Shown: positions 1 to 64,000 of the stretch, one piece after another
Position numbering within the stretch: the first letter of the stretch is position 1
Layout: every line of letters starts with the position of its first letter
Source: Rothia koreensis
GTDB taxonomy: Bacteria > Actinomycetota > Actinomycetes > Actinomycetales > Micrococcaceae
Length of the DNA stretch: 64,000 nucleotides
Assembly (NCBI RefSeq): GCF_004136575.1
Contig: NZ_NOIQ01000007.1
Coordinates: forward strand, 1-64,000
Direction of reading: 5' to 3'
Position numbers and translations under genes: made by a program
The notes under the pieces: generated by a model
The model's input: only the letters and a program-made list of their open reading frames with translations
What the model was told of the DNA's origin: nothing
Databases searched by the model: none

Positions 1-1029
1 GCCGGCGGACGGGGTGGGAGCGCGCGGGCGGGGACGAGTGCGGGGCGGAGGCATTCCTTGTGGCTGGATCTGATGTATCCCAGGCTGCACCTCGCGCGTG
101 AACTGCTGGCCCCGACCGGCGTGATCGCGGTGTCGATCGACGACGCCGAGGCGCCGCGACTCAGGATGATCCTGGACGAGGTGTTCGGGGAGGAGAATCA
201 CTGCGCCACCATCGTGTGGGAGAAGAAGTACGCGCCCGCGAACGATTGCCGATCCTTCTCGGTCGTCCACGACTACGTGATGCTGTACTCCGCGTCCCCG
301 GCCTTCCGCAGAAGACTCCTGCCCCGCAGCGAGTCCGCGAATCGCCCGTACCGCCACGACGACGCGGACGGTCGCGGACCGTACCGAGCCAGCGACCTGT
401 CCGTGCGCACCTACCACCCGGCCAACGACTACCCCCTGGTCAACCCGTTGACCGGAACCGAGCACCGCCCGCCCGCGGGAAGGTGCTGGGGGCACGACCG
501 CGCATCGATGAACAGGCTGATCGAGGACGGGCGCATCTACTGGGGCGCGGACGGGACCCGGTCCCCGCAGCTCAAGAGGTATCTCTCGGACGTCCAGGAC
601 GGCATGGTTCCCACAACGCTGTGGACGCGCGACGTCGCCGGCCACACCCACGCCGCCCGGGCCGAGCTCAAGGCCCTCTTCGGGACCACGGCGGTCTTCG
701 AGACGCCCAAGCCGGTGCAACTGATCCGACGCCTGCTTCAGGTCTCGGCGGACCAGGACGCGATGGTGCTCGACTTCTTCGCCGGATCAGGAACCACGGG
801 CCACGCCGTCATGAGGCAGAACGCGGAGGACGGCGGTCACAGGTCCTGTGTGCTGGTGCAGCTGGGCGAGCCCATCGATGTCCGACGGAAACCGGAGGTT
901 GCGAGGGAATTCGGGACCATCGCCGAGGTCACCCGGCAGCGCGTGCGCCGCGCGGGTGAGGCCCTTCGAGCAGAGTTTCCCGAGCTGGACGAAGGCCTGA
1001 CTCGTTTCACTGAGGCAAGGATCGAATGA
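1..1029 (+). CDS. DNA (adenine-N6) methyltransferase, type III Mod-like, 5' end missing
   Basis: The frame is open from the first base to the TGA at 1027-1029, so the N-terminus lies outside the window. The visible part begins just before the block WLDLMYPRLHLARELL and continues with the GVIAVSIDD segment typical of type III Mod subunits. The SAM-binding motif FFAGSGTTGHAV lies near the C-terminus (about 770-805). In this beta-class order the catalytic DPPY motif comes first, and it is presumably upstream of the window. Mod proteins methylate adenine in an asymmetric site and, with a Res helicase-nuclease, form a type III restriction system. No res gene follows downstream, so the enzyme is either an orphan or its partner lies upstream. 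The TTG at 58 is not the real start because homology begins before it. Confidence 0.8.
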   Translation, partial: AGGRGGSARAGTSAGRRHSLWLDLMYPRLHLARELLAPTGVIAVSIDDAEAPRLRMILDEVFGEENHCATIVWEKKYAPANDCRSFSVVHDYVMLYSASPAFRRRLLPRSESANRPYRHDDADGRGPYRASDLSVRTYHPANDYPLVNPLTGTEHRPPAGRCWGHDRASMNRLIEDGRIYWGADGTRSPQLKRYLSDVQDGMVPTTLWTRDVAGHTHAARAELKALFGTTAVFETPKPVQLIRRLLQVSADQDAMVLDFFAGSGTTGHAVMRQNAEDGGHRSCVLVQLGEPIDVRRKPEVAREFGTIAEVTRQRVRRAGEALRAEFPELDEGLTRFTEARIE

Positions 1030-1112
1030 CCAGGCGTTTCTGCTTTGGAGAAGGGCGTGGGCGTGCGCTATACCGGAAAAGATAGTTTTCCTCCCAGGAA
1101 AGGTGGCCGAAT

Positions 1113-1436
1113 ATGTCCGCTCTTGCCCCCACGCTCTTCTCCACGGCCGGATTGCTCGGCGGGTACAAGGTGGCCCGCTCGACAGGAAATCGCCCCTTGG
1201 GCGGGGCAGTCCTGGCCGCCGCGGGTGCGGCCGCCTTCCGCGGATGGAAGGCGAACGCGGGAACCGGTACCGCCGCCGCGCTCACGGGCGTCTACGTTCT
1301 GTCCTTCGGCCTGTCCCATCCGCTCGCCAAGAAGATCGGCGCCTGGCCCAGTGTCTTCGCCGTGACCGCAGCAACCGGGGCGGCGTCGGCCGTTCTGGGG
1401 CGCGACCTCGGGAAGGGCCGGGGGACCGGGCGGTGA
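1113..1436 (+). CDS. Small conserved membrane protein, function unknown
   Basis: A 107-residue protein rich in Ala, Gly and Val, with about three hydrophobic stretches (around residues 5-20, 28-45 and 50-70, then 80-95) and a basic C-terminus. An AAAGG-type ribosome site lies a few bases before the ATG. The stop codon overlaps the GTG of the following methyltransferase (GTGA), so the two are probably translationally coupled. I do not recognise a family with an assigned function. Confidence 0.6.
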   Translation: MSALAPTLFSTAGLLGGYKVARSTGNRPLGGAVLAAAGAAAFRGWKANAGTGTAAALTGVYVLSFGLSHPLAKKIGAWPSVFAVTAATGAASAVLGRDLGKGRGTGR

Positions 1437-2272
1437 GCGACACGACTCCTGCCCCCGCCGCGGGGGCGGAGCGTACGCGCTGGAACCCCGAGAGCTATCT
1501 CGAGTTCGGTGACCAGAGATCCCGGCCGCTGACCGACCTCCTGCGCCGTGTGCCCTTGTCGCGGGCCGAAAGCGTCGTCGACCTCGGGTGCGGACCCGGC
1601 AACGATGTGCCGGTGATCCAGCAGATCTGGCCCGAGGCCATCGTGCACGGCGTGGACAGCAGTCAGGACATGATCGACGCCGCCCGAGCGGCCGGGGCAC
1701 CCGGATCGGACTACGAGCACTCGGACGTCCGGGACTGGCTGAGGGCGCGGCAGGAGAACGGTTGGACGCACGAGGAGCCGCGGCTCATTGTCTCCAATGC
1801 CCTGTTCCAGTGGGTCGACGGACACCTCGACTGGCTGCCCGACGTCGCCGATCTCGTTCCCGAGGGCGGCGTCTTCGCATTCCAGGTCCCCGGCAACTTC
1901 AACGCCCCCTCGCATACCCTCCTGCGGGAGACGGCCGCGCAGCCTGCCTACGCGCGGCACATCACCGAGAAACTCCGCGACACCGTGATCGGAGCACAGG
2001 AATATCTCTCCGTCCTGTCCCGACCGGGGTGGTCGGTGGATGCGTGGGAAACGACGTACCTGCATGTCCTGCCGGGGGAGGACGCCGTGTTCCGGTGGAT
2101 TTCCTCGACCGGCGCACGCCCGGTGCTCAATGCTCTTCCCGAGCCGGAGAAGTCCGCGTTCGTCGAGGAGTACAAGGCCACGCTGCGCGAGGCCTACCCG
2201 ACCGAGGCCTACGGCACCGTCCTGCCGTTCCGCCGCATTTTCGTGGTGGCGACCCGGCTCGCCGAGCGCTGA
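1433..2272 (+). CDS. tam: Trans-aconitate 2-methyltransferase
   Basis: A 279-residue class I SAM-dependent methyltransferase. The SAM loop is VVDLGCGPGNDVPVI near residue 45, followed by GVDSSQDMID and SNALFQWVDGHLDWLP, the pattern of Tam. Tam transfers a methyl group from SAM to trans-aconitate, a spontaneous by-product of the citrate cycle that inhibits aconitase. The GTG start overlaps the stop of the preceding small membrane protein by 4 bases. The length matches the family (about 250-260) plus a short Ala/Pro-rich N-terminus. The substrate assignment rests on family resemblance. Confidence 0.82.
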   Translation: MSDTTPAPAAGAERTRWNPESYLEFGDQRSRPLTDLLRRVPLSRAESVVDLGCGPGNDVPVIQQIWPEAIVHGVDSSQDMIDAARAAGAPGSDYEHSDVRDWLRARQENGWTHEEPRLIVSNALFQWVDGHLDWLPDVADLVPEGGVFAFQVPGNFNAPSHTLLRETAAQPAYARHITEKLRDTVIGAQEYLSVLSRPGWSVDAWETTYLHVLPGEDAVFRWISSTGARPVLNALPEPEKSAFVEEYKATLREAYPTEAYGTVLPFRRIFVVATRLAER

Positions 2273-2348
2273 GGTCCCGGGGACGCCTCGCCCCCGGAGC
2301 AGAATGTGAGGCACCGACCAATGCAGACGACACGCGGAAAGAAGGACC

Positions 2349-3566
2349 ATGACAACGGGACAGCACGAATTCACCCCACGCCTCGCGCACAATTTCTCCG
2401 ATACGGAGGATTCCCCGGTCAGGGCTCTTCTCGACCTCGTCAGCCGTCCCGGCGTCATCTCCTTCGCCGGCGGTGTGCCGGACCCGACCTACTTCGATCT
2501 CGATGCGATCAGGTCCGCCTACGATGCCGCCCTGTCCCGGCCCGAGCGCGCTCTCCAGTACTCCTCGAGCGACGGCGAGCTCGAACTGCGGGAAATCATC
2601 GCGGCCAACCTGACCGACGAAGGCATCCCCTCCCAGGCCGAGGATGTGCTCGTGACCACCGGGTCCCAGCAAGGACTGACCCTGATGGGCCAGGTGATGA
2701 TCGACCAGGGCGACGTCATCCTCGTCGAGGACCCGACCTACCTCGCCGCGCTCCAGACCTTCGGGCTCGCGGGCGCGCACTTCGTCGCCGTCGACTGCGA
2801 CGACGACGGAGTGGTTCCCGAGGCGCTCGAGAAGGCCATCGAACTGCACCAGCCGAAGCTCGTGTACCTCATCCCGAGTTACCAGAACCCCAGCGGACGG
2901 ACCATGCCCGCCCAGCGGCGGCGGGATGTGGCGGATATTCTGCTCAGGACCCGGACCATGCTCATCGAGGACGATCCGTACTCGAGCCTGCGCTACTCCG
3001 GCGAGCACCTCGAGCCGATCTGCGCAATCGAGGGCATGGCCGCACAGACGGCCCTCTTGCAGACGCTGTCCAAATCCGTGGCCCCCGGAATCCGGCTCGG
3101 GTGGGCTCGCGTGCCCGCATCGATCCGAGATGCACTGATCGTGGGCAAACAGGCGATCGACCTGCACAGTTCCACGGTCGACCAGTACGCGGCCGCTCAC
3201 TACCTGGCACACCCGGAGACGCACCAGTCGGATGCGGAGAAGCTCGAGGTGTACGGCCAGAGGCTGCGGACCATGGTCCGCGAGCTGCCGCGGGCCCTGC
3301 CCGAAGGGACGCACGTGACGTCGCCGTCGGGCGGAATGTTCCTGTGGGCGGAGCTGCCCGAGGCATACGACACGGATGCGCTCCTGCCGTACGCGATGCG
3401 GGAAGGCGTCGGGTTCGTGCCGGGAAGTTCGTTCCACGTCGACACGAGTATCCGGAACACGATGCGGATTTCGTTCGTGACCAACGCCGAGAGCGAGATC
3501 GTCGAGGGCGTCACCCGGCTCGCACGCGCCGTCGAGGCCTACGAGGCCGAGCAGCTCGCGGCCTGA
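2349..3566 (+). CDS. PLP-dependent aminotransferase, class I/II (2-aminoadipate/MocR-C-terminal type)
   Basis: A 405-residue fold-type I aminotransferase. Visible landmarks are the N-terminal FAGGVPDPTYFD segment, TTGSQQGLTLMGQ, the VEDPTY block, YLIPSYQNPSGRTM around residue 180, and the PLP lysine in LQTLSKSVAPGIRLGW around residue 240. The C-terminus carries the arginine context NTMRISFV. It resembles the LysN / 2-aminoadipate transaminase group without the N-terminal GntR domain of MocR regulators. A GAAGGA ribosome site sits 3-8 bases before the ATG. The substrate cannot be told from sequence; branched-chain, aromatic or aminoadipate amino donors are all possible. Confidence 0.8.
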   Translation: MTTGQHEFTPRLAHNFSDTEDSPVRALLDLVSRPGVISFAGGVPDPTYFDLDAIRSAYDAALSRPERALQYSSSDGELELREIIAANLTDEGIPSQAEDVLVTTGSQQGLTLMGQVMIDQGDVILVEDPTYLAALQTFGLAGAHFVAVDCDDDGVVPEALEKAIELHQPKLVYLIPSYQNPSGRTMPAQRRRDVADILLRTRTMLIEDDPYSSLRYSGEHLEPICAIEGMAAQTALLQTLSKSVAPGIRLGWARVPASIRDALIVGKQAIDLHSSTVDQYAAAHYLAHPETHQSDAEKLEVYGQRLRTMVRELPRALPEGTHVTSPSGGMFLWAELPEAYDTDALLPYAMREGVGFVPGSSFHVDTSIRNTMRISFVTNAESEIVEGVTRLARAVEAYEAEQLAA

Positions 3567-3570
3567 GTTC

Positions 3571-4200
3571 CTACTCGGCGTCCGGGGCCCGGCCGGAAAG
3601 GACGGCCGTGCGTCGGGAGCGGGGTGAGGTCACCGTCGGGTCGTCCGGAATCCAGAACCTCAGGGGAGCGTCGACGTTCTTGCTGATGCCGATGCGGCGT
3701 CCGCGCACGAAATCAACGGGGGAGCGGGCGGGCTCGATCCAGAACCCGTCGCTCGGGGCCTCGCCCGTCGCACCGGAGCGCACCTGATGGACCGGGCTTC
3801 CGTTGTCGACCAGGTCCAGGCCCAGGGCCGAACCCAAATTTCCCGGACCGCGAGCCAGGTTCGCATCCGTCGAGGCGGGGCCGCGACGTCGTCGAACCTC
3901 CTCGTGCCCCGACAGGACCTCGCCGGCCCGCATGAGGCAACCGGAGGCCGTACCGTCCGGCGAGCAGACCAGATTGCCGGCCCGGTGGATCCCGTAGGAG
4001 GCGTAGACGTAGAGATGGCTCGGTTCGCCGAACATGGTCGCGCACCGAGGGGTGGGACCCTTGTGCGCGTGGGACGCGGGATCGGATGTTCCGAGGTACG
4101 CCTCGACCTCGGTCAGTCGGATCGCGACGGAACCTCGATGGATCACGGCACCGAGCAGGTGCTCGGCCACGACGTCGGCCGTGCGGGAGAAGTCGATCAT
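3571..4200 (-). CDS. 3-methyladenine/alkyladenine DNA glycosylase (AAG/Mpg family)
   Basis: A roughly 209-residue Mpg-family monofunctional glycosylase that excises alkylated purines in base-excision repair. Signature blocks are RLTEVEAYLG (with the catalytic Glu), DPASHAHKG, CATMFG, VYASYGIHRAGNLV and the LARGPGNLGSALG segment. I chose the ATG at 4200, which places DFSRTADVVAEHLLGA at the usual family N-terminus. An alternative TTG at 4245 has a GGGGAGGA ribosome site, though closely spaced, and would add 15 residues. The gene ends 5 bp from the aminotransferase in convergent orientation and is divergent from rpsO. Confidence 0.88.
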   Translation of the reverse strand: MIDFSRTADVVAEHLLGAVIHRGSVAIRLTEVEAYLGTSDPASHAHKGPTPRCATMFGEPSHLYVYASYGIHRAGNLVCSPDGTASGCLMRAGEVLSGHEEVRRRRGPASTDANLARGPGNLGSALGLDLVDNGSPVHQVRSGATGEAPSDGFWIEPARSPVDFVRGRRIGISKNVDAPLRFWIPDDPTVTSPRSRRTAVLSGRAPDAE

Positions 4201-4290
4201 GGCACCATCGTTGCACGCCGCGTAGCACGTCTCACACTCGGCCAAGGTCCTCCCCGACGAGCCAATCTTCCGGCGGAGGGCTCGATCCGT

Positions 4291-4296
4291 TAGGAT
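4291..4296 (+). promoter_or_regulatory. Candidate -10 box of rpsO
   Basis: TAGGAT lies about 160 bases upstream of the rpsO start, in the gap divergent from the DNA glycosylase gene. It would give a leader of about 150 nt. The -35 region (TTCCGG near 4268) is poor, so this is only a candidate. Confidence 0.35.
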
Positions 4297-4453
4297 GGGA
4301 ACACGTCTGGCTGCAGTCCGTGGTTGCCAGTCGCCCCAAACCCGTGATCCTCAGGCGGCCCAGCCCGCCCGGGACTGTCCGCGGTGTGTCGGGGTTCCCG
4401 GCGGCATTCGCCGTATCGGGCCGTTCACGGCACTGACTCTAGGAGTTAATTCA

Positions 4454-4723
4454 GTGGCACTGGATCCCGCTGTCAAGCAGGAAATCATCAATGAGTACGC
4501 AACCCACGAGGGCGACACGGGTTCGCCCGAGGTCCAGGTTGCGGTTCTGACTCGTCGCATCAGCGACCTGACGGAGCACCTCAAGTTCCACAAGCACGAC
4601 CACCACTCGCGTCGTGGTCTCATGATCCTCGTCGGCCGCCGCCGCAACATGCTCGGCTACCTGCGTCGGATCGATATCGAGCGCTACCGTACGCTGATCC
4701 AGCGTCTCGGAATCCGCCGATAA
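4454..4723 (+). CDS. rpsO: 30S ribosomal protein S15
   Basis: An 89-residue S15. It matches the family along its whole length, including [17 protein letters not shown], the [11 protein letters not shown] segment that contacts 16S rRNA helices 20-22, and the C-terminal [12 protein letters not shown]. The GTG start at 4454 is set by an AGGAG ribosome site at 4441-4445. S15 binds the central domain of 16S rRNA early in 30S assembly. It is followed by pnp, the conserved bacterial rpsO-pnp arrangement. Confidence 0.98.
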
Positions 4724-4906
4724 GGACGACAAATGCGAGGGGCGGCGCCGCCTTCCGGGATCCGGCTTCCTGACATGGGAGACTGGTGACCGGACGGCAG
4801 CGCCGCCTTCTCGCTGTTCACCGCGAAACGGCGAGGTGCCCGGCGTGAGCCGGGAACAACGAAAAAATACCGCGCGGCCCGGCCTCTCCTTGCGGTCCTC
4901 GGTAGT

Positions 4907-4933
4907 GGCCTCCGGATGACACATCCGTGGGCC
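4907..4933 (+). promoter_or_regulatory. Hairpin in the rpsO-pnp intergenic RNA, candidate pnp control element
   Basis: The 267-base gap before pnp holds an inverted repeat. GGCC plus CGGATG (4907-4918) pairs with CATCCG plus GGCC (4922-4933) around a 3-base loop, with one 2x2 internal mismatch. A second arm pair, CCTCGA / TCGAGG, follows directly and overlaps its right arm. In enterobacteria a hairpin in this position is the site of RNase III/PNPase autoregulation. A similar role here is inference only. Confidence 0.35.
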
Positions 4934-4990
4934 TCGATCGAAGACCGAGTCGAGGCGGGCCGGCGCGAAGAACAGAAACGGAGGTGACCC

Positions 4991-7228
4991 TTGGAGGGTC
5001 CCGAGATTCAATTCGCAGAAGCCATTATCGACAATGGCAAATTCGGCAAGCGCACCGTGCGCTTCGAAACCGGTCGGCTGGCCAAGCAGGCAGCCGGCTC
5101 CACATTCGTCTCGATTGACGAGGACACCAGCATGCTGTCGGCCACCGCTGTCGGCAAGCACCCGCGCGAAGGCTTCGACTTCTTCCCGCTGACGGTCGAC
5201 GTCGAAGAGCGCATGTACGCAGCGGGCCGCATCCCCGGATCGTTCTTCCGCCGCGAGGGACGCCCCTCGACGGACGCGATCCTGGCGTGCCGCCTGATCG
5301 ACCGCCCGTTGCGCCCGGCCTTCGCCAAGGGCATCCGCAACGAGGTGCAGGTCGTCGTCACCGTGCTGACGATCGACCCGGACGAAATCTACAACACCGT
5401 GGCGATCAACGCCGCGTCGATGTCCACGACCCTGTCCGGCATCCCGTTCCAGGGGCCGGTCGGCGGAATCCGCATTGCCCTCATCGACGGCCAGTGGGTT
5501 GCTTTCCCCAAGCACTCGCAGCTCGAGAACGCCGTCTTTGACATGGCCGTGGCCGGTCGCGTGGTGACCAAGTCGGACGGAACCGAGGACGTCGCGATCA
5601 TGATGGTCGAGGCCGAGGCCACCGACAATTCGTGGGACCTGGTCCAGTCCGGTGCCGCCGCACCGACCGAGGACATCGTGGCCGAGGGCCTCGAGGCGTC
5701 CAAGCCGTTCATCAAGGCCCTGTGCGACGCCCAGTCGGACCTGGCCGAGCGCGCCGGCAAGCCGACCATGGAGATCGAGCGCTTCGGCGGCTACGGCGAC
5801 GACGTCGCCCAGGCCGTGGAATCCAAGTTCTCCGGCAAGATCAAGGACGTCTACTCCATCGCCGGCAAGCAGGACCGGGAGATCGCTTCCGAGGACCTGC
5901 AGAAGGAGATCACCGAGGAGCTCGCCGGTGAGGGCAAGGAATTCGAGGGCCGCCTGGACGAGGTCAACGGAGCATTCAACGCTCTGACCAAGCAGACGGT
6001 GCGCCAGCGGATCCTGACCGATCAGGTGCGTATCGACGGCCGCGGGCTGACCGACATTCGCCAGCTCACCGCCGAGGTCGAGGTCCTGCCGCGCGTGCAC
6101 GGATCCGCGATCTTCGAGCGCGGCGAGACCCAGATCATGGGTGTGACCACGCTGAACATGCTCAAGCTGGAGCAGCAGATCGACTCCCTCTCGCCGGTCA
6201 AGTCGAAGCGCTACATCCACCATTACAACTTCCCGCCCTACTCCACGGGCGAGACCGGTCGCGTCGGCTCCCCGAAGCGGCGCGAAATCGGGCACGGTGC
6301 ACTCGCTGAGCGGGCCATCACCCCGGTTCTGCCGTCCCGCGAGGAATTCCCGTACGCGATCCGTCAGGTCTCCGAGGCGCTCGGATCGAACGGCTCGACG
6401 TCGATGGGCTCCGTGTGTGCATCGACCCTGTCGCTGCTCAACGCAGGTGTTCCGCTGCGTGCACCCGTCGCGGGCATCGCGATGGGTCTGGTCTCGGACG
6501 AGGTCGACGGCGAGACGCGGTACGCCGCGCTGACCGACATCCTCGGTGCCGAAGACGCCCTCGGTGACATGGACTTCAAGGTCGCCGGAACGTCCGAGTT
6601 CGTGACCGCGATCCAGCTCGACACCAAGCTCGACGGCATCCCCGCCTCGGTGCTGGGCGCCGCCCTCAAGCAGGCCCGCGAGGCGCGGTTGCACATCCTC
6701 GACGTGCTGACCTCCGCGATCGACCAGCCGGACGAGATGAGCGAATTTGCTCCCCGCATCATCAGCGTGCACGTGCCCGTGTCCAAGATCGGTGAGGTCA
6801 TCGGCCCGAAGGGCAAGATGATCAACCAGATCCAGGAGGACACCGGCGCGGACATCACGATCGAGGACGACGGAACCGTGTACATCGGCGCCGTCGACGG
6901 ACCGTCGGCCGAGGCCGCACGCTCCGCGATCAACGCCATCGCGAACCCGCAGGTTCCCGAGGTCGGCGAACGGTACCTGGGAACGGTCGTCAAGACCACG
7001 ACCTTCGGTGCTTTCGTCTCCCTGACCCCGGGCAAGGACGGCCTCCTGCACATCTCGGAACTGCGCAAGCTCAACGACGGCAAGCGCGTGACCGAGGTCG
7101 AGGACGTCGTCGGCGTGGGGCAGAAGGTCCAGGTCGAGATCACCAAGATCGACGACCGCGGCAAGCTGTCCCTGGCCCCGGTGGTTTCCGAGGAGGACGC
7201 CGCCGCCCAGAGCGACGACGAGGAGTAG
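4991..7228 (+). CDS. pnp: Polynucleotide phosphorylase / guanosine pentaphosphate synthetase
   Basis: A 745-residue PNPase, the phosphorolytic 3'-5' exoribonuclease; actinobacterial enzymes also make (p)ppGpp. Two RNase PH domains flank a helical linker. The second core holds the phosphate-site segments [16 protein letters not shown] and [15 protein letters not shown] domain ([12 protein letters not shown], about residue 600) and an S1 domain (about 655-725) follow, then an acidic tail. The start is TTG at 4991, supported by GGAGGTGA immediately upstream. The gene lies downstream of rpsO and ends at a strong terminator hairpin. Confidence 0.97.
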
Positions 7229-7244
7229 TCTCCGCGCAGCTGTG

Positions 7245-7296
7245 ACAGAAGGCCCCGGTCGGGATCCCGCGAGGATCCCCGGCCGGGGCCTTCTGT
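7245..7296 (+). terminator. Terminator hairpin after pnp
   Basis: A 19-base stem (7245-7263 with 7278-7296) has all Watson-Crick pairs except one G-U, a 14-base loop and no U-run. It starts 16 bases after the pnp stop. It separates pnp from the M16 peptidase gene, which has its own promoter. Confidence 0.8.
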
Positions 7297-7300
7297 CGAA

Positions 7301-7329
7301 TTGGACCCGGTCCACGATGGTCCTAGACT
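7301..7329 (+). promoter_or_regulatory. Sigma-70-type promoter of the M16 peptidase gene
   Basis: TTGGAC (7301-7306) is separated by 17 bases from TAGACT (7324-7329). The expected transcription start is near 7336. This argues against translation starts upstream of it, at 7242 or 7317. Confidence 0.6.
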
Positions 7330-7397
7330 CGACGCCGGGCCGGTCTACGTTCTCGGCCCGCAGAATGTCCGCCCCCAGTGAGGAACTGAGTGTCGCC

Positions 7398-8765
7398 ATG
7401 CCATACGCATTGGGTCTCGAACCCGAGCAGCTTGCCGAAGAATTCGACTACGAGCACGGCCGCCTGGTGTGCGCGACCGAGGGCGGCAACGAGGTGAGGC
7501 GATCCGTGCTGCCCGGAGGAGTCCGGGTCCTGACCGAGCGGATGCCCGGCCAGCGCAGCGTCGCCCTGGGATTCTGGCTCGGCGTCGGATCCCGCGACGA
7601 GACGCAGGGCATGTACGGTTCGACCCATTTTCTCGAACACCTCCTCTTCAAAGGCACGCCCTCGCGCAGCGCCCTGGACATCGCCGAGGAGTTCGACGCC
7701 GTCGGGGGAGAATCCAACGCCCTGACGGCCAAGGAACACACTTGCTACTACGCCAGGGTTCTCTCCGAAGACGTCGGCATGGCCGTGGACGTCATCGCCG
7801 ACATGGTGACCTCGGCGAGCATCGATCCCCGCGAGCTCGAGCAGGAGCGTGGCGTGATCCTCGAGGAAATCGCGATGGACCTGGACGACCCGACGGACGT
7901 TGCCTTCGAGAACTTCACCGCGAAGGTCATGGGAGGACACCCCCTGGGCCGGCCGATCGGCGGCACTCCGTCCGAAATCACCCAGGTGGCCCGCGACGCG
8001 GTGTGGGAGCACTACGCGAAGTACTACACCCCGGACCGTCTGGTCATTTCCGCAGCCGGCGGACTCGAGCACTCCGAGGTGGTGCAGCTCGTGCTCGATG
8101 CGCTCGACCGGGCCGGATGGGAGCTCCCGGAGCGAACAACACCCGCGCCCCGGAGGGTCCGGACCCCGGCCGTCCTTCACCCCGAATTCGGCGACCACAC
8201 GGTTGACCGAGCCTTCGAGCAGGCCAACGTGGTGCTGGGGAGCACCGGTCTGATCGCGGGGTCACCGCAGCGCTACGCGATGTCCGTGCTCAACGCCTGC
8301 CTGGGCGGAGGCATGTCCTCCCGACTGTTCCAGGAGATTCGGGAGAAGCGTGGGCTGGCCTACAACACGTTCTCCTTCGGGGGCTCCTATTCCGACGCCG
8401 GGTACTTCGGCATGTACGCGGGGTGCACCGCGGACAAGGCGCCGGTCGTGGTCGATCTGATGCGGGCGGAACTCGACCGGCTCGCGGAAGAGGGGCTGCG
8501 CGACCGTGAGCTGGACAAGTTCACGGGGCAACTCAGTGGGGCCACGATCCTCGGGAGCGAGGACCCGGGCTCGCGTATGTCGCGACTCGGCCGGTCCGAA
8601 CTGGACACGGGACATTTCACCGATCTGGACGAGCTGCACGAGAACATCAGGGCGGTAACCGCCCAGGAGGTTCAGGACTTGGCAGCGGACCTGGCGGGCC
8701 GACCGACCGTGACCACGTGGGTCGGTACGGGCGCGGCCTCGGCGGCGAACGCGTCGGCGTCGTAA
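7398..8765 (+). CDS. M16-family zinc metallopeptidase (processing-peptidase-like)
   Basis: About 455 residues. The inverted zinc site HFLEH lies in GSTHFLEHLLFKG, with the downstream glutamate in ELEQERGVILEEIAM, as in pitrilysin/mitochondrial-processing-peptidase relatives. The second half, ACLGGGMSSRLFQEIREKRGLAY, is the inactive partner domain. In Actinobacteria this gene (PepR-type) normally sits between pnp and dapB. Here dapB is 25 kb away. The start is uncertain: I prefer ATG 7398 because the promoter at 7301-7329 excludes the longer frames. ATG 7365 is possible. Confidence 0.9.
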   Translation: MPYALGLEPEQLAEEFDYEHGRLVCATEGGNEVRRSVLPGGVRVLTERMPGQRSVALGFWLGVGSRDETQGMYGSTHFLEHLLFKGTPSRSALDIAEEFDAVGGESNALTAKEHTCYYARVLSEDVGMAVDVIADMVTSASIDPRELEQERGVILEEIAMDLDDPTDVAFENFTAKVMGGHPLGRPIGGTPSEITQVARDAVWEHYAKYYTPDRLVISAAGGLEHSEVVQLVLDALDRAGWELPERTTPAPRRVRTPAVLHPEFGDHTVDRAFEQANVVLGSTGLIAGSPQRYAMSVLNACLGGGMSSRLFQEIREKRGLAYNTFSFGGSYSDAGYFGMYAGCTADKAPVVVDLMRAELDRLAEEGLRDRELDKFTGQLSGATILGSEDPGSRMSRLGRSELDTGHFTDLDELHENIRAVTAQEVQDLAADLAGRPTVTTWVGTGAASAANASAS

Positions 8766-8804
8766 CAGCTATGTTTTAAATGTGACATGGGTTAAGGTTT
8801 TTGC

Positions 8805-9122
8805 ATGTGTTCCTCGATCTTCGTGACAGGAGAGGCGAAGTCCCCGTCGAACAACCCGATCACCTCCAAGTTCGGGCTTTTCTTCATCGGGCTCGTCGTC
8901 GATACGGACACGCACCGAATTCTCGATGCAGAATGCACGGCGACGTTGGCGCTGACGAATTCGTTCGTCAGGAGCTTGATCGTCGGCGCCGGCATCGATG
9001 AGGAGGAAGACCTGGTGGAGCGGATCTCCACCAGGTATCACGGATCGTCCCAGCGGGCATTGATCACGGCGTTGCGCAATGCGGCGTCCAAGTACCGTTG
9101 CGCGACCGACAACACGCGTTAG
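8805..9122 (+). CDS. DUF3870 family protein
   Basis: A 105-residue soluble protein with the DUF3870 pattern VTGEAKSPSNNPITSKFGLFFIGLVVDT, then AECTATLALTNSFVRSLIVG, and HGSSQRALITALRNAASKY near the C-terminus. The biochemical role is unknown. It lies directly before a DUF819 permease and the peptide-salvage genes, on the same strand, but is separated from them by a strong terminator-like hairpin. The ribosome site is weak (AAGG about 8 bases before ATG). Confidence 0.75.
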   Translation: MCSSIFVTGEAKSPSNNPITSKFGLFFIGLVVDTDTHRILDAECTATLALTNSFVRSLIVGAGIDEEEDLVERISTRYHGSSQRALITALRNAASKYRCATDNTR

Positions 9123-9161
9123 GCACCCTGATTGCTTGGTCCCTCCCCGGGGACCGGACCC

Positions 9162-9207
9162 AGTCGGAAATACCGGACCAGACTGTCCCGGTGTTTCCGA
9201 CTTTTTT
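9162..9207 (+). terminator. Intrinsic terminator with T-run, possible attenuator before the DUF819 operon
   Basis: AGTCGGAAA-TACCGGAC (9162-9178) pairs with GTCCCGGTG-TTTCCGACT (9185-9202) with one G-U and one bulge. It is followed by six T's (9202-9207). Such a U-run is rare among the terminators of this window. It sits 29 bases before the ATG of the DUF819 gene. It may end DUF3870 mRNA or control read-through into the permease operon. A smaller GGTCCC/GGGACC hairpin precedes it (9138-9155). Confidence 0.75.
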
Positions 9208-9235
9208 GTACTCGGGGTGCAGAAAGGAAACGAGC

Positions 9236-10390
9236 ATGATCACCGACGGCTTCCTCTTCTTGGGGGTCTTGCTTGCGCTGGCTGCTGTCATCGTCTATTG
9301 CGAGAAACGCTCTCGCTTGGCCTTCTTCCGGTATGTGCCGGGCTTCGTGCTCATGTACATCATCACCGCGCTGCTGAATACCGTGGGGGTCTTCAGTCAG
9401 GACGACGAAGTCGTCGACCTCGGAGCCGGGGTCCAGGACGCCCTGCTGCCCGCGATGATCCTGTTGCTGCTCTTCCAGTGCGACATCCGCAAGATCATCA
9501 AACTCGGGCCCAAACTGTTGCTGACCTACGTGGTCACGGCCTTCAGCATCTTCCTAGGCTTCGTCGTCTCGTTCCTGATCCTCCACGCCGTGTTGGACCC
9601 GGAGGCATGGAAGGCACTCGGCGCGCTCGCGGCATCCTGGACCGGGGGTTCCGCCAACATGGTGGCCGTCCAGTCGATCCTGCACGCGCCCCAGGACGTC
9701 TTCGGATACGTGCTGATCGTCGACACGATCATCTACTCCTTGTGGCTCCTGGTCATGTTCGGCTCGGTCTCGGTCTCGGACAAATTCAACAAGTGGACGA
9801 AGGCCGACACGCGGTACCTGGATGTGCACGCGAATGACGAAGAGACCGCGGACCAGAAGCCCATCGACCTGACCTCCCTGATCTGCGTGATCGGATTCAG
9901 CATCTTCATCTCCGCCGCGGCCTCCGGCATCGGCGGTCTCCTGCCGGAAATCGGCGTCGTCATCACCTCGAGCACCTGGACGATCCTGATCGTCAGCGTT
10001 CTCGGCCTGGTCATCGGCTCCACGAAGCTCGGCAACGTCGCGGGTTCCAGCGAGGTGGCGATGGTCATGCTCTACATGATCATCGGGATCATCGCCTCCC
10101 AGTCCGACTTCGCGTCGCTGGGTCAGGCCCCGCTCTACCTCGTCGCCGGTGTGATCGTGATGATCGTGCACGTCGCCGTCGTGGTGCTCTACGCGAAGCT
10201 GACTCGCACCGAGCTGTTCAGCCTGGCCGTGGCGAGTACCGCCAATATCGGCGGCATCGCCTCGGCGCCCGTGGTCGCGAGCGCGTTCAACCGCCAGCTC
10301 GTGCCCGTGGGTGTTCTGTTCGCGCTGATCGGCGCATTCGCCGGAACTTTCTTCGGCCTCATGACGGCACAGGTTCTGTCGCTGCTCTGA
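9236..10390 (+). CDS. DUF819 family membrane protein, putative permease (YjcL-like)
   Basis: 384 residues with roughly ten hydrophobic segments. The DUF819 core ALLPAMILLLLFQCDIRKII and ALAASWTGGSANMVAVQ are clear. A second half beginning at about residue 215 has its own hydrophobic repeats, ending with ASTANIGGIASAPVVASAF. The start is ATG 9236, after AAAGGAAACGAGC. The family resembles ion-coupled carboxylate carriers, but no substrate is established. Being first in an operon with a dipeptide epimerase and a YkfC-like endopeptidase suggests uptake of a cell-wall peptide; this is inference. Confidence 0.85.
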   Translation: MITDGFLFLGVLLALAAVIVYCEKRSRLAFFRYVPGFVLMYIITALLNTVGVFSQDDEVVDLGAGVQDALLPAMILLLLFQCDIRKIIKLGPKLLLTYVVTAFSIFLGFVVSFLILHAVLDPEAWKALGALAASWTGGSANMVAVQSILHAPQDVFGYVLIVDTIIYSLWLLVMFGSVSVSDKFNKWTKADTRYLDVHANDEETADQKPIDLTSLICVIGFSIFISAAASGIGGLLPEIGVVITSSTWTILIVSVLGLVIGSTKLGNVAGSSEVAMVMLYMIIGIIASQSDFASLGQAPLYLVAGVIVMIVHVAVVVLYAKLTRTELFSLAVASTANIGGIASAPVVASAFNRQLVPVGVLFALIGAFAGTFFGLMTAQVLSLL

Positions 10391-10424
10391 CGCCTGCCGC
10401 CCACACTCTTCGGAAAGGACAATC

Positions 10425-11537
10425 ATGACGACGAACGGACTGAACCGGCTGCGGGACCTCCGCGCCATGCCGTACAGCGGACCGCTCAAGCGGCCGTTCA
10501 TCACCTCGCGGCGGCGCGTCGAGTCCGTGCAAGGCGTGCTCGTCGAACTCGAGCTCGAGGACGGCTCCATCGGATACGGGACGGCCGCCGAGACCTGGGC
10601 GGTCACCGGGGAATCGGTGGCCTCATCCCTGGCCGCGATCAACGGGCCGGTGTTCGAGGCACTCACCGGCCGCGACCTCTCCCTGCGGGAGGCCGAGGAC
10701 GCGATCGCGAGCTGCTGCGTGGGAAACACCAGCGCCAAGGCCGCGGTCGACGTGGCCCTTCATGACGCCTGGGCCTCAGGACTCGGTGTGCCCCTGGCCG
10801 TCGCCCTGGGCGGACGGCCCGACGCACACGCTGCCACGGACATGACGATCAGCCTGGACGACCCGGAGGCCATGGCCCGCGAGGCCATCGCCGCCAGCTC
10901 GGACGGATTCGAGATTCTCAAGGTCAAATTGGGCGGGGACCCCGCCGTCGACCTCAATCGACTCGAATCCGTTCACGAGGCCGTGCCCTCGGCCCGATTC
11001 CGCCTCGATGCCAACCAGGGATGGGGTGCGAAGGAAGCCATCCGCATGATTCGCCGCATCGAGGACGCCGGCATACCGGTCGATCTGGTCGAACAACCCA
11101 CGCCCAAGGCCAACCTGGACGCGTTGGCCCAGGTCACGGCCGCCGTCGATACCCCGGTCATGGCCGACGAGTCCGTGGCCGACGAACGTGACGCGTGGGA
11201 GATTCTGCGCCGAGAGGCAGCGGATCTCATCAACATCAAACTCGCCAAATGCGGAGGCATCCGTCCGGCGCTTGCCATCGCCGACCTGGCCGCAACCGCC
11301 GGTGTCGGCTGCATGATGGGCGCCATGATGGAGCCCCGCGTCTCGGTCGCTGCGGCGGCCCACGTGGCTCTCGCGCACCCCAATATCCAGCTCGTCGATC
11401 TGGACTCCGCCGAATGGATCCAGGACCCGCGGATCGCCGGCGGGTACGAGCTCGAGGGCTCCCGGCTCTCACTCACCGAGGCACCCGGTCTCGGCATGTC
11501 AATGGATTCTGCACTCACCGAAGGGACAGCACCATGA
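10425..11537 (+). CDS. Dipeptide (L-Ala-D/L-Glu) epimerase, enolase superfamily
   Basis: A 370-residue enolase-superfamily enzyme of the muconate-lactonizing subgroup. The KxK pair is in ILKVKLGGDP (about residue 167). The metal ligands are the Asp in RLDANQGW, the Glu in LVEQPTP and the Asp in MADESV. The opposing catalytic Lys is in NIKLAKCGG. Together they mark an L-Ala-D/L-Glu epimerase as in YcjG/YkfB, which converts murein-derived L-Ala-D-Glu to the all-L dipeptide. A GGAAAGGA ribosome site precedes the ATG. The stop overlaps the next start (ATGA). Related epimerases accept other dipeptides, so exact specificity is open. Confidence 0.87.
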   Translation: MTTNGLNRLRDLRAMPYSGPLKRPFITSRRRVESVQGVLVELELEDGSIGYGTAAETWAVTGESVASSLAAINGPVFEALTGRDLSLREAEDAIASCCVGNTSAKAAVDVALHDAWASGLGVPLAVALGGRPDAHAATDMTISLDDPEAMAREAIAASSDGFEILKVKLGGDPAVDLNRLESVHEAVPSARFRLDANQGWGAKEAIRMIRRIEDAGIPVDLVEQPTPKANLDALAQVTAAVDTPVMADESVADERDAWEILRREAADLINIKLAKCGGIRPALAIADLAATAGVGCMMGAMMEPRVSVAAAAHVALAHPNIQLVDLDSAEWIQDPRIAGGYELEGSRLSLTEAPGLGMSMDSALTEGTAP

Positions 11538-12583
11538 GATTTCACCGCTACATCGCCACGGCCGGAGCACTCGGTCTGGCCTGCTCGCTGGCCGGTGGGC
11601 CGGCACTCGCCGAGCCCGCAGACCAGGGGCAGACTGCCGCCCAACCCGGGGAGGGGATCGAGGCCGGGGACACGGCATTCGTGGACACCACGGTCGCGAC
11701 CCTGTGGGGCGAACCGGACCAGACGCGTCCCATGGACGAGCCGTCCACGACCAACCCGGTCGATCTCGACCAGTGGAACAAGAACATGGAAAAGACCGAA
11801 GACCGCGGGTGGCTGACCGGCCACACGGAGACCCAGGCGGTCTACGGCTCCGAGGTCTCGGTCATCGAGACGAAGGGGGACTGGTCCAAGGTCGCGGTCA
11901 ACGATCAGTCGACGCCCAAGGACGATCGCGGATACCCGGGCTGGGTTCCCACGGGTCAACTGATCGAGAACCAGTCCTTCGATGAGCAGAAGGACTCCGG
12001 CCAACGGGCGGTCGTCACCTCGGACAAGGCGGCTCTGACCGGCGACTCGGGGGAGGACGGCAACAACCTCAACCTGAGCTTCAACACGGAACTGCCGGTG
12101 GTCTCGCAGGATGGTTCGTCGGTTCAGGTGGGGCTGCCGAATGGTGGAACCGGATCGGTCCAGGCGACGGACGTCTCGGTGTACGCACCGGGGGAGAAGC
12201 CCGAGCGGCCGACCGGCGAACAGGTCGTCGAGACCGGCAAACAATTCGACGGGCTGCGTTACCTGTGGGCGGGTGTCTCCTCCTACGGGTACGACTGCTC
12301 CGGCTTCACGTACAGCATGTACCGGGCCCACGGCATCGTTATCCCGCGCGACGCCGACGCCCAGGCAGAGTTCGGCCAGGATGTGGCGGAGGACGACCTC
12401 CAGCCCGGCGACCTGCTGTTCTTTGCCCAGCCCGGAGGCACCGGGGCCGTGCACCACGTCGGGATGTACATGGGCGACGGCAAGATGATTCACGCCCCCA
12501 ACGAGTCGACGACCGTGTCGGTGACCGATTGGAAGCAATGGGACTCCAAGGACGAGTTCTCCGGAGCGAAGCGGATGCTCTGA
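11534..12583 (+). CDS. Secreted NlpC/P60 gamma-D-glutamyl-L-diamino acid endopeptidase (YkfC-like)
   Basis: 349 residues. A Sec signal peptide ends near GGPALA-EP. Two SH3b-like regions follow; the motifs VATLWGEP, NPVDLDQW, GDWSKVAV and GYPGWVPTGQL match YkfC-type proteins. A C-terminal NlpC/P60 domain carries the catalytic Cys in YGYDCSGFT and the His in VHHVGMYMG, then HAPN. YkfC enzymes cut the gamma-D-Glu-L-diamino acid bond of murein peptides with a free N-terminal L-Ala, releasing L-Ala-D-Glu, the substrate of the upstream epimerase. Translation is coupled to the epimerase gene by a 4-base overlap. Confidence 0.9.
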   Translation: MRFHRYIATAGALGLACSLAGGPALAEPADQGQTAAQPGEGIEAGDTAFVDTTVATLWGEPDQTRPMDEPSTTNPVDLDQWNKNMEKTEDRGWLTGHTETQAVYGSEVSVIETKGDWSKVAVNDQSTPKDDRGYPGWVPTGQLIENQSFDEQKDSGQRAVVTSDKAALTGDSGEDGNNLNLSFNTELPVVSQDGSSVQVGLPNGGTGSVQATDVSVYAPGEKPERPTGEQVVETGKQFDGLRYLWAGVSSYGYDCSGFTYSMYRAHGIVIPRDADAQAEFGQDVAEDDLQPGDLLFFAQPGGTGAVHHVGMYMGDGKMIHAPNESTTVSVTDWKQWDSKDEFSGAKRML

Positions 12584-12590
12584 CCCCAGC

Positions 12591-12648
12591 CTGCTCCGTC
12601 CGGGGCCGGATCGCCCGGCCCCGGATGTCCCGGCCCCGAACGGAGCAG
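12591..12648. terminator. Bidirectional terminator between the endopeptidase and entC
   Basis: A 19-base inverted repeat (12591-12609 with 12630-12648), with one G·T-type mismatch, lies in the 86-base gap between convergent genes. An additional inner GC-rich repeat fills the loop. It can serve both strands. Confidence 0.75.
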
Positions 12649-12669
12649 ATTGCGCCGGTGTGACCGGCC

Positions 12670-13827
12670 TCAGACCAGGCCGTTGAGCGCGCGCAAAACC
12701 GTACCGAACTTCGAAGCGGTCTCCGCGTGCTCGCTCTCGGGATCGGATCCAGCCACGATCCCGGCCCCCGCGTACAAGGTGATGAACTGCCCCGCGAGGC
12801 TCGCGCAGCGCAGGGCCAGCGACCAGCGACCGTTGCCGGAGGAATCGGTCCAGCCCACCAGGCCGGAATAATAGCTGCGCGACCCGCCCTCGAGGTCCAG
12901 GATCGTGCGCACGGCAGGACCCACCGGGGTTCCGCCCACGGCGGGCGTCGGGTGGATGGCGAGGGCGGCTTCCAAGGCCGAGACCTCGGGTGCCAGGCGA
13001 CCGGTGATCCGCGTGCCGAGGTGCCACATCGAATCCGTCACGAACAGCTGGGGACGGACGGGTACCTGGAGCTCGCTCGCGAGACGGCCGATCGATTCAC
13101 GGATGTGCCGGGTCACGAAGCCGTGCTCGTGCAGGTCCTTGGCCGATGACGAGAGCAGGCGCGTGGCGTCTTCGGCGTCGGGCCCTCCGGGGGAACGACC
13201 GAGGGAACCCGCCAAGGGATGAGTCACGAATCTGGAGTCGTTGACGTCCGCTATGATTTCCGGGCTCGCACCGATCCAGGAGGTGCCGTCCTCCAGCCGG
13301 ACGCGGAAGACGTCGGCGCGGCCGCCCACGGCGGACAAGCGGTCGAACAGACGCTCCTCGGCGCCCCGGCGGTCCGCGTCCTTGAGCCGCATGGTCATCG
13401 TCCGGGACAGGACCACTTTCTCCAGGCTCCCGGAACCGATCCGGTCCAGCGCCTCGGAGACGTTGTGCCGAAACCGCTCGGACTCGGGCGCAGCGGGCAG
13501 CTGTCCGGGAACGACGTCGCCCGACCCGGACGCGACGTGAGGGGTCCACACGGCGTCGTCGGTCATGCGCAATTCGGCGGGCTCGGACAGATCGAAGGGG
13601 ATCATTCCGCACAGCACCTGTGTTCGTCCGGTGGCGCGCTCCCGCTCCTGCAGATCATGGATGACCTCCCGGGCCGCCCCCGGACTCCGGCCGAAGACCG
13701 GCCGCAGGACCTCGCCTCCGGAGGCTTCCAGGGTCCACCTGCCGGAGGAGAAGGCGAAATCCGCGTTCCCATCCGCCGGGGCAGTCGCGGTCGACGTCGG
13801 TCTTTCATCGAGTAGGGGAGAATTCAT
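12670..13827 (-). CDS. entC: Isochorismate synthase
   Basis: A 385-residue chorismate-binding enzyme of the EntC/DhbC type, converting chorismate to isochorismate, the first committed step to 2,3-dihydroxybenzoate. The active-site segments are LEKVVLSRTMTM, WIGASPEII, HPLAGSLGRS, IHPTPAVGGTPVG and YAGAGIVAGSDPESEHAET near the C-terminus. Its ATG overlaps the entA stop (ATGA). It is last in the left-going operon iroD-entB-entA-entC. An anthranilate or salicylate synthase is less likely given the gene neighbours. Confidence 0.93.
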   Translation of the reverse strand: MNSPLLDERPTSTATAPADGNADFAFSSGRWTLEASGGEVLRPVFGRSPGAAREVIHDLQERERATGRTQVLCGMIPFDLSEPAELRMTDDAVWTPHVASGSGDVVPGQLPAAPESERFRHNVSEALDRIGSGSLEKVVLSRTMTMRLKDADRRGAEERLFDRLSAVGGRADVFRVRLEDGTSWIGASPEIIADVNDSRFVTHPLAGSLGRSPGGPDAEDATRLLSSSAKDLHEHGFVTRHIRESIGRLASELQVPVRPQLFVTDSMWHLGTRITGRLAPEVSALEAALAIHPTPAVGGTPVGPAVRTILDLEGGSRSYYSGLVGWTDSSGNGRWSLALRCASLAGQFITLYAGAGIVAGSDPESEHAETASKFGTVLRALNGLV

Positions 13828-14624
13828 CGTTGTGTGGCGCCTCCGTCCACGGTCAGTTCGGTTGCTGTGATGTGTGCCGCCCGTGCCGACACGAGGAACT
13901 CGACGACCTCGGCAATGTCCTGAGGATCCGCGACGCGTCCCAGCGGGATTCCGGGCCGATAGAGGGTGGGATCGCCCGTCACGGTCTGTGCCGTGCGGTC
14001 CGCGCCCTGCCACAGGCCCTCGACCATGGGGGTTTTCGTGGTGCCCGGGTTGACCACCGCACACCGAATTCCCGACCCGCCGAGCTCGAGTCCGAGACTG
14101 CGGGTGTACTGGGCCGCGAATGCCTTGCTCGCCCCGTAGGCGGCGAAGTCGGCGCGCGGACCGGTTCCCGCATTGGAAGCAATGGTGACGATCGAGCGCA
14201 CGGGGCGGGTCCCGGGGTCGTGGCCTCCCTGCCGGACCATCACGCGGGCCGCCGCCGTGCTCGCCCGCAGCACGCCGAGGGCATTGACATCGATCATCCG
14301 GAGCACGTCGGCCTCCGCGGTCTCCAGTGCGGGACCCGTCGCAATCGTCCCGGCCGCGTTGACCAACGACCTGATCCGGTAACGACCCGAGAGGTCTTCG
14401 AAGAACGAGGCCACCGCGTCGGGGTCCGTCACATCCAAGTCCCTGTGCTCGACACCATCGCTCGGCCCGCCCTCGGCTCCGGGACGGGGAGCATGGGTTC
14501 GGTCCGCGGAGACCACCACGGCATCCCCGTGGTCCTCGGAACGACGCCGCAACAGATCGACGACGACTCTGCCGATGCCGCCCGAGCCTCCGGTCACGAC
14601 GATTGCTTGGGGCAAATCCTTCAC
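13824..14624 (-). CDS. entA: 2,3-dihydro-2,3-dihydroxybenzoate dehydrogenase
   Basis: A 266-residue short-chain dehydrogenase. The cofactor loop is VVTGGSGGIGRVV at the N-terminus, the catalytic pair is YGASK (about residue 163) with a preceding Ser in IASNAG, and VNPGTTKTPM follows. EntA oxidises 2,3-dihydro-DHB to 2,3-dihydroxybenzoate with NAD+. The GTG start overlaps the entB stop by 4 bases and has GAGGAG upstream. Assignment within the very large SDR family relies on its place between entB and entC. Confidence 0.88.
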   Translation of the reverse strand: MKDLPQAIVVTGGSGGIGRVVVDLLRRRSEDHGDAVVVSADRTHAPRPGAEGGPSDGVEHRDLDVTDPDAVASFFEDLSGRYRIRSLVNAAGTIATGPALETAEADVLRMIDVNALGVLRASTAAARVMVRQGGHDPGTRPVRSIVTIASNAGTGPRADFAAYGASKAFAAQYTRSLGLELGGSGIRCAVVNPGTTKTPMVEGLWQGADRTAQTVTGDPTLYRPGIPLGRVADPQDIAEVVEFLVSARAAHITATELTVDGGATQR

Positions 14625-15301
14625 GAGGCCATCTCCTCGACGCGCCGCTCGCCGCTGACCCGCGCGGGCGCGAACGGGCCCTGGACGATCTCATCGGTCG
14701 TGCACACCTGTCCGCACCGTCCGGCCACGTAGTCGAGCGCCATCCGGTGGTGCTCCAGGTCGAAATCGGCTTGGGCATCCGCGACGAAGAACACCTGGAT
14801 GCCCTCCATATACGCCTCCAAGGCGGTGGTCAGGCACCCGATGTGCGAATAGACGCCGGCGATCACCAGCTGGTCCCGCCCGTGATTGCGCAACCTGTAA
14901 TCCAGGTCGGTGCGGTAGAACGCGCTGTACCTCCACTTGGTCAGGACGGCGTCCTGCTCACCGGGAGCAAGCTCGTCGATGATGCCCGCGGCGTGCTCAT
15001 TCGTCAGCCCGGGACCCCAGAAATCGGTCAGGAGCTGGCGATCGGCCGGGTCCTGGGACGGTGGTTGCGCCGTGTAGACCACCGGGGCGCCTGCTTCGTG
15101 GAAGAAGTCGCGCAGGACGCGGGAGCGCTGAACGGCGGTCTCGATCTGGGAGCCGGGGCTCCGGTCGAAAGCATCGACGAAATGGTTCTGCATGTCGTGG
15201 ACGAGCAGCAGGGCCCGGTTCGGATCGAGCTGCCACTCGGTCCTGTTGGGCCACGGCGACTGGGCGTCGAGGCTGTACGTATCAATACTGGGCAGGGGCA
15301 A
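14621..15301 (-). CDS. entB: Isochorismatase, stand-alone (no carrier domain)
   Basis: A 226-residue isochorismatase hydrolase. The catalytic triad is visible: Asp in LLVHDMQNHF, Lys in LTKWRYSAF, Cys in SHIGCLTTALEAYM. It hydrolyses isochorismate to 2,3-dihydro-DHB and pyruvate. E. coli EntB and B. subtilis DhbB carry a C-terminal aryl carrier domain, but this protein ends just after the hydrolase fold. The carrier is encoded separately at 26854-27093. The TTG start is supported by GAGGAG five bases upstream. It overlaps the end of iroD by 20 bases. Confidence 0.92.
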   Translation of the reverse strand: MPLPSIDTYSLDAQSPWPNRTEWQLDPNRALLLVHDMQNHFVDAFDRSPGSQIETAVQRSRVLRDFFHEAGAPVVYTAQPPSQDPADRQLLTDFWGPGLTNEHAAGIIDELAPGEQDAVLTKWRYSAFYRTDLDYRLRNHGRDQLVIAGVYSHIGCLTTALEAYMEGIQVFFVADAQADFDLEHHRMALDYVAGRCGQVCTTDEIVQGPFAPARVSGERRVEEMAS

Positions 15302-16643
15302 TGGAACTCCTCATCGATGGGTCGAAGTAACTGTCCGAAGTCCGCTCTTCGTGCGGTTCGGTCCTCAGCGCTCGGGCCAGGCCGTCGACGACGGCGCCGC
15401 GCCACCACGCGAAGTCATGACCGCCGGTGTACATCGTCAGCGCGCTGGACCACCCGGCGTCGAGCATGGTCCGGTGCAGGATTCGGCCCCGCGGGACGGT
15501 GAGACCCTCGCGCTCGCCGATCGCGATCTCCACGGACACGTCCTCCGGCGTCGAGGCCTGGTACCGCTCGGTGATCCAGTCCATGCCCTCCCGGGTCCCG
15601 AGATCGTGCGGCTTCGAGGCACCGTCCGGGGTCCACCAGAGCGAGGGGGAATGGGCGAGGGCGTGTCCGAAAGCGTGCGGCAATTCCAGGGCCGCGACGA
15701 GTGCGGAGAGGCCACCCAGGCTCTGACCTGCGATGATCCTGCCTTCGCGGCCCCTGAGCCCGATGCCCACGGTCCGGGCGCAGTCCTCGGCCCACGCCGT
15801 TGCGTGCTCGGCGACGTCGCGCAGGAAACCCGTGTTCGCCCCGAGGCGCGCGATCCGGTCCGGGGTGTCGTTGTTGGCGATGCCCAGGACGGCCACCGGA
15901 GGAATCCGGCCCGAGTCCGCGGCCGCCTCCAGCGCGTAGGGCAGCCAGAGGTTTCCGAACCAGTTCTCGGCGTCGAAGATCGTGAGCAGGGGAAGGTGCG
16001 CCGCCTGGTGTTCGTTCTGCATCACGGACGGGAGGTAGAGCCAGTGGTCCCTCGCGCGGCCCGAGGCCTCGGCGTGGGGGAGAGCCCTGACGTCGCGCAC
16101 GATGCGCCCGCGCAGCCTGCGAGACCTGTGGTCATCCCACTCCCGTTGGGAAGGAGCCGCGGGCCCGGAGTGGATCGACAGGCCGTGCCGGCCCCGGTCC
16201 ACCAGGGGTTGCCCGGTGTTGAACGGGTCGAGCAACGAATCGTAGGCATTGAACCGAGGCGGACCGGAGCGTCGCTGCTGGTCCGGCGACATGGGCGTGA
16301 AGGCGTAACTGACGCGCAAGGACGGTTCGAGCTCGAGGGTTCGGACCCAGATGTCCGTCCCGGGGACGTGCCGCATCAGTCCGTGGTCGTAGAGGGCCTT
16401 GTCCGTCACGCGGTTCATGGCCAGATGGACGGATTCGGCTCCCTCGGCGTCGTCGCGGACGTGTTTGCCCCGCCACAGGAAGGTGACGCGGTCCGACCCG
16501 GGGTCCACCACAGGTGTCCCGCGACGAGAGACCTCGGCCCACCACCGTTCCAAGTCCTCGCACGTCGCGTTGGTCATGGTTCGGGCGACCGACTCCTCGT
16601 CCAGGAAGCCGGTGGCCTCCAGAGCGTGTTCCGGTGTCTTCAT
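15282..16643 (-). CDS. iroD: Enterochelin/salmochelin esterase (Fes/IroD-like)
   Basis: About 453 residues with no signal peptide, so cytoplasmic. The N-terminal Fes-type domain has RVTFLWRGKH and AMNRVTDKALYDHGLM. The C-terminal alpha/beta hydrolase carries the nucleophile in AGQSLGGLSAL, HSPSLWWTP, and the catalytic His in YTGGHDFAWWRGAVVDGL. Fes/IroD hydrolyse the tri-serine lactone of ferric enterobactin or its glucosylated form, releasing iron inside the cell. It is first in the left-going operon. The start could also be the GTG at 16676, which has AGGA close upstream. Confidence 0.88.
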   Translation of the reverse strand: MKTPEHALEATGFLDEESVARTMTNATCEDLERWWAEVSRRGTPVVDPGSDRVTFLWRGKHVRDDAEGAESVHLAMNRVTDKALYDHGLMRHVPGTDIWVRTLELEPSLRVSYAFTPMSPDQQRRSGPPRFNAYDSLLDPFNTGQPLVDRGRHGLSIHSGPAAPSQREWDDHRSRRLRGRIVRDVRALPHAEASGRARDHWLYLPSVMQNEHQAAHLPLLTIFDAENWFGNLWLPYALEAAADSGRIPPVAVLGIANNDTPDRIARLGANTGFLRDVAEHATAWAEDCARTVGIGLRGREGRIIAGQSLGGLSALVAALELPHAFGHALAHSPSLWWTPDGASKPHDLGTREGMDWITERYQASTPEDVSVEIAIGEREGLTVPRGRILHRTMLDAGWSSALTMYTGGHDFAWWRGAVVDGLARALRTEPHEERTSDSYFDPSMRSSIAPAQY

Positions 16644-16676
16644 CGTCGGAGTTCGTCCTTGCGTCTCGGGATCCAC

Positions 16677-16898
16677 TTGTCCTGCGGCCAGCCGAGTGGC
16701 CCATAAAATAAGCTACAGAAATCTAAGCTATTCCACACGGAATCGGGAGGCGCAAGCTGGATGTGCCGTAAGTCTCCGGTATGACGCCCCGAACCAGGGG
16801 ATGAGGTAGTCAATGGACTTTGTCTTCGCGATTTGGTTAGGCTCTACAAACGCCGGGCAAAGCCAGGCCAAGCTCCCCCAAATTTTGCAAGGAATCCC
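16677..16898. promoter_or_regulatory. Divergent promoter region of the two siderophore operons
   Basis: This 222-base gap separates iroD (left) and iroB (right). It is AT-rich by local standards. It holds a direct repeat TAAGCTA at 16709-16715 and 16724-16730, close to the leftward start, which on the other strand reads like a degenerate iron-box half (ATAGCTTAG). The clearer box at 16832-16850 lies toward iroB. No small gene is evident. Confidence 0.6.
16832..16850 (+). promoter_or_regulatory. DtxR/IdeR-like iron box upstream of iroB
   Basis: The 19-mer TTTGGTTAGGCTCTACAAA matches the DtxR/IdeR consensus TTAGGTTAGGCTAACCTAA at 14 of 19 positions, with an intact central GGTTAGGCT half. It lies 49 bases before the iroB ATG. 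Iron-loaded DtxR/IdeR would repress the operon here; the regulator gene itself is not in the window. Confidence 0.55.
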
Positions 16899-18014
16899 AT
16901 GAGAGTTCTCGTCATCGGTCCGCCCCTCTACGGTCTCCTGTACCCCGTGATCTCGCTGGCACAGGGCCTGAGGGCCTCGGGGCACGACGTCGTCGTCGGG
17001 ACCGCCGGAGACATGTCCCACCGTGTGGCCGAAGCCGGCCTGGTGTCCTTCGATGCGGCACCCGGCCTGGACCCCGACGCCGAGTACCGGCGTCGTGAGG
17101 AGGAGCGCAAACGGGCCAATATCGGGACCGCGCCGGGGGACTTCTCCTTCTTCAGCCACGAGATGACGGACCGTCTCGTGGAATTCACCGGTTCCTGGAC
17201 ACCCGACCTGATCGTCTATCCGCCCCTGGGCGTGGTCGGGCGACTCCTGGGCGCCAGATTCGGTATCCCCACGGTCCTGCAGACCGTGGGCTTCGCCCAC
17301 CAGCAGAAGCACGTGGACACGGTGACCCACTCTCTCCGCGAGAAATTCGCGCAGCACGGGGTCTCGGAACCTCGCGAGGATCTGACCTGGCTCGACGTCG
17401 CACCACCGAGCATGAGCGTCCTCGACCACCCGTCCGAGCTGACCATGCCACTGAGGTATGTGCCCTACAACGGAGGCGCGGTCTTCCAGGACTGGTGGGT
17501 CCGGCCGGATCGTCCCCGGGTTCTCGTCAGCCTCGGCACCCTGAAGCCCATGGTCGATGGGCTCGACCTGATCGACTGGGTTCTCCACCGGGCCGACGAA
17601 CTCGACGCCCAGGTGGTGCTGCAGCTCAAGGACAACGCCCGGGAAGAGCTCGTCGAGGAACTGCCGGACAACGTGACCCTCACCGACTGGATCCCGATGG
17701 GCGGCCTGGTCGAGAACTCGGACGTGTTCATTCATCACGGTGGTGCAGGCAATACCTTCACAGCTCTGGCCGCGGGCGTTCCTCAGATCGTCTTCGGCGA
17801 GGGCGCAGACCGCCCGATGAATGCGCGGATCGTGCAGGAGCGCGGGTGCGGCATCGTTCCCGGCGACGGCGGCCTCACCGCCGAGACGATCCGCTCCGTC
17901 GTCCACGGTCCCGAGTACAGGGAACAGGCGGAAGAAGTCCGGTCCGAGATCCGCGGCATGCCCGGTCCTGCCGAGGTTGCCGACCGTCTCTCCGGCGTGC
18001 TGGTGGGGGTGTAG
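16899..18014 (+). CDS. iroB: IroB-like glycosyltransferase of a catecholate siderophore
   Basis: A 371-residue GT-B, family 1 glycosyltransferase. The N-terminus MRVLVIGPPLYGLLYPVISL, then FDAAPGLD and GDFSFFSHEM, and the nucleotide-sugar block FIHHGGAGNTFTALAAGVPQ closely follow IroB, as does the length. IroB attaches glucose through a C-C bond to the DHB rings of enterobactin, making salmochelins. The start at ATG 16899 is fixed by AAGGA five bases upstream. It is first in the right-going operon and adjacent to an IroC-like exporter, as in enterobacterial iro clusters. The sugar and linkage are inferred from the family. Confidence 0.85.
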   Translation: MRVLVIGPPLYGLLYPVISLAQGLRASGHDVVVGTAGDMSHRVAEAGLVSFDAAPGLDPDAEYRRREEERKRANIGTAPGDFSFFSHEMTDRLVEFTGSWTPDLIVYPPLGVVGRLLGARFGIPTVLQTVGFAHQQKHVDTVTHSLREKFAQHGVSEPREDLTWLDVAPPSMSVLDHPSELTMPLRYVPYNGGAVFQDWWVRPDRPRVLVSLGTLKPMVDGLDLIDWVLHRADELDAQVVLQLKDNAREELVEELPDNVTLTDWIPMGGLVENSDVFIHHGGAGNTFTALAAGVPQIVFGEGADRPMNARIVQERGCGIVPGDGGLTAETIRSVVHGPEYREQAEEVRSEIRGMPGPAEVADRLSGVLVGV

Positions 18015-18125
18015 ACGATCGTATCCACCACCGAATCCCAGACGGATCGTGAACACAACGAGGGATACCTCCGGCGCCTGCTGAGGGTTTGTTGCGAATT
18101 TCCCGGCCTCGTCGGTCTCATCCTC

Positions 18126-21100
18126 GTGGTATCCGTGGCGACCATCGCTGCCGTCGTCGCCGGCCCCCTCCTGACCAGGCAAGGCGTCAACGGCGCTATG
18201 GCCGGCGACGTGTCCCAGCTGTGGTGGCTCGGTGCCGGGCTGGTCGGAATCGCGGCCTTCGACTTCCTGGGCGATTACCTGCGCAGGTTCACGGCAGGAA
18301 AGCTGTCCCTCCGGGTGCAGCACAGGCTCCGCAGCCGCGTCTTCGACTCGATCCAGCGACTCGACGGCCCGGCCCAGGATTCACTGCGCACCGGGCAGGT
18401 GGTCTCCCGGACCAACAACGACCTCCAGCAGGTCCAGTCGATGATGCAGATGTGCCCCGTGCCCGTCTCCGTCATCTCCTACTACGTGTTCGGTATTGCG
18501 GTCATGCTCTGGCTCTCGCCGAGCCTGACCCTGATCGCCGTCGGCGTGGTCGCCTTGTTGGGCTTCACCGCGTGGCGGACGCGCAAGCGCGTCTTCGAGA
18601 CCTCGGCCGCCGCCCAGCACGACGTCGGGCAGATCACCGAGAACGTCAGGTCCGCCCTGTCCGGGATCTCCGTGGTCAAATCCTTCGTTCAGGAGACGCG
18701 ACACATCCGGTGGGTCGAGAAGGCCAGTCGATCGTTGTTCTCGCGCCGCATGCAAACGATGCGTGCGCAGGCGGCCCCGAGCGCGACCATGCTCGCGCTG
18801 CCGCCGGCCGGACAGGCGGCGCTCCTACTCGTCGGCGGGTGGCAGGTCACCACGGGCCGGTTGGACCTGGGGACCTTCGTTGCCTTCTCCACGTACCTGA
18901 GCATGCTCACGGGGCCGACCCGCGTGATGGCTTCGTTCCTGGTGATCGCTCAGAGGACGCGCACCTGCGCCGAGCGCATCTTCGAACTCATGGATGCTCG
19001 ACCCGAGATGAAGGACGGCGCGGCACACCCGCCCCGCAGCACGGGCCTGCAACTGAAGAACATCTCCTTCGGCTACACCTCGGACGAACCCGTGCTCCAC
19101 GACGTCAGCCTGACCGTGCGCCCCGGAGAAACGGTGGCCGTGGTCGGCGCATCCGGGTCCGGCAAGTCGACCCTGGCTCTGCTCGCGCCCCGGTTCTACG
19201 ACGTGACCGGAGGATCCGTGCTGATCGGCGATCCCTCTGCGGACGAGACGACCGAGACGGACGGCCAGCGCGACATCCGCGAGCTCAGGCTCTCGGAACT
19301 GAGACGGGAAGTCGGCGTCGTCTTCGAAGACCCCTTCCTCTTCCGCGCGACCGTGCGGGAGAACATCGCTTACGGAACCCCCGACAGCTCCGAAGAACAG
19401 GTGCGTGCGGCGGCGATCGCTGCGGGCGCCGATGAGTTCATCGTCCAGATGGAGCAGGGCTACGAGACCGAGTTGGCCGAGGGCGGCCGGAACCTCTCCG
19501 GAGGGCAGCGGCAACGCATCGCGCTCGCGAGGGCCCTGCTCACACAGCCGAGAGTCCTGATCGTCGACGACGCCACGAGCTCCGTGGACGCGACCACCGA
19601 GAGCGGCATCAATGCGACCCTGCGTCACTATGCCAGGTCCGGGGAGGGGAGCCACCACGGTGACGCCGTGGATCCGGCGTCGTCCAAGTGCACTCTGCTC
19701 ATCGCGCGCCGACGGAGCACGCTCGACATCGCCGACAGGATCGTCGTGCTCGACGACGGCCGAACGGTCGGCGAAGGAACCCGCGAGCAGCTCATGCGTT
19801 CCTGCCCGCAGTTCGCCGACCTCATGGCCGGCGGTCACGAGGAAATCGACCGGGTGTCCGGAGAATCGGATCTCTGGCCCGACGCCGAGACCACGGAACC
19901 GGCGGAGCCCGCGCTCGGCGCCGACGTGCCCGAGGACGCGCAGGCCGACCTGGGCGGCTGGCTCACCCGGCTTCCCGATGCCGCGGCGTCGATGGCCGCC
20001 GACCCGAAGGTCACCCGCGTGGCCCAGATGCTGAAGCCGGCCAAGGGACTCTTCACGGCGGCCCTGGTGCTCATCGCCCTGAGCTCGTTGGCCACCGTCC
20101 TGGTCCCGCTCATGATCCAACGCGGTATCGACGAAGGCATCGCCCCGGGCGACCACAGGAGACTGCTGTTCTACGCGATCCTGGCGTGGTCCCTCATCGC
20201 CGGAGACTGGATCTTCTACATCGGTCAGTCCTTGTTCAGCGCGAAGGGCTCGGAGTCCGTGCAGTACGGGGTCAGAGTGCGCAGCTTCAGGCACGTGCTC
20301 GGATTCTCCCTGCCGTACTTCGAGAAGGAACAGGGCGGCCAGGTCATGACACGACTCACGGTCGACGTGGACTCCCTCTCGCGATTCCTCCAGTCCGGCC
20401 TGGTCAACGGGTTGATGTCCCTGATCACGATGTTCGGTATCGGCGTCGCGATGCTCGTGTTCAACCCTTTGCTCGCCGTCATCGCACTGTCCCCGATTCC
20501 GCTGGTCCTGGCCGCCACGATCATCTTCCAGCGTCTCTCGACCAAGGCATACGACAGGGCCAGGGAAGACATCGGGAAGGTCAACAGCTCCCTGCAGGAG
20601 AACATTTCGGGCCTGCGCGTGGTCCAGTCCCACGGGAAGCAGTCGATCGCTTCCCAGTTCTTCCAGAAGGTCTCGGACGCATACAGGGTGTCCCGCGAAA
20701 AGGCCCAGCGGTACATCGCTCTGTACTTCCCGTTCGTGGTCTTCTGCTCGCAGGTCTCGAACGCCCTCGTCCTGGTTGCCGGGGCCCGGTTCGTCGCGGA
20801 CGGAACGGTGACCCCAGGTGTCCTGGCCGCGTTCCTGCTGTTCCTCGGGCAGTTCTACGGGCCGATCCAACAGTTGGCGAATATTTTCGATTCGTTCCAG
20901 CAGGCGCGGATCGGGCAGAAGCGCACGGACGAGCTGCTCGCGATGCCGCAGGAGGAGCCCGACGTCGTCGAGAGCGATCGCACGTCCGCGGACGGGTCCC
21001 GTCTTTCCGGCGACATCCGCCTCGACGATGTCTCCTACACGCACGACGGCGCCGTCGAACCCGCCCTCAAGAACATCGATCTCACCCTGGACCAGGGGTC

Positions 21101-21755
21101 CAGCCTCGCCGTCGTCGGGAGCACCGGCGCCGGCAAGACCACCTTGGTCAAGGTCATGGCCTGGCTCTACGAGGCCGAGACCGGGCGGGTCGAGATCGGG
21201 GAGCGGGACAGGGGAGGCCTCGACCGTGAGACGTACCGTCGTCGCGTCGGGGTCGTGGGCCAGGCGCCCCACCTGTTCGACACCACGATCGCCGAGAACA
21301 TCCGCTACGCGCGCCCCGATGCGACGGACGCCGAGGTCGAGGCCGCGGCCCGACGCAGCGGCGCGATCCTGGCCATCGCCCGCCTGCTTCGCGGATTCCA
21401 CTACCAGGTCGACGACGGCGGATCGAACCTCGCGCAGGGCCACCGGCAACTCATCGCCCTCGCGAGGGCCGAGCTCGCCGGAACCGACCTGCTTCTGCTC
21501 GACGAAGCCACGGCGCACCTCGATGCGGCCTCTCAATCGGCCGTCATGGACGCGGTGGCCGCAACCGATGCGACCACGGTCATCGTGGCGCACCGCCTGG
21601 CGACGGCGGCCCGGTGCGATCGCATCGCCGTCATGGAACACGGCCGGATCGTGGAGTTCGGAACCCACGACGATCTGCTCGCGCAGGACGGCCGGTACCG
21701 GCGACTCACTGCGTCGGCCGAAGCGACGGTCGGCGCACCAACGACCTCGGGCTGA
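18126..21755 (+). CDS. iroC: Fused two-half ABC exporter (IroC-like), siderophore export
   Basis: At least 1209 residues: TMD1-NBD1-TMD2-NBD2 in one chain, like enterobacterial IroC. NBD1 has a good Walker A (GASGSGKST, about residue 340) and LSGGQ. Its Walker B ends VDDATSSVD (Asp in place of the catalytic Glu), and the switch His is replaced (LIARRRST). NBD2 has a good Walker A (GSTGAGKTT), LDEATAHLD and VAHRLAT, but its signature is degenerate (LAQGHRQ). One ATP site is thus consensus and the other degenerate. A family of this kind exports the glucosylated siderophore. GTG 18126 would cut into the first membrane helix. The frame is open back to 18015, and the real start may be a non-standard codon upstream. 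Confidence 0.8.
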   Translation: MVSVATIAAVVAGPLLTRQGVNGAMAGDVSQLWWLGAGLVGIAAFDFLGDYLRRFTAGKLSLRVQHRLRSRVFDSIQRLDGPAQDSLRTGQVVSRTNNDLQQVQSMMQMCPVPVSVISYYVFGIAVMLWLSPSLTLIAVGVVALLGFTAWRTRKRVFETSAAAQHDVGQITENVRSALSGISVVKSFVQETRHIRWVEKASRSLFSRRMQTMRAQAAPSATMLALPPAGQAALLLVGGWQVTTGRLDLGTFVAFSTYLSMLTGPTRVMASFLVIAQRTRTCAERIFELMDARPEMKDGAAHPPRSTGLQLKNISFGYTSDEPVLHDVSLTVRPGETVAVVGASGSGKSTLALLAPRFYDVTGGSVLIGDPSADETTETDGQRDIRELRLSELRREVGVVFEDPFLFRATVRENIAYGTPDSSEEQVRAAAIAAGADEFIVQMEQGYETELAEGGRNLSGGQRQRIALARALLTQPRVLIVDDATSSVDATTESGINATLRHYARSGEGSHHGDAVDPASSKCTLLIARRRSTLDIADRIVVLDDGRTVGEGTREQLMRSCPQFADLMAGGHEEIDRVSGESDLWPDAETTEPAEPALGADVPEDAQADLGGWLTRLPDAAASMAADPKVTRVAQMLKPAKGLFTAALVLIALSSLATVLVPLMIQRGIDEGIAPGDHRRLLFYAILAWSLIAGDWIFYIGQSLFSAKGSESVQYGVRVRSFRHVLGFSLPYFEKEQGGQVMTRLTVDVDSLSRFLQSGLVNGLMSLITMFGIGVAMLVFNPLLAVIALSPIPLVLAATIIFQRLSTKAYDRAREDIGKVNSSLQENISGLRVVQSHGKQSIASQFFQKVSDAYRVSREKAQRYIALYFPFVVFCSQVSNALVLVAGARFVADGTVTPGVLAAFLLFLGQFYGPIQQLANIFDSFQQARIGQKRTDELLAMPQEEPDVVESDRTSADGSRLSGDIRLDDVSYTHDGAVEPALKNIDLTLDQGSSLAVVGSTGAGKTTLVKVMAWLYEAETGRVEIGERDRGGLDRETYRRRVGVVGQAPHLFDTTIAENIRYARPDATDAEVEAAARRSGAILAIARLLRGFHYQVDDGGSNLAQGHRQLIALARAELAGTDLLLLDEATAHLDAASQSAVMDAVAATDATTVIVAHRLATAARCDRIAVMEHGRIVEFGTHDDLLAQDGRYRRLTASAEATVGAPTTSG

Positions 21756-21783
21756 CGAACCCTCCGCCAGCCCGCCCAGGAAC

Positions 21784-21801
21784 GGGGCCGCCCCAGGCCC
21801 C
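21784..21801 (+). terminator. Weak hairpin between iroC and the binding-protein gene
   Basis: GGGGCC / GGCCCC forms a 6-base stem in the 66-base gap. It could partly end transcription or protect mRNA ends; there is no T-run. Confidence 0.3.
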
Positions 21802-21821
21802 CTGAGAAAAGGAAAGAAATC

Positions 21822-22988
21822 ATGTCACCGCGCTATGAGAACGAACCACACCTCTCCACGACCGGTACCGAATTCGTCGACTCGTCGGAATCCGGATCAC
21901 GGACCGGTCGGAGGCAGGGGCCGACATCCGGACGACGTCGCTCCGGGTCCGCCGCCGGGCTGATCGCGGCCCTGGGCATCGGCGCCCTCGTGCTGTCGGG
22001 ATGCGGCGACGCGGGAAGCACAACCTCGGAGGCCGACCAGGCCAGCGCCAGTTCGTCGGAGACGACCGGCGACAGCAAACAGCTCAAGCTGCCCTCGGGC
22101 TGGAAGCACGCGGTGGGGACCACCGATTTCCAGGACGTCCAGGCTGACAGCAAACTGCCCACCACGGTGACCGACGGGACCGGGACCGAGGTGACGGTCA
22201 AGGACGCGTCCAAGATCATTTCCGCCGGTGACGGCATTTCCTCGACCCTGGCCGCGCTGGGCCTCAAGGACAAGATCTACGCCGCCCCGAACAACAGCAC
22301 GTCCTCTGCGGGCAAGGATGCTCCCGAGCACTTCGAATTCAGCAAACAGACCGGTACGGAAGGCCTGCTGGCTCTGGACGGGTCGCTGTTCATCGGTGAC
22401 AACACCAAGCGCCACGGAGACGTTGCCAAGCAGTTCCGCGACGCCGGAACGGACGCTGTCGTCGTCGACGACCAACAGAGCCAGGCCAAGAAGCTCCAGG
22501 CCGTCGCCGACTACGTGGGCGCTCACGACGCCGGGACCAAGCTGGTCGACAAGCTGAACTCCGACATGGACGCGGCCAAGAAGAAGGTCGACAAGTCCGA
22601 CCTCAAGGGACACAAGGTCATCCAGGTGACCGCGACCGGTGCCGGCGGCGCAAACTCCGTGGCGGGAACCGGGACGCCCGGGACCGAGATGATCGAGAAC
22701 CTCGGCATGACCTCCGTCGGAGCCGACAGCGGACTGCGTGGCCTGTCCCGTGAGTTCAGCAACGAGGGCATTCTCGCTTCGGATCCTGACGTGATCGTGA
22801 TGGCCGAATCCGATTTTGAGTCCTGGGGCGGTGAGGACGGTCTGTGGGAGGCGTTCCCGACCCTGAAGGAGACGAAGGCCGGGAAGGAGAAGCACATCGT
22901 CGTCATGCCCGACGCCCAGATCCGCTACTCGAGCCCCGAGCTGGGAGCCGGTGCCGAAGCGCTCGCCAAAGCGATCTCGGAGTTCTGA
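21822..22988 (+). CDS. Ferric-siderophore ABC transporter substrate-binding lipoprotein
   Basis: 388 residues. A lipobox LVLSGC gives a predicted lipid-anchored Cys near residue 62, followed by a Ser/Thr-rich linker and a class III periplasmic-binding fold (DASKIISAGDGISSTLAALGL, ILASDPDVIVMAESDFESWGG). The region before the hydrophobic core is unusually long (about 45 residues) and includes GRRRSG, so Tat export is possible. Sequence features also recall heme-binding HmuT. Position in a catecholate locus favours the ferric siderophore as ligand. AAAGGAAAGAAATC precedes the ATG. It is followed by the permease gene after 6 bases. Confidence 0.85.
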   Translation: MSPRYENEPHLSTTGTEFVDSSESGSRTGRRQGPTSGRRRSGSAAGLIAALGIGALVLSGCGDAGSTTSEADQASASSSETTGDSKQLKLPSGWKHAVGTTDFQDVQADSKLPTTVTDGTGTEVTVKDASKIISAGDGISSTLAALGLKDKIYAAPNNSTSSAGKDAPEHFEFSKQTGTEGLLALDGSLFIGDNTKRHGDVAKQFRDAGTDAVVVDDQQSQAKKLQAVADYVGAHDAGTKLVDKLNSDMDAAKKKVDKSDLKGHKVIQVTATGAGGANSVAGTGTPGTEMIENLGMTSVGADSGLRGLSREFSNEGILASDPDVIVMAESDFESWGGEDGLWEAFPTLKETKAGKEKHIVVMPDAQIRYSSPELGAGAEALAKAISEF

Positions 22989-22994
22989 TCCCGC

Positions 22995-24053
22995 ATGCCG
23001 ATGACACGCAGTGAATCCGGCGGGACCGACATCCGCCGACTGCCGCTGGCCGTGACCCTGATCGCCGGACTCGTGATCCTGGCGGGGCTCATGGTCGTGT
23101 CCGTCTCGATCGGACCGGTGCGGGTCGTGCTCACCGATGTTGTGCACATTCTGCTCTCACCGGTCTTCGGCGGGGACGACTCGCTCAGTCAGAGGGACGT
23201 TTCGGTGGTCTGGCAGCTGAGGGTTCCCCGAATCCTGCTGGGCGTCATGGTCGGCGGGGCGCTGGCGATCTCCGGGGCGTGCCTCCAGAGCCTGTTCAAC
23301 AACCCGCTGGCCGACCCCGGCATCGTCGGGGTCACCAGCGGGGCCTCGGTCGGTGCGGTCGGGGCGATCGTGCTGGCCGGCGGCTTCGCCTCCCAGTGGG
23401 TCGTCCCGTTGGGGGCCTTCGTCGCGGGTCTGGCCGTGACCGGGCTGATCTACGTGCTGGCCAGGCCGGGGCGGACCACCGGCACGGCGCGCATGCTGCT
23501 CGTCGGCATCGCGGTGGGCTCGGCGTGTCAGGCCCTGGTGGGCTTCTTCACGTACATCGCCGACGACAGCCAGCTCCAGACCCTGGTGTTCTGGCAGATG
23601 GGTTCGCTGGGGCGAGCGAACTGGGCCCAGCTGGTCGGGGTTCTCCCGATCTTCCTGATAGGCCTCGTCCTGGTCCTGCGGCTCTCGAAGACGCTCGACG
23701 TCCTGACACTGGGGGAGAGGCAGGCCCAGCATCTGGGCCTCAACGTGAAGTTGAGCCGGCTCGCGATCATCGTGACCACGGCACTCCTGACCGCGGCCGC
23801 GGTGGCCTTCGCCGGATCGATCGGATTCGTCGGGCTCGTGGTCCCGCACATCATGAGATTCCTCGTGGGCCCCGGGCACAAGGCCCTGCTCCCGGCATCC
23901 GCGATCGCGGGTGCCGTTCTGGTGGTTGCGGCGGATGCCGCGTCTCGCACGCTCAACCCGCCGACCGAGATCCCGATCGGGCTGTTCACGGCCGCCGTCG
24001 GTGCGCCGTTCTTCCTGTTCCTGATCCTTCGTGAGAAGAGGAGGATCTCATGA
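22995..24053 (+). CDS. FecCD/BtuC-family siderophore permease
   Basis: A 352-residue polytopic protein of the FecCD family. It contains VPRILLGVMVGGALAISGAC, QSLFNNPLADPGIVGVTSGAS, and the cytoplasmic coupling loop FVGLVVPHIMRFLVGPGH. The family usually has ten membrane segments and works as a dimer. Only one permease gene is present, so a homodimer is likely, unlike the FepD/FepG pair. Its stop overlaps the ATPase start (ATGA). ATG 23001 is a possible alternative start. Confidence 0.92.
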   Translation: MPMTRSESGGTDIRRLPLAVTLIAGLVILAGLMVVSVSIGPVRVVLTDVVHILLSPVFGGDDSLSQRDVSVVWQLRVPRILLGVMVGGALAISGACLQSLFNNPLADPGIVGVTSGASVGAVGAIVLAGGFASQWVVPLGAFVAGLAVTGLIYVLARPGRTTGTARMLLVGIAVGSACQALVGFFTYIADDSQLQTLVFWQMGSLGRANWAQLVGVLPIFLIGLVLVLRLSKTLDVLTLGERQAQHLGLNVKLSRLAIIVTTALLTAAAVAFAGSIGFVGLVVPHIMRFLVGPGHKALLPASAIAGAVLVVAADAASRTLNPPTEIPIGLFTAAVGAPFFLFLILREKRRIS

Positions 24054-24889
24054 TTCGAGGCAAACGAAACCGTTCGGACGCGTCGACGTCCGCGGGCTCG
24101 TCGCCAACGGCGCGAGACCCCCACACGCCTGTCGTCGAGGTGCGGTCCGTCAGCTATGCGATCGGGCCCAAGACCCTGATCGACGACGTCGCTTTCGATC
24201 TGCTTCCCGGCACGGTCACCGCACTGGTCGGGCCCAACGGGGCAGGAAAATCGACCATGCTCGGGCTGCTCGCGGGCGACTTCGTTCCCCAGCACGGCGA
24301 GGTGCTGATCGGCGGGCGGGCCCCCGGGCAGTGGCGCCCTCTCGAACTTGCCCGGGAACGGTCCGTGATGCTCCAGCAGCAGACCACCCATTTCGGATTC
24401 AGCGTGGAGGAAGCCGTGGCCATGGGGCGTCTTCCGCACGACGTCGACGAGGAACGAGACCGGGAGATCGTCGAATCGGCCCTCGAGGAGTCCGACGTCG
24501 CGCGACTTCGACGACGAGACGTCACCACCCTGTCCGGCGGCGAATCGGCGAGAGTCGCCTACGCACGGACGGTCACCCAGACCACACCGATCGTGCTCCT
24601 GGACGAGCCGACCGCCGCACTCGACCTCCAGAACCAGGAAGCTCTGCTGCGATCGACCCAGCGACTGGCAGGGAACGGTGCCGCCGTGGTCGTGGTCCTT
24701 CACGACCTCAATCAGGCGGCACGCTATGCGACCCGCGTGCTGATGTTTTCCCGCAGCCGACTGGTGGCCGACGGGGCGCCCCCTGAGGTCCTCACCCCGG
24801 AACGGATCGAGGACGTCTACGGGCAGAAAGTCCATCTCTTGGAGCATCCCCAGACCGGGGCCCCGGTTCTGGTGCCCGTGCACGACTGA
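24050..24889 (+). CDS. ABC transporter ATPase for ferric-siderophore uptake (FecE/HmuV-like)
   Basis: 279 residues with a full nucleotide-binding domain: Walker A GPNGAGKST (about residue 63), Q-loop MLQQQTTHFGFSVEE, signature LSGGESAR, Walker B VLLDEPTAALD and switch VVVLHDLNQAARYA. About 30 extra N-terminal residues precede the domain. It energises the adjacent permease. The 4-base overlap with the permease gene indicates coupled translation. Confidence 0.93.
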   Translation: MIRGKRNRSDASTSAGSSPTARDPHTPVVEVRSVSYAIGPKTLIDDVAFDLLPGTVTALVGPNGAGKSTMLGLLAGDFVPQHGEVLIGGRAPGQWRPLELARERSVMLQQQTTHFGFSVEEAVAMGRLPHDVDEERDREIVESALEESDVARLRRRDVTTLSGGESARVAYARTVTQTTPIVLLDEPTAALDLQNQEALLRSTQRLAGNGAAVVVVLHDLNQAARYATRVLMFSRSRLVADGAPPEVLTPERIEDVYGQKVHLLEHPQTGAPVLVPVHD

Positions 24890-24949
24890 CCGGCAGGCCT
24901 GCGCCCCGGCGTCCGTTGCACGCACCGACTGACATGAAGGAAGGAAACC

Positions 24950-26692
24950 ATGACCCAAACCGCGCTGACCGGCCGAACGGGCCTGGCCGAGTACCCAGGG
25001 ATTCCCGAAGAATTCGCCGCGAAGTATCGCGCGGCCGGCTACTGGATCGACGAGACCTTCCAGGATTTCGTCCTGGACCGGTGCGACCGATTCGCGGACC
25101 GGACCGCGCTCGTCGCCTCTTCGTCACGGGACCCCGAAACGGGCAGCCTGGCGACCCAGACCTGGACGTACGCTGACTTGGAGGACGAAGCCAGGCGTTC
25201 GGCCCGAACACTCCTGGACGTCGGCGTCGCGCCGGGAGACCGGGTGATCCTGCAACTGCCCAACACCGCCGAGTACATGGCCTACCTCTGCGGGGCATTC
25301 CTCGTGGGTGCCTTGCCCGTCTTCGCCCTGCCCAAGCACAGGGCGAGCGAACTGGGCCACTTCGCCCGAAAGACCGACGCGGCGGCCCACATCGTCTGTC
25401 AGGGGGCCGAAGGATTCGATTACCTCGGTCTCTACCGGGAGTACGCCGACGGCATGCGGGCCGAAGGCCTCCAACCCCCGGTTCTGATCGAGGCGAGCGG
25501 GCAGGTGACCGAGAGCGAGGACGGCGTCGTCGCCATCCTGGACCGTCCGGAACCCCTGCTCGACCTTCCCAGGCCCGTGCGCAACCGAGGGGCCGAGCGG
25601 CTGAGCGAGAACGTGGCGTTCCTCCAGCTGTCCGGAGGGACCACCGGAATGTCCAAACTGATTCCGCGAACCCACGCCGACTACCTCTACTCGGTCAGGG
25701 CCTCGGACCCGATCTGCGGTGTGGATCGCGAGACCAGAATGCTCGTGGTCCTGCCCGCGGCACACAATTTCACGATGAGCTCTCCGGGGATCCTCGGGGT
25801 GCTGCACGAGGGAGGCAGCCTCGTCTTCGCGGCGGACCCGAGCCCGCAGACCGCGTTCTCCCTCATCGAGCAGGAACGGGTCACGATGGCATCGCTGGTG
25901 CCGCCCCTGCTGCAGGCGTGGATACTCTCGGCCCAGAGGAGGTCACCGGACCTCTCGAGCCTCAGGACCGTTCAGGTCGGCGGGGCCAAGCTCGCCCCGA
26001 GCGTGGCCGAAAAAGTCGGCCCGGTCCTCGGCGCTCGGCTCCAACAGGTCTTCGGCATGGCCGAGGGACTGGTCAACTACACGAGGGACACGGATCCGGA
26101 GGAACTCGTCGTCCGGACACAGGGAGTCCCCATCAGCCCCGACGACGAGCTGCTGGTCGTCGACGACGACGACCGTCCCGTGGCCGAGGGCGAAACCGGT
26201 CACCTCCTGACCCGTGGCCCCTACACGATCCGCGGCTACTACCTGGAGGACAAGGCCAACCGCTTCGGCTTCACCGAGGACGGGTACTACCGAACCGGCG
26301 ACATCGTCCGGCTGCACCCCACGGGGCACGTCGAGGTCACCGGGCGGTCGAAGGACCAGATCAATCGGGCCGGAGAAAAGATCGCGGTGGACGAGATCGA
26401 GGACGTGGCCCTCAGCGCCGACGGGGTGGCCGACGCCGTCGTCGTCGGGATACCCGATGACGACCTCGGAGAACGCGTCGGCCTGGTGGTCCTGCCCCGG
26501 GACGACGCCGACTTCGGCGTGGACCCGAGAACCTGGTTCCGCGAATGGTTCCGGGAACGGGGGATCGCGGAATTCAAGATCCCGGAACGCGTCGAGATCC
26601 GTCGGGACCTGCCTCTGACCAACGTCGGCAAGATCTCGCGCCGCCACCTCAGGACCGCCCTGGCCGAGGACCTCGCCGCGTCTCGACCCTGA
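24950..26692 (+). CDS. entE: 2,3-dihydroxybenzoate-AMP ligase
   Basis: A 580-residue acyl-adenylating enzyme, somewhat longer than EntE/DhbE (about 540). Core motifs are LSGGTTGMSKLIPRTHADY (about residue 226), the aryl-acid pocket AAHNFTMSSPG, FGMAEGLVNYT, YRTGDIV, GRSKDQINRAGEKI and the C-terminal Lys in NVGKISRR. The Ser in HNFTMSSPG corresponds to the pocket Ser of DHB-specific enzymes; salicylate-specific ones usually have Cys there. It activates DHB and loads it on the ArCP encoded next. A GAAGGAAACC ribosome site is present. Confidence 0.93.
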   Translation: MTQTALTGRTGLAEYPGIPEEFAAKYRAAGYWIDETFQDFVLDRCDRFADRTALVASSSRDPETGSLATQTWTYADLEDEARRSARTLLDVGVAPGDRVILQLPNTAEYMAYLCGAFLVGALPVFALPKHRASELGHFARKTDAAAHIVCQGAEGFDYLGLYREYADGMRAEGLQPPVLIEASGQVTESEDGVVAILDRPEPLLDLPRPVRNRGAERLSENVAFLQLSGGTTGMSKLIPRTHADYLYSVRASDPICGVDRETRMLVVLPAAHNFTMSSPGILGVLHEGGSLVFAADPSPQTAFSLIEQERVTMASLVPPLLQAWILSAQRRSPDLSSLRTVQVGGAKLAPSVAEKVGPVLGARLQQVFGMAEGLVNYTRDTDPEELVVRTQGVPISPDDELLVVDDDDRPVAEGETGHLLTRGPYTIRGYYLEDKANRFGFTEDGYYRTGDIVRLHPTGHVEVTGRSKDQINRAGEKIAVDEIEDVALSADGVADAVVVGIPDDDLGERVGLVVLPRDDADFGVDPRTWFREWFRERGIAEFKIPERVEIRRDLPLTNVGKISRRHLRTALAEDLAASRP

Positions 26693-26853
26693 ACCCGGCA
26701 GACGCCCAACCTATCGGCGGATCCGGGACCCGCAGGCGGGTCGGGACCCACCAGTGGGGACGGGACCACGAAGCACACGATTGCCGTCGCGGCGCTCCGC
26801 CGTCGCGGTGCGCCTCATCATTGCCCTGTCATCACCGCACAAGGAGAAGAAAC

Positions 26854-27093
26854 ATGATCGACGATTCGACACTCAAGTCAGTCCTGGCGCCGCACTTGCG
26901 CGAGGAAGGGGCCTTGGACAAGGCCTTCCATGACCCCACGGCCAACCTGTTCGACCTGGGGATGGATTCCATCTCGGCATTCGCCCTCCTGGACGACCTC
27001 CAGGATCACGGGGTGGGCCTGGAATTCACGGAGTTGATCGCTGACCCCAGCGTCGGATTCCTCCGCGAAGCATCGGAAAGGGCCCAGTCATAG
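26854..27093 (+). CDS. Stand-alone aryl carrier protein
   Basis: A 79-residue carrier protein with the phosphopantetheine attachment Ser in FDLGMDSISAFALLDDL (around residue 38). AAGGAGAAGAAAC precedes the ATG. The stop overlaps the GTG of the synthetase gene. It supplies the carrier function missing from the short EntB and accepts the DHB acyl group from EntE for condensation on the NRPS. A 161-base gap separates it from entE; that gap holds GC-rich repeats but no gene I can support. Confidence 0.9.
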   Translation: MIDDSTLKSVLAPHLREEGALDKAFHDPTANLFDLGMDSISAFALLDDLQDHGVGLEFTELIADPSVGFLREASERAQS

Positions 27094-30000
27094 TGGACCG
27101 GAATGCCCCGCCCTGGTACCCGCTCACGGATGCGGCGCGCGGAATAGGGTTCGCGACTCGACTCGACCCGGACAATCCTTGCTACAACACTGCCGAATGC
27201 GTCGAATTCACCGAGCCGGTGGACGCGAAGGCGCTACGATCCGCGCTCGGAACCGTGTACGCGGAGAATGAGGGATTCCGGGTCGAACTGGACCAACGCG
27301 GCAGCGAGCTCGGCTGGCGCTCGCTCGACATCGACGAATTCCTCGGTCGCGTCACCGTCGGGCGCAGCATCAGGCTCGAGGCCACGCCCGCCGAGGCGCG
27401 ACGGACGGTGCTCGATTGGTGCGCGGAAGCGGTGCGCACGGCCCTCGACGTCGAACGGGGGCGCACCGTGGATTCCGCGATCATCGAATGCGGCGGCCGC
27501 CAATGGTTCTACCACTGTTTCCACCACCTGGTCGCCGACGGATTCGCCGCATTCGACGCCCTGCGCCGGGTGGGACAGGTCTACGGGCGGATTCTCGAGG
27601 GCGAGGCCCCCGAGCCGGCTCACAGGCCAGGGCTCGCGGAGCTGCGGGCCCAGGACGCCTCTGACGCCGAGCGCCGAGCCGCCGATCTCGAGGCCTGGTC
27701 GGAACGGCTCGATCAGGAGGACACACCGACGGATTACTCTCTCGCGCAACGCGAGGCCGCACCCTCGGCCACGGCGCACAGGTTTGCCCTGCCGGTCGAC
27801 GTGAGTCTCCAGGAGGCGATCGTCGAGGTCGCCCGCGGTGAGGGGGCACAATGGCCGACGGGCGTCGTGGCCGCCGTCGGTTCGTACCTCTCCCGAGCCC
27901 TCGGCGTGCCCCAGGCCGGCTTCGGCGTTCCCCAGATGAACCGGGCCCTGTCCGGTGCACCTCGAGTCGCCGCCCGCACGGGATGCACCGCGGTGAATGT
28001 GTTGCCCGTCCATGTCTCCGCCCTCACGCGCCCCCAGGACCAAGTGCGGCAGGTCAGGGACCAGATGGTGTTCAACCACGAGCACGCTCTGGCCCGCCAG
28101 GAAGACCTGGAAAGGCAGGCCGCGCGTCGAGGCGGTCGGGCCTTCGGGGCCCAGATCAATGTGGTGCCCTTCGACGCCGTCCTGCGATTCGGCCCGTGCC
28201 GGGCTCAGGTCCACAACGTGTCCGCGGGCCCGGTTCCTGACATGACGGTGTGCCTGAGGGGCATGCCCGGTCGGGGGCACGACCTCAGCCTCGAGCTGAC
28301 CGCGAACCCCGAGCTGTATTCCCCGGAGGAAACCGAACGCCACGCGCATCGAATCCTGCGATGGATGCGTTCGTGGACCGAGGCAGCAAGGACGAGAACG
28401 CCCACCGCGCAGCTCGACCAGGCGCTTCCCGAGGAAATCGAACGTATTCGCAGCCTGTCAGCCACGGAGCACGAGGTCGAGGCTCGAACGCTTCTCGAGC
28501 GATTCGAGGAGCAGGCCGAGCGCACCCCGGAGGCACGTGCCCTGCGCGAAGGACCCGCCTACGGTTCCACGGGTTGCTTCGGGGGTGGAGAGAGAACCTA
28601 CGCCGAGCTGGTCCGCGCGTCCCGTGAGGTCGCCGAGGGGCTCTCCGCCGCCGGTGTGGCCCCGGGCGACGTCGTCGGGCTCCGCGTCGAGCGCGGCGTC
28701 GAACAGTTCGAGCTCCTCTACGGCCTGTTGTACGCCGGGGCCGTGTACCTGCCGATCGACCCGACCCTTCCCGTCGGCCGCGTGACGGCCATGCTCGAGG
28801 ACGCCGAGTGCTCGACACTGATCAACGGGACCGGCCTGGCGTTGCCGGACTTCTCCGAGGCCGCGACTGGGACCGACGCCGCTTCCCATACCGCACCCGT
28901 CCGTCTCCTGGAGGCTCGGGAGGTCTACCGCCTGGGACGCGAGACCGGGACACGAACCCCCTCCGAGGACTACCCGGGCCGTCGAACCCGTCCGGACGAT
29001 CTGGCCTATGTCCAATTCACCTCCGGCTCGACCGGGCGTCCCAAAGGCGTGCCGATCACGCACCGGGCCCTGGACAACAGGTTGCGCTGGCAACAGCACC
29101 TGATTCCGATCGATGGGTCCGACAGGATCGCTCACAAGACGGCGATTTCCTTCGATGTCCACGTGTGGGAGCTGTACTGGCCGCTCCAGGAGGGCGCATG
29201 CGTCGTGATCGCGGCCCCCGAGGGGCACAAGGATCCCGAGTACTTGGCCCGCCTCCTCCGGGACGAGGCGGTCACGGGCCTGCACTTCGTGCCGACGATG
29301 CTCTCGGCGTTCATCTCGACCCCCTCCGTCCGTGCCCTCCTGGGTGACGAACGAGTCGCGCTCCGCCACATCGTGTGCAGTGGTGAGGCGCTGACCAGGG
29401 AACAGGTCCGAGGTACCGTCGACCTCGTGGGCGTTCACCCCTTGAATCTGTACGGCCCGACCGAAGCCGCGATCGACGTCACGGCCTGGGACACGGAAAC
29501 GGACCCTGACGCCGCCGTCGTGCCCATCGGACGCCCGGCCTGGAACACCGGATGCCACGTTGTCGATCCCACGGGCCACCTGTGTCCGCCAGGTATACCC
29601 GGGGAGCTGTGCCTGTCGGGTGTCCAGGTCATGTCCGGGTACCTCAATCGACCGGACGCCGACGCCGCTGCCCTGGACACGATTCCCCTGGGCAGGGGCC
29701 GCGGCCGGCCCGGATCGCCCGACGTGTCCTCGCCCGAGCCTGAGACGCTCCGGGTGTACCGCACCGGCGACCTGGCCGTGTGGCGAGAGGACGGCGTCCT
29801 GGAGTACAGGGGGCGCCGGGACCACCAGATCAAGATCCGGGGCCAGCGACTCGAACTGGGGGAAGTGGAAGCGGTCCTTGCCGACGTCGAGGGCGTCCAC
29901 GCCGCCGTCGTTCTGGTCAAGAGCATCGGCGGACAACAGACGCTGGCAGCCTTTGTCGAGGGCGACGCCGAGCGCGGCGACGACCTCCTGGCCTCGGCCA

Positions 30001-31157
30001 AACGTCATGCCGCAGCCGTGCTGCCCGAGTACATGGTCCCCGCGCTGTGGTCGCGTGTGGACGGCATGCCCGTGACCACCAACGGCAAGGCGGACCGGAG
30101 GGCCCTGGATGCGATGGAACTGGCCCTGCCGGACCAGGGAGGCGTGCCCCGGTCGCTGAAGGAACAGACGGTCTGCATGATCTTCGCCGACGTCCTCGAC
30201 GTGCCCTCGGTCGGCCCGGACACGGATTTCTTCTCGGCCGGGGGAGCATCACTGAGCGCCCTCGAGCTCGGGATCCGCGTCGAAGAACAGTTCGGAACGC
30301 CGTGTTCCCTCGCAAAGATCTTCGCCCATCCCACGCCCGGGTCCCTGGCCGAGTCTCTCGAGGACGATGACGCGGGCGAGCTCGAACCCGTCCTGCGGCT
30401 GCGCCACGGTCAGGATCCGGACGCGACGCCTGTCGTGTTCCTCCCTCCCGCTGGGGGGCTCGGGTGGTGTTACGCCTCGTTCCTGAAGCACCTTGATCCG
30501 TCGTCGTCCGTCTGGACCCTCCAGGCCAGGCAGTTCTCGGACCCCTCGTCGCGATGGCCCGAGACCCTGGAAGAGCTCGCGGAGGACTACGCCGCATCCC
30601 TGTCCGCGATCGCGCCGCACGGTTGCATCCTGGCCGGATGGTCCGTGGGAGGGATCGCGGCCGTCGACGTCGCCGCGCGGGCCGCACGGCACGGGGTCGA
30701 CGTCGAGAAGGTCGTGCTGTTGGATGCGTACCCGCCGACCTACTGGCGAGCCCGTCCGGAACCGACCGAGTCCGATCTCTGGATCGCGCTGATGCGCATG
30801 GGTGGGATCGAGCCGCGGGAGGTGCCCGGCGACTTGGCCGGAACCGTCGCCGCGCTCAGGGAGCATGGCTCTCCGTTGGCGAACCTGGACGACGCATCGT
30901 TGCGCACGTGCATCACGTCGGTGTGGAAGGCGATGGGCTACACGAGGGGCCGCGATCCCCAGGCATTCGCCGGCCGGCTGATCCTGTGCTCGGCGCGGGA
31001 CAGCCTGGAGGCCGGTGCCGATCCCGACGCGTGGTTGCCGTGGTGCGACGAACTGGAGACCCACGTCGTCGAGGGCGACCATGCATCGGTGCTCCGAGGC
31101 GCCAACGCCGAGAGGGTCGCGCAATGGCTGGTCCCGGACGTGGCGGTACGGCCATGA
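27093..31157 (+). CDS. entF: EntF-like nonribosomal peptide synthetase, C-A-T-TE
   Basis: 1354 residues. The condensation domain has HHLVADG near residue 143. The adenylation domain has FTSGSTGRPKG near 640, FDVHVWELYW near 686 and NLYGPTEAAID near 783. The specificity code read by eye is DVWHVSLIDK, 8 of 10 identical to the EntF serine code. The thiolation domain has GGASLSALEL, with its Ser near 1052. The thioesterase has GWSVGG near 1181 and a His in EGDHAS near 1327. One serine module with a terminal TE implies iterative DHB-Ser assembly and cyclisation to a trilactone, as in enterobactin. The GTG start overlaps the ArCP stop. No MbtH-like partner gene is seen. Confidence 0.93.
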   Translation: MDRNAPPWYPLTDAARGIGFATRLDPDNPCYNTAECVEFTEPVDAKALRSALGTVYAENEGFRVELDQRGSELGWRSLDIDEFLGRVTVGRSIRLEATPAEARRTVLDWCAEAVRTALDVERGRTVDSAIIECGGRQWFYHCFHHLVADGFAAFDALRRVGQVYGRILEGEAPEPAHRPGLAELRAQDASDAERRAADLEAWSERLDQEDTPTDYSLAQREAAPSATAHRFALPVDVSLQEAIVEVARGEGAQWPTGVVAAVGSYLSRALGVPQAGFGVPQMNRALSGAPRVAARTGCTAVNVLPVHVSALTRPQDQVRQVRDQMVFNHEHALARQEDLERQAARRGGRAFGAQINVVPFDAVLRFGPCRAQVHNVSAGPVPDMTVCLRGMPGRGHDLSLELTANPELYSPEETERHAHRILRWMRSWTEAARTRTPTAQLDQALPEEIERIRSLSATEHEVEARTLLERFEEQAERTPEARALREGPAYGSTGCFGGGERTYAELVRASREVAEGLSAAGVAPGDVVGLRVERGVEQFELLYGLLYAGAVYLPIDPTLPVGRVTAMLEDAECSTLINGTGLALPDFSEAATGTDAASHTAPVRLLEAREVYRLGRETGTRTPSEDYPGRRTRPDDLAYVQFTSGSTGRPKGVPITHRALDNRLRWQQHLIPIDGSDRIAHKTAISFDVHVWELYWPLQEGACVVIAAPEGHKDPEYLARLLRDEAVTGLHFVPTMLSAFISTPSVRALLGDERVALRHIVCSGEALTREQVRGTVDLVGVHPLNLYGPTEAAIDVTAWDTETDPDAAVVPIGRPAWNTGCHVVDPTGHLCPPGIPGELCLSGVQVMSGYLNRPDADAAALDTIPLGRGRGRPGSPDVSSPEPETLRVYRTGDLAVWREDGVLEYRGRRDHQIKIRGQRLELGEVEAVLADVEGVHAAVVLVKSIGGQQTLAAFVEGDAERGDDLLASAKRHAAAVLPEYMVPALWSRVDGMPVTTNGKADRRALDAMELALPDQGGVPRSLKEQTVCMIFADVLDVPSVGPDTDFFSAGGASLSALELGIRVEEQFGTPCSLAKIFAHPTPGSLAESLEDDDAGELEPVLRLRHGQDPDATPVVFLPPAGGLGWCYASFLKHLDPSSSVWTLQARQFSDPSSRWPETLEELAEDYAASLSAIAPHGCILAGWSVGGIAAVDVAARAARHGVDVEKVVLLDAYPPTYWRARPEPTESDLWIALMRMGGIEPREVPGDLAGTVAALREHGSPLANLDDASLRTCITSVWKAMGYTRGRDPQAFAGRLILCSARDSLEAGADPDAWLPWCDELETHVVEGDHASVLRGANAERVAQWLVPDVAVRP

Positions 31158-31178
31158 CCCCTGCGCGACGTGGAAGTC

Positions 31179-31209
31179 TTGTGCAGATTCCGGGGCGAAA
31201 TCCGCACAA
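31179..31209. terminator. Terminator between the NRPS and the convergent hydrolase gene
   Basis: TTGTGCAGATT (31179-31189) pairs with AATCCGCACAA (31199-31209), with one A-C mismatch and a 9-base loop. A second GGCGGGA/TCCCGCC hairpin (31249-31268) overlaps the hydrolase stop codon. Confidence 0.65.
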
Positions 31210-31256
31210 CGTTGCCACCTCGCGGTGGGTGCGGGCGGCCGCGCGCGGGGCGGGAG

Positions 31257-32051
31257 CTAGTTCCCGCCCAGCCCGAGCGCGGCGACGAGTCCGGCGATGA
31301 CCTCGTCCGCCGCGTTCTCTTCGTAGCCCTGGGTGCACACGGCCAAGTAGCGGCAATCCTCGGAGCCTGGGTCCCCGATGAATGCGACGTCGTGCCGGTA
31401 CCCCGGAACTTCGCCGGATTTCGACCCCCAGCGGATGCCAGAGGCGAGCGATCTCCCGATCGGGGGAATCGTCTGTGCCTCCAGAGCCTCGACGAAGAGC
31501 GAAACCACGTCGCGCGGCACGTCCCGTCCCGGCCCGAGATCGCCCGTGACCGTGGCCCGCATGAGTTTCGTCAGATCACCGGCGGTCGTCTCGTTCGTCA
31601 GCCCTTCGTCCTGGGCCGCGGGGTCCCCGATCAGTCGTTCGACGCGCGTCGACTCGAGGCGCAGGTCCGCGAAGACCTGGGCCACGGCGTCGATCCCCAC
31701 CGCACCCAAGAGAATGTTGGTTGCTTCGTTGGACGAACGAGAGATCATGAGGCGGCAGAGGTCCGCGACCGAGAGGTCGGTACCGTCCGCCGGGAATTCG
31801 GGGTCGAGATGGTCTCCGGTGAGGCAGAACCGTTCGCCACTGGCCCCCTCGAAGCTCCTCGTGGCCCCGTACACGGACCGGAGGGAGAGATCCCCGGCGG
31901 CCACGGCCCGGCCCACGGCAAGGGCGATCCCCAATTTGATGGTCGATGCCGCGTAGTAGACGGTTTCGGGCTGGTGGCTCGCGAGCCGCCGTCCGACCTG
32001 GTCGCACCAGGAGAAGCTCACTGAGGGGAGGAGCGCGCTGTGATCTGCCAT
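31257..32051 (-). CDS. Class A beta-lactamase-fold serine hydrolase
   Basis: About 264 residues with the penicillin-recognising active-site set: SxxK in AASTIKLGIAL, SxN-type SSN in RSSNEATNILLG, and KSG in WGSKSGEVPGYRHD in place of KTG. This is the beta-lactamase2 family. No signal peptide or lipobox is visible from either start (ATG 32051 preferred; ATG 32075 possible), so it may be cytoplasmic and not a resistance enzyme. It converges on the NRPS gene at the edge of the siderophore locus. Its substrate is unknown. Confidence 0.75.
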   Translation of the reverse strand: MADHSALLPSVSFSWCDQVGRRLASHQPETVYYAASTIKLGIALAVGRAVAAGDLSLRSVYGATRSFEGASGERFCLTGDHLDPEFPADGTDLSVADLCRLMISRSSNEATNILLGAVGIDAVAQVFADLRLESTRVERLIGDPAAQDEGLTNETTAGDLTKLMRATVTGDLGPGRDVPRDVVSLFVEALEAQTIPPIGRSLASGIRWGSKSGEVPGYRHDVAFIGDPGSEDCRYLAVCTQGYEENAADEVIAGLVAALGLGGN

Positions 32052-32099
32052 GATTCCGAACCTAGCAGAGCCCATGGCACGCCGGACCGCCGGTACGGG

Positions 32100-34034
32100 T
32101 CAGTCCTGCGCCGACCCGGAAGAGGCCGTGCGGTCGGCAAGCTTTTTCTTCGCCTCCCCAACGGCGTCGGCGACCGTCTGGGCATAGAGGTCCTGCCCCG
32201 GGGGTTCTGGATGGACGCCGTCGGAGACCATCAGGTCGGGCCTGCCGTCCGAGGCCTTGGCCCAGTCCGCGACGACGATCTTGTCGCTCTTCTTCCCCGC
32301 GGACCGGACCGTCTCGTTGGAGGTCTTGACCCAATCGAGCTTTGGCGGGGCCTGGCCCGTGACCAGCACGATTTCCCGGGTCTGATCCGATTCGGCCAGG
32401 TCGGTGAGGGTATCGACGTCCTCCTGGGTCATCCCGGAGTTGGTCGACAGGGAAACGACCACGATCCGGCCCAGCTCGTGCTTGTCGCGTTGTTTCCTGG
32501 CGATGTCCAGACCGTCGGAGACCTCCCGGCTGACCTTGGCATCGACTGAGATCCCGGGCATTTTTGACCGCAGGTCGTCGGCCGCGGACACGGTCACGGA
32601 ATCGCCGATCATCGTCACGTCCTTGCCGTCCGGCGTCGGCTCGTAGGGACTGGGGCCGGACGGGCTCGGGGTAGCGGACGGCGACGTCTCCGGCTGGTCC
32701 AGGACGTCCTTGCCCTTCGAGATGACCGACTGCGCCTGGGTCCTCTCGGGTGCCTGCAAGCACGCGGCCACCGTGCCGGAGACGGTGACCACGGCCACGA
32801 GCATGGCCCCGACCGCGGCCCACCGCACGTTCCCGGGTCGCTTGAGGGCCCGGAACAGGGCGGCCGTGGCACCGAGGAAACCTTTGCGTCGGACCGGTTG
32901 CTCGAGCCACTTGTACGACGCCGCCGCGACGACCACGGTGGCCGCAAGGACACCGATGTTCTTGGGCGTCTCCCATATCGTGGGCGCGCCGTAGTGCATG
33001 AGGGTCAGCATCGGCCAGTGCCAGAGGTACAGCCCGTAGGAGCGCTTGCCGACCCACTCGAAGGGAGCCAGCGAGAGGAACCGTCTCAGGCCGGCGGCAC
33101 CCGTGCCGCGGACGTCGGGAAGGAGACACTGGATCACGCCCAGGCCCAGAAGCGACGCGGCGACCAAACCCCATGGGGCCAGCAACTCAGGGTCCTCTTC
33201 CGTCAGGAACCGTGCCAGAACGGGCAGGAGCACCAGGCTGCCCCAACCCACCAGGATGCGAACCACGTTGAGGCCCGGCGAATAGGCCTTCTCCACCGCG
33301 GGGACCCGGGTGTCCTGCCGTGGCGGGTACATGCTCCACGGCACCATGAGCGCCAGGACGGCGCCGAACATGAGCCCGAAGGCGTGCGAGTCGAGACCGT
33401 AGTAGCTGCGGATCATGTCGCCCTTGGCGGCGGTCCACGCCGCCATCGCCACCACGGATCCGGTCGCGAGGACGGCAGGCACCAGGGTCCGCTTCCGCCA
33501 GGACCTGACCAGGATGCACGTCGTCACCAGCACGATCGGCCACGCCAGATAGAACTGTTCCTCGACCGCGAGCGACCAGAAATTCGTGAACAGCTCGGGA
33601 GAGGTCCGTGTGAAGTAGTCATTGTCGGCGACCACGTTCGCCCAGTTGGAGGTGTACGTCAGGGAGGTCATCACCTGGCGTGGCATCTCCACCAGAACGT
33701 CCCCGCCGAGGAACAGGGCCACGGAGGTGCACACGAGCACGCACAGCACCATCGCGGGCACCAGGCGGCGCAACCGGCGCATCCAGAACTGCGGCAGGTG
33801 CATCATGCCCGTGTACGCGGCCTCGCGGAGCAGCAGGGCCGTGATGAGGTATCCGGAAATCACGAAGAACAGATCGACGCCGACGAGCCCTCCCGGCAAC
33901 GCCATCGGCCACACGTGGTACACGATCACCAGGACGACGGCGATCGCACGGAGCCCGTCGAGTCCGCGCAGGACGAAGCGTTCCTGCCCCGCCCGGGGCG
34001 GAACGGACGAGTCGAAGAGTATCGGGGGTGTCAT
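32100..34034 (-). CDS. Membrane acyltransferase with C-terminal SGNH domain (OatA/OafA type)
   Basis: 644 residues. The N-terminal acyltransferase-3 domain has about ten or eleven membrane segments, with the active-site His in VIVYHVWPM, the GGLVGVDLFFVISGYLI block and FWSLAVEEQFYL. A last membrane segment near residue 415 is followed by an extracytoplasmic SGNH-like domain with the Ser in MIGDSVTVSA, an Asn in STNSG and the Asp-His pair in SDGVHPEP. Such proteins O-acetylate peptidoglycan or other envelope glycans. Which polymer is modified here cannot be told. Confidence 0.88.
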   Translation of the reverse strand: MTPPILFDSSVPPRAGQERFVLRGLDGLRAIAVVLVIVYHVWPMALPGGLVGVDLFFVISGYLITALLLREAAYTGMMHLPQFWMRRLRRLVPAMVLCVLVCTSVALFLGGDVLVEMPRQVMTSLTYTSNWANVVADNDYFTRTSPELFTNFWSLAVEEQFYLAWPIVLVTTCILVRSWRKRTLVPAVLATGSVVAMAAWTAAKGDMIRSYYGLDSHAFGLMFGAVLALMVPWSMYPPRQDTRVPAVEKAYSPGLNVVRILVGWGSLVLLPVLARFLTEEDPELLAPWGLVAASLLGLGVIQCLLPDVRGTGAAGLRRFLSLAPFEWVGKRSYGLYLWHWPMLTLMHYGAPTIWETPKNIGVLAATVVVAAASYKWLEQPVRRKGFLGATAALFRALKRPGNVRWAAVGAMLVAVVTVSGTVAACLQAPERTQAQSVISKGKDVLDQPETSPSATPSPSGPSPYEPTPDGKDVTMIGDSVTVSAADDLRSKMPGISVDAKVSREVSDGLDIARKQRDKHELGRIVVVSLSTNSGMTQEDVDTLTDLAESDQTREIVLVTGQAPPKLDWVKTSNETVRSAGKKSDKIVVADWAKASDGRPDLMVSDGVHPEPPGQDLYAQTVADAVGEAKKKLADRTASSGSAQD

Positions 34035-34063
34035 GGGGCGACGCGGTTCCTAGCAACGAGAAT

Positions 34064-34106
34064 CGGGGTCGATGTCGGTAATGGTCCGGGGTCGAAGTCC
34101 GTAATG
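34064..34106. repeat. Imperfect 20-bp tandem repeat upstream of the acyltransferase gene
   Basis: Two copies of CGGGGTCGAnGTCnGTAATG lie at 34064-34083 and 34087-34106 with a 23-base period. They are followed by the palindrome GTAATGATTAC. They are 30 to 70 bases upstream of the leftward acyltransferase start and could be operator repeats. Confidence 0.5.
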
Positions 34107-34230
34107 ATTACCAGAACATGGTAGTAGTCCGAGCCCCGTTGAGAGGCCACTGTGGACAAAGCTTCGGAGGAGTTCGGCACAGAGACGGAACGAATCGGTG
34201 GTTTGTCGATGCGGCGATAGGGTGGAGGAC

Positions 34231-34986
34231 ATGACTGATGTGATCAAGGTTGCTGTACTCGGCGCGTCCGGAAGGATGGGCTCGGAAGCCGTCAAGGCCG
34301 TGGAATCGGCGGAGGACATGGAACTGGTCGCGGCACTCGGCTCGGGTGACTCGCTCGACCGGACGGACGGGGCCGGAGCCGACGTCGTCGTCGACCTGAC
34401 CGTTCCGGCGGCCAGCGAGGAGAACGTCCGCTACGCCGTCGAGCACGGAATGCATGCCGTGGTTGGGACCACGGGGTGGGACGAGGCCAAGCTCGATCGG
34501 TTGCGTGGGCTGCTCGAGGAGCACCCTGGCACAGGTGTCCTGATTGCCCCCAACTTTGCCATCGGAGCCGTTCTCACGGGCAAATTCGCCGCCACGGCGA
34601 GCAAGTACTTCGAATCGGTCGAGGTCGTCGAGCTGCACCATCCCAACAAGCTCGATGCGCCTTCGGGCACCGCCGCCCACACTGCTCGGGAGATCGCGGA
34701 GGCGCGTCGGAGCGTCGGTCGCGGACCGAGCCCGGACGCGACCGAATCCGACCCGCAGGGTGCGCGCGGGGCCGTGGTCGACGACGTCCACGTCCACGCG
34801 GTTCGCTTGAGGGGCCTGGTGGCCCACGAGGAGATTCTCCTCGGCGACGAAGGCCAGCAGCTGTCGATCCGCCACGATTCCTTCGACCGCGTTTCCTTCA
34901 TGCCCGGCGTCCTGCTGGGCATCAGGACCGTGGGGCAGCGCCCCGGCCTGACCCACGGCTTGGACGGCTACTTGGACCTGGACTGA
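34231..34986 (+). CDS. dapB: 4-hydroxy-tetrahydrodipicolinate reductase
   Basis: A 251-residue DapB. The dinucleotide loop is VLGASGRMGSEAV, VVGTTGWDE follows, and the catalytic/substrate segment is ELHHPNKLDAPSGTA (about residue 140). It reduces 4-hydroxy-tetrahydrodipicolinate on the DAP/lysine route, feeding cell-wall peptide synthesis. The ATG at 34231 follows GGTGGAGGAC. In related genomes dapB sits right after the M16 peptidase gene; here the accessory region intervenes. Confidence 0.96.
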   Translation: MTDVIKVAVLGASGRMGSEAVKAVESAEDMELVAALGSGDSLDRTDGAGADVVVDLTVPAASEENVRYAVEHGMHAVVGTTGWDEAKLDRLRGLLEEHPGTGVLIAPNFAIGAVLTGKFAATASKYFESVEVVELHHPNKLDAPSGTAAHTAREIAEARRSVGRGPSPDATESDPQGARGAVVDDVHVHAVRLRGLVAHEEILLGDEGQQLSIRHDSFDRVSFMPGVLLGIRTVGQRPGLTHGLDGYLDLD

Positions 34987-34989
34987 CGC

Positions 34990-35607
34990 GTGCGAGGACT
35001 GAAAATCTTCACCGGGGCGGCCGTCGTCCTGGTCGCCATCACCGTCTGGCTGCTTCCGGTTCCGGCCGGAACACGGCTGTTCATCATGGTCATTCTCGCC
35101 TTCAGTGCGGCCTTCGTCTTCATCGATTCGACGAACAAGGGGAAGACCTTCGCCGCCGTGACCGTGGCGCTCCTGGCCCTCTACCTGGTGGTCACTCTCC
35201 AGAGAGGGGTGCTCCTGGTCGGGTCCGGAAATCTCGCCGGAATCCTCCTGGGGGCGGGCCTCATCGTCCTCCCGCTCATCGGGGCCTGGGCGCTGATCAA
35301 GGAGGTCCTCTTCGGTATTCGCGTTCAGCAGTTGGCCCGGATCCTGGGGCGTGAGGGCGGGTTGCCCGAAGACAACCTGCCGCGGACGGCGTCGGGCGGT
35401 ATCGATCGCGACGCGGCCGACGCCGATTTCGCGCGCTACCAGCACGAGGTCGAGGCCGAGCCGGAGGACTGGCGGACCTGGTTCCGACTTTCCTGCGCCT
35501 ATGATGCCGCGGGAGACCGGAAGAGGGCCAGACGGTCGATGCGCGATGCGGTCGCCCTGTATCGGGGACGCCCGGCCAAGGCCTTGTCACAGGGCGAGGA
35601 AGCCTGA
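34990..35607 (+). CDS. Conserved membrane protein between dapB and dapA
   Basis: 205 residues. About four hydrophobic segments fill residues 8-105. A soluble C-terminal part follows (DFARYQHEVEAEPEDWRTWF and a helical DRKRARRSMRDAVALY stretch) that looks like a single tetratricopeptide-type repeat. It starts with GTG three bases after the dapB stop and probably forms an operon with dapB. Function unknown. Confidence 0.7.
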   Translation: MRGLKIFTGAAVVLVAITVWLLPVPAGTRLFIMVILAFSAAFVFIDSTNKGKTFAAVTVALLALYLVVTLQRGVLLVGSGNLAGILLGAGLIVLPLIGAWALIKEVLFGIRVQQLARILGREGGLPEDNLPRTASGGIDRDAADADFARYQHEVEAEPEDWRTWFRLSCAYDAAGDRKRARRSMRDAVALYRGRPAKALSQGEEA

Positions 35608-35628
35608 AAGTGCTGTAGCCTGGGAACC

Positions 35629-36558
35629 ATGCCTGAGTCTTCGATCGCGAACACCGCCACAGTCGAGCCCCTTTTCGGTCGCCTGCTGACCGCCATGGTC
35701 ACGCCCTTCGCGGCCGACGGATCCGTGGACGAGGAGGCCACCGCAGCGCTCGCCCGCGAACTCGTCGAGCGCGGCAACGACGGCCTGGTCGTCTGCGGCA
35801 CCACCGGTGAATACTCCACGATGACCGACGAGGAGAACGCCCGCGTCTTCCGCATCGTCAAGGATGCGGTGGGAGACAGGGCGTCCATCATCGCGGGCGT
35901 CGGGTCCAACGACACCAGCCACACGATTCACGTGGCCGGGCTCGCGGAAGAAGTCGGCGTCGACGGCCTGCTGGTCGTGACCCCGTATTACAACAAGCCG
36001 ACCCAGGCGGGCCTGCTGGCGCACTTCCGGGCCGTCGCCGACGCCGTCACGACCCCGATCATGCTCTACGACATTCCGGGCCGCGCGGGAATCCAGATCG
36101 AGGCCGAAACCCTGATTGCGCTCGCCGAGCACCCGAATATCGTTGCGGTGAAGGACGCCAAGGCGGACTTCGCGAGCGCTACCGAGGTTCTGTCCCGCAC
36201 GGACCTCCAGTTCTATTCCGGCGACGACGGCCTGACCCTCCCGTGGATGTCCGTGGGTGCCACGGGACTGATCGGTGTGACCACCCATGTGGTCCCCGAA
36301 CAGTTCCGGGACCTCATCGACGCGGTGGTCCGCGGCGATCTCGCAACCGCCCAGCGCCTCCACCAGGAGACGCATCCGGTGGTCACGGCGACCATGACCC
36401 GGGTTCCCGGCGCTGTGGCCGCAAAAACAATTCTTCAATGGCAGGGACGGCTCGCAACCTCCACGGTGCGCCTGCCGCATGTCGAACCCACCGAGGCCGA
36501 GACCGCACGAATCCGGTCCGACCTCGAGGGTTCGATTGCCGCCTCAAGCATCAGATAA
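35629..36558 (+). CDS. dapA: 4-hydroxy-tetrahydrodipicolinate synthase
   Basis: A 309-residue (beta/alpha)8 aldolase that condenses pyruvate with aspartate semialdehyde. Landmarks are the GTTGEYSTMTDEE phosphate-loop-like block, VTPYYNKP with the catalytic Tyr, and the Schiff-base Lys in IVAVKDAKAD. A TAGCCT -10 box lies 7 bases before the ATG with no ribosome site, suggesting a leaderless transcript separate from dapB. Confidence 0.96.
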   Translation: MPESSIANTATVEPLFGRLLTAMVTPFAADGSVDEEATAALARELVERGNDGLVVCGTTGEYSTMTDEENARVFRIVKDAVGDRASIIAGVGSNDTSHTIHVAGLAEEVGVDGLLVVTPYYNKPTQAGLLAHFRAVADAVTTPIMLYDIPGRAGIQIEAETLIALAEHPNIVAVKDAKADFASATEVLSRTDLQFYSGDDGLTLPWMSVGATGLIGVTTHVVPEQFRDLIDAVVRGDLATAQRLHQETHPVVTATMTRVPGAVAAKTILQWQGRLATSTVRLPHVEPTEAETARIRSDLEGSIAASSIR

Positions 36559-36563
36559 CATCC

Positions 36564-36588
36564 GGGCCCCGCTGCTGAGGCGGGGCCC
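36564..36588 (+). terminator. Hairpin after dapA
   Basis: GGGCCCCGC pairs with GCGGGGCCC around a 7-base loop in the 51-base gap before rnj. There is no T-run. It is probably a terminator or processing site. Confidence 0.6.
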
Positions 36589-36609
36589 TCACCTTCAGAA
36601 AGGGGTCCC

Positions 36610-38316
36610 GTGACCCAGATACCCACCGATTTGCCGAAGCCTCCGAAGCTCAAGAAGGACACGCTGCGTGTCCTGACTTTGGGTGGACTCGGAGAGGTCG
36701 GCCGCAACATGACGGTCTACGAACTCAACGGAAAGCTGTTGGTCGTGGACTGCGGGGTTCTCTTCCCCGAAGAGACCCAGCCCGGCGTCGACCTGATTCT
36801 GCCCGATCTGAACCACATCCTGGACCGCCTCGATGACATCGTCGCCATTGTGCTGACGCACGGTCACGAGGACCACATCGGCGCGGTTCCGTACCTGCTC
36901 AAGCGTCGCCCCGACATTCCCCTGATCGGTTCGCAGCTGACCCTGGCGCTGGTCGAAGCCAAGTTGCAGGAGCACCGCATCCGGTCCACCAGCATCGCCG
37001 TCGAGGCGGGCGACGTCGAGGATCTGCGGCCCTTCGAATGCGAATTCGTGGCCGTGAACCACTCGATCCCGGACGCGCTCGCGGTGTTCATCAGGACGAA
37101 GGCCGGAAAGGTCTTGCACACCGGCGACTTCAAGATGGACCAGCTGCCGCTGGACGGCCGGATCACGGACCTCCGGCATTTCTCCCGGCTCGGCGAGGAA
37201 GGCGTGGATCTTTTCCTCCCGGACTCGACCAACGCCGAGGTGCCCGGCTTCACGCCCACGGAGAAGAACATCGGCCCCGTGCTTTCGGACGTCTTCCGCG
37301 ATGCTCCGAAGCGAATCATCGTCGCTTCCTTCTCCTCGCACGTGCACAGGGTTCAGCAGGTCATCGATGCGGCGGTCGAGCGCGGTCGCAAGGTTGCCCT
37401 GTGCGGTCGTTCGATGGTCCGCAATATGTCCATCGCCGAGAAGCTTGGCTACCTGCAGGTGCCGGACAACGTGCTGATCGATCTGAAGCACGTGGACAAT
37501 TACCGCGAGGACGAAGTGGTCCTCATGTGCACCGGCTCGCAGGGAGAGCCCATGGCGGCCCTTTCGCGAATGGCCAGCGGTGACCACAGGATCCAGATCG
37601 AGCAGGACGACACGATCGTGCTCGCCTCGTCCCTGATCCCCGGCAACGAGAACAGCGTGTACCGGGTCATCAACGGGCTGCTCAAGCTCGGCGCCAACGT
37701 GATCCACAAGGGCAATGCCAAGGTCCACGTGTCGGGTCACGCGGCCGCCGGCGAACTGCTGTACTGCTACAACATCCTCGAACCCAATTACGTGCTTCCG
37801 GTGCACGGTGAAGTTCGTCACCTCATCGCGAACGGAAAGCTGGCGATGGAGACCGGCGTGCCGGAAGAGAATGTCCTTCTGGGCGAGAGCGGTGTCGCCG
37901 TCGACATGAGAAACGGCGAGGCGCGCATCTCGGGCGCCGTCGATTGCGGGTACGTCTACGTCGACGGGAAGTCCGTGGGTGAGATCACGGATCAGGATCT
38001 CAAGGATCGTCGCACGCTGGGCGAAGAGGGTTTCGTCTCGATCGTGATCGTGGTCGACCGCAAGACCAAGCGTGTCGTGGCCGGTCCGGACATCCACGCC
38101 CGCGGTGTTGCGGAAGAGGACTCGGTCTTCACACCGATGATTCCCAAGATCACCGAGGCCCTGGAAGAGGCCCTGAACGAGAAGTCGTCCAAGCGCCTGA
38201 GCAATCACCAGATGCAGCAGATCGTGCGCCGGACGATCGGCCAGTGGATCGGCCGCAAGCTGCGCCGGAAGCCGATGATCATCCCCGTGGTGGTCGAGCA
38301 CAACCAGGAGGGCTGA
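36610..38316 (+). CDS. rnj: Ribonuclease J
   Basis: A 568-residue metallo-beta-lactamase/beta-CASP nuclease with combined endo- and 5'-3' exoribonuclease activity in mRNA decay and rRNA maturation. The metal motif is LTHGHEDHIG (about residue 82). LHTGDFKMD, ASFSSHVHRVQQ, MCTGSQGEPMAALSRMA and VSGHAAAGEL follow, with a C-terminal oligomerisation domain. It starts with GTG after GAAAGGGG. It lies in the usual actinobacterial dapA-rnj-ftsK order. Confidence 0.95.
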   Translation: MTQIPTDLPKPPKLKKDTLRVLTLGGLGEVGRNMTVYELNGKLLVVDCGVLFPEETQPGVDLILPDLNHILDRLDDIVAIVLTHGHEDHIGAVPYLLKRRPDIPLIGSQLTLALVEAKLQEHRIRSTSIAVEAGDVEDLRPFECEFVAVNHSIPDALAVFIRTKAGKVLHTGDFKMDQLPLDGRITDLRHFSRLGEEGVDLFLPDSTNAEVPGFTPTEKNIGPVLSDVFRDAPKRIIVASFSSHVHRVQQVIDAAVERGRKVALCGRSMVRNMSIAEKLGYLQVPDNVLIDLKHVDNYREDEVVLMCTGSQGEPMAALSRMASGDHRIQIEQDDTIVLASSLIPGNENSVYRVINGLLKLGANVIHKGNAKVHVSGHAAAGELLYCYNILEPNYVLPVHGEVRHLIANGKLAMETGVPEENVLLGESGVAVDMRNGEARISGAVDCGYVYVDGKSVGEITDQDLKDRRTLGEEGFVSIVIVVDRKTKRVVAGPDIHARGVAEEDSVFTPMIPKITEALEEALNEKSSKRLSNHQMQQIVRRTIGQWIGRKLRRKPMIIPVVVEHNQEG

Positions 38317-38329
38317 GGCCAGGAAACTC

Positions 38330-38347
38330 GCGGGGAGGACCCCCGCA
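38330..38347 (+). terminator. Hairpin after rnj
   Basis: GCGGGG / CCCCGC with a 6-base loop lies 14 bases after the rnj stop, before the separate ftsK promoter. Confidence 0.5.
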
Positions 38348-38430
38348 CCGATGGGGCGGTGATCCACAGATTCGGCCGGTTTCGACCCGGGCGAGTGTGG
38401 GTTCCGCCCTCATCGTCTACCCTGGAACAT

Positions 38431-41400
38431 ATGGCGACTCGTACTTCCCCCACCCCTCAGAAGGGCGCATCGCAGTCGCGGCGTTCGTCGAGCGGCACCA
38501 AGAAAGCCGCCACTCGTTCTTCGCGTGCGACCACTGACGCACCTGACCAGCCCAATTGGCTCGTCCGGGCGATTCTCGGTGCCTGGGTAGGTTGTGCCCA
38601 CCTGGTCGGCGGTGCAATCCGTCGCATGGGCACGCTGCGCACCGAACTCGCCCCGGAGGACCGGCGCGACGGCGGAGCCCTGCTCATGCTCGTGCTCGCG
38701 CTGATCACCGCGGCCGTCGAATGGTGGAGCCTTGCCTCCGTGGGCCTGCAGGCCGTGTCCTGGCCGGCCATGGCGTGGCACGCCGTGGTTGCCGGGACCT
38801 TCGGGCGCATGGCCCTCCTGGCCCCGGTTCTGCTCGGCGGATTCTCGATCCGCGCCTTCAGACACCCGACCGAGATGGGGGCCAACAACCGCATCGCCGT
38901 CGGACTGTTGCTCATGGTCATCAGCGGTTCCGCGCTCTTCGACCTGGCCGCCGGTTCCCCGAGCGTGGAGGCTGGCCTGGACGCCGTCCGGAGCGGCGGC
39001 GGAATTGTCGGCCTGTTGGCCGGAGCCACGCTGTCCAAGCTCATCACGGTGCCCGGGACCATGACCCTGCACATTCTTCTGGCCCTGATTTCGGTCCTCA
39101 TCGTCACGGCGACGCCGATACGCTCGATCATTCCGAACATCAGGTCCGCCTTCGGACGCCTCGTCGGGGACAAACCGCAGGAGAAGGGAGCCGATCTTTC
39201 GGCTCCTGAGCACGATCGAAGCTACCTCGACGACGAGTACGGGGAGCAGAAATCCGCCAAGCCGAAGCGGTCCCTGTTCGGCCGGCGCGAGAAGTCCGGG
39301 AACGAAACCGAGCCCCTGGACGGCTACGCCGGGGACGAGGCCTTCACGAGGGCCGTGGTCGACAAGAACGCGCCGAAGGGGGACCCCCACGGCGGGCGTC
39401 TGGGCACCGCACCCACCGAGGTCTTCGACCACGATTCCGCCGGGGAACCCGGGTCTGCGCCCAAGAAGAAGAAGTCCGAACTGTTCGACCTGGGCAAGTT
39501 CAACCGGGCCAAGTCGGCCCGGGAAGAGCAGCAGCGGGAGGCCGAACCCGAGCAGAGTTCCTTCGAGGACATGGACAGAACGCGCGTTATCGGTGGCGCC
39601 GATCCCGATGCGACTGAGGTCATCGACTCGGGCCAGCCCGCCCCGGATGCCCGGAAGCCGTCGCGGAGTTCATCCACCACCGAAACGTTGTCCGAGAATC
39701 CGCACGAAGGCGTCTCGCCGCTGGTCGAGAAGTCGAACCCCAAGGAAGCCGAGACATTCTCCGCGGATGATGCCTCGTCGTCGGACGATTCGATCCCGCA
39801 CGCCCAGCCGCAGAACGGTGCGGCACGTGAGGCTGCGCTGTCGACCACTGACTATGTCCTTCCGCAGCAGAAGATGCTGGTCCAGGGTCCTCCCGCCAAG
39901 GAGCGTTCCGAGGTCAACGACTCGGTCGTCGAGGCACTGACCAACGTCCTCGACCAGTTCAAGGTCGACGCCCAGGTCACGGGTTTCTCCCGTGGCCCGA
40001 CCGTGACCAGGTACGAGATCGAGCTCGGTGCCGGTACCAAGGTCGAGCGCGTCACCGCACTGTCGAAGAACATCTCCTACGCCGTGGCGAGCGCGGACGT
40101 GAGAATTCTTTCCCCGATTCCCGGGAAGTCGGCGATCGGCATCGAGATCCCGAATACCGACCGTGAAACGGTTGCGCTCGGGGACGTTCTGCGGTCCAAC
40201 AAGGCACATGCTTCGCCGCACCCGATGGTTATGGGCGTGGGCAAGGACGTCGAAGGCGGATTCGTGGTGGCCAACCTGGCCAAGATGCCGCACATCCTCG
40301 TGGCGGGTGCCACCGGCGCGGGCAAGTCCTCGTTCGTCAACTCGATGATCACCTCGATCCTGATGCGGGCTACTCCCGACGAGGTTCGCCTGGTCATGGT
40401 GGACCCGAAGCGCGTGGAGCTGACGGCCTACGAGGGCGTGCCTCACCTGATCACGCCGATCATCACGAACCCCAAGAAGGCCGCCGAGGCCCTGCAGTGG
40501 GTTGTTCGCGAAATGGACGCGCGGTATGACGACCTCTCCCACTTCGGGTTCAAGCACATCGACGACTTCAACAAGGCCGTCCGTGAGGGCAAGGTCCAAC
40601 CGGAACCGGGGTCCAAACGGAAGATCCGTCCGTACCCGTATCTGTTGGTGATTGTCGACGAGCTGGCCGATCTGATGATGGTCGCGCCCAGGGACGTCGA
40701 GGACGCGATCGTCCGAATCACGCAGTTGGCCCGTGCGGCGGGAATCCATTTGGTCCTGGCCACCCAGCGTCCGTCGGTCGACGTGGTGACGGGTCTGATC
40801 AAGGCGAACGTGCCTTCCCGGATGGCGTTCGCGACCTCGTCCGTCACGGATTCCCGAGTCGTGCTGGACCAGGCTGGGGCAGAAAAACTGATCGGCCAGG
40901 GCGATGCCCTGTTCCTGCCGATGGGTGCTTCCAAGCCGATGCGTGTCCAGGGCGCGTGGGTCTCGGAGTCGGAGATCCACGACGTCGTCGAGCACGTCAA
41001 GACGCAAATGCCGGTCAGCTACCGCGCCGACGTCATCCAGGACCAGCCGAAGAAGCAGATCGACGAAGACATCGGGGACGACCTCGACGTGCTGCTCCAG
41101 GCGGCGGAACTGATCATCAACTCGCAGTTCGGCTCGACCTCGATGTTGCAGCGCAAGCTTCGCGTCGGTTTCGCGAAGGCCGGGCGCCTCATGGATCTGC
41201 TGGAATCTCGGGAGATCGTCGGCCCGTCCGAGGGGTCCAAGGCACGCGATGTTCTGGTGGCTCCCGATGACCTTCCGGCGGCCCTTGCGAAGATTCGCGG
41301 TGAGGACCCTCCGGCCGGTTCGGGCGATGACCAGAGCGGGCAGGGAGACGACCCCGTCGAGGAGTCTCTGCAGAACGTCGCGACTGATTACAACGATCAC

Positions 41401-41448
41401 GCGGACGAACCGAACGACGAGGACGCGTGGCAACTGACCGGTCGATGA
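38431..41448 (+). CDS. ftsK: DNA translocase FtsK/SpoIIIE
   Basis: 1005 residues. A basic N-terminus is followed by four or five membrane segments (about 70-235), then a long acidic/Ser-rich linker (240-490). The RecA-like motor has Walker A GATGAGKSSFV (about 627), VDPKRVELTAYEG and LLVIVDELADLMM. The C-terminal gamma winged-helix domain (AELIINSQFGSTSMLQRKL, about 905) reads KOPS-type polarity sites. FtsK pumps chromosome termini through the division septum. A TACCCT -10 box ends 7 bases before the ATG, which fits a leaderless transcript. Confidence 0.96.
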   Translation: MATRTSPTPQKGASQSRRSSSGTKKAATRSSRATTDAPDQPNWLVRAILGAWVGCAHLVGGAIRRMGTLRTELAPEDRRDGGALLMLVLALITAAVEWWSLASVGLQAVSWPAMAWHAVVAGTFGRMALLAPVLLGGFSIRAFRHPTEMGANNRIAVGLLLMVISGSALFDLAAGSPSVEAGLDAVRSGGGIVGLLAGATLSKLITVPGTMTLHILLALISVLIVTATPIRSIIPNIRSAFGRLVGDKPQEKGADLSAPEHDRSYLDDEYGEQKSAKPKRSLFGRREKSGNETEPLDGYAGDEAFTRAVVDKNAPKGDPHGGRLGTAPTEVFDHDSAGEPGSAPKKKKSELFDLGKFNRAKSAREEQQREAEPEQSSFEDMDRTRVIGGADPDATEVIDSGQPAPDARKPSRSSSTTETLSENPHEGVSPLVEKSNPKEAETFSADDASSSDDSIPHAQPQNGAAREAALSTTDYVLPQQKMLVQGPPAKERSEVNDSVVEALTNVLDQFKVDAQVTGFSRGPTVTRYEIELGAGTKVERVTALSKNISYAVASADVRILSPIPGKSAIGIEIPNTDRETVALGDVLRSNKAHASPHPMVMGVGKDVEGGFVVANLAKMPHILVAGATGAGKSSFVNSMITSILMRATPDEVRLVMVDPKRVELTAYEGVPHLITPIITNPKKAAEALQWVVREMDARYDDLSHFGFKHIDDFNKAVREGKVQPEPGSKRKIRPYPYLLVIVDELADLMMVAPRDVEDAIVRITQLARAAGIHLVLATQRPSVDVVTGLIKANVPSRMAFATSSVTDSRVVLDQAGAEKLIGQGDALFLPMGASKPMRVQGAWVSESEIHDVVEHVKTQMPVSYRADVIQDQPKKQIDEDIGDDLDVLLQAAELIINSQFGSTSMLQRKLRVGFAKAGRLMDLLESREIVGPSEGSKARDVLVAPDDLPAALAKIRGEDPPAGSGDDQSGQGDDPVEESLQNVATDYNDHADEPNDEDAWQLTGR

Positions 41449-41482
41449 GTTCGGTACCGGACGGCGCGAAGAAGGGGCACTC

Positions 41483-42103
41483 ATGAGCAGCGCAGAATCA
41501 TCGGGGTCTACCCCCAAGCAGTCCAACCTCAATCTCCCGAATGCGCTGACGACGCTCCGGATCCTGATGGTTCCGTTCTTCGTCTGGTTCCTCCTGGCCG
41601 GGGGCCACTTCGGCGAGGCGTCGATGGGGATGCGCTGGGCTGCGGTCGTCGTCTTCGGTGCCGCGATGTACACGGACAAACTCGACGGCGACATCGCACG
41701 TTCGAGAAACCTCATCACGGATTACGGGAAAATTGCCGACCCGATCGCAGACAAGCTCCTGACCGGAGCTGCCTTCGTGGTCCTGTCCATGCTGGGGGAG
41801 CTGTGGTGGTGGGTCACGATCGTGATCCTCGTGCGCGAGTGGGGCATCACCATCATGCGGTTCTTCGTGATCCGCTACGGGGTCATGGCCGCATCCAAGG
41901 GCGGCAAGCTCAAGACCGTCCTGCAGACGGTCGCCCTTGTGTTGTTCATCCTCCCGCTGGGGGCAGTGGGCTGGTGGCTGATGATTCCCGGGTGGATCGT
42001 CATGGCCGCCGTGGTTGTGGTGACCGTGGTGACCGGCGTGGATTACGTGGTCAAGGCAGTGGCACTCAGGCGCGACTACCTGGCCGGGAACGGAAAGTCA
42101 TGA
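41483..42103 (+). CDS. pgsA: CDP-diacylglycerol-glycerol-3-phosphate 3-phosphatidyltransferase
   Basis: A 206-residue membrane enzyme of the CDP-alcohol phosphotransferase class. The catalytic motif D-xx-DG-xx-AR-x8-G-xxx-D-xxx-D is complete in TDKLDGDIARSRNLITDYG and the following KIADPIADK. It makes phosphatidylglycerol phosphate at the inner membrane. The stop overlaps the cinA start (ATGA). The place between ftsK and cinA is conserved. Confidence 0.93.
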   Translation: MSSAESSGSTPKQSNLNLPNALTTLRILMVPFFVWFLLAGGHFGEASMGMRWAAVVVFGAAMYTDKLDGDIARSRNLITDYGKIADPIADKLLTGAAFVVLSMLGELWWWVTIVILVREWGITIMRFFVIRYGVMAASKGGKLKTVLQTVALVLFILPLGAVGWWLMIPGWIVMAAVVVVTVVTGVDYVVKAVALRRDYLAGNGKS

Positions 42104-42609
42104 GTCGGCTTCCTCTTCCGGAGGACGAGACGACATCGGCCCTGGCAGCGCGCGCGGTCGCGTCCGGAACGGTGTCGGGTCAGACCGTGTCCACGGCGGA
42201 GTCATTGACCGCCGGGATGCTGGCCTCCACCATCTGCTCGGTGTCCGGCGCGTCCGCCGTCTTCTGGGGCGGGATTGTCTCCTACGACAACTCGGTCAAG
42301 TCCGGCGTGCTCGGGGTGCGAGAGGACCTGTTGGCGGACAAGGGCTCGGTGGATCCCGACGTCGCCCGCTCGATGGCAGCGGGGGCTCGGCGAGTCTGCG
42401 GCACGGACTGGGGTGTGTCCACGACCGGAGTAGCGGGCCCGAACCCTCATGACGGCAAACCCGTGGGCCTGGTTTACTTGGGGTGCGCCGGGCCTCAGGG
42501 ATACGCGACCCGGGAACTGAGGCTCGAAGGCGATCGCGCGGAGATTCGGGAACAGACCGTGTGGGCGGCCCTGCGTCTGCTGGTGGAATCCATGGCCAGG
42601 GAGAGCTAA
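42100..42609 (+). CDS. cinA: CinA C-terminal-domain nicotinamide-nucleotide amidohydrolase
   Basis: 169 residues corresponding to the C-terminal amidohydrolase domain of CinA (PncC): VSTAESLTAGMLAS, FWGGIVSYDNSVK, STTGVAGPNPHDGKPVG. It deamidates nicotinamide mononucleotide in NAD recycling. The N-terminal molybdopterin-binding-like domain of full CinA is absent, as usual in this locus. Translation is coupled to pgsA by a 4-base overlap. Confidence 0.9.
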   Translation: MSRLPLPEDETTSALAARAVASGTVSGQTVSTAESLTAGMLASTICSVSGASAVFWGGIVSYDNSVKSGVLGVREDLLADKGSVDPDVARSMAAGARRVCGTDWGVSTTGVAGPNPHDGKPVGLVYLGCAGPQGYATRELRLEGDRAEIREQTVWAALRLLVESMARES

Positions 42610-42662
42610 TCGGTGGAGATTCCGGGATACACGATGTACCCAGAATATTCACAGCCTTCTCT

Positions 42663-42673
42663 CGCCGAGAGCG
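42663..42673 (+). promoter_or_regulatory. Candidate ClgR operator upstream of clgR
   Basis: CGCCGAGAGCG matches the core CGCYNANRGCG of the ClgR motif described in Corynebacterium; the flanking W/S positions mostly do not match. It lies about 100 bases upstream of a CTGACG-N18-TAGGCT promoter (42740-42769) for clgR. A GGGAAT/ATTCCC hairpin (42673-42686) adjoins it. It would fit autoactivation. Confidence 0.4.
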
Positions 42674-42830
42674 GGAATGAATTCCCAGGGAACTTGGTTT
42701 GAATGAACGTGACGGTGCAAAAACAATCCGTCCACAGGCCTGACGCACAGATGCGAACTGCATTAGGCTGAAGAAACCACGTGGCACTCAACACTGAGAG
42801 GCCACATCGAAAAGGGAGATAGGCATAAAG

Positions 42831-43283
42831 ATGACTAAGCAACCCGTGTCCGTGAACGGCGTCGTCCGTTGGAAGGACGTGGGACAGTCAGAAGATTTCA
42901 CGCCCGAACCGCAGGAGCCCAAAGTGATTGTCCTTCGCCACGAAATCGGTGAGGTCCTTCGAGACATCCGCCAGCGACAGGGACGCACCCTGCGCGAGGT
43001 GTCCCACAGTGCCCGCGTCTCGCTCGGATACCTCAGTGAGGTCGAGCGCGGTCAGAAGGAAGCCTCCTCAGAATTGCTCGCTTCCATTTGTGTGGCACTG
43101 GAGATTCCCTTGTCCCAGATGCTTCGAGAGGTCTCGGACCGTCTCGCGGCAGCCGAGGGGCTCAATGTTCCCGATACCGTCCCCAACGAACTTTCCGAGG
43201 AGTTCCGCCGCGAATACGGCATGAACGCCACCGGGTCGATGGATTTGCCGCATACGCAGCGAACTCGCCCGATCGTCCGGTAA
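42831..43283 (+). CDS. clgR: XRE-family transcriptional regulator ClgR
   Basis: A 150-residue regulator with one helix-turn-helix: [20 protein letters not shown], then [20 protein letters not shown], the signature of the ClgR family. About 35 extra residues precede the domain. ClgR activates clp protease and stress genes in Actinobacteria. The pgsA-cinA-clgR-recA order is conserved. An AAGGGAG site lies 11 bases before the ATG. Confidence 0.9.
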
Positions 43284-43295
43284 CCGCAGAGCGCG

Positions 43296-43346
43296 TCGCA
43301 TCCCGATCGGGTTTCACCTGAGAAGCTGGAGCCCGGCGGGATGCGA
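43296..43346 (+). repeat. Inverted repeat downstream of clgR, possible terminator
   Basis: TCGCATCCCG (43296-43305) and CGGGATGCGA (43337-43346) are a perfect 10-base inverted repeat with a 31-base loop, starting 13 bases after the clgR stop. The remaining 180 bases to the DUF3046 gene show nothing else recognisable. Confidence 0.5.
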
Positions 43347-43530
43347 TCCGTGGGCTGGACAGAAAATCCGTGTTGTCATCGCGAGAAAATCGCGGACGGC
43401 GCGGATTTTCGTGTGAGAGGAGACCCTCGGGGCAGGCCGCCCGGACTACAACGAACCGAACGACCCACCACGATTTTTTGTGCCCTGTCGTGCGGATATC
43501 GTGATGACGGATCCAGAGGAAGGCTGAACC

Positions 43531-43752
43531 ATGAAGATGTCGGAGTTCTGGCGGAGCATGGAAGACGAATTCGGCTTCGGCTACGCGCGAGTCGTGGGGG
43601 ACCAGACGGTGCTCGACGCCGTCGGGAGCAGAACCGCGAACGAAGCGCTCGACGATGGTGTTGCCCCGCTCCGGGTGTGGCAGGCGGTGTGTCGTCAGCA
43701 CGATCTGCCCGAGTCGCGGTGGTTGGGCACAGACCCGGGGGAACCCAGGTGA
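43531..43752 (+). CDS. DUF3046 family protein
   Basis: A 73-residue protein with the DUF3046 pattern MSEFWRSMEDEFGFGYARVV, then EALDDGVAPLRVWQAVC. It is found just upstream of recA in many Actinobacteria; its function is unknown. A GGAAGG site precedes the ATG. Confidence 0.85.
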   Translation: MKMSEFWRSMEDEFGFGYARVVGDQTVLDAVGSRTANEALDDGVAPLRVWQAVCRQHDLPESRWLGTDPGEPR

Positions 43753-43800
43753 GGCGCGGATCCGGGTCGAACCGGTCGTTCCGGAACATCGAAAATATAT

Positions 43801-43829
43801 TCGAATTCGCGTTCGAGATCGGTTAGACT
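43801..43829 (+). promoter_or_regulatory. SOS box and promoter of recA
   Basis: The 16-mer TCGAATTCGCGTTCGA (43801-43816) differs from the actinobacterial LexA box TCGAAC-N4-GTTCGA at one of twelve defined positions. It overlaps the -35 region of a promoter whose -10 is TAGACT (43824-43829). LexA bound here would block recA transcription. Confidence 0.85.
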
Positions 43830-43966
43830 CGAGGCCAGAGGCGTGGCGCGGGTTTTCCACAGATGCCCCAAACCGCTTAACTTGTCAGTCCCCTTGACTA
43901 GCGTGAGGACTGAAACGCACGACAGCAGGTTCGTCGTCATCGACGGGCCACGGAATTGAGGTAATC

Positions 43967-45118
43967 ATGGCTGCTAAATCGCGAAACACGGCTTCCGTAT
44001 CCCGCGCGACCGGTTCGGACCGGGAGAAAGCACTGGACACGGTTCTTGCGCAGATCGACAAGAACTATGGCAAGGGCTCGGTCATGCGGCTGGGGGACAG
44101 GGAAGCGGTCAAGACAGAGACCATTTCGACCGGTGCCCTCGCACTCGACGTGGCATTGGGCGTCGGGGGTCTTCCCCGGGGCCGCGTGGTCGAGGTCTAC
44201 GGCCCGGAGTCCTCGGGCAAAACCACCCTCGCACTGCATGCTGTGGCGAATTGCCAGAAGGCCGGCGGTATCGCGGCCTTCATCGACGCCGAGCACGCTC
44301 TCGACCCCGTCTACGCGGAAAAGCTCGGTGTGGACACCGACTCCCTCCTCGTCTCTCAGCCCGATACGGGTGAACAGGCGCTGGAGATCATGGACATGTT
44401 GGTCGGTTCGGGTTCCATCGACATCATCGTCGTCGACTCCGTGGCGGCACTGACCCCTCGCGCCGAGATCGAAGGCGAAATGGGGGACTCCCACGTGGGG
44501 TTGCAGGCTCGGCTGATGTCCCAGGCCCTGCGCAAGATCACGGGTCGTTTGTCGCAGACCAATACGACGGCCGTTTTCATTAACCAGTTGCGCGAAAAGA
44601 TTGGGGTCTTCTTCGGGAGCCCCGAGACCACCACAGGCGGCAAGGCCTTGAAATTCTACTCTTCGGTGCGCATTGATATTCGTCGCATTGAAACGCTCAA
44701 GGATGGCGCGAATCCGGTGGGCGCGCGCACCAAGGCCAAGGTCGTCAAGAACAAGATGGCACCACCGTTCAAGATCGCCGAATTCGACATGCTGTATGGC
44801 GAAGGAATTTCTGTCGAGGGCGGCATTATCGATATGGCGGTCGAGCACAATATCGTCAAGAAGTCCGGAGCCTGGTTCACCTACGGCGGGGACCAATTGG
44901 GCCAGGGCAAGGAGAATGCGCGGCGCTTCCTCAAGGACAACCCGGAGCTCGCAGAAGAAATACAGCAGAAGACTCTCGTCAAGGCCGGGATCATCGATTC
45001 GGAAGACGAGGACGTCAATGCTGGCTCCACTCCGATCGACGCGTCCGCAGGAGAAGACAGCGAGAATTCTGCCGAATTGAGCGATGACCCGCTGGATGCG
45101 TTGCCCGAGAACTTCTGA
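43967..45118 (+). CDS. recA: Recombinase RecA
   Basis: A 383-residue RecA. It has Walker [10 protein letters not shown] (about residue 80), the catalytic Glu region [11 protein letters not shown], Walker [16 protein letters not shown], loop L2 with [20 protein letters not shown], and an acidic C-terminal tail. It forms the filament for recombination and triggers LexA self-cleavage. The stop overlaps the recX ATG by one base (TGATG). Expression is LexA-controlled through the box at 43801. Confidence 0.98.
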
Positions 45119-45849
45119 TGAGTCTTCGCTCAGGTCGTGGCGACGGCCGGAACCGCTCTGGGGCCGGTCGTCGTCGCAATGGTAGTCGGCTCGGTGGCCC
45201 GGCAGCTTCCACGACGTCCTCGGCATCACGGGGCCTCGGGGGCGAAAGCTCGGGAGCTTCGGATTCTTCGGTTCACCTTCGCAACTACAACGCGGGGCAG
45301 AGTCCACGGGCGGGTGAAGAAAAGTCCGCCCCACCGACCGATGAGAAGACCGAGTACGACCAGGCCAAGGACATCGTTCTCCGGCAGCTCACTATGGCTG
45401 CGCGAAGCCGTGCCGAGCTGGAGGACAAACTGCGTTCGAAGCAGATCGGGGAGGAGACCATCACCGAGATCCTCGACAAATACGAGGACTGGGGACTGGT
45501 CAACGACCAAGAGTTTGCGGAGATGTACGTCAGAAGCCGATCGACCAGCCGCAAGCTCGCACGCCCGGCCCTGCGCCGCGAACTCGCAGACAAAGGCATC
45601 ACGGGGGACATTGCGGACGAAGCGCTGGCCCAGCGCACGGACGAGGACGAACGGGAGGACGCCCGCACCTTGGTCCGAAAAAAGATCAAGCGTGGTGCGG
45701 ATCTGAATGACAGGACCGTGAGGGAGAAGGAGCTGCGACGGCTGGCTTCGATGCTGGCCCGTCGAGGCTATTCGCCCGGTGTTGCCTTTGACGTGGCCAA
45801 GCAGGAGCTTCACATCGTCGGCGAGGAAGAATTCGACGATCTTCCCTGA
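45118..45849 (+). CDS. recX: RecA regulator RecX
   Basis: 243 residues. The RecX core of three-helix repeats starts at about residue 80 (AKDIVLRQLTMAARSRAELEDKL, DWGLVNDQEFAEMYVRSR). It is preceded by an about 75-residue Gly/Ser/Arg-rich, probably disordered extension absent from E. coli RecX. RecX inhibits RecA filament growth. Translation is coupled to recA. Confidence 0.92.
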   Translation: MSLRSGRGDGRNRSGAGRRRNGSRLGGPAASTTSSASRGLGGESSGASDSSVHLRNYNAGQSPRAGEEKSAPPTDEKTEYDQAKDIVLRQLTMAARSRAELEDKLRSKQIGEETITEILDKYEDWGLVNDQEFAEMYVRSRSTSRKLARPALRRELADKGITGDIADEALAQRTDEDEREDARTLVRKKIKRGADLNDRTVREKELRRLASMLARRGYSPGVAFDVAKQELHIVGEEEFDDLP

Positions 45850-45864
45850 CCTGTCCTGCCCTGA

Positions 45865-45900
45865 CCCGTCAGCCCGTGCAGGCGAACCGTCGCTGACGGG
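45865..45900. terminator. Terminator region between recX and the convergent kinase-like gene
   Basis: CCCGTCAGC (45865-45873) pairs with GCTGACGGG (45892-45900). A second copy of GCTGACGGG follows at 45922-45930. An ACCCC/GGGGT hairpin (about 45931-45955) serves the opposite gene. Confidence 0.65.
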
Positions 45901-45947
45901 CCAAGATCCCGAATAGCTATTGCTGACGGGACCCCGATCTCGAGTGG

Positions 45948-46871
45948 CTAGGGGTCGGTGCGGGTCGGCGCGAGTTCCCTGAGTATCGATGCCAGGATCA
46001 GGCGTGAAATGCTTTCCCGCTCGGGAGTCACATTCCATCGAGACGCCAGGAAGTTCCCGATCTCGTTCCACTGGTCCGGGCTCGGACTTGCGTCGATCGT
46101 GCCCGGGTCCGGTGCCGAGGGCAGCCCCAGCCTGGCCTCGACCACCAGGAGCGCCGGATCGCAGTATCCGGTTCCCTCACCATCCAATTGCCGATAGGTA
46201 CCATCGCGGTCCAGGGCAAAGTTGGCTGGGTTCATGTCGCCGCACCACATGACCGACAGGGCCGGGTCCAAGAAATCCCTCAGCTGGTCATCGGTGATAC
46301 TCGCCCGCCGTGCCAGCCCCAAAGACGGCAGCGCCCCCGGGTGGCCTTTCACGGCGGACACCGGATCTGACCGGCCCAACGAGGCACGGAATTCTTCTGA
46401 GGTCGTGGAGGTCGCAGGAACCACCAGGTCCGGCCAGGACCGGGCCCACCTCAGCAGCTCCGCGGCGGAATACCGCCGCCCCGGGCGAACTTCCAGGTCC
46501 TCGTGGATGAGCACCCTGGCTTCGTCATCGTAGGCCAGGACCGAGGCGGCTCCGGGAAGCACCTTCGCGCCGAATTTGGCGCGCAAATAGCCGAAGCCAC
46601 TCGCATTCCGCGCCGAGTCCCTTCGTCGAAAATATTTCAGAACCACTGACCGTTGCCCCGACCGACAGCGCGCCACGATCGAACGGGGAGTAGAGGAGAG
46701 GACCTCGACGACGTCGATGACCCCACCCAACCGTTCCGCTGCAATCACCCCTCCTCGGCTCATGTGAGGGCGTGCCCGCGGACTCGACCACGCAACGAGA
46801 TCATCGAACCCCGTGAAGACCGGGGGATCCGTGGCGCCGGGAAGGGCGGGGGAGATGCTGTGGTCGGTCAC
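45948..46871 (-). CDS. Protein with phosphotransferase (APH/kinase-like) fold, function unknown
   Basis: About 307 residues. [15 protein letters not shown] looks like the ATP-binding Lys strand. [17 protein letters not shown] followed by [14 protein letters not shown] corresponds to the catalytic HGDxxxxN and metal DxE/DWE segments of aminoglycoside/choline kinases, with Cys in place of the usual His. The GTG start at 46871 has TATTCT 7 bases upstream and no spaced ribosome site, suggesting a leaderless mRNA. It is divergent from miaB. The substrate is unknown and activity is unproven. Confidence 0.6.
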
Positions 46872-46990
46872 ACCCCCCAGAATACGGCGAATGCGTGGTC
46901 CCAGGGCGGGTCGAAGCGCCCCGAACCGGCCCCCGTGATCGACGTCAAGGCCGTCAGCGAGAGGTGCCCGGTGTCTTGTACGCTGACAGG

Positions 46991-48616
46991 GTGACTGCGA
47001 ACCCCACCGACGAAGACCGCCAGACTCCTGCACCCGATGCCGCAGCACCCATGCCGGGCATCGACGAGCAGACCGGAGAGCACCGCACCTACGAGGTCAG
47101 AACCTTCGGGTGCCAGATGAACGTGCACGACTCCGAGAGGATCTCCGGGCTCCTCGAGTCGGCAGGATATGTCCCCTTCTCCGAGACCGCGCTCCCGGAA
47201 GGCACTGTGCCCGAGAAGACGTCCTCGAAGGACGCCCCCGACCTTGTCGTATTCAATACGTGTGCCGTTCGGGAGAATGCGGACAACAAGCTGTACGGCA
47301 ACTTGGGGAACCTCGCGCCCACGAAGCGCGAGAACAAGGGCATGCAGATCGCCGTCGGCGGTTGCCTGGCCCAGAAGGACCAGAACACGATCGTGGAGAA
47401 GGCCCCCTGGGTCGACGTCGTGTTCGGTACGCACAACATCGGTTCGTTGCCGGCCCTGCTCGAACGCTCGCGGCACAACGAAGAAGCGGCCACCGAACTC
47501 CTCGAGTCCCTCGAGGTGTTCCCGTCCACGTTGCCGACCAAGCGGGACTCGGTCTATTCGGGGTGGGTCTCCATCTCCGTCGGATGCAACAACACGTGCA
47601 CGTTCTGCATCGTGCCGTCCCTCCGGGGCAAGGAAAAGGACCGTCGACCCGGAGACATCCTCACGGAAGTGCAAGCCCTGGTCGACGACGGCGCCATCGA
47701 GGTGACCCTCCTGGGCCAGAACGTGAATTCCTACGGCGTCGAATTCGGCGATCGGCAAGCCTTCTCGAAACTGCTGCGAGCCTGCGGACAGATCGAAGGA
47801 CTCGAACGGGTGCGATTCACCAGTCCGCACCCGGCCGCATTCACCGACGACGTCATCGATGCGATGGCGGAGACCCCGAACGTCATGCCCGTGCTGCACA
47901 TGCCCCTGCAATCGGGGTCCGACAAGGTGCTCAAGGATATGCGCCGGTCATACCGCTCCAAGAAGTTCCTGGGGATCCTGGACAAGGTCCGGGAACGGAT
48001 CCCGCACGCCGCGATCACCACGGACATCATCGTCGGGTTCCCGGGCGAGACGGAGGAGGACTTCCAGGCCACCCTGGATGTGGTCGAGAAGTCCCGCTTC
48101 TCCTCCGCATTCACCTTCCAGTACTCGATCCGGCCGGGAACCCCCGCGGGCGAGATGGAGAATCAGGTGCCCAAGGAGGTCGTCCAGGAGCGGTACGAGA
48201 GGCTGACTGCTCTCCAGGACCGCATCAGCCGCGAGGAGAACGAGCGGTTGATCGGTACCCAGGTCGAGGTCATGGTCAGCGCCGCAACGGGCCGCAAGAG
48301 CGGCGAGACGCACCGTTTGTCAGGCCGAAGCAAGGACCAGCGCCTCGTTCACTTCTCGGTGCCCGCTGGTGCCGAGTCGCCGAGACCCGGCGACCTCGTG
48401 ACGCTCACGATCACCGAGGCCGCTGCATTCCACGTGATCTCGGACCCGGCTTCGGCGTCCCCGGCTGATTACTCCGTACGGCGTTCCCGCGCCGGCGACG
48501 CATGGGACCGGGCCCAAGCAGAATCCTGCGGAACGGGCGGCGGCAAGCCGGGCACGACCCTTCTGGGCATGCCATCGATACCTGGCCGGTCGTCGGCCCT
48601 CACCGGCGCCCGCTAG
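46991..48616 (+). CDS. miaB: tRNA-2-methylthio-N6-dimethylallyladenosine synthase
   Basis: A 541-residue radical-SAM methylthiotransferase. The UPF0004 domain holds three cluster Cys ([28 protein letters not shown]). The radical-SAM Cys triad is in [17 protein letters not shown] (about residue 198). A TRAM domain lies near 430-490, followed by a variable C-terminal tail. MiaB converts i6A37 to ms2i6A37 in tRNAs reading U-initial codons, after MiaA. The GTG start at 46991 has TACGCT 6 bases upstream, a leaderless arrangement. Confidence 0.95.
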
Positions 48617-48645
48617 CAGTGGATCGCTCGGTTCGTCGCGACGCC

Positions 48646-49605
48646 ATGGACAATGCGCCGGCGCCCCAGGAAACGGGTCACGATGGTTTGCCCGTCCTTC
48701 CGGTCCTTGCCGTGGTCGGCCCCACCGGCACTGGCAAATCGGACCTCGCCGTGGCCTTGGCGCACGCCTTGCACGGTGAAGTGATCAACGCTGACTCGAT
48801 GCAGTTCTACCGCGGGATGGATATCGGTACTGCCACCTTGCCCGTGGCCGAGCGGGGCGGCGTGCCGCATCACCTTCTCGACACGCTCGATATTCGGGAA
48901 GAGGCCTCCGTGGCGGACTTCCAGCAGCGAGCGCGACAGGTCATTGAGGAGATCCGCGGCCGAGGCCGCGTCCCGATACTGGTAGGCGGTTCCGGGCTCT
49001 ACGTTCGAGCCGCCCTCGACGTCCTGGACTTTCCCGGGACGGACCCGGGGGTCCGTGAGCGGCTCGAAGGCGAGCTGGAGGCTCGGGGGCGCGGACCTCT
49101 GCTCGCCCGGCTGACGGAGGTCGATCCGGAGTCGGCGGATCGCGTCAAAGACGACCGCCGACTCGTGCGCGCACTCGAAGTTCATGAGGTCACCGGGAGG
49201 CCCTTCTCCTCCTACATGCCGCGGCGCGAGTATTTTCAGCCGGCCCTCCAAGTCGGCCTGGACGGCGACCGAGATGTGTTGCACGAGCGTCTCGCGGATC
49301 GCGTCCGCACCATGGTCCGGGACGGCTTGATCGATGAGGTTCGCCACCTTGCGGACCATGGGCTCCGCGAGGGCAAGACCGCATCGCGTGCGGTGGGGTA
49401 CTCGCAGTTCCTCCGCGTCGTCGAGGGGACGACGTCGATCGAGACGGCGATCGAAGAAACCGTCGTCGCCACTCGCCAACTGGCCCGTCGCCAGAGCACG
49501 TGGTTCCGGGCCGATCCGAGAATTCATTGGCTGGATTTCTCGGACCCCTTGGACGAGAACGTGACGCGTGTGGTTGAGCTGTTCCGCCGGACGGCGGCGG
49601 GTTAA
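48646..49605 (+). CDS. miaA: tRNA dimethylallyltransferase
   Basis: A 319-residue MiaA. The P-loop is [17 protein letters not shown] near the N-terminus. [49 protein letters not shown] and [13 protein letters not shown] follow. It transfers dimethylallyl to A37 of tRNA, giving the MiaB substrate. ATG 48646 is preferred; GTG 48619, just after the miaB stop, would add nine residues. Confidence 0.95.
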
Positions 49606-49611
49606 ACTGGA

Positions 49612-50625
49612 ATGGTGACTTCTCATCGAACCGCCGCACCCGACCACTCCGTCGAAGAATCTGCCGCCCCTGTTGACGCTGCTCACCAGACAGAGCGGGC
49701 GGGGGAGGACTCCCCGTGGGGTGAACTGTCCGGCATCAGCCTGACGAAGGGACACGGCACGGGCAACGATTTCGTGCTGTTGACCGATGCCCAGGGGCGA
49801 CTTTCACTCGAGGGCTCCCTGGTCGAGTCGGTGTGCGACCGTCACCGCGGTATCGGTGCGGACGGTGTGATCCGTGCGATCCGGTCGGAAGAGCTTCCCG
49901 AAGGCCGGCAGGTGCTGGAAACGTCGCCCGATGCCGAGTGGTTCATGGACTACCGCAACGCGGACGGCTCATTGTCGGAAATGTGCGGCAATGGTGTGCG
50001 CGTGTTCGTCCACTACCTCCTGACGGAGGGCCTCGTTTCCCTCGAACCCGGCCAGAGCCTGACCATCGGGACCCGGGGAGGGGCGAAGGTCGTGGCCAAG
50101 GTCGAGGACGGCTACGCGGTCGATATGGGACCGTGGGGCTTCATCCATGGCGACGAAGCTCGCGACTCGGGTTCGGACAGTCTCGTGACGGCTCGCGGGC
50201 TGAGGACGCCCCGCCCCGGCCTGTCGATCACCATGGGCAATCCGCACACGGTGGTCGCCCTGGCCGGCGAGGAGAAGCTCGGCAAGCTCGGGCTCGACGA
50301 GGCCCCGAACGTACGTCCGGTTCCGCCCCAGGGGACCAACGTCGAGTTCGTGGTTCCGGTGGACTCTGAGGACAACGACACGATCGGCCGCATTGCAATG
50401 AGGGTTCACGAGCGCGGTGTGGGAGAGACCCAATCCTGCGGCACTGGAGCCTGCGCGGCGGCTGCGGCGACTCGCTTCTGGGCGGGAGACGACGCGCCCG
50501 ATGAATGGGTCGTCGAGGTGCCCGGAGGCGCGGTAGCAGCAACATTCGTCATGGCCCCGGACGAGCTGGAACACGTGGTCCTGTCAGGACCGGCCGTCCT
50601 GGTCGGCAAGATTGTTCTGGGCTAG
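49612..50625 (+). CDS. dapF: Diaminopimelate epimerase
   Basis: A 337-residue DapF with the two catalytic Cys in GSLSEMCGNGVR and GETQSCGTGACA. It interconverts LL- and meso-DAP for peptidoglycan and lysine. About 40 residues of low-complexity N-terminus precede the fold (start of GISLTKGHGTGNDFV). A TAAACT -10 box ends 3 bases before the ATG and 6 before an in-frame GTG (49615), so a leaderless GTG start is possible. The gene overlaps the next, convergent gene by 4 bases. Confidence 0.95.
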   Translation: MVTSHRTAAPDHSVEESAAPVDAAHQTERAGEDSPWGELSGISLTKGHGTGNDFVLLTDAQGRLSLEGSLVESVCDRHRGIGADGVIRAIRSEELPEGRQVLETSPDAEWFMDYRNADGSLSEMCGNGVRVFVHYLLTEGLVSLEPGQSLTIGTRGGAKVVAKVEDGYAVDMGPWGFIHGDEARDSGSDSLVTARGLRTPRPGLSITMGNPHTVVALAGEEKLGKLGLDEAPNVRPVPPQGTNVEFVVPVDSEDNDTIGRIAMRVHERGVGETQSCGTGACAAAAATRFWAGDDAPDEWVVEVPGGAVAATFVMAPDELEHVVLSGPAVLVGKIVLG

Positions 50626-51239
50626 ACTTCCTGGGCGGGTCCCCGCCGGACCTCGATGACACGAAACCCTTTGGACGTGGCATACCGGTGGACGGCGAAC
50701 TCCGCACCCAGGTTCTGGGCCAACCACGGAATCAGCGAATCCGCGCCGAGGTTCTTCTGGACCACGAGGTAGGCTGAGCCCCCGACCGAGAGCCTGGGCA
50801 ACCAGGTCATCAGAATGTCGTGCAGAACGTCCTTGCCCACGCGAATGGGCGGGTTGGACCAGATGGTGTCGAAGGTCAGGCCGGGGTCGACGTCGTCGGG
50901 CAACGCGGTCGAGATCGTGTCCAGTCCCATCGACGCCGCATTGCGCCGAGTCAGCTCGATACTGCGCTGATTGACATCCACACCAAGGACCTGGGCGCCG
51001 GGTCTCCTGAGCGCCAGAGTCAGGGTGATCGGCCCCCAGCCACAGCCTATGTCCAGGAGGGAATTTCCTCGCGGCTCGGGCGCTTCTCTGAGGAGAACAG
51101 CGGTCCCCTTGTCGAGTCCCTTGGGGCTGAAAACGCCCGATGCCGTCACGAGGTGTCTTTCGGAGCCCTCGAGCTCGACGGTCAGGGGGCGGGGCGTCAG
51201 CCCGTCCTCGTCGTGGGAGGAAAAGTAGTGCTCGGCCAT
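50622..51239 (-). CDS. RsmC-like SAM-dependent methyltransferase
   Basis: A 205-residue methyltransferase corresponding to the C-terminal domain of RsmC/RlmG. It starts MAEHYFSS, with VFSPKGLDKGT, the SAM loop LLDIGCGWGPITL and the catalytic NPP in IWSNPPIRVGK. It probably methylates guanine N2 in 16S rRNA; the target is inferred. A TAAAAT -10 box lies 8 bases before the ATG. The 3' end overlaps dapF in a shared CTAG. Confidence 0.82.
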   Translation of the reverse strand: MAEHYFSSHDEDGLTPRPLTVELEGSERHLVTASGVFSPKGLDKGTAVLLREAPEPRGNSLLDIGCGWGPITLTLALRRPGAQVLGVDVNQRSIELTRRNAASMGLDTISTALPDDVDPGLTFDTIWSNPPIRVGKDVLHDILMTWLPRLSVGGSAYLVVQKNLGADSLIPWLAQNLGAEFAVHRYATSKGFRVIEVRRGPAQEV

Positions 51240-51415
51240 GAAGAGCGATTTTACGGCATGAGCGCCACTGCGGGACCCGACCGGAAACAGACCGTCGCCG
51301 CTCCGGGCGGTCATCCACAAATGGACGCGCGCCACGGTGCACGACGTGGCGACGCGGATAGAATTGCAGAACACGACGTCGCCGGAAAGCCGTGCGGCAC
51401 CCCAAGAAAGGCACT

Positions 51416-52972
51416 ATGCCCCAGAACGAAACCACAGGTTCCGCGGACCAGGGCGGTTCGCGGCCGACCGACGCCCAGCTCAGGGCCAGCGTGGATCGAG
51501 TCCTCGGTCGATTCTCCGCCGAAGAAGAACACGAGGAAGCGATCCTCGACCGCAAGGCCCCCGAATTGGCCCGCGAGGGCGAGGAACCAACCGCCGCGGA
51601 CGGCGACCAGCAGGAACTCGAAGAACGTCGAGCGTTGCGCCGCGTCCACGGTCTCTCCACGGAGCTCGAGGACGTCACCGAGGTGGAATACCGCCAACTG
51701 CGGCTTGAGAAGGTCGTCCTGGCGGGCATCTGGTCGGAAGGAACGCAGGCCGAAGCGGAGAACTCATTGCGGGAGCTGGCCGCGCTGGCCGAGACCGCCG
51801 GGTCGGAGGTGCGCGACGGCCTGGTCCAGCGTCGCCTCAAGCCCGATCCGGGGACTTTCCTGGGGTCGGGCAAGGCCCAGGAACTCCGCGAGATCGTGCA
51901 ATCGAGCGGCGCGGACACGGTCATCATTGATTCCGAACTTGCACCCTCCCAGCGGCGCGCCCTCGAGGACATCGTCAAGGTCAAGGTCATCGACCGGACC
52001 TCGCTGATCCTCGACATCTTCGCCCAGCACGCCAAGTCGCGGGAGGGCAAGGCCCAGGTTGAACTCGCTCAGCTTGAGTACTTGCTGCCCAGGCTCCGCG
52101 GCTGGGGCGATTCCATGTCCCGGCAGGCCGGTGGTCGTGCCGCGGGTGGTGAAGGCATCGGTTCCCGTGGTCCCGGTGAGACCAAGATCGAGCTGGACCG
52201 GCGTCGTATTCGTTCCCGCATGGCGAAGCTGCGGCGTGAGATCGCGGCGATGAAACCGGCCCGAGAGACCAAACGTCAGAATCGTCGTCGCAACCATGTT
52301 CCCTCGGTCGCGATCGCCGGGTACACCAACGCCGGGAAGTCCTCGCTGCTCAACAGGCTCACGGATGCCGGCGTGCTCGTGGAGAACGCGCTGTTTGCGA
52401 CCTTGGATCCGACGGTCCGCAAGGCCGTGACTCCTGACGGGATCGGCTACACGCTCTCGGACACCGTGGGGTTCGTGCGCTCCCTGCCGACGCAGCTGGT
52501 CGAGGCCTTCCGATCCACGTTGGAGGAGGTCGCCGATTCGGACGTCATCCTGCACGTCGTCGACGTCTCCCATCCCGAGCCCGAGGGCCAGATCCGGGCG
52601 GTTCGCGACGTGCTGGCCGATGTGGATGCCCACGACGTCCCGGAAATCATTGTGCTCAACAAGGCCGATACGGCCGATCCGTATGTTGTTGAGCGTCTGC
52701 GCCAGCGGGAACCTCGACACGCCGTCGTGTCGGCTCGTACCGGCGAGGGGATCGACGAGCTCAAACAGCTGATTTCTGACACCATTCCGAGGCCGGACGT
52801 TCGGCTCGAACTCCTTGTGCCCTACTCCCACGGAGAGGTTGTCTCGCGGTTGCATTCGTGGGATGCCGAGATCCTCTCGACCGAGTTCGAAGAGGGCGGA
52901 ACGCGGATGAGCGTTCTGGTCCGTCAGGACATGGCGGCAGATCTGCACGATTACACGATTTCGAACGCCTGA
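51416..52972 (+). CDS. hflX: GTPase HflX
   Basis: A 518-residue HflX. The N-terminal GTP_bdg domain has IIDSELAPSQRRALE and DRTSLILDIFAQHAKSREG. The G domain has AGYTNAGKSSLLNRL, DTVGFVRSLP and VLNKADTAD. HflX binds 50S subunits and splits stalled or hibernating ribosomes. The first roughly 90 residues are an acidic extension. The ATG is preceded by AAAGG. In Corynebacterium hflX is a ClgR target, but no ClgR core is seen upstream here. Confidence 0.94.
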   Translation: MPQNETTGSADQGGSRPTDAQLRASVDRVLGRFSAEEEHEEAILDRKAPELAREGEEPTAADGDQQELEERRALRRVHGLSTELEDVTEVEYRQLRLEKVVLAGIWSEGTQAEAENSLRELAALAETAGSEVRDGLVQRRLKPDPGTFLGSGKAQELREIVQSSGADTVIIDSELAPSQRRALEDIVKVKVIDRTSLILDIFAQHAKSREGKAQVELAQLEYLLPRLRGWGDSMSRQAGGRAAGGEGIGSRGPGETKIELDRRRIRSRMAKLRREIAAMKPARETKRQNRRRNHVPSVAIAGYTNAGKSSLLNRLTDAGVLVENALFATLDPTVRKAVTPDGIGYTLSDTVGFVRSLPTQLVEAFRSTLEEVADSDVILHVVDVSHPEPEGQIRAVRDVLADVDAHDVPEIIVLNKADTADPYVVERLRQREPRHAVVSARTGEGIDELKQLISDTIPRPDVRLELLVPYSHGEVVSRLHSWDAEILSTEFEEGGTRMSVLVRQDMAADLHDYTISNA

Positions 52973-52991
52973 GCTGTCGGAGGCTGGATTC

Positions 52992-55031
52992 ATGGATACT
53001 GCTCCGACGGGCGAGGAGCCGGAGACGCTGCCAGGGGCCAAAGACGTCCTGGAGCTGCTGGACACCGCCGTCGACAGGACGGGCGGGCAACGGCGCGACG
53101 GGCAGAGGCGCATGGCCGCTCATGTGGCCCAGGCGCTGGAGACGAACAAACATCTGCTGGTTCAGGCGGGTACGGGAACGGGCAAGTCGTTGGCCTATCT
53201 GATTCCGGCGATCCGGAGGGCGATCGACGCCGAGTCCCCGATTGTGGTGGCGACCGCGACCTTGGCCCTCCAGGCGCAGATCGTCACCCGGGACATGCCG
53301 CGCCTGCTCGAGACCTTGGACGACCAGCTCGAGCGACCGGTCGACGTCGCCCTGCTCAAGGGGCGGAACAACTACGTGTGCCTGCACAAACTCGAGGGCG
53401 GGTACCCTGAGGAAGAAGACCCCAACGCGCTCTTCTCCCTGAACTCCGAGGGGGCGTCCGCATCCGGGCATCCGGATCGCGGCGGCACGGGTCTCGCCGA
53501 GGAAATCGTGCGACTCCGCTCCTGGGCGGAAACGAGCGACACCGGAGACCGGGACGAACTCTTGCCCGGGGTCAGCGACAAGGCGTGGAGACAGGTTTCC
53601 GTGACCGCGTCCGAATGTCTCGGCCGCAAGTGCCCCCTGGTCGAAGAGTGCTTCTCGGAACTGGCGAGGCAGAAAGCCGGCGAGGCCGACATCGTCATCA
53701 CCAACCACGCACTCCTGGCCATCAACGCCTTCGAAGGAATCGGCGTCCTTCCTGAGCACGACACCGTGATCGTCGATGAGGCCCACGAACTCGTCGACCG
53801 GGTCACGGGTGCCGTGACAGGGGCGATTTCTCCCATCATGGTGCGCTCCGCGGCCAGAGCGGTGCGCAAGCACACGAGCGCCTCCCACGACCCGCTGACC
53901 GATGCCGCCGACGCCTTGGACGCCGCGTGCACCGGAAAGCCCGCGGAGCTCATGGCGCACGGTCTGACCCCGGATCTGCAGAGAGCCATGGAACTGGTGC
54001 GTGACGCGAGCCGCGCGGCTCTGTCCGACACCAAGCCCGAAGGTAAGGATGCCGACGCCGGCCGACAGACCGCCCGAGCCCGCCTGACCGAGATCCTCGA
54101 GCTGGCCGAGAGGACGCTCGGGGCCGACGGCAAGTACGAGGTCGTGTGGATCAGCCGGGTCGGGGGCTGGGAACCGGGACGCGGTTACGTTGCCGCGGCA
54201 GACACCGACCCGGCGACCATTCACGTGGCGCCGTTGTCGGTGGCGTCGAGGCTCCGGGAAGGCATGTTCCAGGACCGTACGGTCGTGCTGACCTCGGCCA
54301 CCCTCGCCATCGGTCACTCCTTCGACTCGGCGGCCGGCTCGCTCGGACTCATGGGCGAGAAGGCACCCGTGTGGGAGGGCCTCGACGTGGGCTCACCCTT
54401 CGACTATCCCAAGCAGGGAATGCTGTATCTCGCGTCGGACCTGCCGAAACCGGCGCGGGGAGTCTCAGAGGAACAGCTCGAGCGGGTGCTCCAACTGGTC
54501 GAGGCCTCGGGCGGAGGGACCTTGGGCCTGTTCTCTTCCAAACGAGGGGCCGAGCAGGCGGCCGAGTACGTGAGGAACAATTCTGACCTGGAGGTCCTCG
54601 TCCAGGGCGAGTCCTCCCTGCGCGGGCTGGTCAAAGAATTCACGGAAGACGCCGACACCTGCCTCTTCGGGACCATGAGCTTGTGGCAGGGAGTCGATGT
54701 TCCGGGCGAATCGTGTCGCCTGGTGATCATCGACCGGATCCCGTTTCCGCGTCCCGATGATCCTCTGTCCTCCGCCCGGGCCCGGGCCGTGAGCCAGACC
54801 GGAGGGAACGGGTTCATGGCCGTCTCGGCTTATCACGCGGCCATCAGGTTGGCCCAGGGGGCCGGACGGCTGATTCGCTCGCAAGACGACCGCGGCGTCG
54901 TGGCCGTCCTGGATTCCAGGCTCGCCACGGCACGCTACGGCGGGTTCCTGCGCAGCGCACTGCCCCCGTTGTGGACCACCGACAATCTGCCAACGGTCAC
55001 TGCCGCCCTGCGGAGGCTCGCCGCCGGGTGA
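52992..55031 (+). CDS. DinG/XPD-family ATP-dependent DNA helicase
   Basis: A 679-residue superfamily 2 helicase. It has Walker A AGTGTGKSLAYL (about residue 58), TATLALQAQ, and DEAH in VIVDEAHELVDR (about 262). Cys residues in NNYVC and ECLGRKCPLVEEC fit the Fe-S cluster of DinG/XPD proteins. C-terminal motifs are LFSSKRGAEQ, FGTMSLWQGVDVPG and QGAGRLIRSQDD. It probably unwinds damaged or structured DNA. GGAGG lies 9 bases before the ATG. Its tail faces lexA. Confidence 0.9.
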   Translation: MDTAPTGEEPETLPGAKDVLELLDTAVDRTGGQRRDGQRRMAAHVAQALETNKHLLVQAGTGTGKSLAYLIPAIRRAIDAESPIVVATATLALQAQIVTRDMPRLLETLDDQLERPVDVALLKGRNNYVCLHKLEGGYPEEEDPNALFSLNSEGASASGHPDRGGTGLAEEIVRLRSWAETSDTGDRDELLPGVSDKAWRQVSVTASECLGRKCPLVEECFSELARQKAGEADIVITNHALLAINAFEGIGVLPEHDTVIVDEAHELVDRVTGAVTGAISPIMVRSAARAVRKHTSASHDPLTDAADALDAACTGKPAELMAHGLTPDLQRAMELVRDASRAALSDTKPEGKDADAGRQTARARLTEILELAERTLGADGKYEVVWISRVGGWEPGRGYVAAADTDPATIHVAPLSVASRLREGMFQDRTVVLTSATLAIGHSFDSAAGSLGLMGEKAPVWEGLDVGSPFDYPKQGMLYLASDLPKPARGVSEEQLERVLQLVEASGGGTLGLFSSKRGAEQAAEYVRNNSDLEVLVQGESSLRGLVKEFTEDADTCLFGTMSLWQGVDVPGESCRLVIIDRIPFPRPDDPLSSARARAVSQTGGNGFMAVSAYHAAIRLAQGAGRLIRSQDDRGVVAVLDSRLATARYGGFLRSALPPLWTTDNLPTVTAALRRLAAG

Positions 55032-55038
55032 TCCCGTT

Positions 55039-55061
55039 GCCCCGGCGCACGCCGACGGGGC
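55039..55061. terminator. Hairpin between the helicase gene and lexA
   Basis: GCCCCG / CGGGGC with an 11-base loop lies just after the helicase stop, in a very GC-rich 104-base convergent gap containing further partial repeats. Confidence 0.45.
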
Positions 55062-55135
55062 GATGCGGACGCGCGGCGGGGCCGCGGGCGTAGGCGCGCG
55101 TGCCCCGGAGCGAGTGACGCCGGCCGGGGCGGGAC

Positions 55136-55876
55136 TTACACGGAGCGCAGGACCGAAACGACCTTGCCCATGATCGTCGCGTGGTCTCCGAGAATTGGCT
55201 CGTACTGTCGATTCTGAGGCAGCAGCCAGGTGTGCCCGTCCCGTTGCCGGAAGGTCTTGACCGTGGCCTCGTCGTCGAGCAGCGCAGCGACGATGTCGCC
55301 GTTCTCCGCGTCGCTCTGCTGGCGGACCACAACCCAGTCGCCGTCGCAGATCGCGGCCTCGACCATCGAGTCTCCTCGCACCTCGAGCATGAAGAGCTGG
55401 CCCTGCCCGACCAATTGACGGGGGAGGGCGACGACGTCGTCCACGTGCTGTTCAGCAGTGATGGGAACACCTGCCGCGATCCGGCCGACCAGCGGCACCT
55501 GGGCCGTGGCCCCATCCGGTTGGGTCTCCGGGAAGAGCGGCACGACCTTGTCGTTCGATTTTTCTCGTGACGGTTCCGGGGCGGGTCGTTCCCGAGGCGC
55601 GGCAGCCGGAAACCGGGGGCCGTCTTCTCCCACGGGTGTTTCGCAGAGCACCTCGATGGCCCGCGGCCGCTTCGGATCGCGACGGATGAGGCCGAGGGCC
55701 TCCAACCGCGAGAGCTGATGGGTCACGCTCGACAGGCTGGACAGGCCGACCAGGTCGCCGATCTCTCGCATGGACGGTGGATAGCCGTGCGTCTCGACGG
55801 ACGATGCAATCGCCTCGAGAATCTTGCGCTGTCGCGGGGTGAGCGGCTTGGCCTGGTGAGGAAGCTGGGTGGCCAC
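55136..55876 (-). CDS. lexA: SOS repressor LexA
   Basis: A 246-residue LexA. The winged-helix DNA-binding domain has [15 protein letters not shown] and [16 protein letters not shown]. An about 50-residue linker leads to the Ala-Gly cleavage site in GRIAAGVP, the catalytic Ser in [14 protein letters not shown] and the Lys in EATVKTF. The GTG start is preceded by AAGGA. LexA represses recA, itself and the divergent LysM gene through boxes found in this window. Confidence 0.97.
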
Positions 55877-56086
55877 CGGTTCGTCCTTCCCTGGAGGTGC
55901 TTAAGTTGTCAGTCGCCCCGTGTGTACTGGAACTACGGCTCGGGCGACAACGGTCATCGTGCAGTCGCCCGTTCGGATGCGCTTGGTGAAAGTCGCACCG
56001 TGAGGAGTCCTCCCCGGAGGGAAGGCGCTCCGGCCGGTACAACCGATTTTCTTTACCCCTCAGGCTAAGCCAGAGGAAGTGGCAAA

Positions 56087-56102
56087 TCAAACATGTGTTC
56101 TA
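56087..56102 (-). promoter_or_regulatory. LexA box overlapping the lexA -35
   Basis: TCAAACATGTGTTCTA matches TCGAAC-N4-GTTCGA at 10 of 12 positions. It overlaps the -35 hexamer of the lexA promoter, so it fits autorepression. Confidence 0.7.
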
Positions 56103-56149
56103 TTTTTCTCGACAGTGTTCGAAGACTTTGGTAGAACAGACGTACGAAC

Positions 56150-56165
56150 TCGAACACCAGTTCGA
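56150..56165 (+). promoter_or_regulatory. LexA box upstream of the LysM gene
   Basis: TCGAACACCAGTTCGA is a perfect match to the palindromic actinobacterial SOS box. It lies 39 bases before the LysM protein start, just downstream of the candidate promoter. Confidence 0.9.
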
Positions 56166-56203
56166 ATAATCATCACTCTCGCCGAATACGAAGGGATCTT
56201 CGC

Positions 56204-56593
56204 ATGAGCACGTTTACTCAGACCACAAGCCGCGACGCGGAATGGATCCGTCACGTGGGGACCGCTCGTGTTCGAACCTCGCGCATCTCGCTGACTCGCC
56301 GAGGCCGTTTCGTGTTCTTCGGAGTGCCGGTGCTCTCCGCCGTCGTCGTCGTCGCGGTGGCTCTCATGATGTTCCTCGTGCCCGGCACCGCGCAGGCGGG
56401 TACGGAGAGTGCCGCCTCGACCACGCAGTCCATTGTCGTCGGCAGCGGGGACACGCTGTGGGACATCGCTCGGGACGTGGACTCCAGTGCGGATGTTCGA
56501 GTGACCATGGACAAGATCAACGATCTGAACGATCTGGGCAGCGGGCAGGTTACTCCCGGACAGCGTCTTATTGTCCCGATAATTTCGGAGTGA
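56204..56593 (+). CDS. SOS-controlled LysM membrane protein, probable division inhibitor (ChiZ/DivS/YneA-like)
   Basis: 129 residues. A short basic cytoplasmic N-terminus precedes one membrane segment (about 45-65) and an extracytoplasmic LysM domain (IVVGSGDTLWDIARDV to VTPGQRLIVP). Genes with this structure lie divergent to lexA in mycobacteria (Rv2719c/ChiZ), corynebacteria (divS) and bacilli (yneA) and delay division during DNA damage. A perfect LexA box upstream supports the same role here. An AAGGGATC ribosome site is present. Confidence 0.85.
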   Translation: MSTFTQTTSRDAEWIRHVGTARVRTSRISLTRRGRFVFFGVPVLSAVVVVAVALMMFLVPGTAQAGTESAASTTQSIVVGSGDTLWDIARDVDSSADVRVTMDKINDLNDLGSGQVTPGQRLIVPIISE

Positions 56594-56619
56594 GGATCGG
56601 CGGTCCTTAGCATAGTGGG

Positions 56620-57747
56620 GTGACTGACTCATTGGACGCGCTGAACAACCTGCCCCTCCGGGACGACCTTCGCGGTCGGTCCCCTTACGGTGCTCCCATG
56701 CTCGAGGTGCCGTACGCGTTGAACGTCAACGAAAACACGCATCCGATGCCGACCGAGGTTGTGGAGGCGGTGACCGAAGGAGTGCGAGAAGCGGCTCGTT
56801 CGCTCAACCGTTATCCGGACCGTGATTTCACGGAGCTCCGTTCAGAACTCGCCGCGTTCGTGGGACACGGCCTCGACCAGAACAATCTGTGGGCGGCCAA
56901 TGGGTCGAACGAAATTCTCCAGCAGATCCTGCAAGTTTTCGGGGGACCGGGACGCCGGCTCATGAGTTTCGTTCCTACGTATTCGATGTATCCGCTCTTG
57001 GCTTCGGGGACCAACACCGAGTTTGTGGCGGGGGAAAGGGCCGAGGACTTCTCGCTGTCTCCCGAATCCGCGGCACGTCAGGTCGCCGACCAGCAGCCGG
57101 CCATCACGATCCTCTGCTCCCCGAACAATCCGACCGGCACGGCTCTCGACCCCGAGGTCGTCGAGGCCGTGTACGACGCCGCGACATCCTTCGACGGAAT
57201 CGTCGTGGTCGATGAAGCCTACGCTGAGTTCGCGAGAGACCCCGACCGGACGGCGCTCAGGTTGTTGCCGGGGCGCGAACGACTCATCGTCAGCCGAACC
57301 ATGAGCAAGGCATTCGCCCTTGCGGGCGCCAGGATCGGGTACTTCGCGGCGGCTCCTGCCGTGGTGGATGCGATCAAGCTGGTCAGGCTCCCGTACCACT
57401 TGTCCGCCGTCACACAGGCCACGGCATTGGCCGCCCTGCGTTACCGCGGGAGGCTTCTGGCCAACGTGGAGGACATCAAGAAGCAGAGGGACCGCATCGT
57501 CGAGCACTTGCGGGACCTGGGCTTGAGTCCCGCGTCCTCGGATTCGAATTTCGTCTTCTTCGGCGGGGTGGGAGACAGCCACGGACTGTGGCAGGACCTT
57601 CTGGAGGACGGCGTCCTGATTCGCGACGTCGGAATTCCGGGGCATCTGCGCGTCACGGCGGGGACCGAGGAAGAAACCACCGCTTTTCTCGATAGTCTGG
57701 ACAGGCACATCGAGCGGCGGCGGGACCTGGACCCCGCCGGCACCTGA
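56620..57747 (+). CDS. hisC: Histidinol-phosphate aminotransferase
   Basis: A 375-residue class II aminotransferase. It has [11 protein letters not shown] near the N-terminus, [31 protein letters not shown], and the PLP Lys in [17 protein letters not shown]. It transfers an amino group from Glu to imidazole acetol phosphate. The GTG start lies 6 bases after a TAGCAT -10 box with no ribosome site, suggesting a leaderless transcript. It heads hisC-hisB-hisH-priA. Confidence 0.95.
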
Positions 57748-57805
57748 GACTTTCGGAACCGAGCCAGACAGTGAGGGCCCGAGCCCTCTCGACCGCAGGA
57801 GAGTC

Positions 57806-58420
57806 ATGACGACCCCATCATCGGCCCGCACGGCCAGCATGAGCCGCGAAACCAGCGAATCCAAGGTTTCCGTCGACATCAACCTGGACGGAACCGGGCG
57901 GTCCCGTATCGAGACGACCGTGCCGTTCTACGATCACATGCTCACGGCGCTGTCCAAGCATTCCCTGATCGACCTGGACATTCGATGCTCGGGCGATACC
58001 CACGTGGACGTGCACCACACCGTGGAGGATACGGCTATCGTCCTGGGTGAGGCCTTGAAGGAAGCTCTGGGGGACAAGAGCGGAATCCGTCGGTTCGGTC
58101 AAGCCGCGGTGCCTCTTGATGAAGCGCTGGCCCGAGCGGTCGTGGATATTTCCGGCCGTCCATTCCTCGTGCACACGGGGGAGCCGGAAGGCTTTGAATT
58201 TCACCTGATTGGCGGGCACTTCACCGGTTCCATGGTGCGCCACGTCCTGGAAGCCCTGTCCTTCCACGCGGGGATCTGCTTGCACATGAATGTCGTCTCC
58301 GGCAGGGATCCCCACCACATTGCGGAGGCCGAGTTCAAAGCCTTGGCCCGCGCGCTGCGCGAGGCCGTGGAGTCGGACCCGCGAGTCGAGGGCATCCCTT
58401 CCACGAAGGGGGCCCTGTAA
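57806..58420 (+). CDS. hisB: Imidazoleglycerol-phosphate dehydratase
   Basis: A 204-residue mono-functional HisB. The metal-binding repeats are visible in [15 protein letters not shown] with [17 protein letters not shown], and in [20 protein letters not shown] with [18 protein letters not shown]. It dehydrates IGP to imidazole acetol phosphate. GCAGGAGAGTC precedes the ATG. hisH starts immediately after the stop. Confidence 0.97.
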
Positions 58421-59182
58421 ATGGTGTCCGGACCAGCGAAGGATTCGTACGAGCAGGCTGAGAGCTCGCGCCCGACCGTGACCGTTCTCGACTACGGGGC
58501 CGGTAACGTCCGTTCCGCCGTGCGTGCATTGGAGGCCGCTGGTGCCGACGTCGTCCTGTCTCGGTCGGAGTCCGACGTCCTCGGGGCCGACGGTCTTGTG
58601 GTCCCCGGGGTCGGCGCCTTCTCGGCAGTCATGAGCGCTCTCAGAGCGGCTGACGCACCCAGAATGATCGGGCGCCGAATCGCCGGCGGGCGTCCCGTCC
58701 TCGGCATCTGCGTGGGTCTCCAAGTGTTCTTCGAGCACGGGTCCGAGCATGGGCAGGAGACCGACGGCTTGGGGGAGTGGCCCGGCCGAGTGGAGCGACT
58801 GCGGTCCGACGTCGTGCCCCACATGGGATGGAACTCGGTCCAGCCGCCGGAGGGCAGTACTCTGTTCCGCGGTGTGGAGGACGAAAGGTTCTATTTCGTC
58901 CATTCCTATGGGGTCCAGGAATGGGACTTCGACCAGACCATCGAAGCCATGAAGCCTCCGCAGGTCACCTGGTCCGATCATGGTGGACCGTTCATCGCGG
59001 CCGTCGAGAACGGCCCGTTGTCTGCGACGCAATTCCATCCCGAAAAGTCCTCGGCGGCCGGCCTTCAGCTGTTGCGGAACTGGCTGGGCACCCTTCCGCG
59101 CGCCGGGCGGCTCGAAACCGCCGGCGCGAAGGTCGACCTCGAACATCAGGACATCGACCCGAGAGGACGTGACCCGCGGTGA
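58421..59182 (+). CDS. hisH: Imidazole glycerol phosphate synthase, glutaminase subunit
   Basis: A 253-residue class I glutamine amidotransferase. The nucleophile is in [13 protein letters not shown], and the His-Glu pair in [10 protein letters not shown]. It supplies ammonia to HisF; hisF is not in the window. About 18 residues precede the fold and about 25 follow it, beyond the usual 200-210. The stop overlaps the next small ORF (GTGA). Confidence 0.95.
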
Positions 59183-59346
59183 GCCCCATAGTCTCAGGAC
59201 TGCTGCTCATGACCTTCGGCGCCTTCCTCGCCGGAGGTGCCATTTCCTTCCGCAGGCAGAAGATCACCGTCATCGCCCAGCTCGTCCTCTGGGTGCTCGC
59301 GGTCGCCTTCTTCGCCTATGGCTTTTACGTGACAACTCTGGATTAG
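59179..59346 (+). CDS. Small membrane protein between hisH and priA
   Basis: A 55-residue frame starting with GTG that overlaps the hisH stop by 4 bases and ends with TAG 15 bases before the priA ATG. It has two hydrophobic stretches ([17 protein letters not shown], and [18 protein letters not shown]) separated by a basic loop FRRQKIT. The overlap and the tight fit between two genes favour a real gene. Function unknown. Confidence 0.6.
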
Positions 59347-59361
59347 AGGGGACCACTTCGC

Positions 59362-60108
59362 ATGACAACCAACGAAAGACTCGAGCTTCTTCCTGCTGTG
59401 GACGTAGCCGACGGCCAGGCCGTGCGGCTCGTGCAGGGCGAGGCCGGATCGGAAACGGGCTACGGCGACCCGGTCGAGGCCGCCCTGGCCTGGCAGGAGG
59501 CCGGGGCCGAGTGGCTCCACCTGGTCGATTTGGACGCCGCGTTCGGCCGAGGCAACAACGCAGACGTGCTTCGCCGCGTGTCCCAGTCGCTGGACCTCAA
59601 GATCGAGATGTCCGGCGGGATTCGCGACGACGAGTCACTCGAGCGAGCCCTGGCCCTCGAACCTGCGCGTATCAACCTCGGAACGGCCGCGTTGGAGAAC
59701 CCCGAGTGGACCAAGCGGGTCATCGCCGAACATGGCGACGTCATCGCCGTGGGCCTCGACGTGCGGGGAACCACGTTGGCGGCGCGCGGGTGGACGCAAG
59801 CGGGCGGCGATCTCTGGGAGGTCCTCGATCGGCTCAACGACGACGGGTGCGCCCGTTACGTGGTCACGGACGTGACGAAGGATGGGACGTTGCAGGGTCC
59901 CAACACCGAACTTCTCGCCGAGGTGGCCCGTCGCACCGACAAGCCGGTGGTTGCCTCCGGCGGCATCTCCTCCCTGCAGGACATCGAGTCCCTGCGCACG
60001 ATGGTTCCCCACGGTGTCGAGGGCACCATCGTGGGCAAGGCCCTCTACGCAGGGAAGTTCACGCTCGCCGAGGCCCTCGACGTCGCCGGGCGTCCGGAGC
60101 GCCCATGA
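59362..60108 (+). CDS. priA: Phosphoribosyl isomerase A (HisA/PriA type)
   Basis: A 248-residue (beta/alpha)8 isomerase. The N-terminal Asp is in [63 protein letters not shown] and VASGGISS follow. The ARGWxxxGGDLW segment is typical of actinobacterial PriA, which serves both histidine (ProFAR) and tryptophan (PRA) synthesis. The dual role is inferred. The stop overlaps the sseB start (ATGA). Confidence 0.92.
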
Positions 60109-60962
60109 CCGGCAAGAAGGATCTGCCCGCCCACATTCGCGCCCAGCTCGCGAGTGCAGGGCGGTCGACGGACACCGGGGGACAGCCCTGGGAGGGCCGA
60201 AACCTGGGGGAAGGGACCTCCCACACCCACGCGTATCCTTCCGACGACGGGTTGACGCCCGCAGACCTCGACGCCGCCCTCGGCCGTTTCGCGCGCGGGG
60301 AGGCTCCGGAGGAGGTCGTCGTCGACGCCCTCGCGAACGTGCGGCTGTTTGCGCCGGTGGTCGCAGAGCTGTCCCAATCCCACGTCACCGAGGAAGGGCT
60401 TGTCTCCGACAAGGAGTCGGACATGGCGCTGGTCAGCATCCAGGCCCCGGACGGACGCAAGGCCCTGCCCGTGTTCTCCAATGTGGAGGACCTGACTTCC
60501 TGGCATGATCAGGCCCGCCCCGTGGCCGCGGACTCCAGAAAAATGGCGCTCTCCGCGGTCGAGGACGAGAACCAGCTGCTTGTGCTGAACCCGGGCTCGG
60601 CACTGACCTTCGTGGTTCGCAGGCCGGCCCTGTGGGCCATCGCCAAAGGTACCAGGTGGCGTCCCGCCTACTCCGATCCCGAAGTGCTCGAGGCGTTGCA
60701 GGAATGCGGGGAGCCGGACCCGTCCGTTATGTCGGTCACCATGGCTCCCGGACGAGGAGTGGGCTGCCGCGATGCCGAAGGCCACCTCCTCCCCGGCGGA
60801 GGGCCGGGGCCGGAGCTGAGCGTCGAACTCACGATTCGCCCCGGACTGGACCAGAGGGAACTCGACACGGCGGTCGAAGAATTCCAGAAACGCTTTTCGG
60901 CCCATCAGACCCTTGCGGATCGGGTCGATTCGGCTGACATTCGTCTGCGAGCCGGATCCTGA
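60105..60962 (+). CDS. SseB family protein
   Basis: 285 residues. The middle holds an SseB-like domain: [32 protein letters not shown] and [21 protein letters not shown] low-complexity N-terminus of about 60 residues precedes it. SseB-type proteins lie downstream of hisA in many Actinobacteria; their role is not established. The ATG overlaps the end of priA. Confidence 0.8.
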
Positions 60963-60968
60963 CGGCCG

Positions 60969-60990
60969 CCCCGGCTCGGCCGAGCCGGGG
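60969..60990. terminator. Palindromic bidirectional terminator
   Basis: A perfect 22-base GC palindrome, CCCCGGCTCGG followed by its reverse complement, lies in the 39-base gap between the convergent SseB and DUF1844 genes. Confidence 0.75.
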
Positions 60991-61001
60991 ATCGGCGTCG
61001 C

Positions 61002-61463
61002 TCAGAAGACGGGGCCGGTGAATTTTTCTCCGGGGCCCTGACCCGGTGCGTCCGGGGAGATGGATGCCTCGCGGAAAGCCAGTTGCAAGGAGCGGAGGCC
61101 ATCGCGCAGGGGACCAGCATGCTGGGACCCGATTTCAGGGGCCGCCGCCGTGACCAGTCCGGCCAACGCCGTGATGAGCTTCCGAGCCTCGTCGAGATCC
61201 TTGACGTCGTCCGCATCTTCTTCGGCAGCCAAACCGCATTTCACGGCCGCGGCACTCATCATGTGCACCGCGGAGGTGGTGATGACCTCAACGGCCGCGA
61301 CGTCGGCGATATCGCGCATTTGCTGCCCGATGGCTTCGACCTCCTCGGGCGTAGGTTCTGAGGCCGACGGGTTGTGCGCTGCCGCGACGGACTCGTCGAA
61401 TCGGAAGGTCTCCCGCGAATTCGTATCGCGGCCGGAGTCCTGGGAAGAAGAATTGTTGGTCAT
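61002..61463 (-). CDS. DUF1844 domain protein
   Basis: 153 residues. The DUF1844 core is helical (ADVAAVEVITTSAVHMMSAA and DLDEARKLITALAGLVTAAA), flanked by disordered ends. It is commonly encoded divergent from infC in Actinobacteria; the function is unknown. ATG 61463 is preferred over ATG 61529. Confidence 0.82.
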   Translation of the reverse strand: MTNNSSSQDSGRDTNSRETFRFDESVAAAHNPSASEPTPEEVEAIGQQMRDIADVAAVEVITTSAVHMMSAAAVKCGLAAEEDADDVKDLDEARKLITALAGLVTAAAPEIGSQHAGPLRDGLRSLQLAFREASISPDAPGQGPGEKFTGPVF

Positions 61464-61768
61464 GAGTCCAGCTTCCCACAGGGGCACGGTGATCGGGCCT
61501 CCCGTGACGGGGTTTGTCATGAACACCACTGGGAGCGGACCTGCCCATGGTGTATAGTGGTCAGCAGTTTCAAGCGGAGCTGAGCTCCCACCCGCGCCAA
61601 TCCCTCGGATTGCCGGGTTGTGTCACGATTTCGTGGACTCACCTCATTATTGGGTGAGGACTGTTCGTATCGTGGTTCAGCCTCCGTTTGAAAGCAACGG
61701 GGGCTTTTTTGTTGCCGTTGCAGTCATCAACAACCTATGGGGAAACCCGCTGACTACAGGAGTGCCAC
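61464..61768 (+). promoter_or_regulatory. infC promoter and structured leader (probable transcription attenuator)
   Basis: A TATAGT -10 (61553-61558) predicts a start near 61565 and a leader of about 200 nt. The leader holds hairpins CAATCC/GGATTG, CACGA/CGTG and CTCACC/GGTGAG, and then an intrinsic terminator (61679-61712). The very 5' segment 61568-61579 (TTTCAAGCGGAG) is complementary, with one G-U pair, to 61682-61693 (CTCCGTTTGAAA), the left arm and loop of that terminator. The two pairings exclude each other, the geometry of an anti-terminator/terminator switch as in L20-controlled infC operons. Confidence 0.7.
61679..61712 (+). terminator. Leader terminator of the infC operon
   Basis: AGCCTCCGTT (61679-61688) pairs with AACGGGGGCT (61696-61705) with one G-U pair, followed by a run of six T's counted from 61705. 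It lies 57 bases before the infC start. Confidence 0.8.
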
Positions 61769-62482
61769 ATTAGCGATCCACGTATCAATGACCGTATCCG
61801 CGTCCCGGAAGTCCGCCTGGTAGGCCCAAGCGGCGAACAGGTTGGGATTGTCCGCGTAGAAGACGCCCTGCGTCTGGCGCGCGAATCGGATCTTGATCTG
61901 GTCGAGGTAGCACCGTCCGCCAAGCCGCCGGTATGCAAGCTCATGGACTTCGGCAAGTACAAGTACGAGGCCGCGGTCAAGGCTCGCGAATCCCGGCGGA
62001 ACCAGACGAACACGGTGCTCAAGGAAATCCGTTTCCGGCTGAAGATCGATGACCACGACTACGAGACCAAGGTGGGACACGCCAAGCGTTTCCTCTCCGC
62101 CGGTGACAAGGTCAAGGCCATGATTCAGTTCCGCGGCCGCGAGCAGCAGCGTCCCGAGATGGGGGTCCGTCTCCTGGAACGCATGGCCGATGACCTGGCA
62201 GAGGTGGGGACCGTGGAGTCCAACCCCCGTCAGGACGGCCGCAATATGGTCATGGTCCTCGGTCCGTTGCGCAACAAGGCCGAAAGCCGTGCGCAGGCGC
62301 GCCGTGAACAGAAGAACCAGCAGGGTGGTGGCCGCAAATCGCGCGAGCGAGTGGACACCAAGACTGCCGAGCCGGTCACCAACAGCATGGCCGACGCCAT
62401 GCCTTCCGAGCTCAAAGAGCAAGCTAAGGGACAGGAGAGCGGAACTTCGGCCGAGCCGAAGACCGATTCCTCCAACGAATGA
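61769..62482 (+). CDS. infC: Translation initiation factor IF-3, AUU start
   Basis: 237 residues. The frame begins with ATT at 61769, followed by [18 protein letters not shown], the conserved IF-3 N-terminus. AGGAG (61758-61762) sits 6 bases upstream, and no ATG or GTG fits. Infrequent AUU starts are the classical device by which IF-3 limits its own synthesis. [16 protein letters not shown] ends the N-domain; the C-domain includes [15 protein letters not shown] tail of about 55 charged, low-complexity residues follows. The first ATG (61943) would delete the N-terminal domain. Confidence 0.95.
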
Positions 62483-62629
62483 CCCGGTGCCAACCGGTCG
62501 GTCGCAGGACCGGACCAGGTTGCCCGCGGCTGGATCCCCGTCAGCAGCGGCCTGAACGGTCGTTGCAAGTCCGACCCCGTGCGCTTCCTGATGAGCGTGT
62601 CGGGAGAAAACGTAAGGAGAACGGCTGAT

Positions 62630-62824
62630 ATGCCGAAGCAGAAGACTCACTCGGGTGCCAAGAAGCGCTTCAAGCTGACCGGCACGGGCAAGGTGAAGCG
62701 CCAGCAGGCGAACCGCCGCCACTACTTGGAGCACAAGTCCTCCCGTCTGACCCGTCGCCTCGCGAGCGACCAGATCGTCACGGGCGGTCAGTCCAAGGTC
62801 ATCAAGAAGATGCTGACCAAGTAG
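62630..62824 (+). CDS. rpmI: 50S ribosomal protein L35
   Basis: A 64-residue L35: [20 protein letters not shown], then [14 protein letters not shown]. The ATG follows AAGGAGAACGGCTGAT. It is second in infC-rpmI-rplT; the 147-base gap after infC shows no gene. Confidence 0.97.
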
Positions 62825-62909
62825 TCACTCGTCCCGATCGGCTGATGCCGTTCCGCCAACATTTTTGGACCGCCCGGGTGCGGTTCGCAGAACAGATAGG
62901 AGTGCACAA

Positions 62910-63290
62910 GTGGCACGTGTGAAGAGGGCGGTCAACGCCCACAAGAAGCGTCGTACGACCCTGGACCGCGCGTCCGGCTACCGCGGTCAGCGCTCGCGGC
63001 TCTACCGCAAGGCCAAGGAGCAGGTCACCCACTCGTTCGTATACAACTACGATCACCGCCGCAAGAGGAAGGGCGACTTCCGCCGGCTCTGGATCCAGCG
63101 CATCAACGCCGCTGCTCGCGCGGAGGGCCTGACCTACAACCGTTTCATCCAGGGCCTCAAGGCCGCTGAGGTCGAGGTCGACCGCCGCATGCTCTCCGAG
63201 TTGGCCGTCAACGAGCCGACCGCGTTCAAGGCACTCGTCGACATCGCCAAGAACAACCTCCCCGAGGACACCTCCGCCAAGGCTGCCTGA
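62910..63290 (+). CDS. rplT: 50S ribosomal protein L20
   Basis: A 126-residue L20 with the basic N-terminus [20 protein letters not shown] and [17 protein letters not shown]. The GTG start is set by TAGGAGTGCACAA. In Firmicutes and E. coli, L20 represses its own operon through the leader RNA, so it is the likely ligand of the structure upstream of infC. Confidence 0.97.
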
Positions 63291-63315
63291 AGTCTGGCGC
63301 CTCGACTCGAGGAAT

Positions 63316-63372
63316 AGACGCCGCCGCACCCACCCGGTCGTTCAGCGACCCGGTGACGGTGCGGCGGCGTCT
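63316..63372 (+). terminator. Terminator of the infC-rpmI-rplT operon
   Basis: AGACGCCGCCGCACC (63316-63330) is a perfect 15-base inverted repeat with 63358-63372, around a 27-base loop that holds its own weaker repeat. TTCGTCT follows. Confidence 0.85.
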
Positions 63373-63433
63373 TTCGTCTCCACACCTCTGTCACCGCAAC
63401 GGACGGAGAACCGGCGTCGGGTAGCCTGACACG

Positions 63434-64000
63434 GTGGATACTTTCGAATTGCTCTCTCGCGAACGAACGCTGATCAACCCACGTGCCGATCGCGTCAAGG
63501 ACGTCGCGGCACTCGCGCGTTCCAGGGCTCGAGCCAAGACCGGACTCTTCGTGGTGGAAGGGCCGCAAGGGGTCCGCGAGGCGTTGGCCGCTCACCGCGA
63601 CCGGCCGATTCTGGACGCCGTCTACGTCACCGAAGCCGCGCTCGAGCGCCACCCTGATCTGAGCGATTCCATCGCGGCGGCCGCGGGGAGCGGTGCGCCG
63701 TCGACGTCGGGCAAACCGCGGAGACTCTTCGTGCGGCTCGTCTCGGACGAGGTCCTCGCGGCGATGTCGGACGCGCTGACACCCCAGGGCGTACTGGCCG
63801 TTGCTCACGGGCGGGAAGTTCTCGGCTCGGGGCCCTGGGCGTCGAACGTTGCCCCCGGACTGGTTTCCGCGATGGTTCGGGTCCAGGACCCGGGGAATGC
63901 CGGAACGCTCATTCGTGCATCGGATGCGGTCGGTGCGGATGCGGTTGTCACCACCAAGGGGAGCGTCGAGGTCCTGAATCCGAAAACCGTCCGGTCGACC
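63434..64000 (+). CDS. SpoU/TrmH-family RNA 2'-O-methyltransferase, 3' end cut
   Basis: 189 residues are visible and the frame runs off the window. An N-terminal substrate-binding domain (ALARSRARAKTGLFVVEGPQ) precedes the SpoU motif 1 segment VRVQDPGNAGTLIRASDAVG and the start of motif 2 (VEVLNPKTVRST). It methylates ribose 2'-OH in rRNA or tRNA; the position is not known. It starts with GTG at 63434, 6 bases after a TAGCCT -10 box, so probably leaderless. It follows rplT as in many Actinobacteria. Confidence 0.88.
   Translation, partial: MDTFELLSRERTLINPRADRVKDVAALARSRARAKTGLFVVEGPQGVREALAAHRDRPILDAVYVTEAALERHPDLSDSIAAAAGSGAPSTSGKPRRLFVRLVSDEVLAAMSDALTPQGVLAVAHGREVLGSGPWASNVAPGLVSAMVRVQDPGNAGTLIRASDAVGADAVVTTKGSVEVLNPKTVRST

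Follow-up and report, generated by a model that had tools for sequence, protein, structure and literature searches.

A predicted complete salmochelin-type siderophore locus in Rothia koreensis suggests an actinobacterial origin of iroB, iroC and iroD

Salmochelin is a textbook virulence trait linked to lipocalin-2, and the occurrence of what looks like an entire salmochelin gene set in Rothia koreensis (GCF_004136575.1) raises the question of what such a locus would make in an actinobacterium and in which lineage its genes arose. We analyzed positions 1 to 64,000 of contig NZ_NOIQ01000007.1, a 64-kb stretch hereafter called the window. With high confidence, we read its siderophore genes as a complete salmochelin-type locus in which iroB, iroC and iroD are most probably of actinobacterial origin, the enterobacterial iroA genes being derived from this stock.

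Family searches recovered 12 of the 12 expected genes (Table 1), with identities computed against the iro proteins of Klebsiella aerogenes and the ent proteins of E. coli K-12. These searches bear out the assembly, exporter, esterase and importer positions proposed in an initial annotation of the same DNA, with three amendments, of which that to the iroC start is given below. The isochorismate synthase gene entC is indeed present, but in the frame listed in Table 1 and not in a long 702-aa frame, and EntB is an isochorismatase as proposed but has no carrier domain, this part being encoded apart as a protein of 79 aa. The chromosomal location that had also been claimed is suggested by a relative whose locus lies on a 2.96-Mb contig; the window itself comes from a draft assembly in 44 contigs, where its contig measures 86 kb. 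An Rfam search of positions 12000-32500 at an E value of 0.1 gave no match.

Table 1. Features of the predicted siderophore locus, in window coordinates
Feature	Position	Strand	Evidence
entC-like isochorismate synthase, 385 aa	12670..13827	-	Chorismate_bind and isochorismate synthase models; 38% to E. coli EntC
entA-like 2,3-dihydro-2,3-DHB dehydrogenase, 266 aa	13824..14624	-	TIGR04316, below cut-off; E. coli EntA 39% over 203 aa
entB-like isochorismatase of 226 aa, no carrier domain	14621..15301	-	PF00857; 45% identity with E. coli EntB in its isochorismatase part
iroD/fes-type trilactone esterase	15282..16676	-	Enterochelin_N and Esterase; GQSLG and GGHD motifs
Candidate DtxR/IdeR iron box	16832..16850	+	14/19 to DtxR/IdeR consensus
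iroB-type C-glucosyltransferase, 371 aa	16899..18014	+	59% over 98-99% to IroB; tree; shared columns
iroC-type fused ABC exporter	18018..21755	+	50% over 1198 aa to IroC; tree
Siderophore-binding lipoprotein	21822..22988	+	Peripla_BP_2; lipobox LSGC
FecCD-type permease	22995..24053	+	PF01032; 35-36% to FepG and FepD
Importer ATPase	24050..24889	+	ABC_tran; 37% to FepC
entE-like DHB-AMP ligase, 580 aa	24950..26692	+	TIGR02275 581 bits, below cut-off; 39% identity with E. coli EntE
Stand-alone aryl carrier protein, 79 aa	26854..27093	+	PP-binding in this frame; LGMDS
entF-like C-A-T-TE synthetase	27093..31157	+	Domain matches; serine code DVWHVSLID

The enterobactin biosynthesis set (EntC, EntB, EntA, EntE, aryl carrier protein and EntF) is complete. 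EntF, which shares 30% identity with E. coli K-12 EntF, is a one-module synthetase ending in a thioesterase domain with a GWSVG motif, and the code of its adenylation domain, DVWHVSLID, compares with DVWHFSLVD in the E. coli protein. Because of this serine code and of the complete DHB pathway, the sequence supports a DHB-Ser trilactone as the backbone, in line with the macrolactone first proposed. No MbtH gene was found in the genome by a search for which the E. coli and B. subtilis controls were positive, and the phosphopantetheinyl transferases encoded are AcpS and a second, weakly matching one.

The glycosyltransferase, the exporter and the esterase had been described as homologues of IroB, IroC and IroD, and the trees group all three with their enterobacterial counterparts. 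Indeed, the glycosyltransferase falls within the starred IroB clade (100/100), apart from 45 other glycosyltransferases, of which 44 come from actinobacteria, and has alignment columns in common with enterobacterial IroB (L045 and L046 excluded from the column count). Furthermore, 982 plasmid records match the window protein and, among the matches listed, 25 of 25 are annotated as IroB at about 59% identity. On this sequence evidence it is assigned as an IroB orthologue. The tree rejects a macrolide-type enzyme with superficial likeness to IroB.

It might still be argued that plain enterobactin is the product, with a glycosyltransferase and an exporter that act on another acceptor (e.g. a macrolide or another phenol) and lie next to the other genes by chance. 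A PDB sequence search gives SnogD, CalG3 and other glycosyltransferases of antibiotic pathways as the best relatives, the Pfam and NCBIfam names are macrolide-type (with NCBIfam scores below cut-offs), and Kutzneria-type pairs of a glycosyltransferase and an IroC-like exporter come with no esterase match. However, the identity to IroB, a clade that shuts out the 45 other enzymes, and the presence of the enzyme alongside IroC and an esterase of the IroD type in Rothia, Brevibacterium and Streptomyces SID5785 make this explanation quite improbable.

The exporter gene iroC begins upstream of position 18126, and its homology-supported start, an ATC right after the iroB stop, probably places it at 18018, the alternative being that the iroB stop is read through. 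As for the esterase, it has 37% identity to IroD versus 27% to E. coli Fes. In a midpoint-rooted tree without outgroup, in which ten Streptomyces esterases lie on the E. coli Fes side, it falls with IroD and apart from E. coli Fes. A clade joining IroD and E. coli Fes is rejected (p-AU 0.0001, a single E. coli Fes sequence representing the Fes family), and the tree and this test together rule out a plain Fes identity for the window esterase. An alternative ATG start at about 16643 is possible for the latter gene.

The iroB and iroC genes are found in 4 of the 35 genomes of the genus, that of the window counted. All twelve genes are kept in two close relatives, and a third relative keeps the tailoring, esterase and import genes. 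Beyond the genus, iroB, iroC and fes occur together in 2 Brevibacterium loci and 11 Streptomyces loci, and an EntE-like match accompanies them in 17 of 17 iro-bearing genomes. The locus is thus not peculiar to a single genome. The co-location of the three functions in a Gram-positive organism, which the initial annotation had put forward, stands, and other Gram-positives have the trio too. Of 118 relatives, 80 were kept, and more distant IroB genes are missed in the genome scan because it relied on two short peptide patterns. A phage search returned two Salmonella-derived records and one weak match.

Could the locus be decaying, with no siderophore made? In R. santali, entF consists of three matched pieces, one of which carries a stop, with entA, entB, entC and entE absent within the 57 kb read around it, and genome G031 lacks iroBC. 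Against such decay, all twelve frames of the window are open, iroC being an exception only in its missing usual start codon, the motifs are kept in those proteins that were checked, and two close relatives have the same twelve genes, so we hold it to be highly unlikely.

The direction of transfer was examined in trees of the three proteins, from which rows with less than 75% coverage, the duplicate loci L011 and L012 and, for IroB, the Shimwellia fragment L046 were left out. Enterobacterial IroB, IroC and IroD form one clade per tree, within or beside the actinobacterial proteins, and, with the exception of one Paenibacillus protein, only actinobacterial sequences make up the outgroups for IroB and IroC. 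The enterobacterial iroBC genes exceed their surroundings in G+C in 14 of 14 loci, as does iroD in 13 of 13, and the divergent actinobacterial layout is retained in 3 of 17 enterobacterial loci. Because of this single clade, these outgroups, the G+C excess and the retained layout, the most likely history of the salmochelin cassette is an origin in Actinomycetota followed by passage to Enterobacterales, which would make iroB-iroC-iroD an actinobacterial invention and the enterobacterial iroA genes a transferred branch.

The reverse course, a spread of the iro genes out of Enterobacterales into a few actinobacteria, could be read from their patchiness in the genus and in a phylum sample (at E 1e-75, 1 of 396 genomes matched, the window's own), and from the similarity between phyla, which is greater for IroB and IroC than for the ent proteins encoded in that locus. 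In a sample around an Erwinia, 2 of 398 genomes matched, that Erwinia counted. Nevertheless, besides the enterobacterial clade, outgroups and G+C mentioned above, ten Streptomyces branch outside the group holding every enterobacterial gene, and we consider this course unlikely.

The finer branching varies with gene and model, as Enterobacterales lie either inside or only beside the set formed by Rothia, Brevibacterium and SID5785. Rothia and Brevibacterium pair in the IroB (97/97) and Fes (98/96) trees; in the IroC tree, built under the simpler LG model, Rothia pairs with Enterobacterales (93/92) and a Rothia-Brevibacterium pair is rejected (p-AU 0.019). The inside-or-beside test gave p-AU values of 0.003 for IroC (simpler model), 0.40 for IroB, 0.08 for Fes and 0.10 for the joined tree (mixture model), the latter tree resulting from a quick search. 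Treekit issued a long-branch warning, foremost for SID5785.

Complete Gram-positive loci and the similar Brevibacterium and Streptomyces sets indicate where salmochelin probably came from and in what order its history unfolded. We find it fairly likely that the three genes, now carried by Salmonella, hypervirulent Klebsiella and extra-intestinal E. coli, were born in Actinomycetota together with their own enterobactin-type line and reached Enterobacterales jointly in a single transfer, and that glucosylation first served a role other than escape from mammalian lipocalin-2, which would make lipocalin evasion an exaptation of later date. Possible first roles include keeping the siderophore from competitors and adjusting its affinity for membranes. 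The Rothia, Brevibacterium and Streptomyces carriers are organisms in which the first function may be tested. These loci predict glucosylated catecholate siderophores in actinobacteria; our literature search returned no report of such compounds, nor of an actinobacterial origin of the cassette.

Like the iroBCDEN (iroA) cluster of Salmonella, E. coli and Klebsiella, the window locus encodes IroB, IroC and IroD orthologues and has iroB adjoining iroC. Unlike it, the window locus itself holds the enterobactin assembly genes and a lipoprotein-type importer, and its iroD is divergent from iroB. An enterobactin cluster is known from Rothia mucilaginosa (PMC7190385, BGC0002685), in a text where "glycosyl", "glucosyl" and "salmochelin" are absent. 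Seven Rothia loci without iroB have entE, carrier protein and entF genes homologous to those of the window (EntF, 39-54%) but a different esterase (26-29%) and importer, and they also lack iroC. The ens cluster of Streptomyces varsoviensis resembles the window locus in its separate isochorismatase and carrier protein and in its DHB-Ser products, reported to be enterobactin along with linear, methylated or oxidised forms of it, none glucosylated (PMC10188961), which counts against the glucosylated product proposed here. In contrast to the window locus, however, its synthetase genes in the genome searched are on a different contig from iroB, iroC and fes, which share one contig.

From the gene identities, orthology and layout obtained here, we infer the chemistry, transported species and regulation as follows, with glucosylated enterobactin as the product. 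EntC, EntB and EntA would produce 2,3-dihydroxybenzoate, which EntE would load onto the separate carrier protein and EntF would couple to serine, three units being cyclised to enterobactin. The IroB orthologue would then C-glucosylate the catechol rings and the IroC orthologue export the product. The ferric complex would be re-imported by the lipoprotein, permease and ATPase, and the IroD-type esterase would open the trilactone in the cytosol, freeing the iron.

A Gram-negative-type periplasm is not expected in this organism. Unlike iroA, the locus has neither an IroE match nor a TonB receptor; the whole genome gave no match to IroE (a search without positive control) and none to a TonB receptor as a counterpart of IroN, a family found in 3 of 14 control genomes. 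The lipoprotein importer presumably stands in for the IroN outer-membrane receptor.

Iron-dependent control by a DtxR/IdeR-type repressor is likely at the divergent promoter. The candidate box there is the best match in the window to the 19-base DtxR/IdeR consensus, and plain shuffles of the 257-base region reached a score of at least 14 in 5 of 1000 cases. The same score as in the window (14/19) was obtained in loci L010, L013 and L119, while R. santali reached 11/19, Brevibacterium 15-16/19 and Streptomyces SID5785 18/19.

The locus comprises two divergent gene sets, as delimited by Pfam and NCBIfam searches of its frames (Table). These family searches confirmed in full the gene list of the initial annotation, in which enterobactin assembly genes are co-located with homologues of IroB, IroC and IroD; its gene limits were corrected slightly.

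Table. Features of the locus and of its surroundings (DHB, 2,3-dihydroxybenzoate)
Feature	Coordinates	Strand	Position or remark	Basis
Salmochelin-type locus	12670-31157	both	two divergent gene sets	Pfam/NCBIfam
Isochorismate synthase		minus	outermost	Pfam/NCBIfam
2,3-dihydro-DHB dehydrogenase		minus	third outward from middle	Pfam/NCBIfam
Isochorismatase		minus	second outward from middle	Pfam/NCBIfam
Esterase with Enterochelin_N domain		minus	innermost	Pfam/NCBIfam
Glycosyltransferase, then fused ABC exporter		plus		Pfam/NCBIfam
Binding lipoprotein (LSGC), FecCD permease, ATPase		plus	after exporter	Pfam/NCBIfam
DHB-AMP ligase, 79-aa carrier protein, C-A-T-TE synthetase		plus	after ATPase	Pfam/NCBIfam
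iroC frame continuous with iroB frame across a TAG	18015-18125	plus		
Second element (AATAAGCTAC...ATCTAA)	16642-16760		esterase side of divergent promoter; seemingly common to Rothia loci	by eye
Beta-lactamase-family gene	31257-32075	minus	immediately past entF	PF13354
Actino-pnp RNA	4891-4949	plus		66 bits

The glycosyltransferase shares about 59% identity with IroB over 98-99% of its length and matches 982 plasmid records, with an IroB annotation on all 25 among the matches listed. In a tree of 82 proteins, the window protein falls in a clade (support 100/100) that takes in each of the 20 enterobacterial rows together with proteins from Rothia (three more), Brevibacterium (two) and Streptomyces SID5785, with ten further Streptomyces as sister group and apart from an outgroup of 45 other glycosyltransferases (44 actinobacterial and one from Paenibacillus), in agreement with its proposed homology to IroB. 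Within this family, the seven closest actinobacterial IroB are invariant at 114 of 371 positions that 19 enterobacterial IroB conserve to 95% or more, and 13 positions characterise the IroB clade as a whole. Over 1198 residues, the exporter and IroC share 50% identity, and the main grouping of the IroC tree (39 rows) is the same as that of the IroB tree. The esterase is closer to IroD (37% identity) than to E. coli Fes (27%); a 43-row tree joins it with IroD and with the esterases of Brevibacterium and SID5785 (100/99), and outside this group fall E. coli Fes and the esterases of ten Streptomyces and of seven other Rothia. A clade uniting IroD and E. coli Fes was rejected (p-AU 0.0001), the Fes family being represented by one sequence. 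On these sequence comparisons, the three proteins can be regarded as true IroB, IroC and IroD, and the comparisons and trees bear out the identity first given to the locus.

In the assembly line, EntF has the serine code DVWHVSLID (DVWHFSLVD in its E. coli counterpart) and both a TE and a condensation motif, and EntB is devoid of a carrier domain, the carrier being a separate small protein, a split likewise described for S. varsoviensis in an excerpt of PMC10188961. In the host genome (2.9 Mb, 44 contigs), the phosphopantetheinyl transferases found are AcpS and another, weakly matched one, and no MbtH gene was found in this genome. Unlike the enterobacterial iroA system, the genome gave no match to IroE, in a search run without a positive control, and no TonB receptor.

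The start of iroC is unusual. No ATG, GTG or TTG occurs at the homology-supported start in three of the four Rothia (the window and loci L010 and L013), and in L014 the usual start codons are present but later. An ATC directly follows the iroB stop, in frame with iroB, in all four, and translation of iroC would involve either an ATC start or read-through of the stop.

Rothia is taken here in the GTDB sense, including genomes named Kocuria sp. 36 and Rothia santali. Among its 35 genomes, iroB and iroC are found in the same four, the window's included, and an entF-like match in 19. All twelve genes are retained, at 65-89% identity, in two relatives (L010 and L011). Seven other Rothia loci have an esterase and importer of another kind. 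Genome G031 (locus L119) has the same layout as these relatives (esterase 52%, lipoprotein and permease 73-83% identity) without iroB and iroC; a gap of 244 bases separates the matching portions of the esterase gene and the lipoprotein gene, and entC was not found within the stretch read. Loss of iroB and iroC in G031 is the simpler reading, because Brevibacterium has iroB, iroC, the esterase and the importer too. In R. santali (loci L012, L014, L127 and L128), the frames for iroB, iroC, the esterase and the importer are open. Its entF is matched as three separate pieces, of which one carries a stop, and none of entA, entB, entC and entE lies in the 57 kb read around the locus. Perhaps this species uses the siderophore of others, or an assembly error explains the broken entF and the missing ent genes.

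The trait is rare in the phylum: in a phylum-wide sample of 396 genomes, the sole match was the window's own genome. Two Brevibacterium loci match iroB, iroC, the esterase, the importer and entA, C, E, B and F, with the separate carrier protein unmatched in both. A single contig of S. cacaoi carries, in a span of 23 kb, iroB and iroC along with two permease matches and entF, entB, entE, entC and entA. In S. sulphureus, fes-iroB-iroC and entA, C, E, B and F fit into 28 kb, and S. pinistramenti has fes-iroB-iroC adjoined by entC and entE. All 17 iro-bearing genomes tested (14 actinobacterial, 3 enterobacterial) gave an EntE-like match (E 1e-40), the best one containing a stop in R. santali and S. 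rimosus and being partial in SID5785.

The larger meaning of the window locus is evolutionary: the enterobacterial cassette most likely came from the stock to which several actinobacterial salmochelin-type loci, this one included, belong. Enterobacterales form a single clade in each tree (IroB 20 rows, IroC 14, IroD 17), the set enclosing this clade is otherwise purely actinobacterial, and the IroB and IroC outgroups are actinobacterial save one Paenibacillus row. A single clade of the 17 actinobacterial iro rows apart from Enterobacterales was rejected (p-AU 2e-44 for IroC, 0.019 for IroB). Enterobacterales may fall inside Rothia/Brevibacterium/SID5785 or only beside them, the outcome varying with the gene (p-AU 0.003 for IroC, 0.40 for IroB, 0.08 for Fes and 0.10 for the joined set). 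The position of Rothia differs by gene, with Brevibacterium in IroB and Fes and with Enterobacterales in IroC (93/92), for which a Rothia-Brevibacterium clade was rejected (p-AU 0.019); the trees carried long-branch warnings. The G+C content exceeds that of surrounding DNA for iroBC in all 14 enterobacterial loci having both genes and for iroD in 13/13. The gene iroD is oriented divergently from iroB-iroC in each of the seven loci from Rothia, Brevibacterium and SID5785, as it is in 3 of the 17 enterobacterial loci with an esterase (Erwinia, Pantoea and Pluralibacter); the layout of the ten other Streptomyces is a different one. Cross-phylum identity is higher for IroB (59%) and IroC (50%), though not for IroD (37%), than for the ent proteins of the locus (30-45%), in families that differ in rate.

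Early IroB papers may have remarked on a Gram-positive likeness. In the accessible portions of the open-access literature, PMC12096840 included, no report was found of an actinobacterial origin of iroBCD or of actinobacterial loci of salmochelin type that comprise an assembly line as well. The terms glycosyl, glucosyl and salmochelin had no match in the searchable part of PMC7190385, excerpts of PMC13347742 deal with enterobactin-like clusters of Rothia without the term 'glycosyl', and one excerpt of PMC13260306 gives a Streptomyces the subsystem label 'salmochelin-mediated iron acquisition'.

Kutzneria, Crossiella and Solihabitans (eight loci: L047, L051, L054, L058, L060, L061, L065 and L069) have IroB-like (34-39%) and IroC-like (43-45%) genes about 10 kb or less apart, with the esterase unmatched; such pairs may serve some other glycosylated, exported product. 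For the window locus, which product is made, which species is transported and what these hosts gain from glucosylation are all inferred. The region between its two gene sets holds a candidate DtxR-like box scoring 14/19, the best in the 64-kb window, against a 19-position DtxR/IdeR consensus. The score is also 14/19 in L010, L013 and L119, only 11/19 in R. santali, and 18/19 in the iroD-iroB gap of SID5785.
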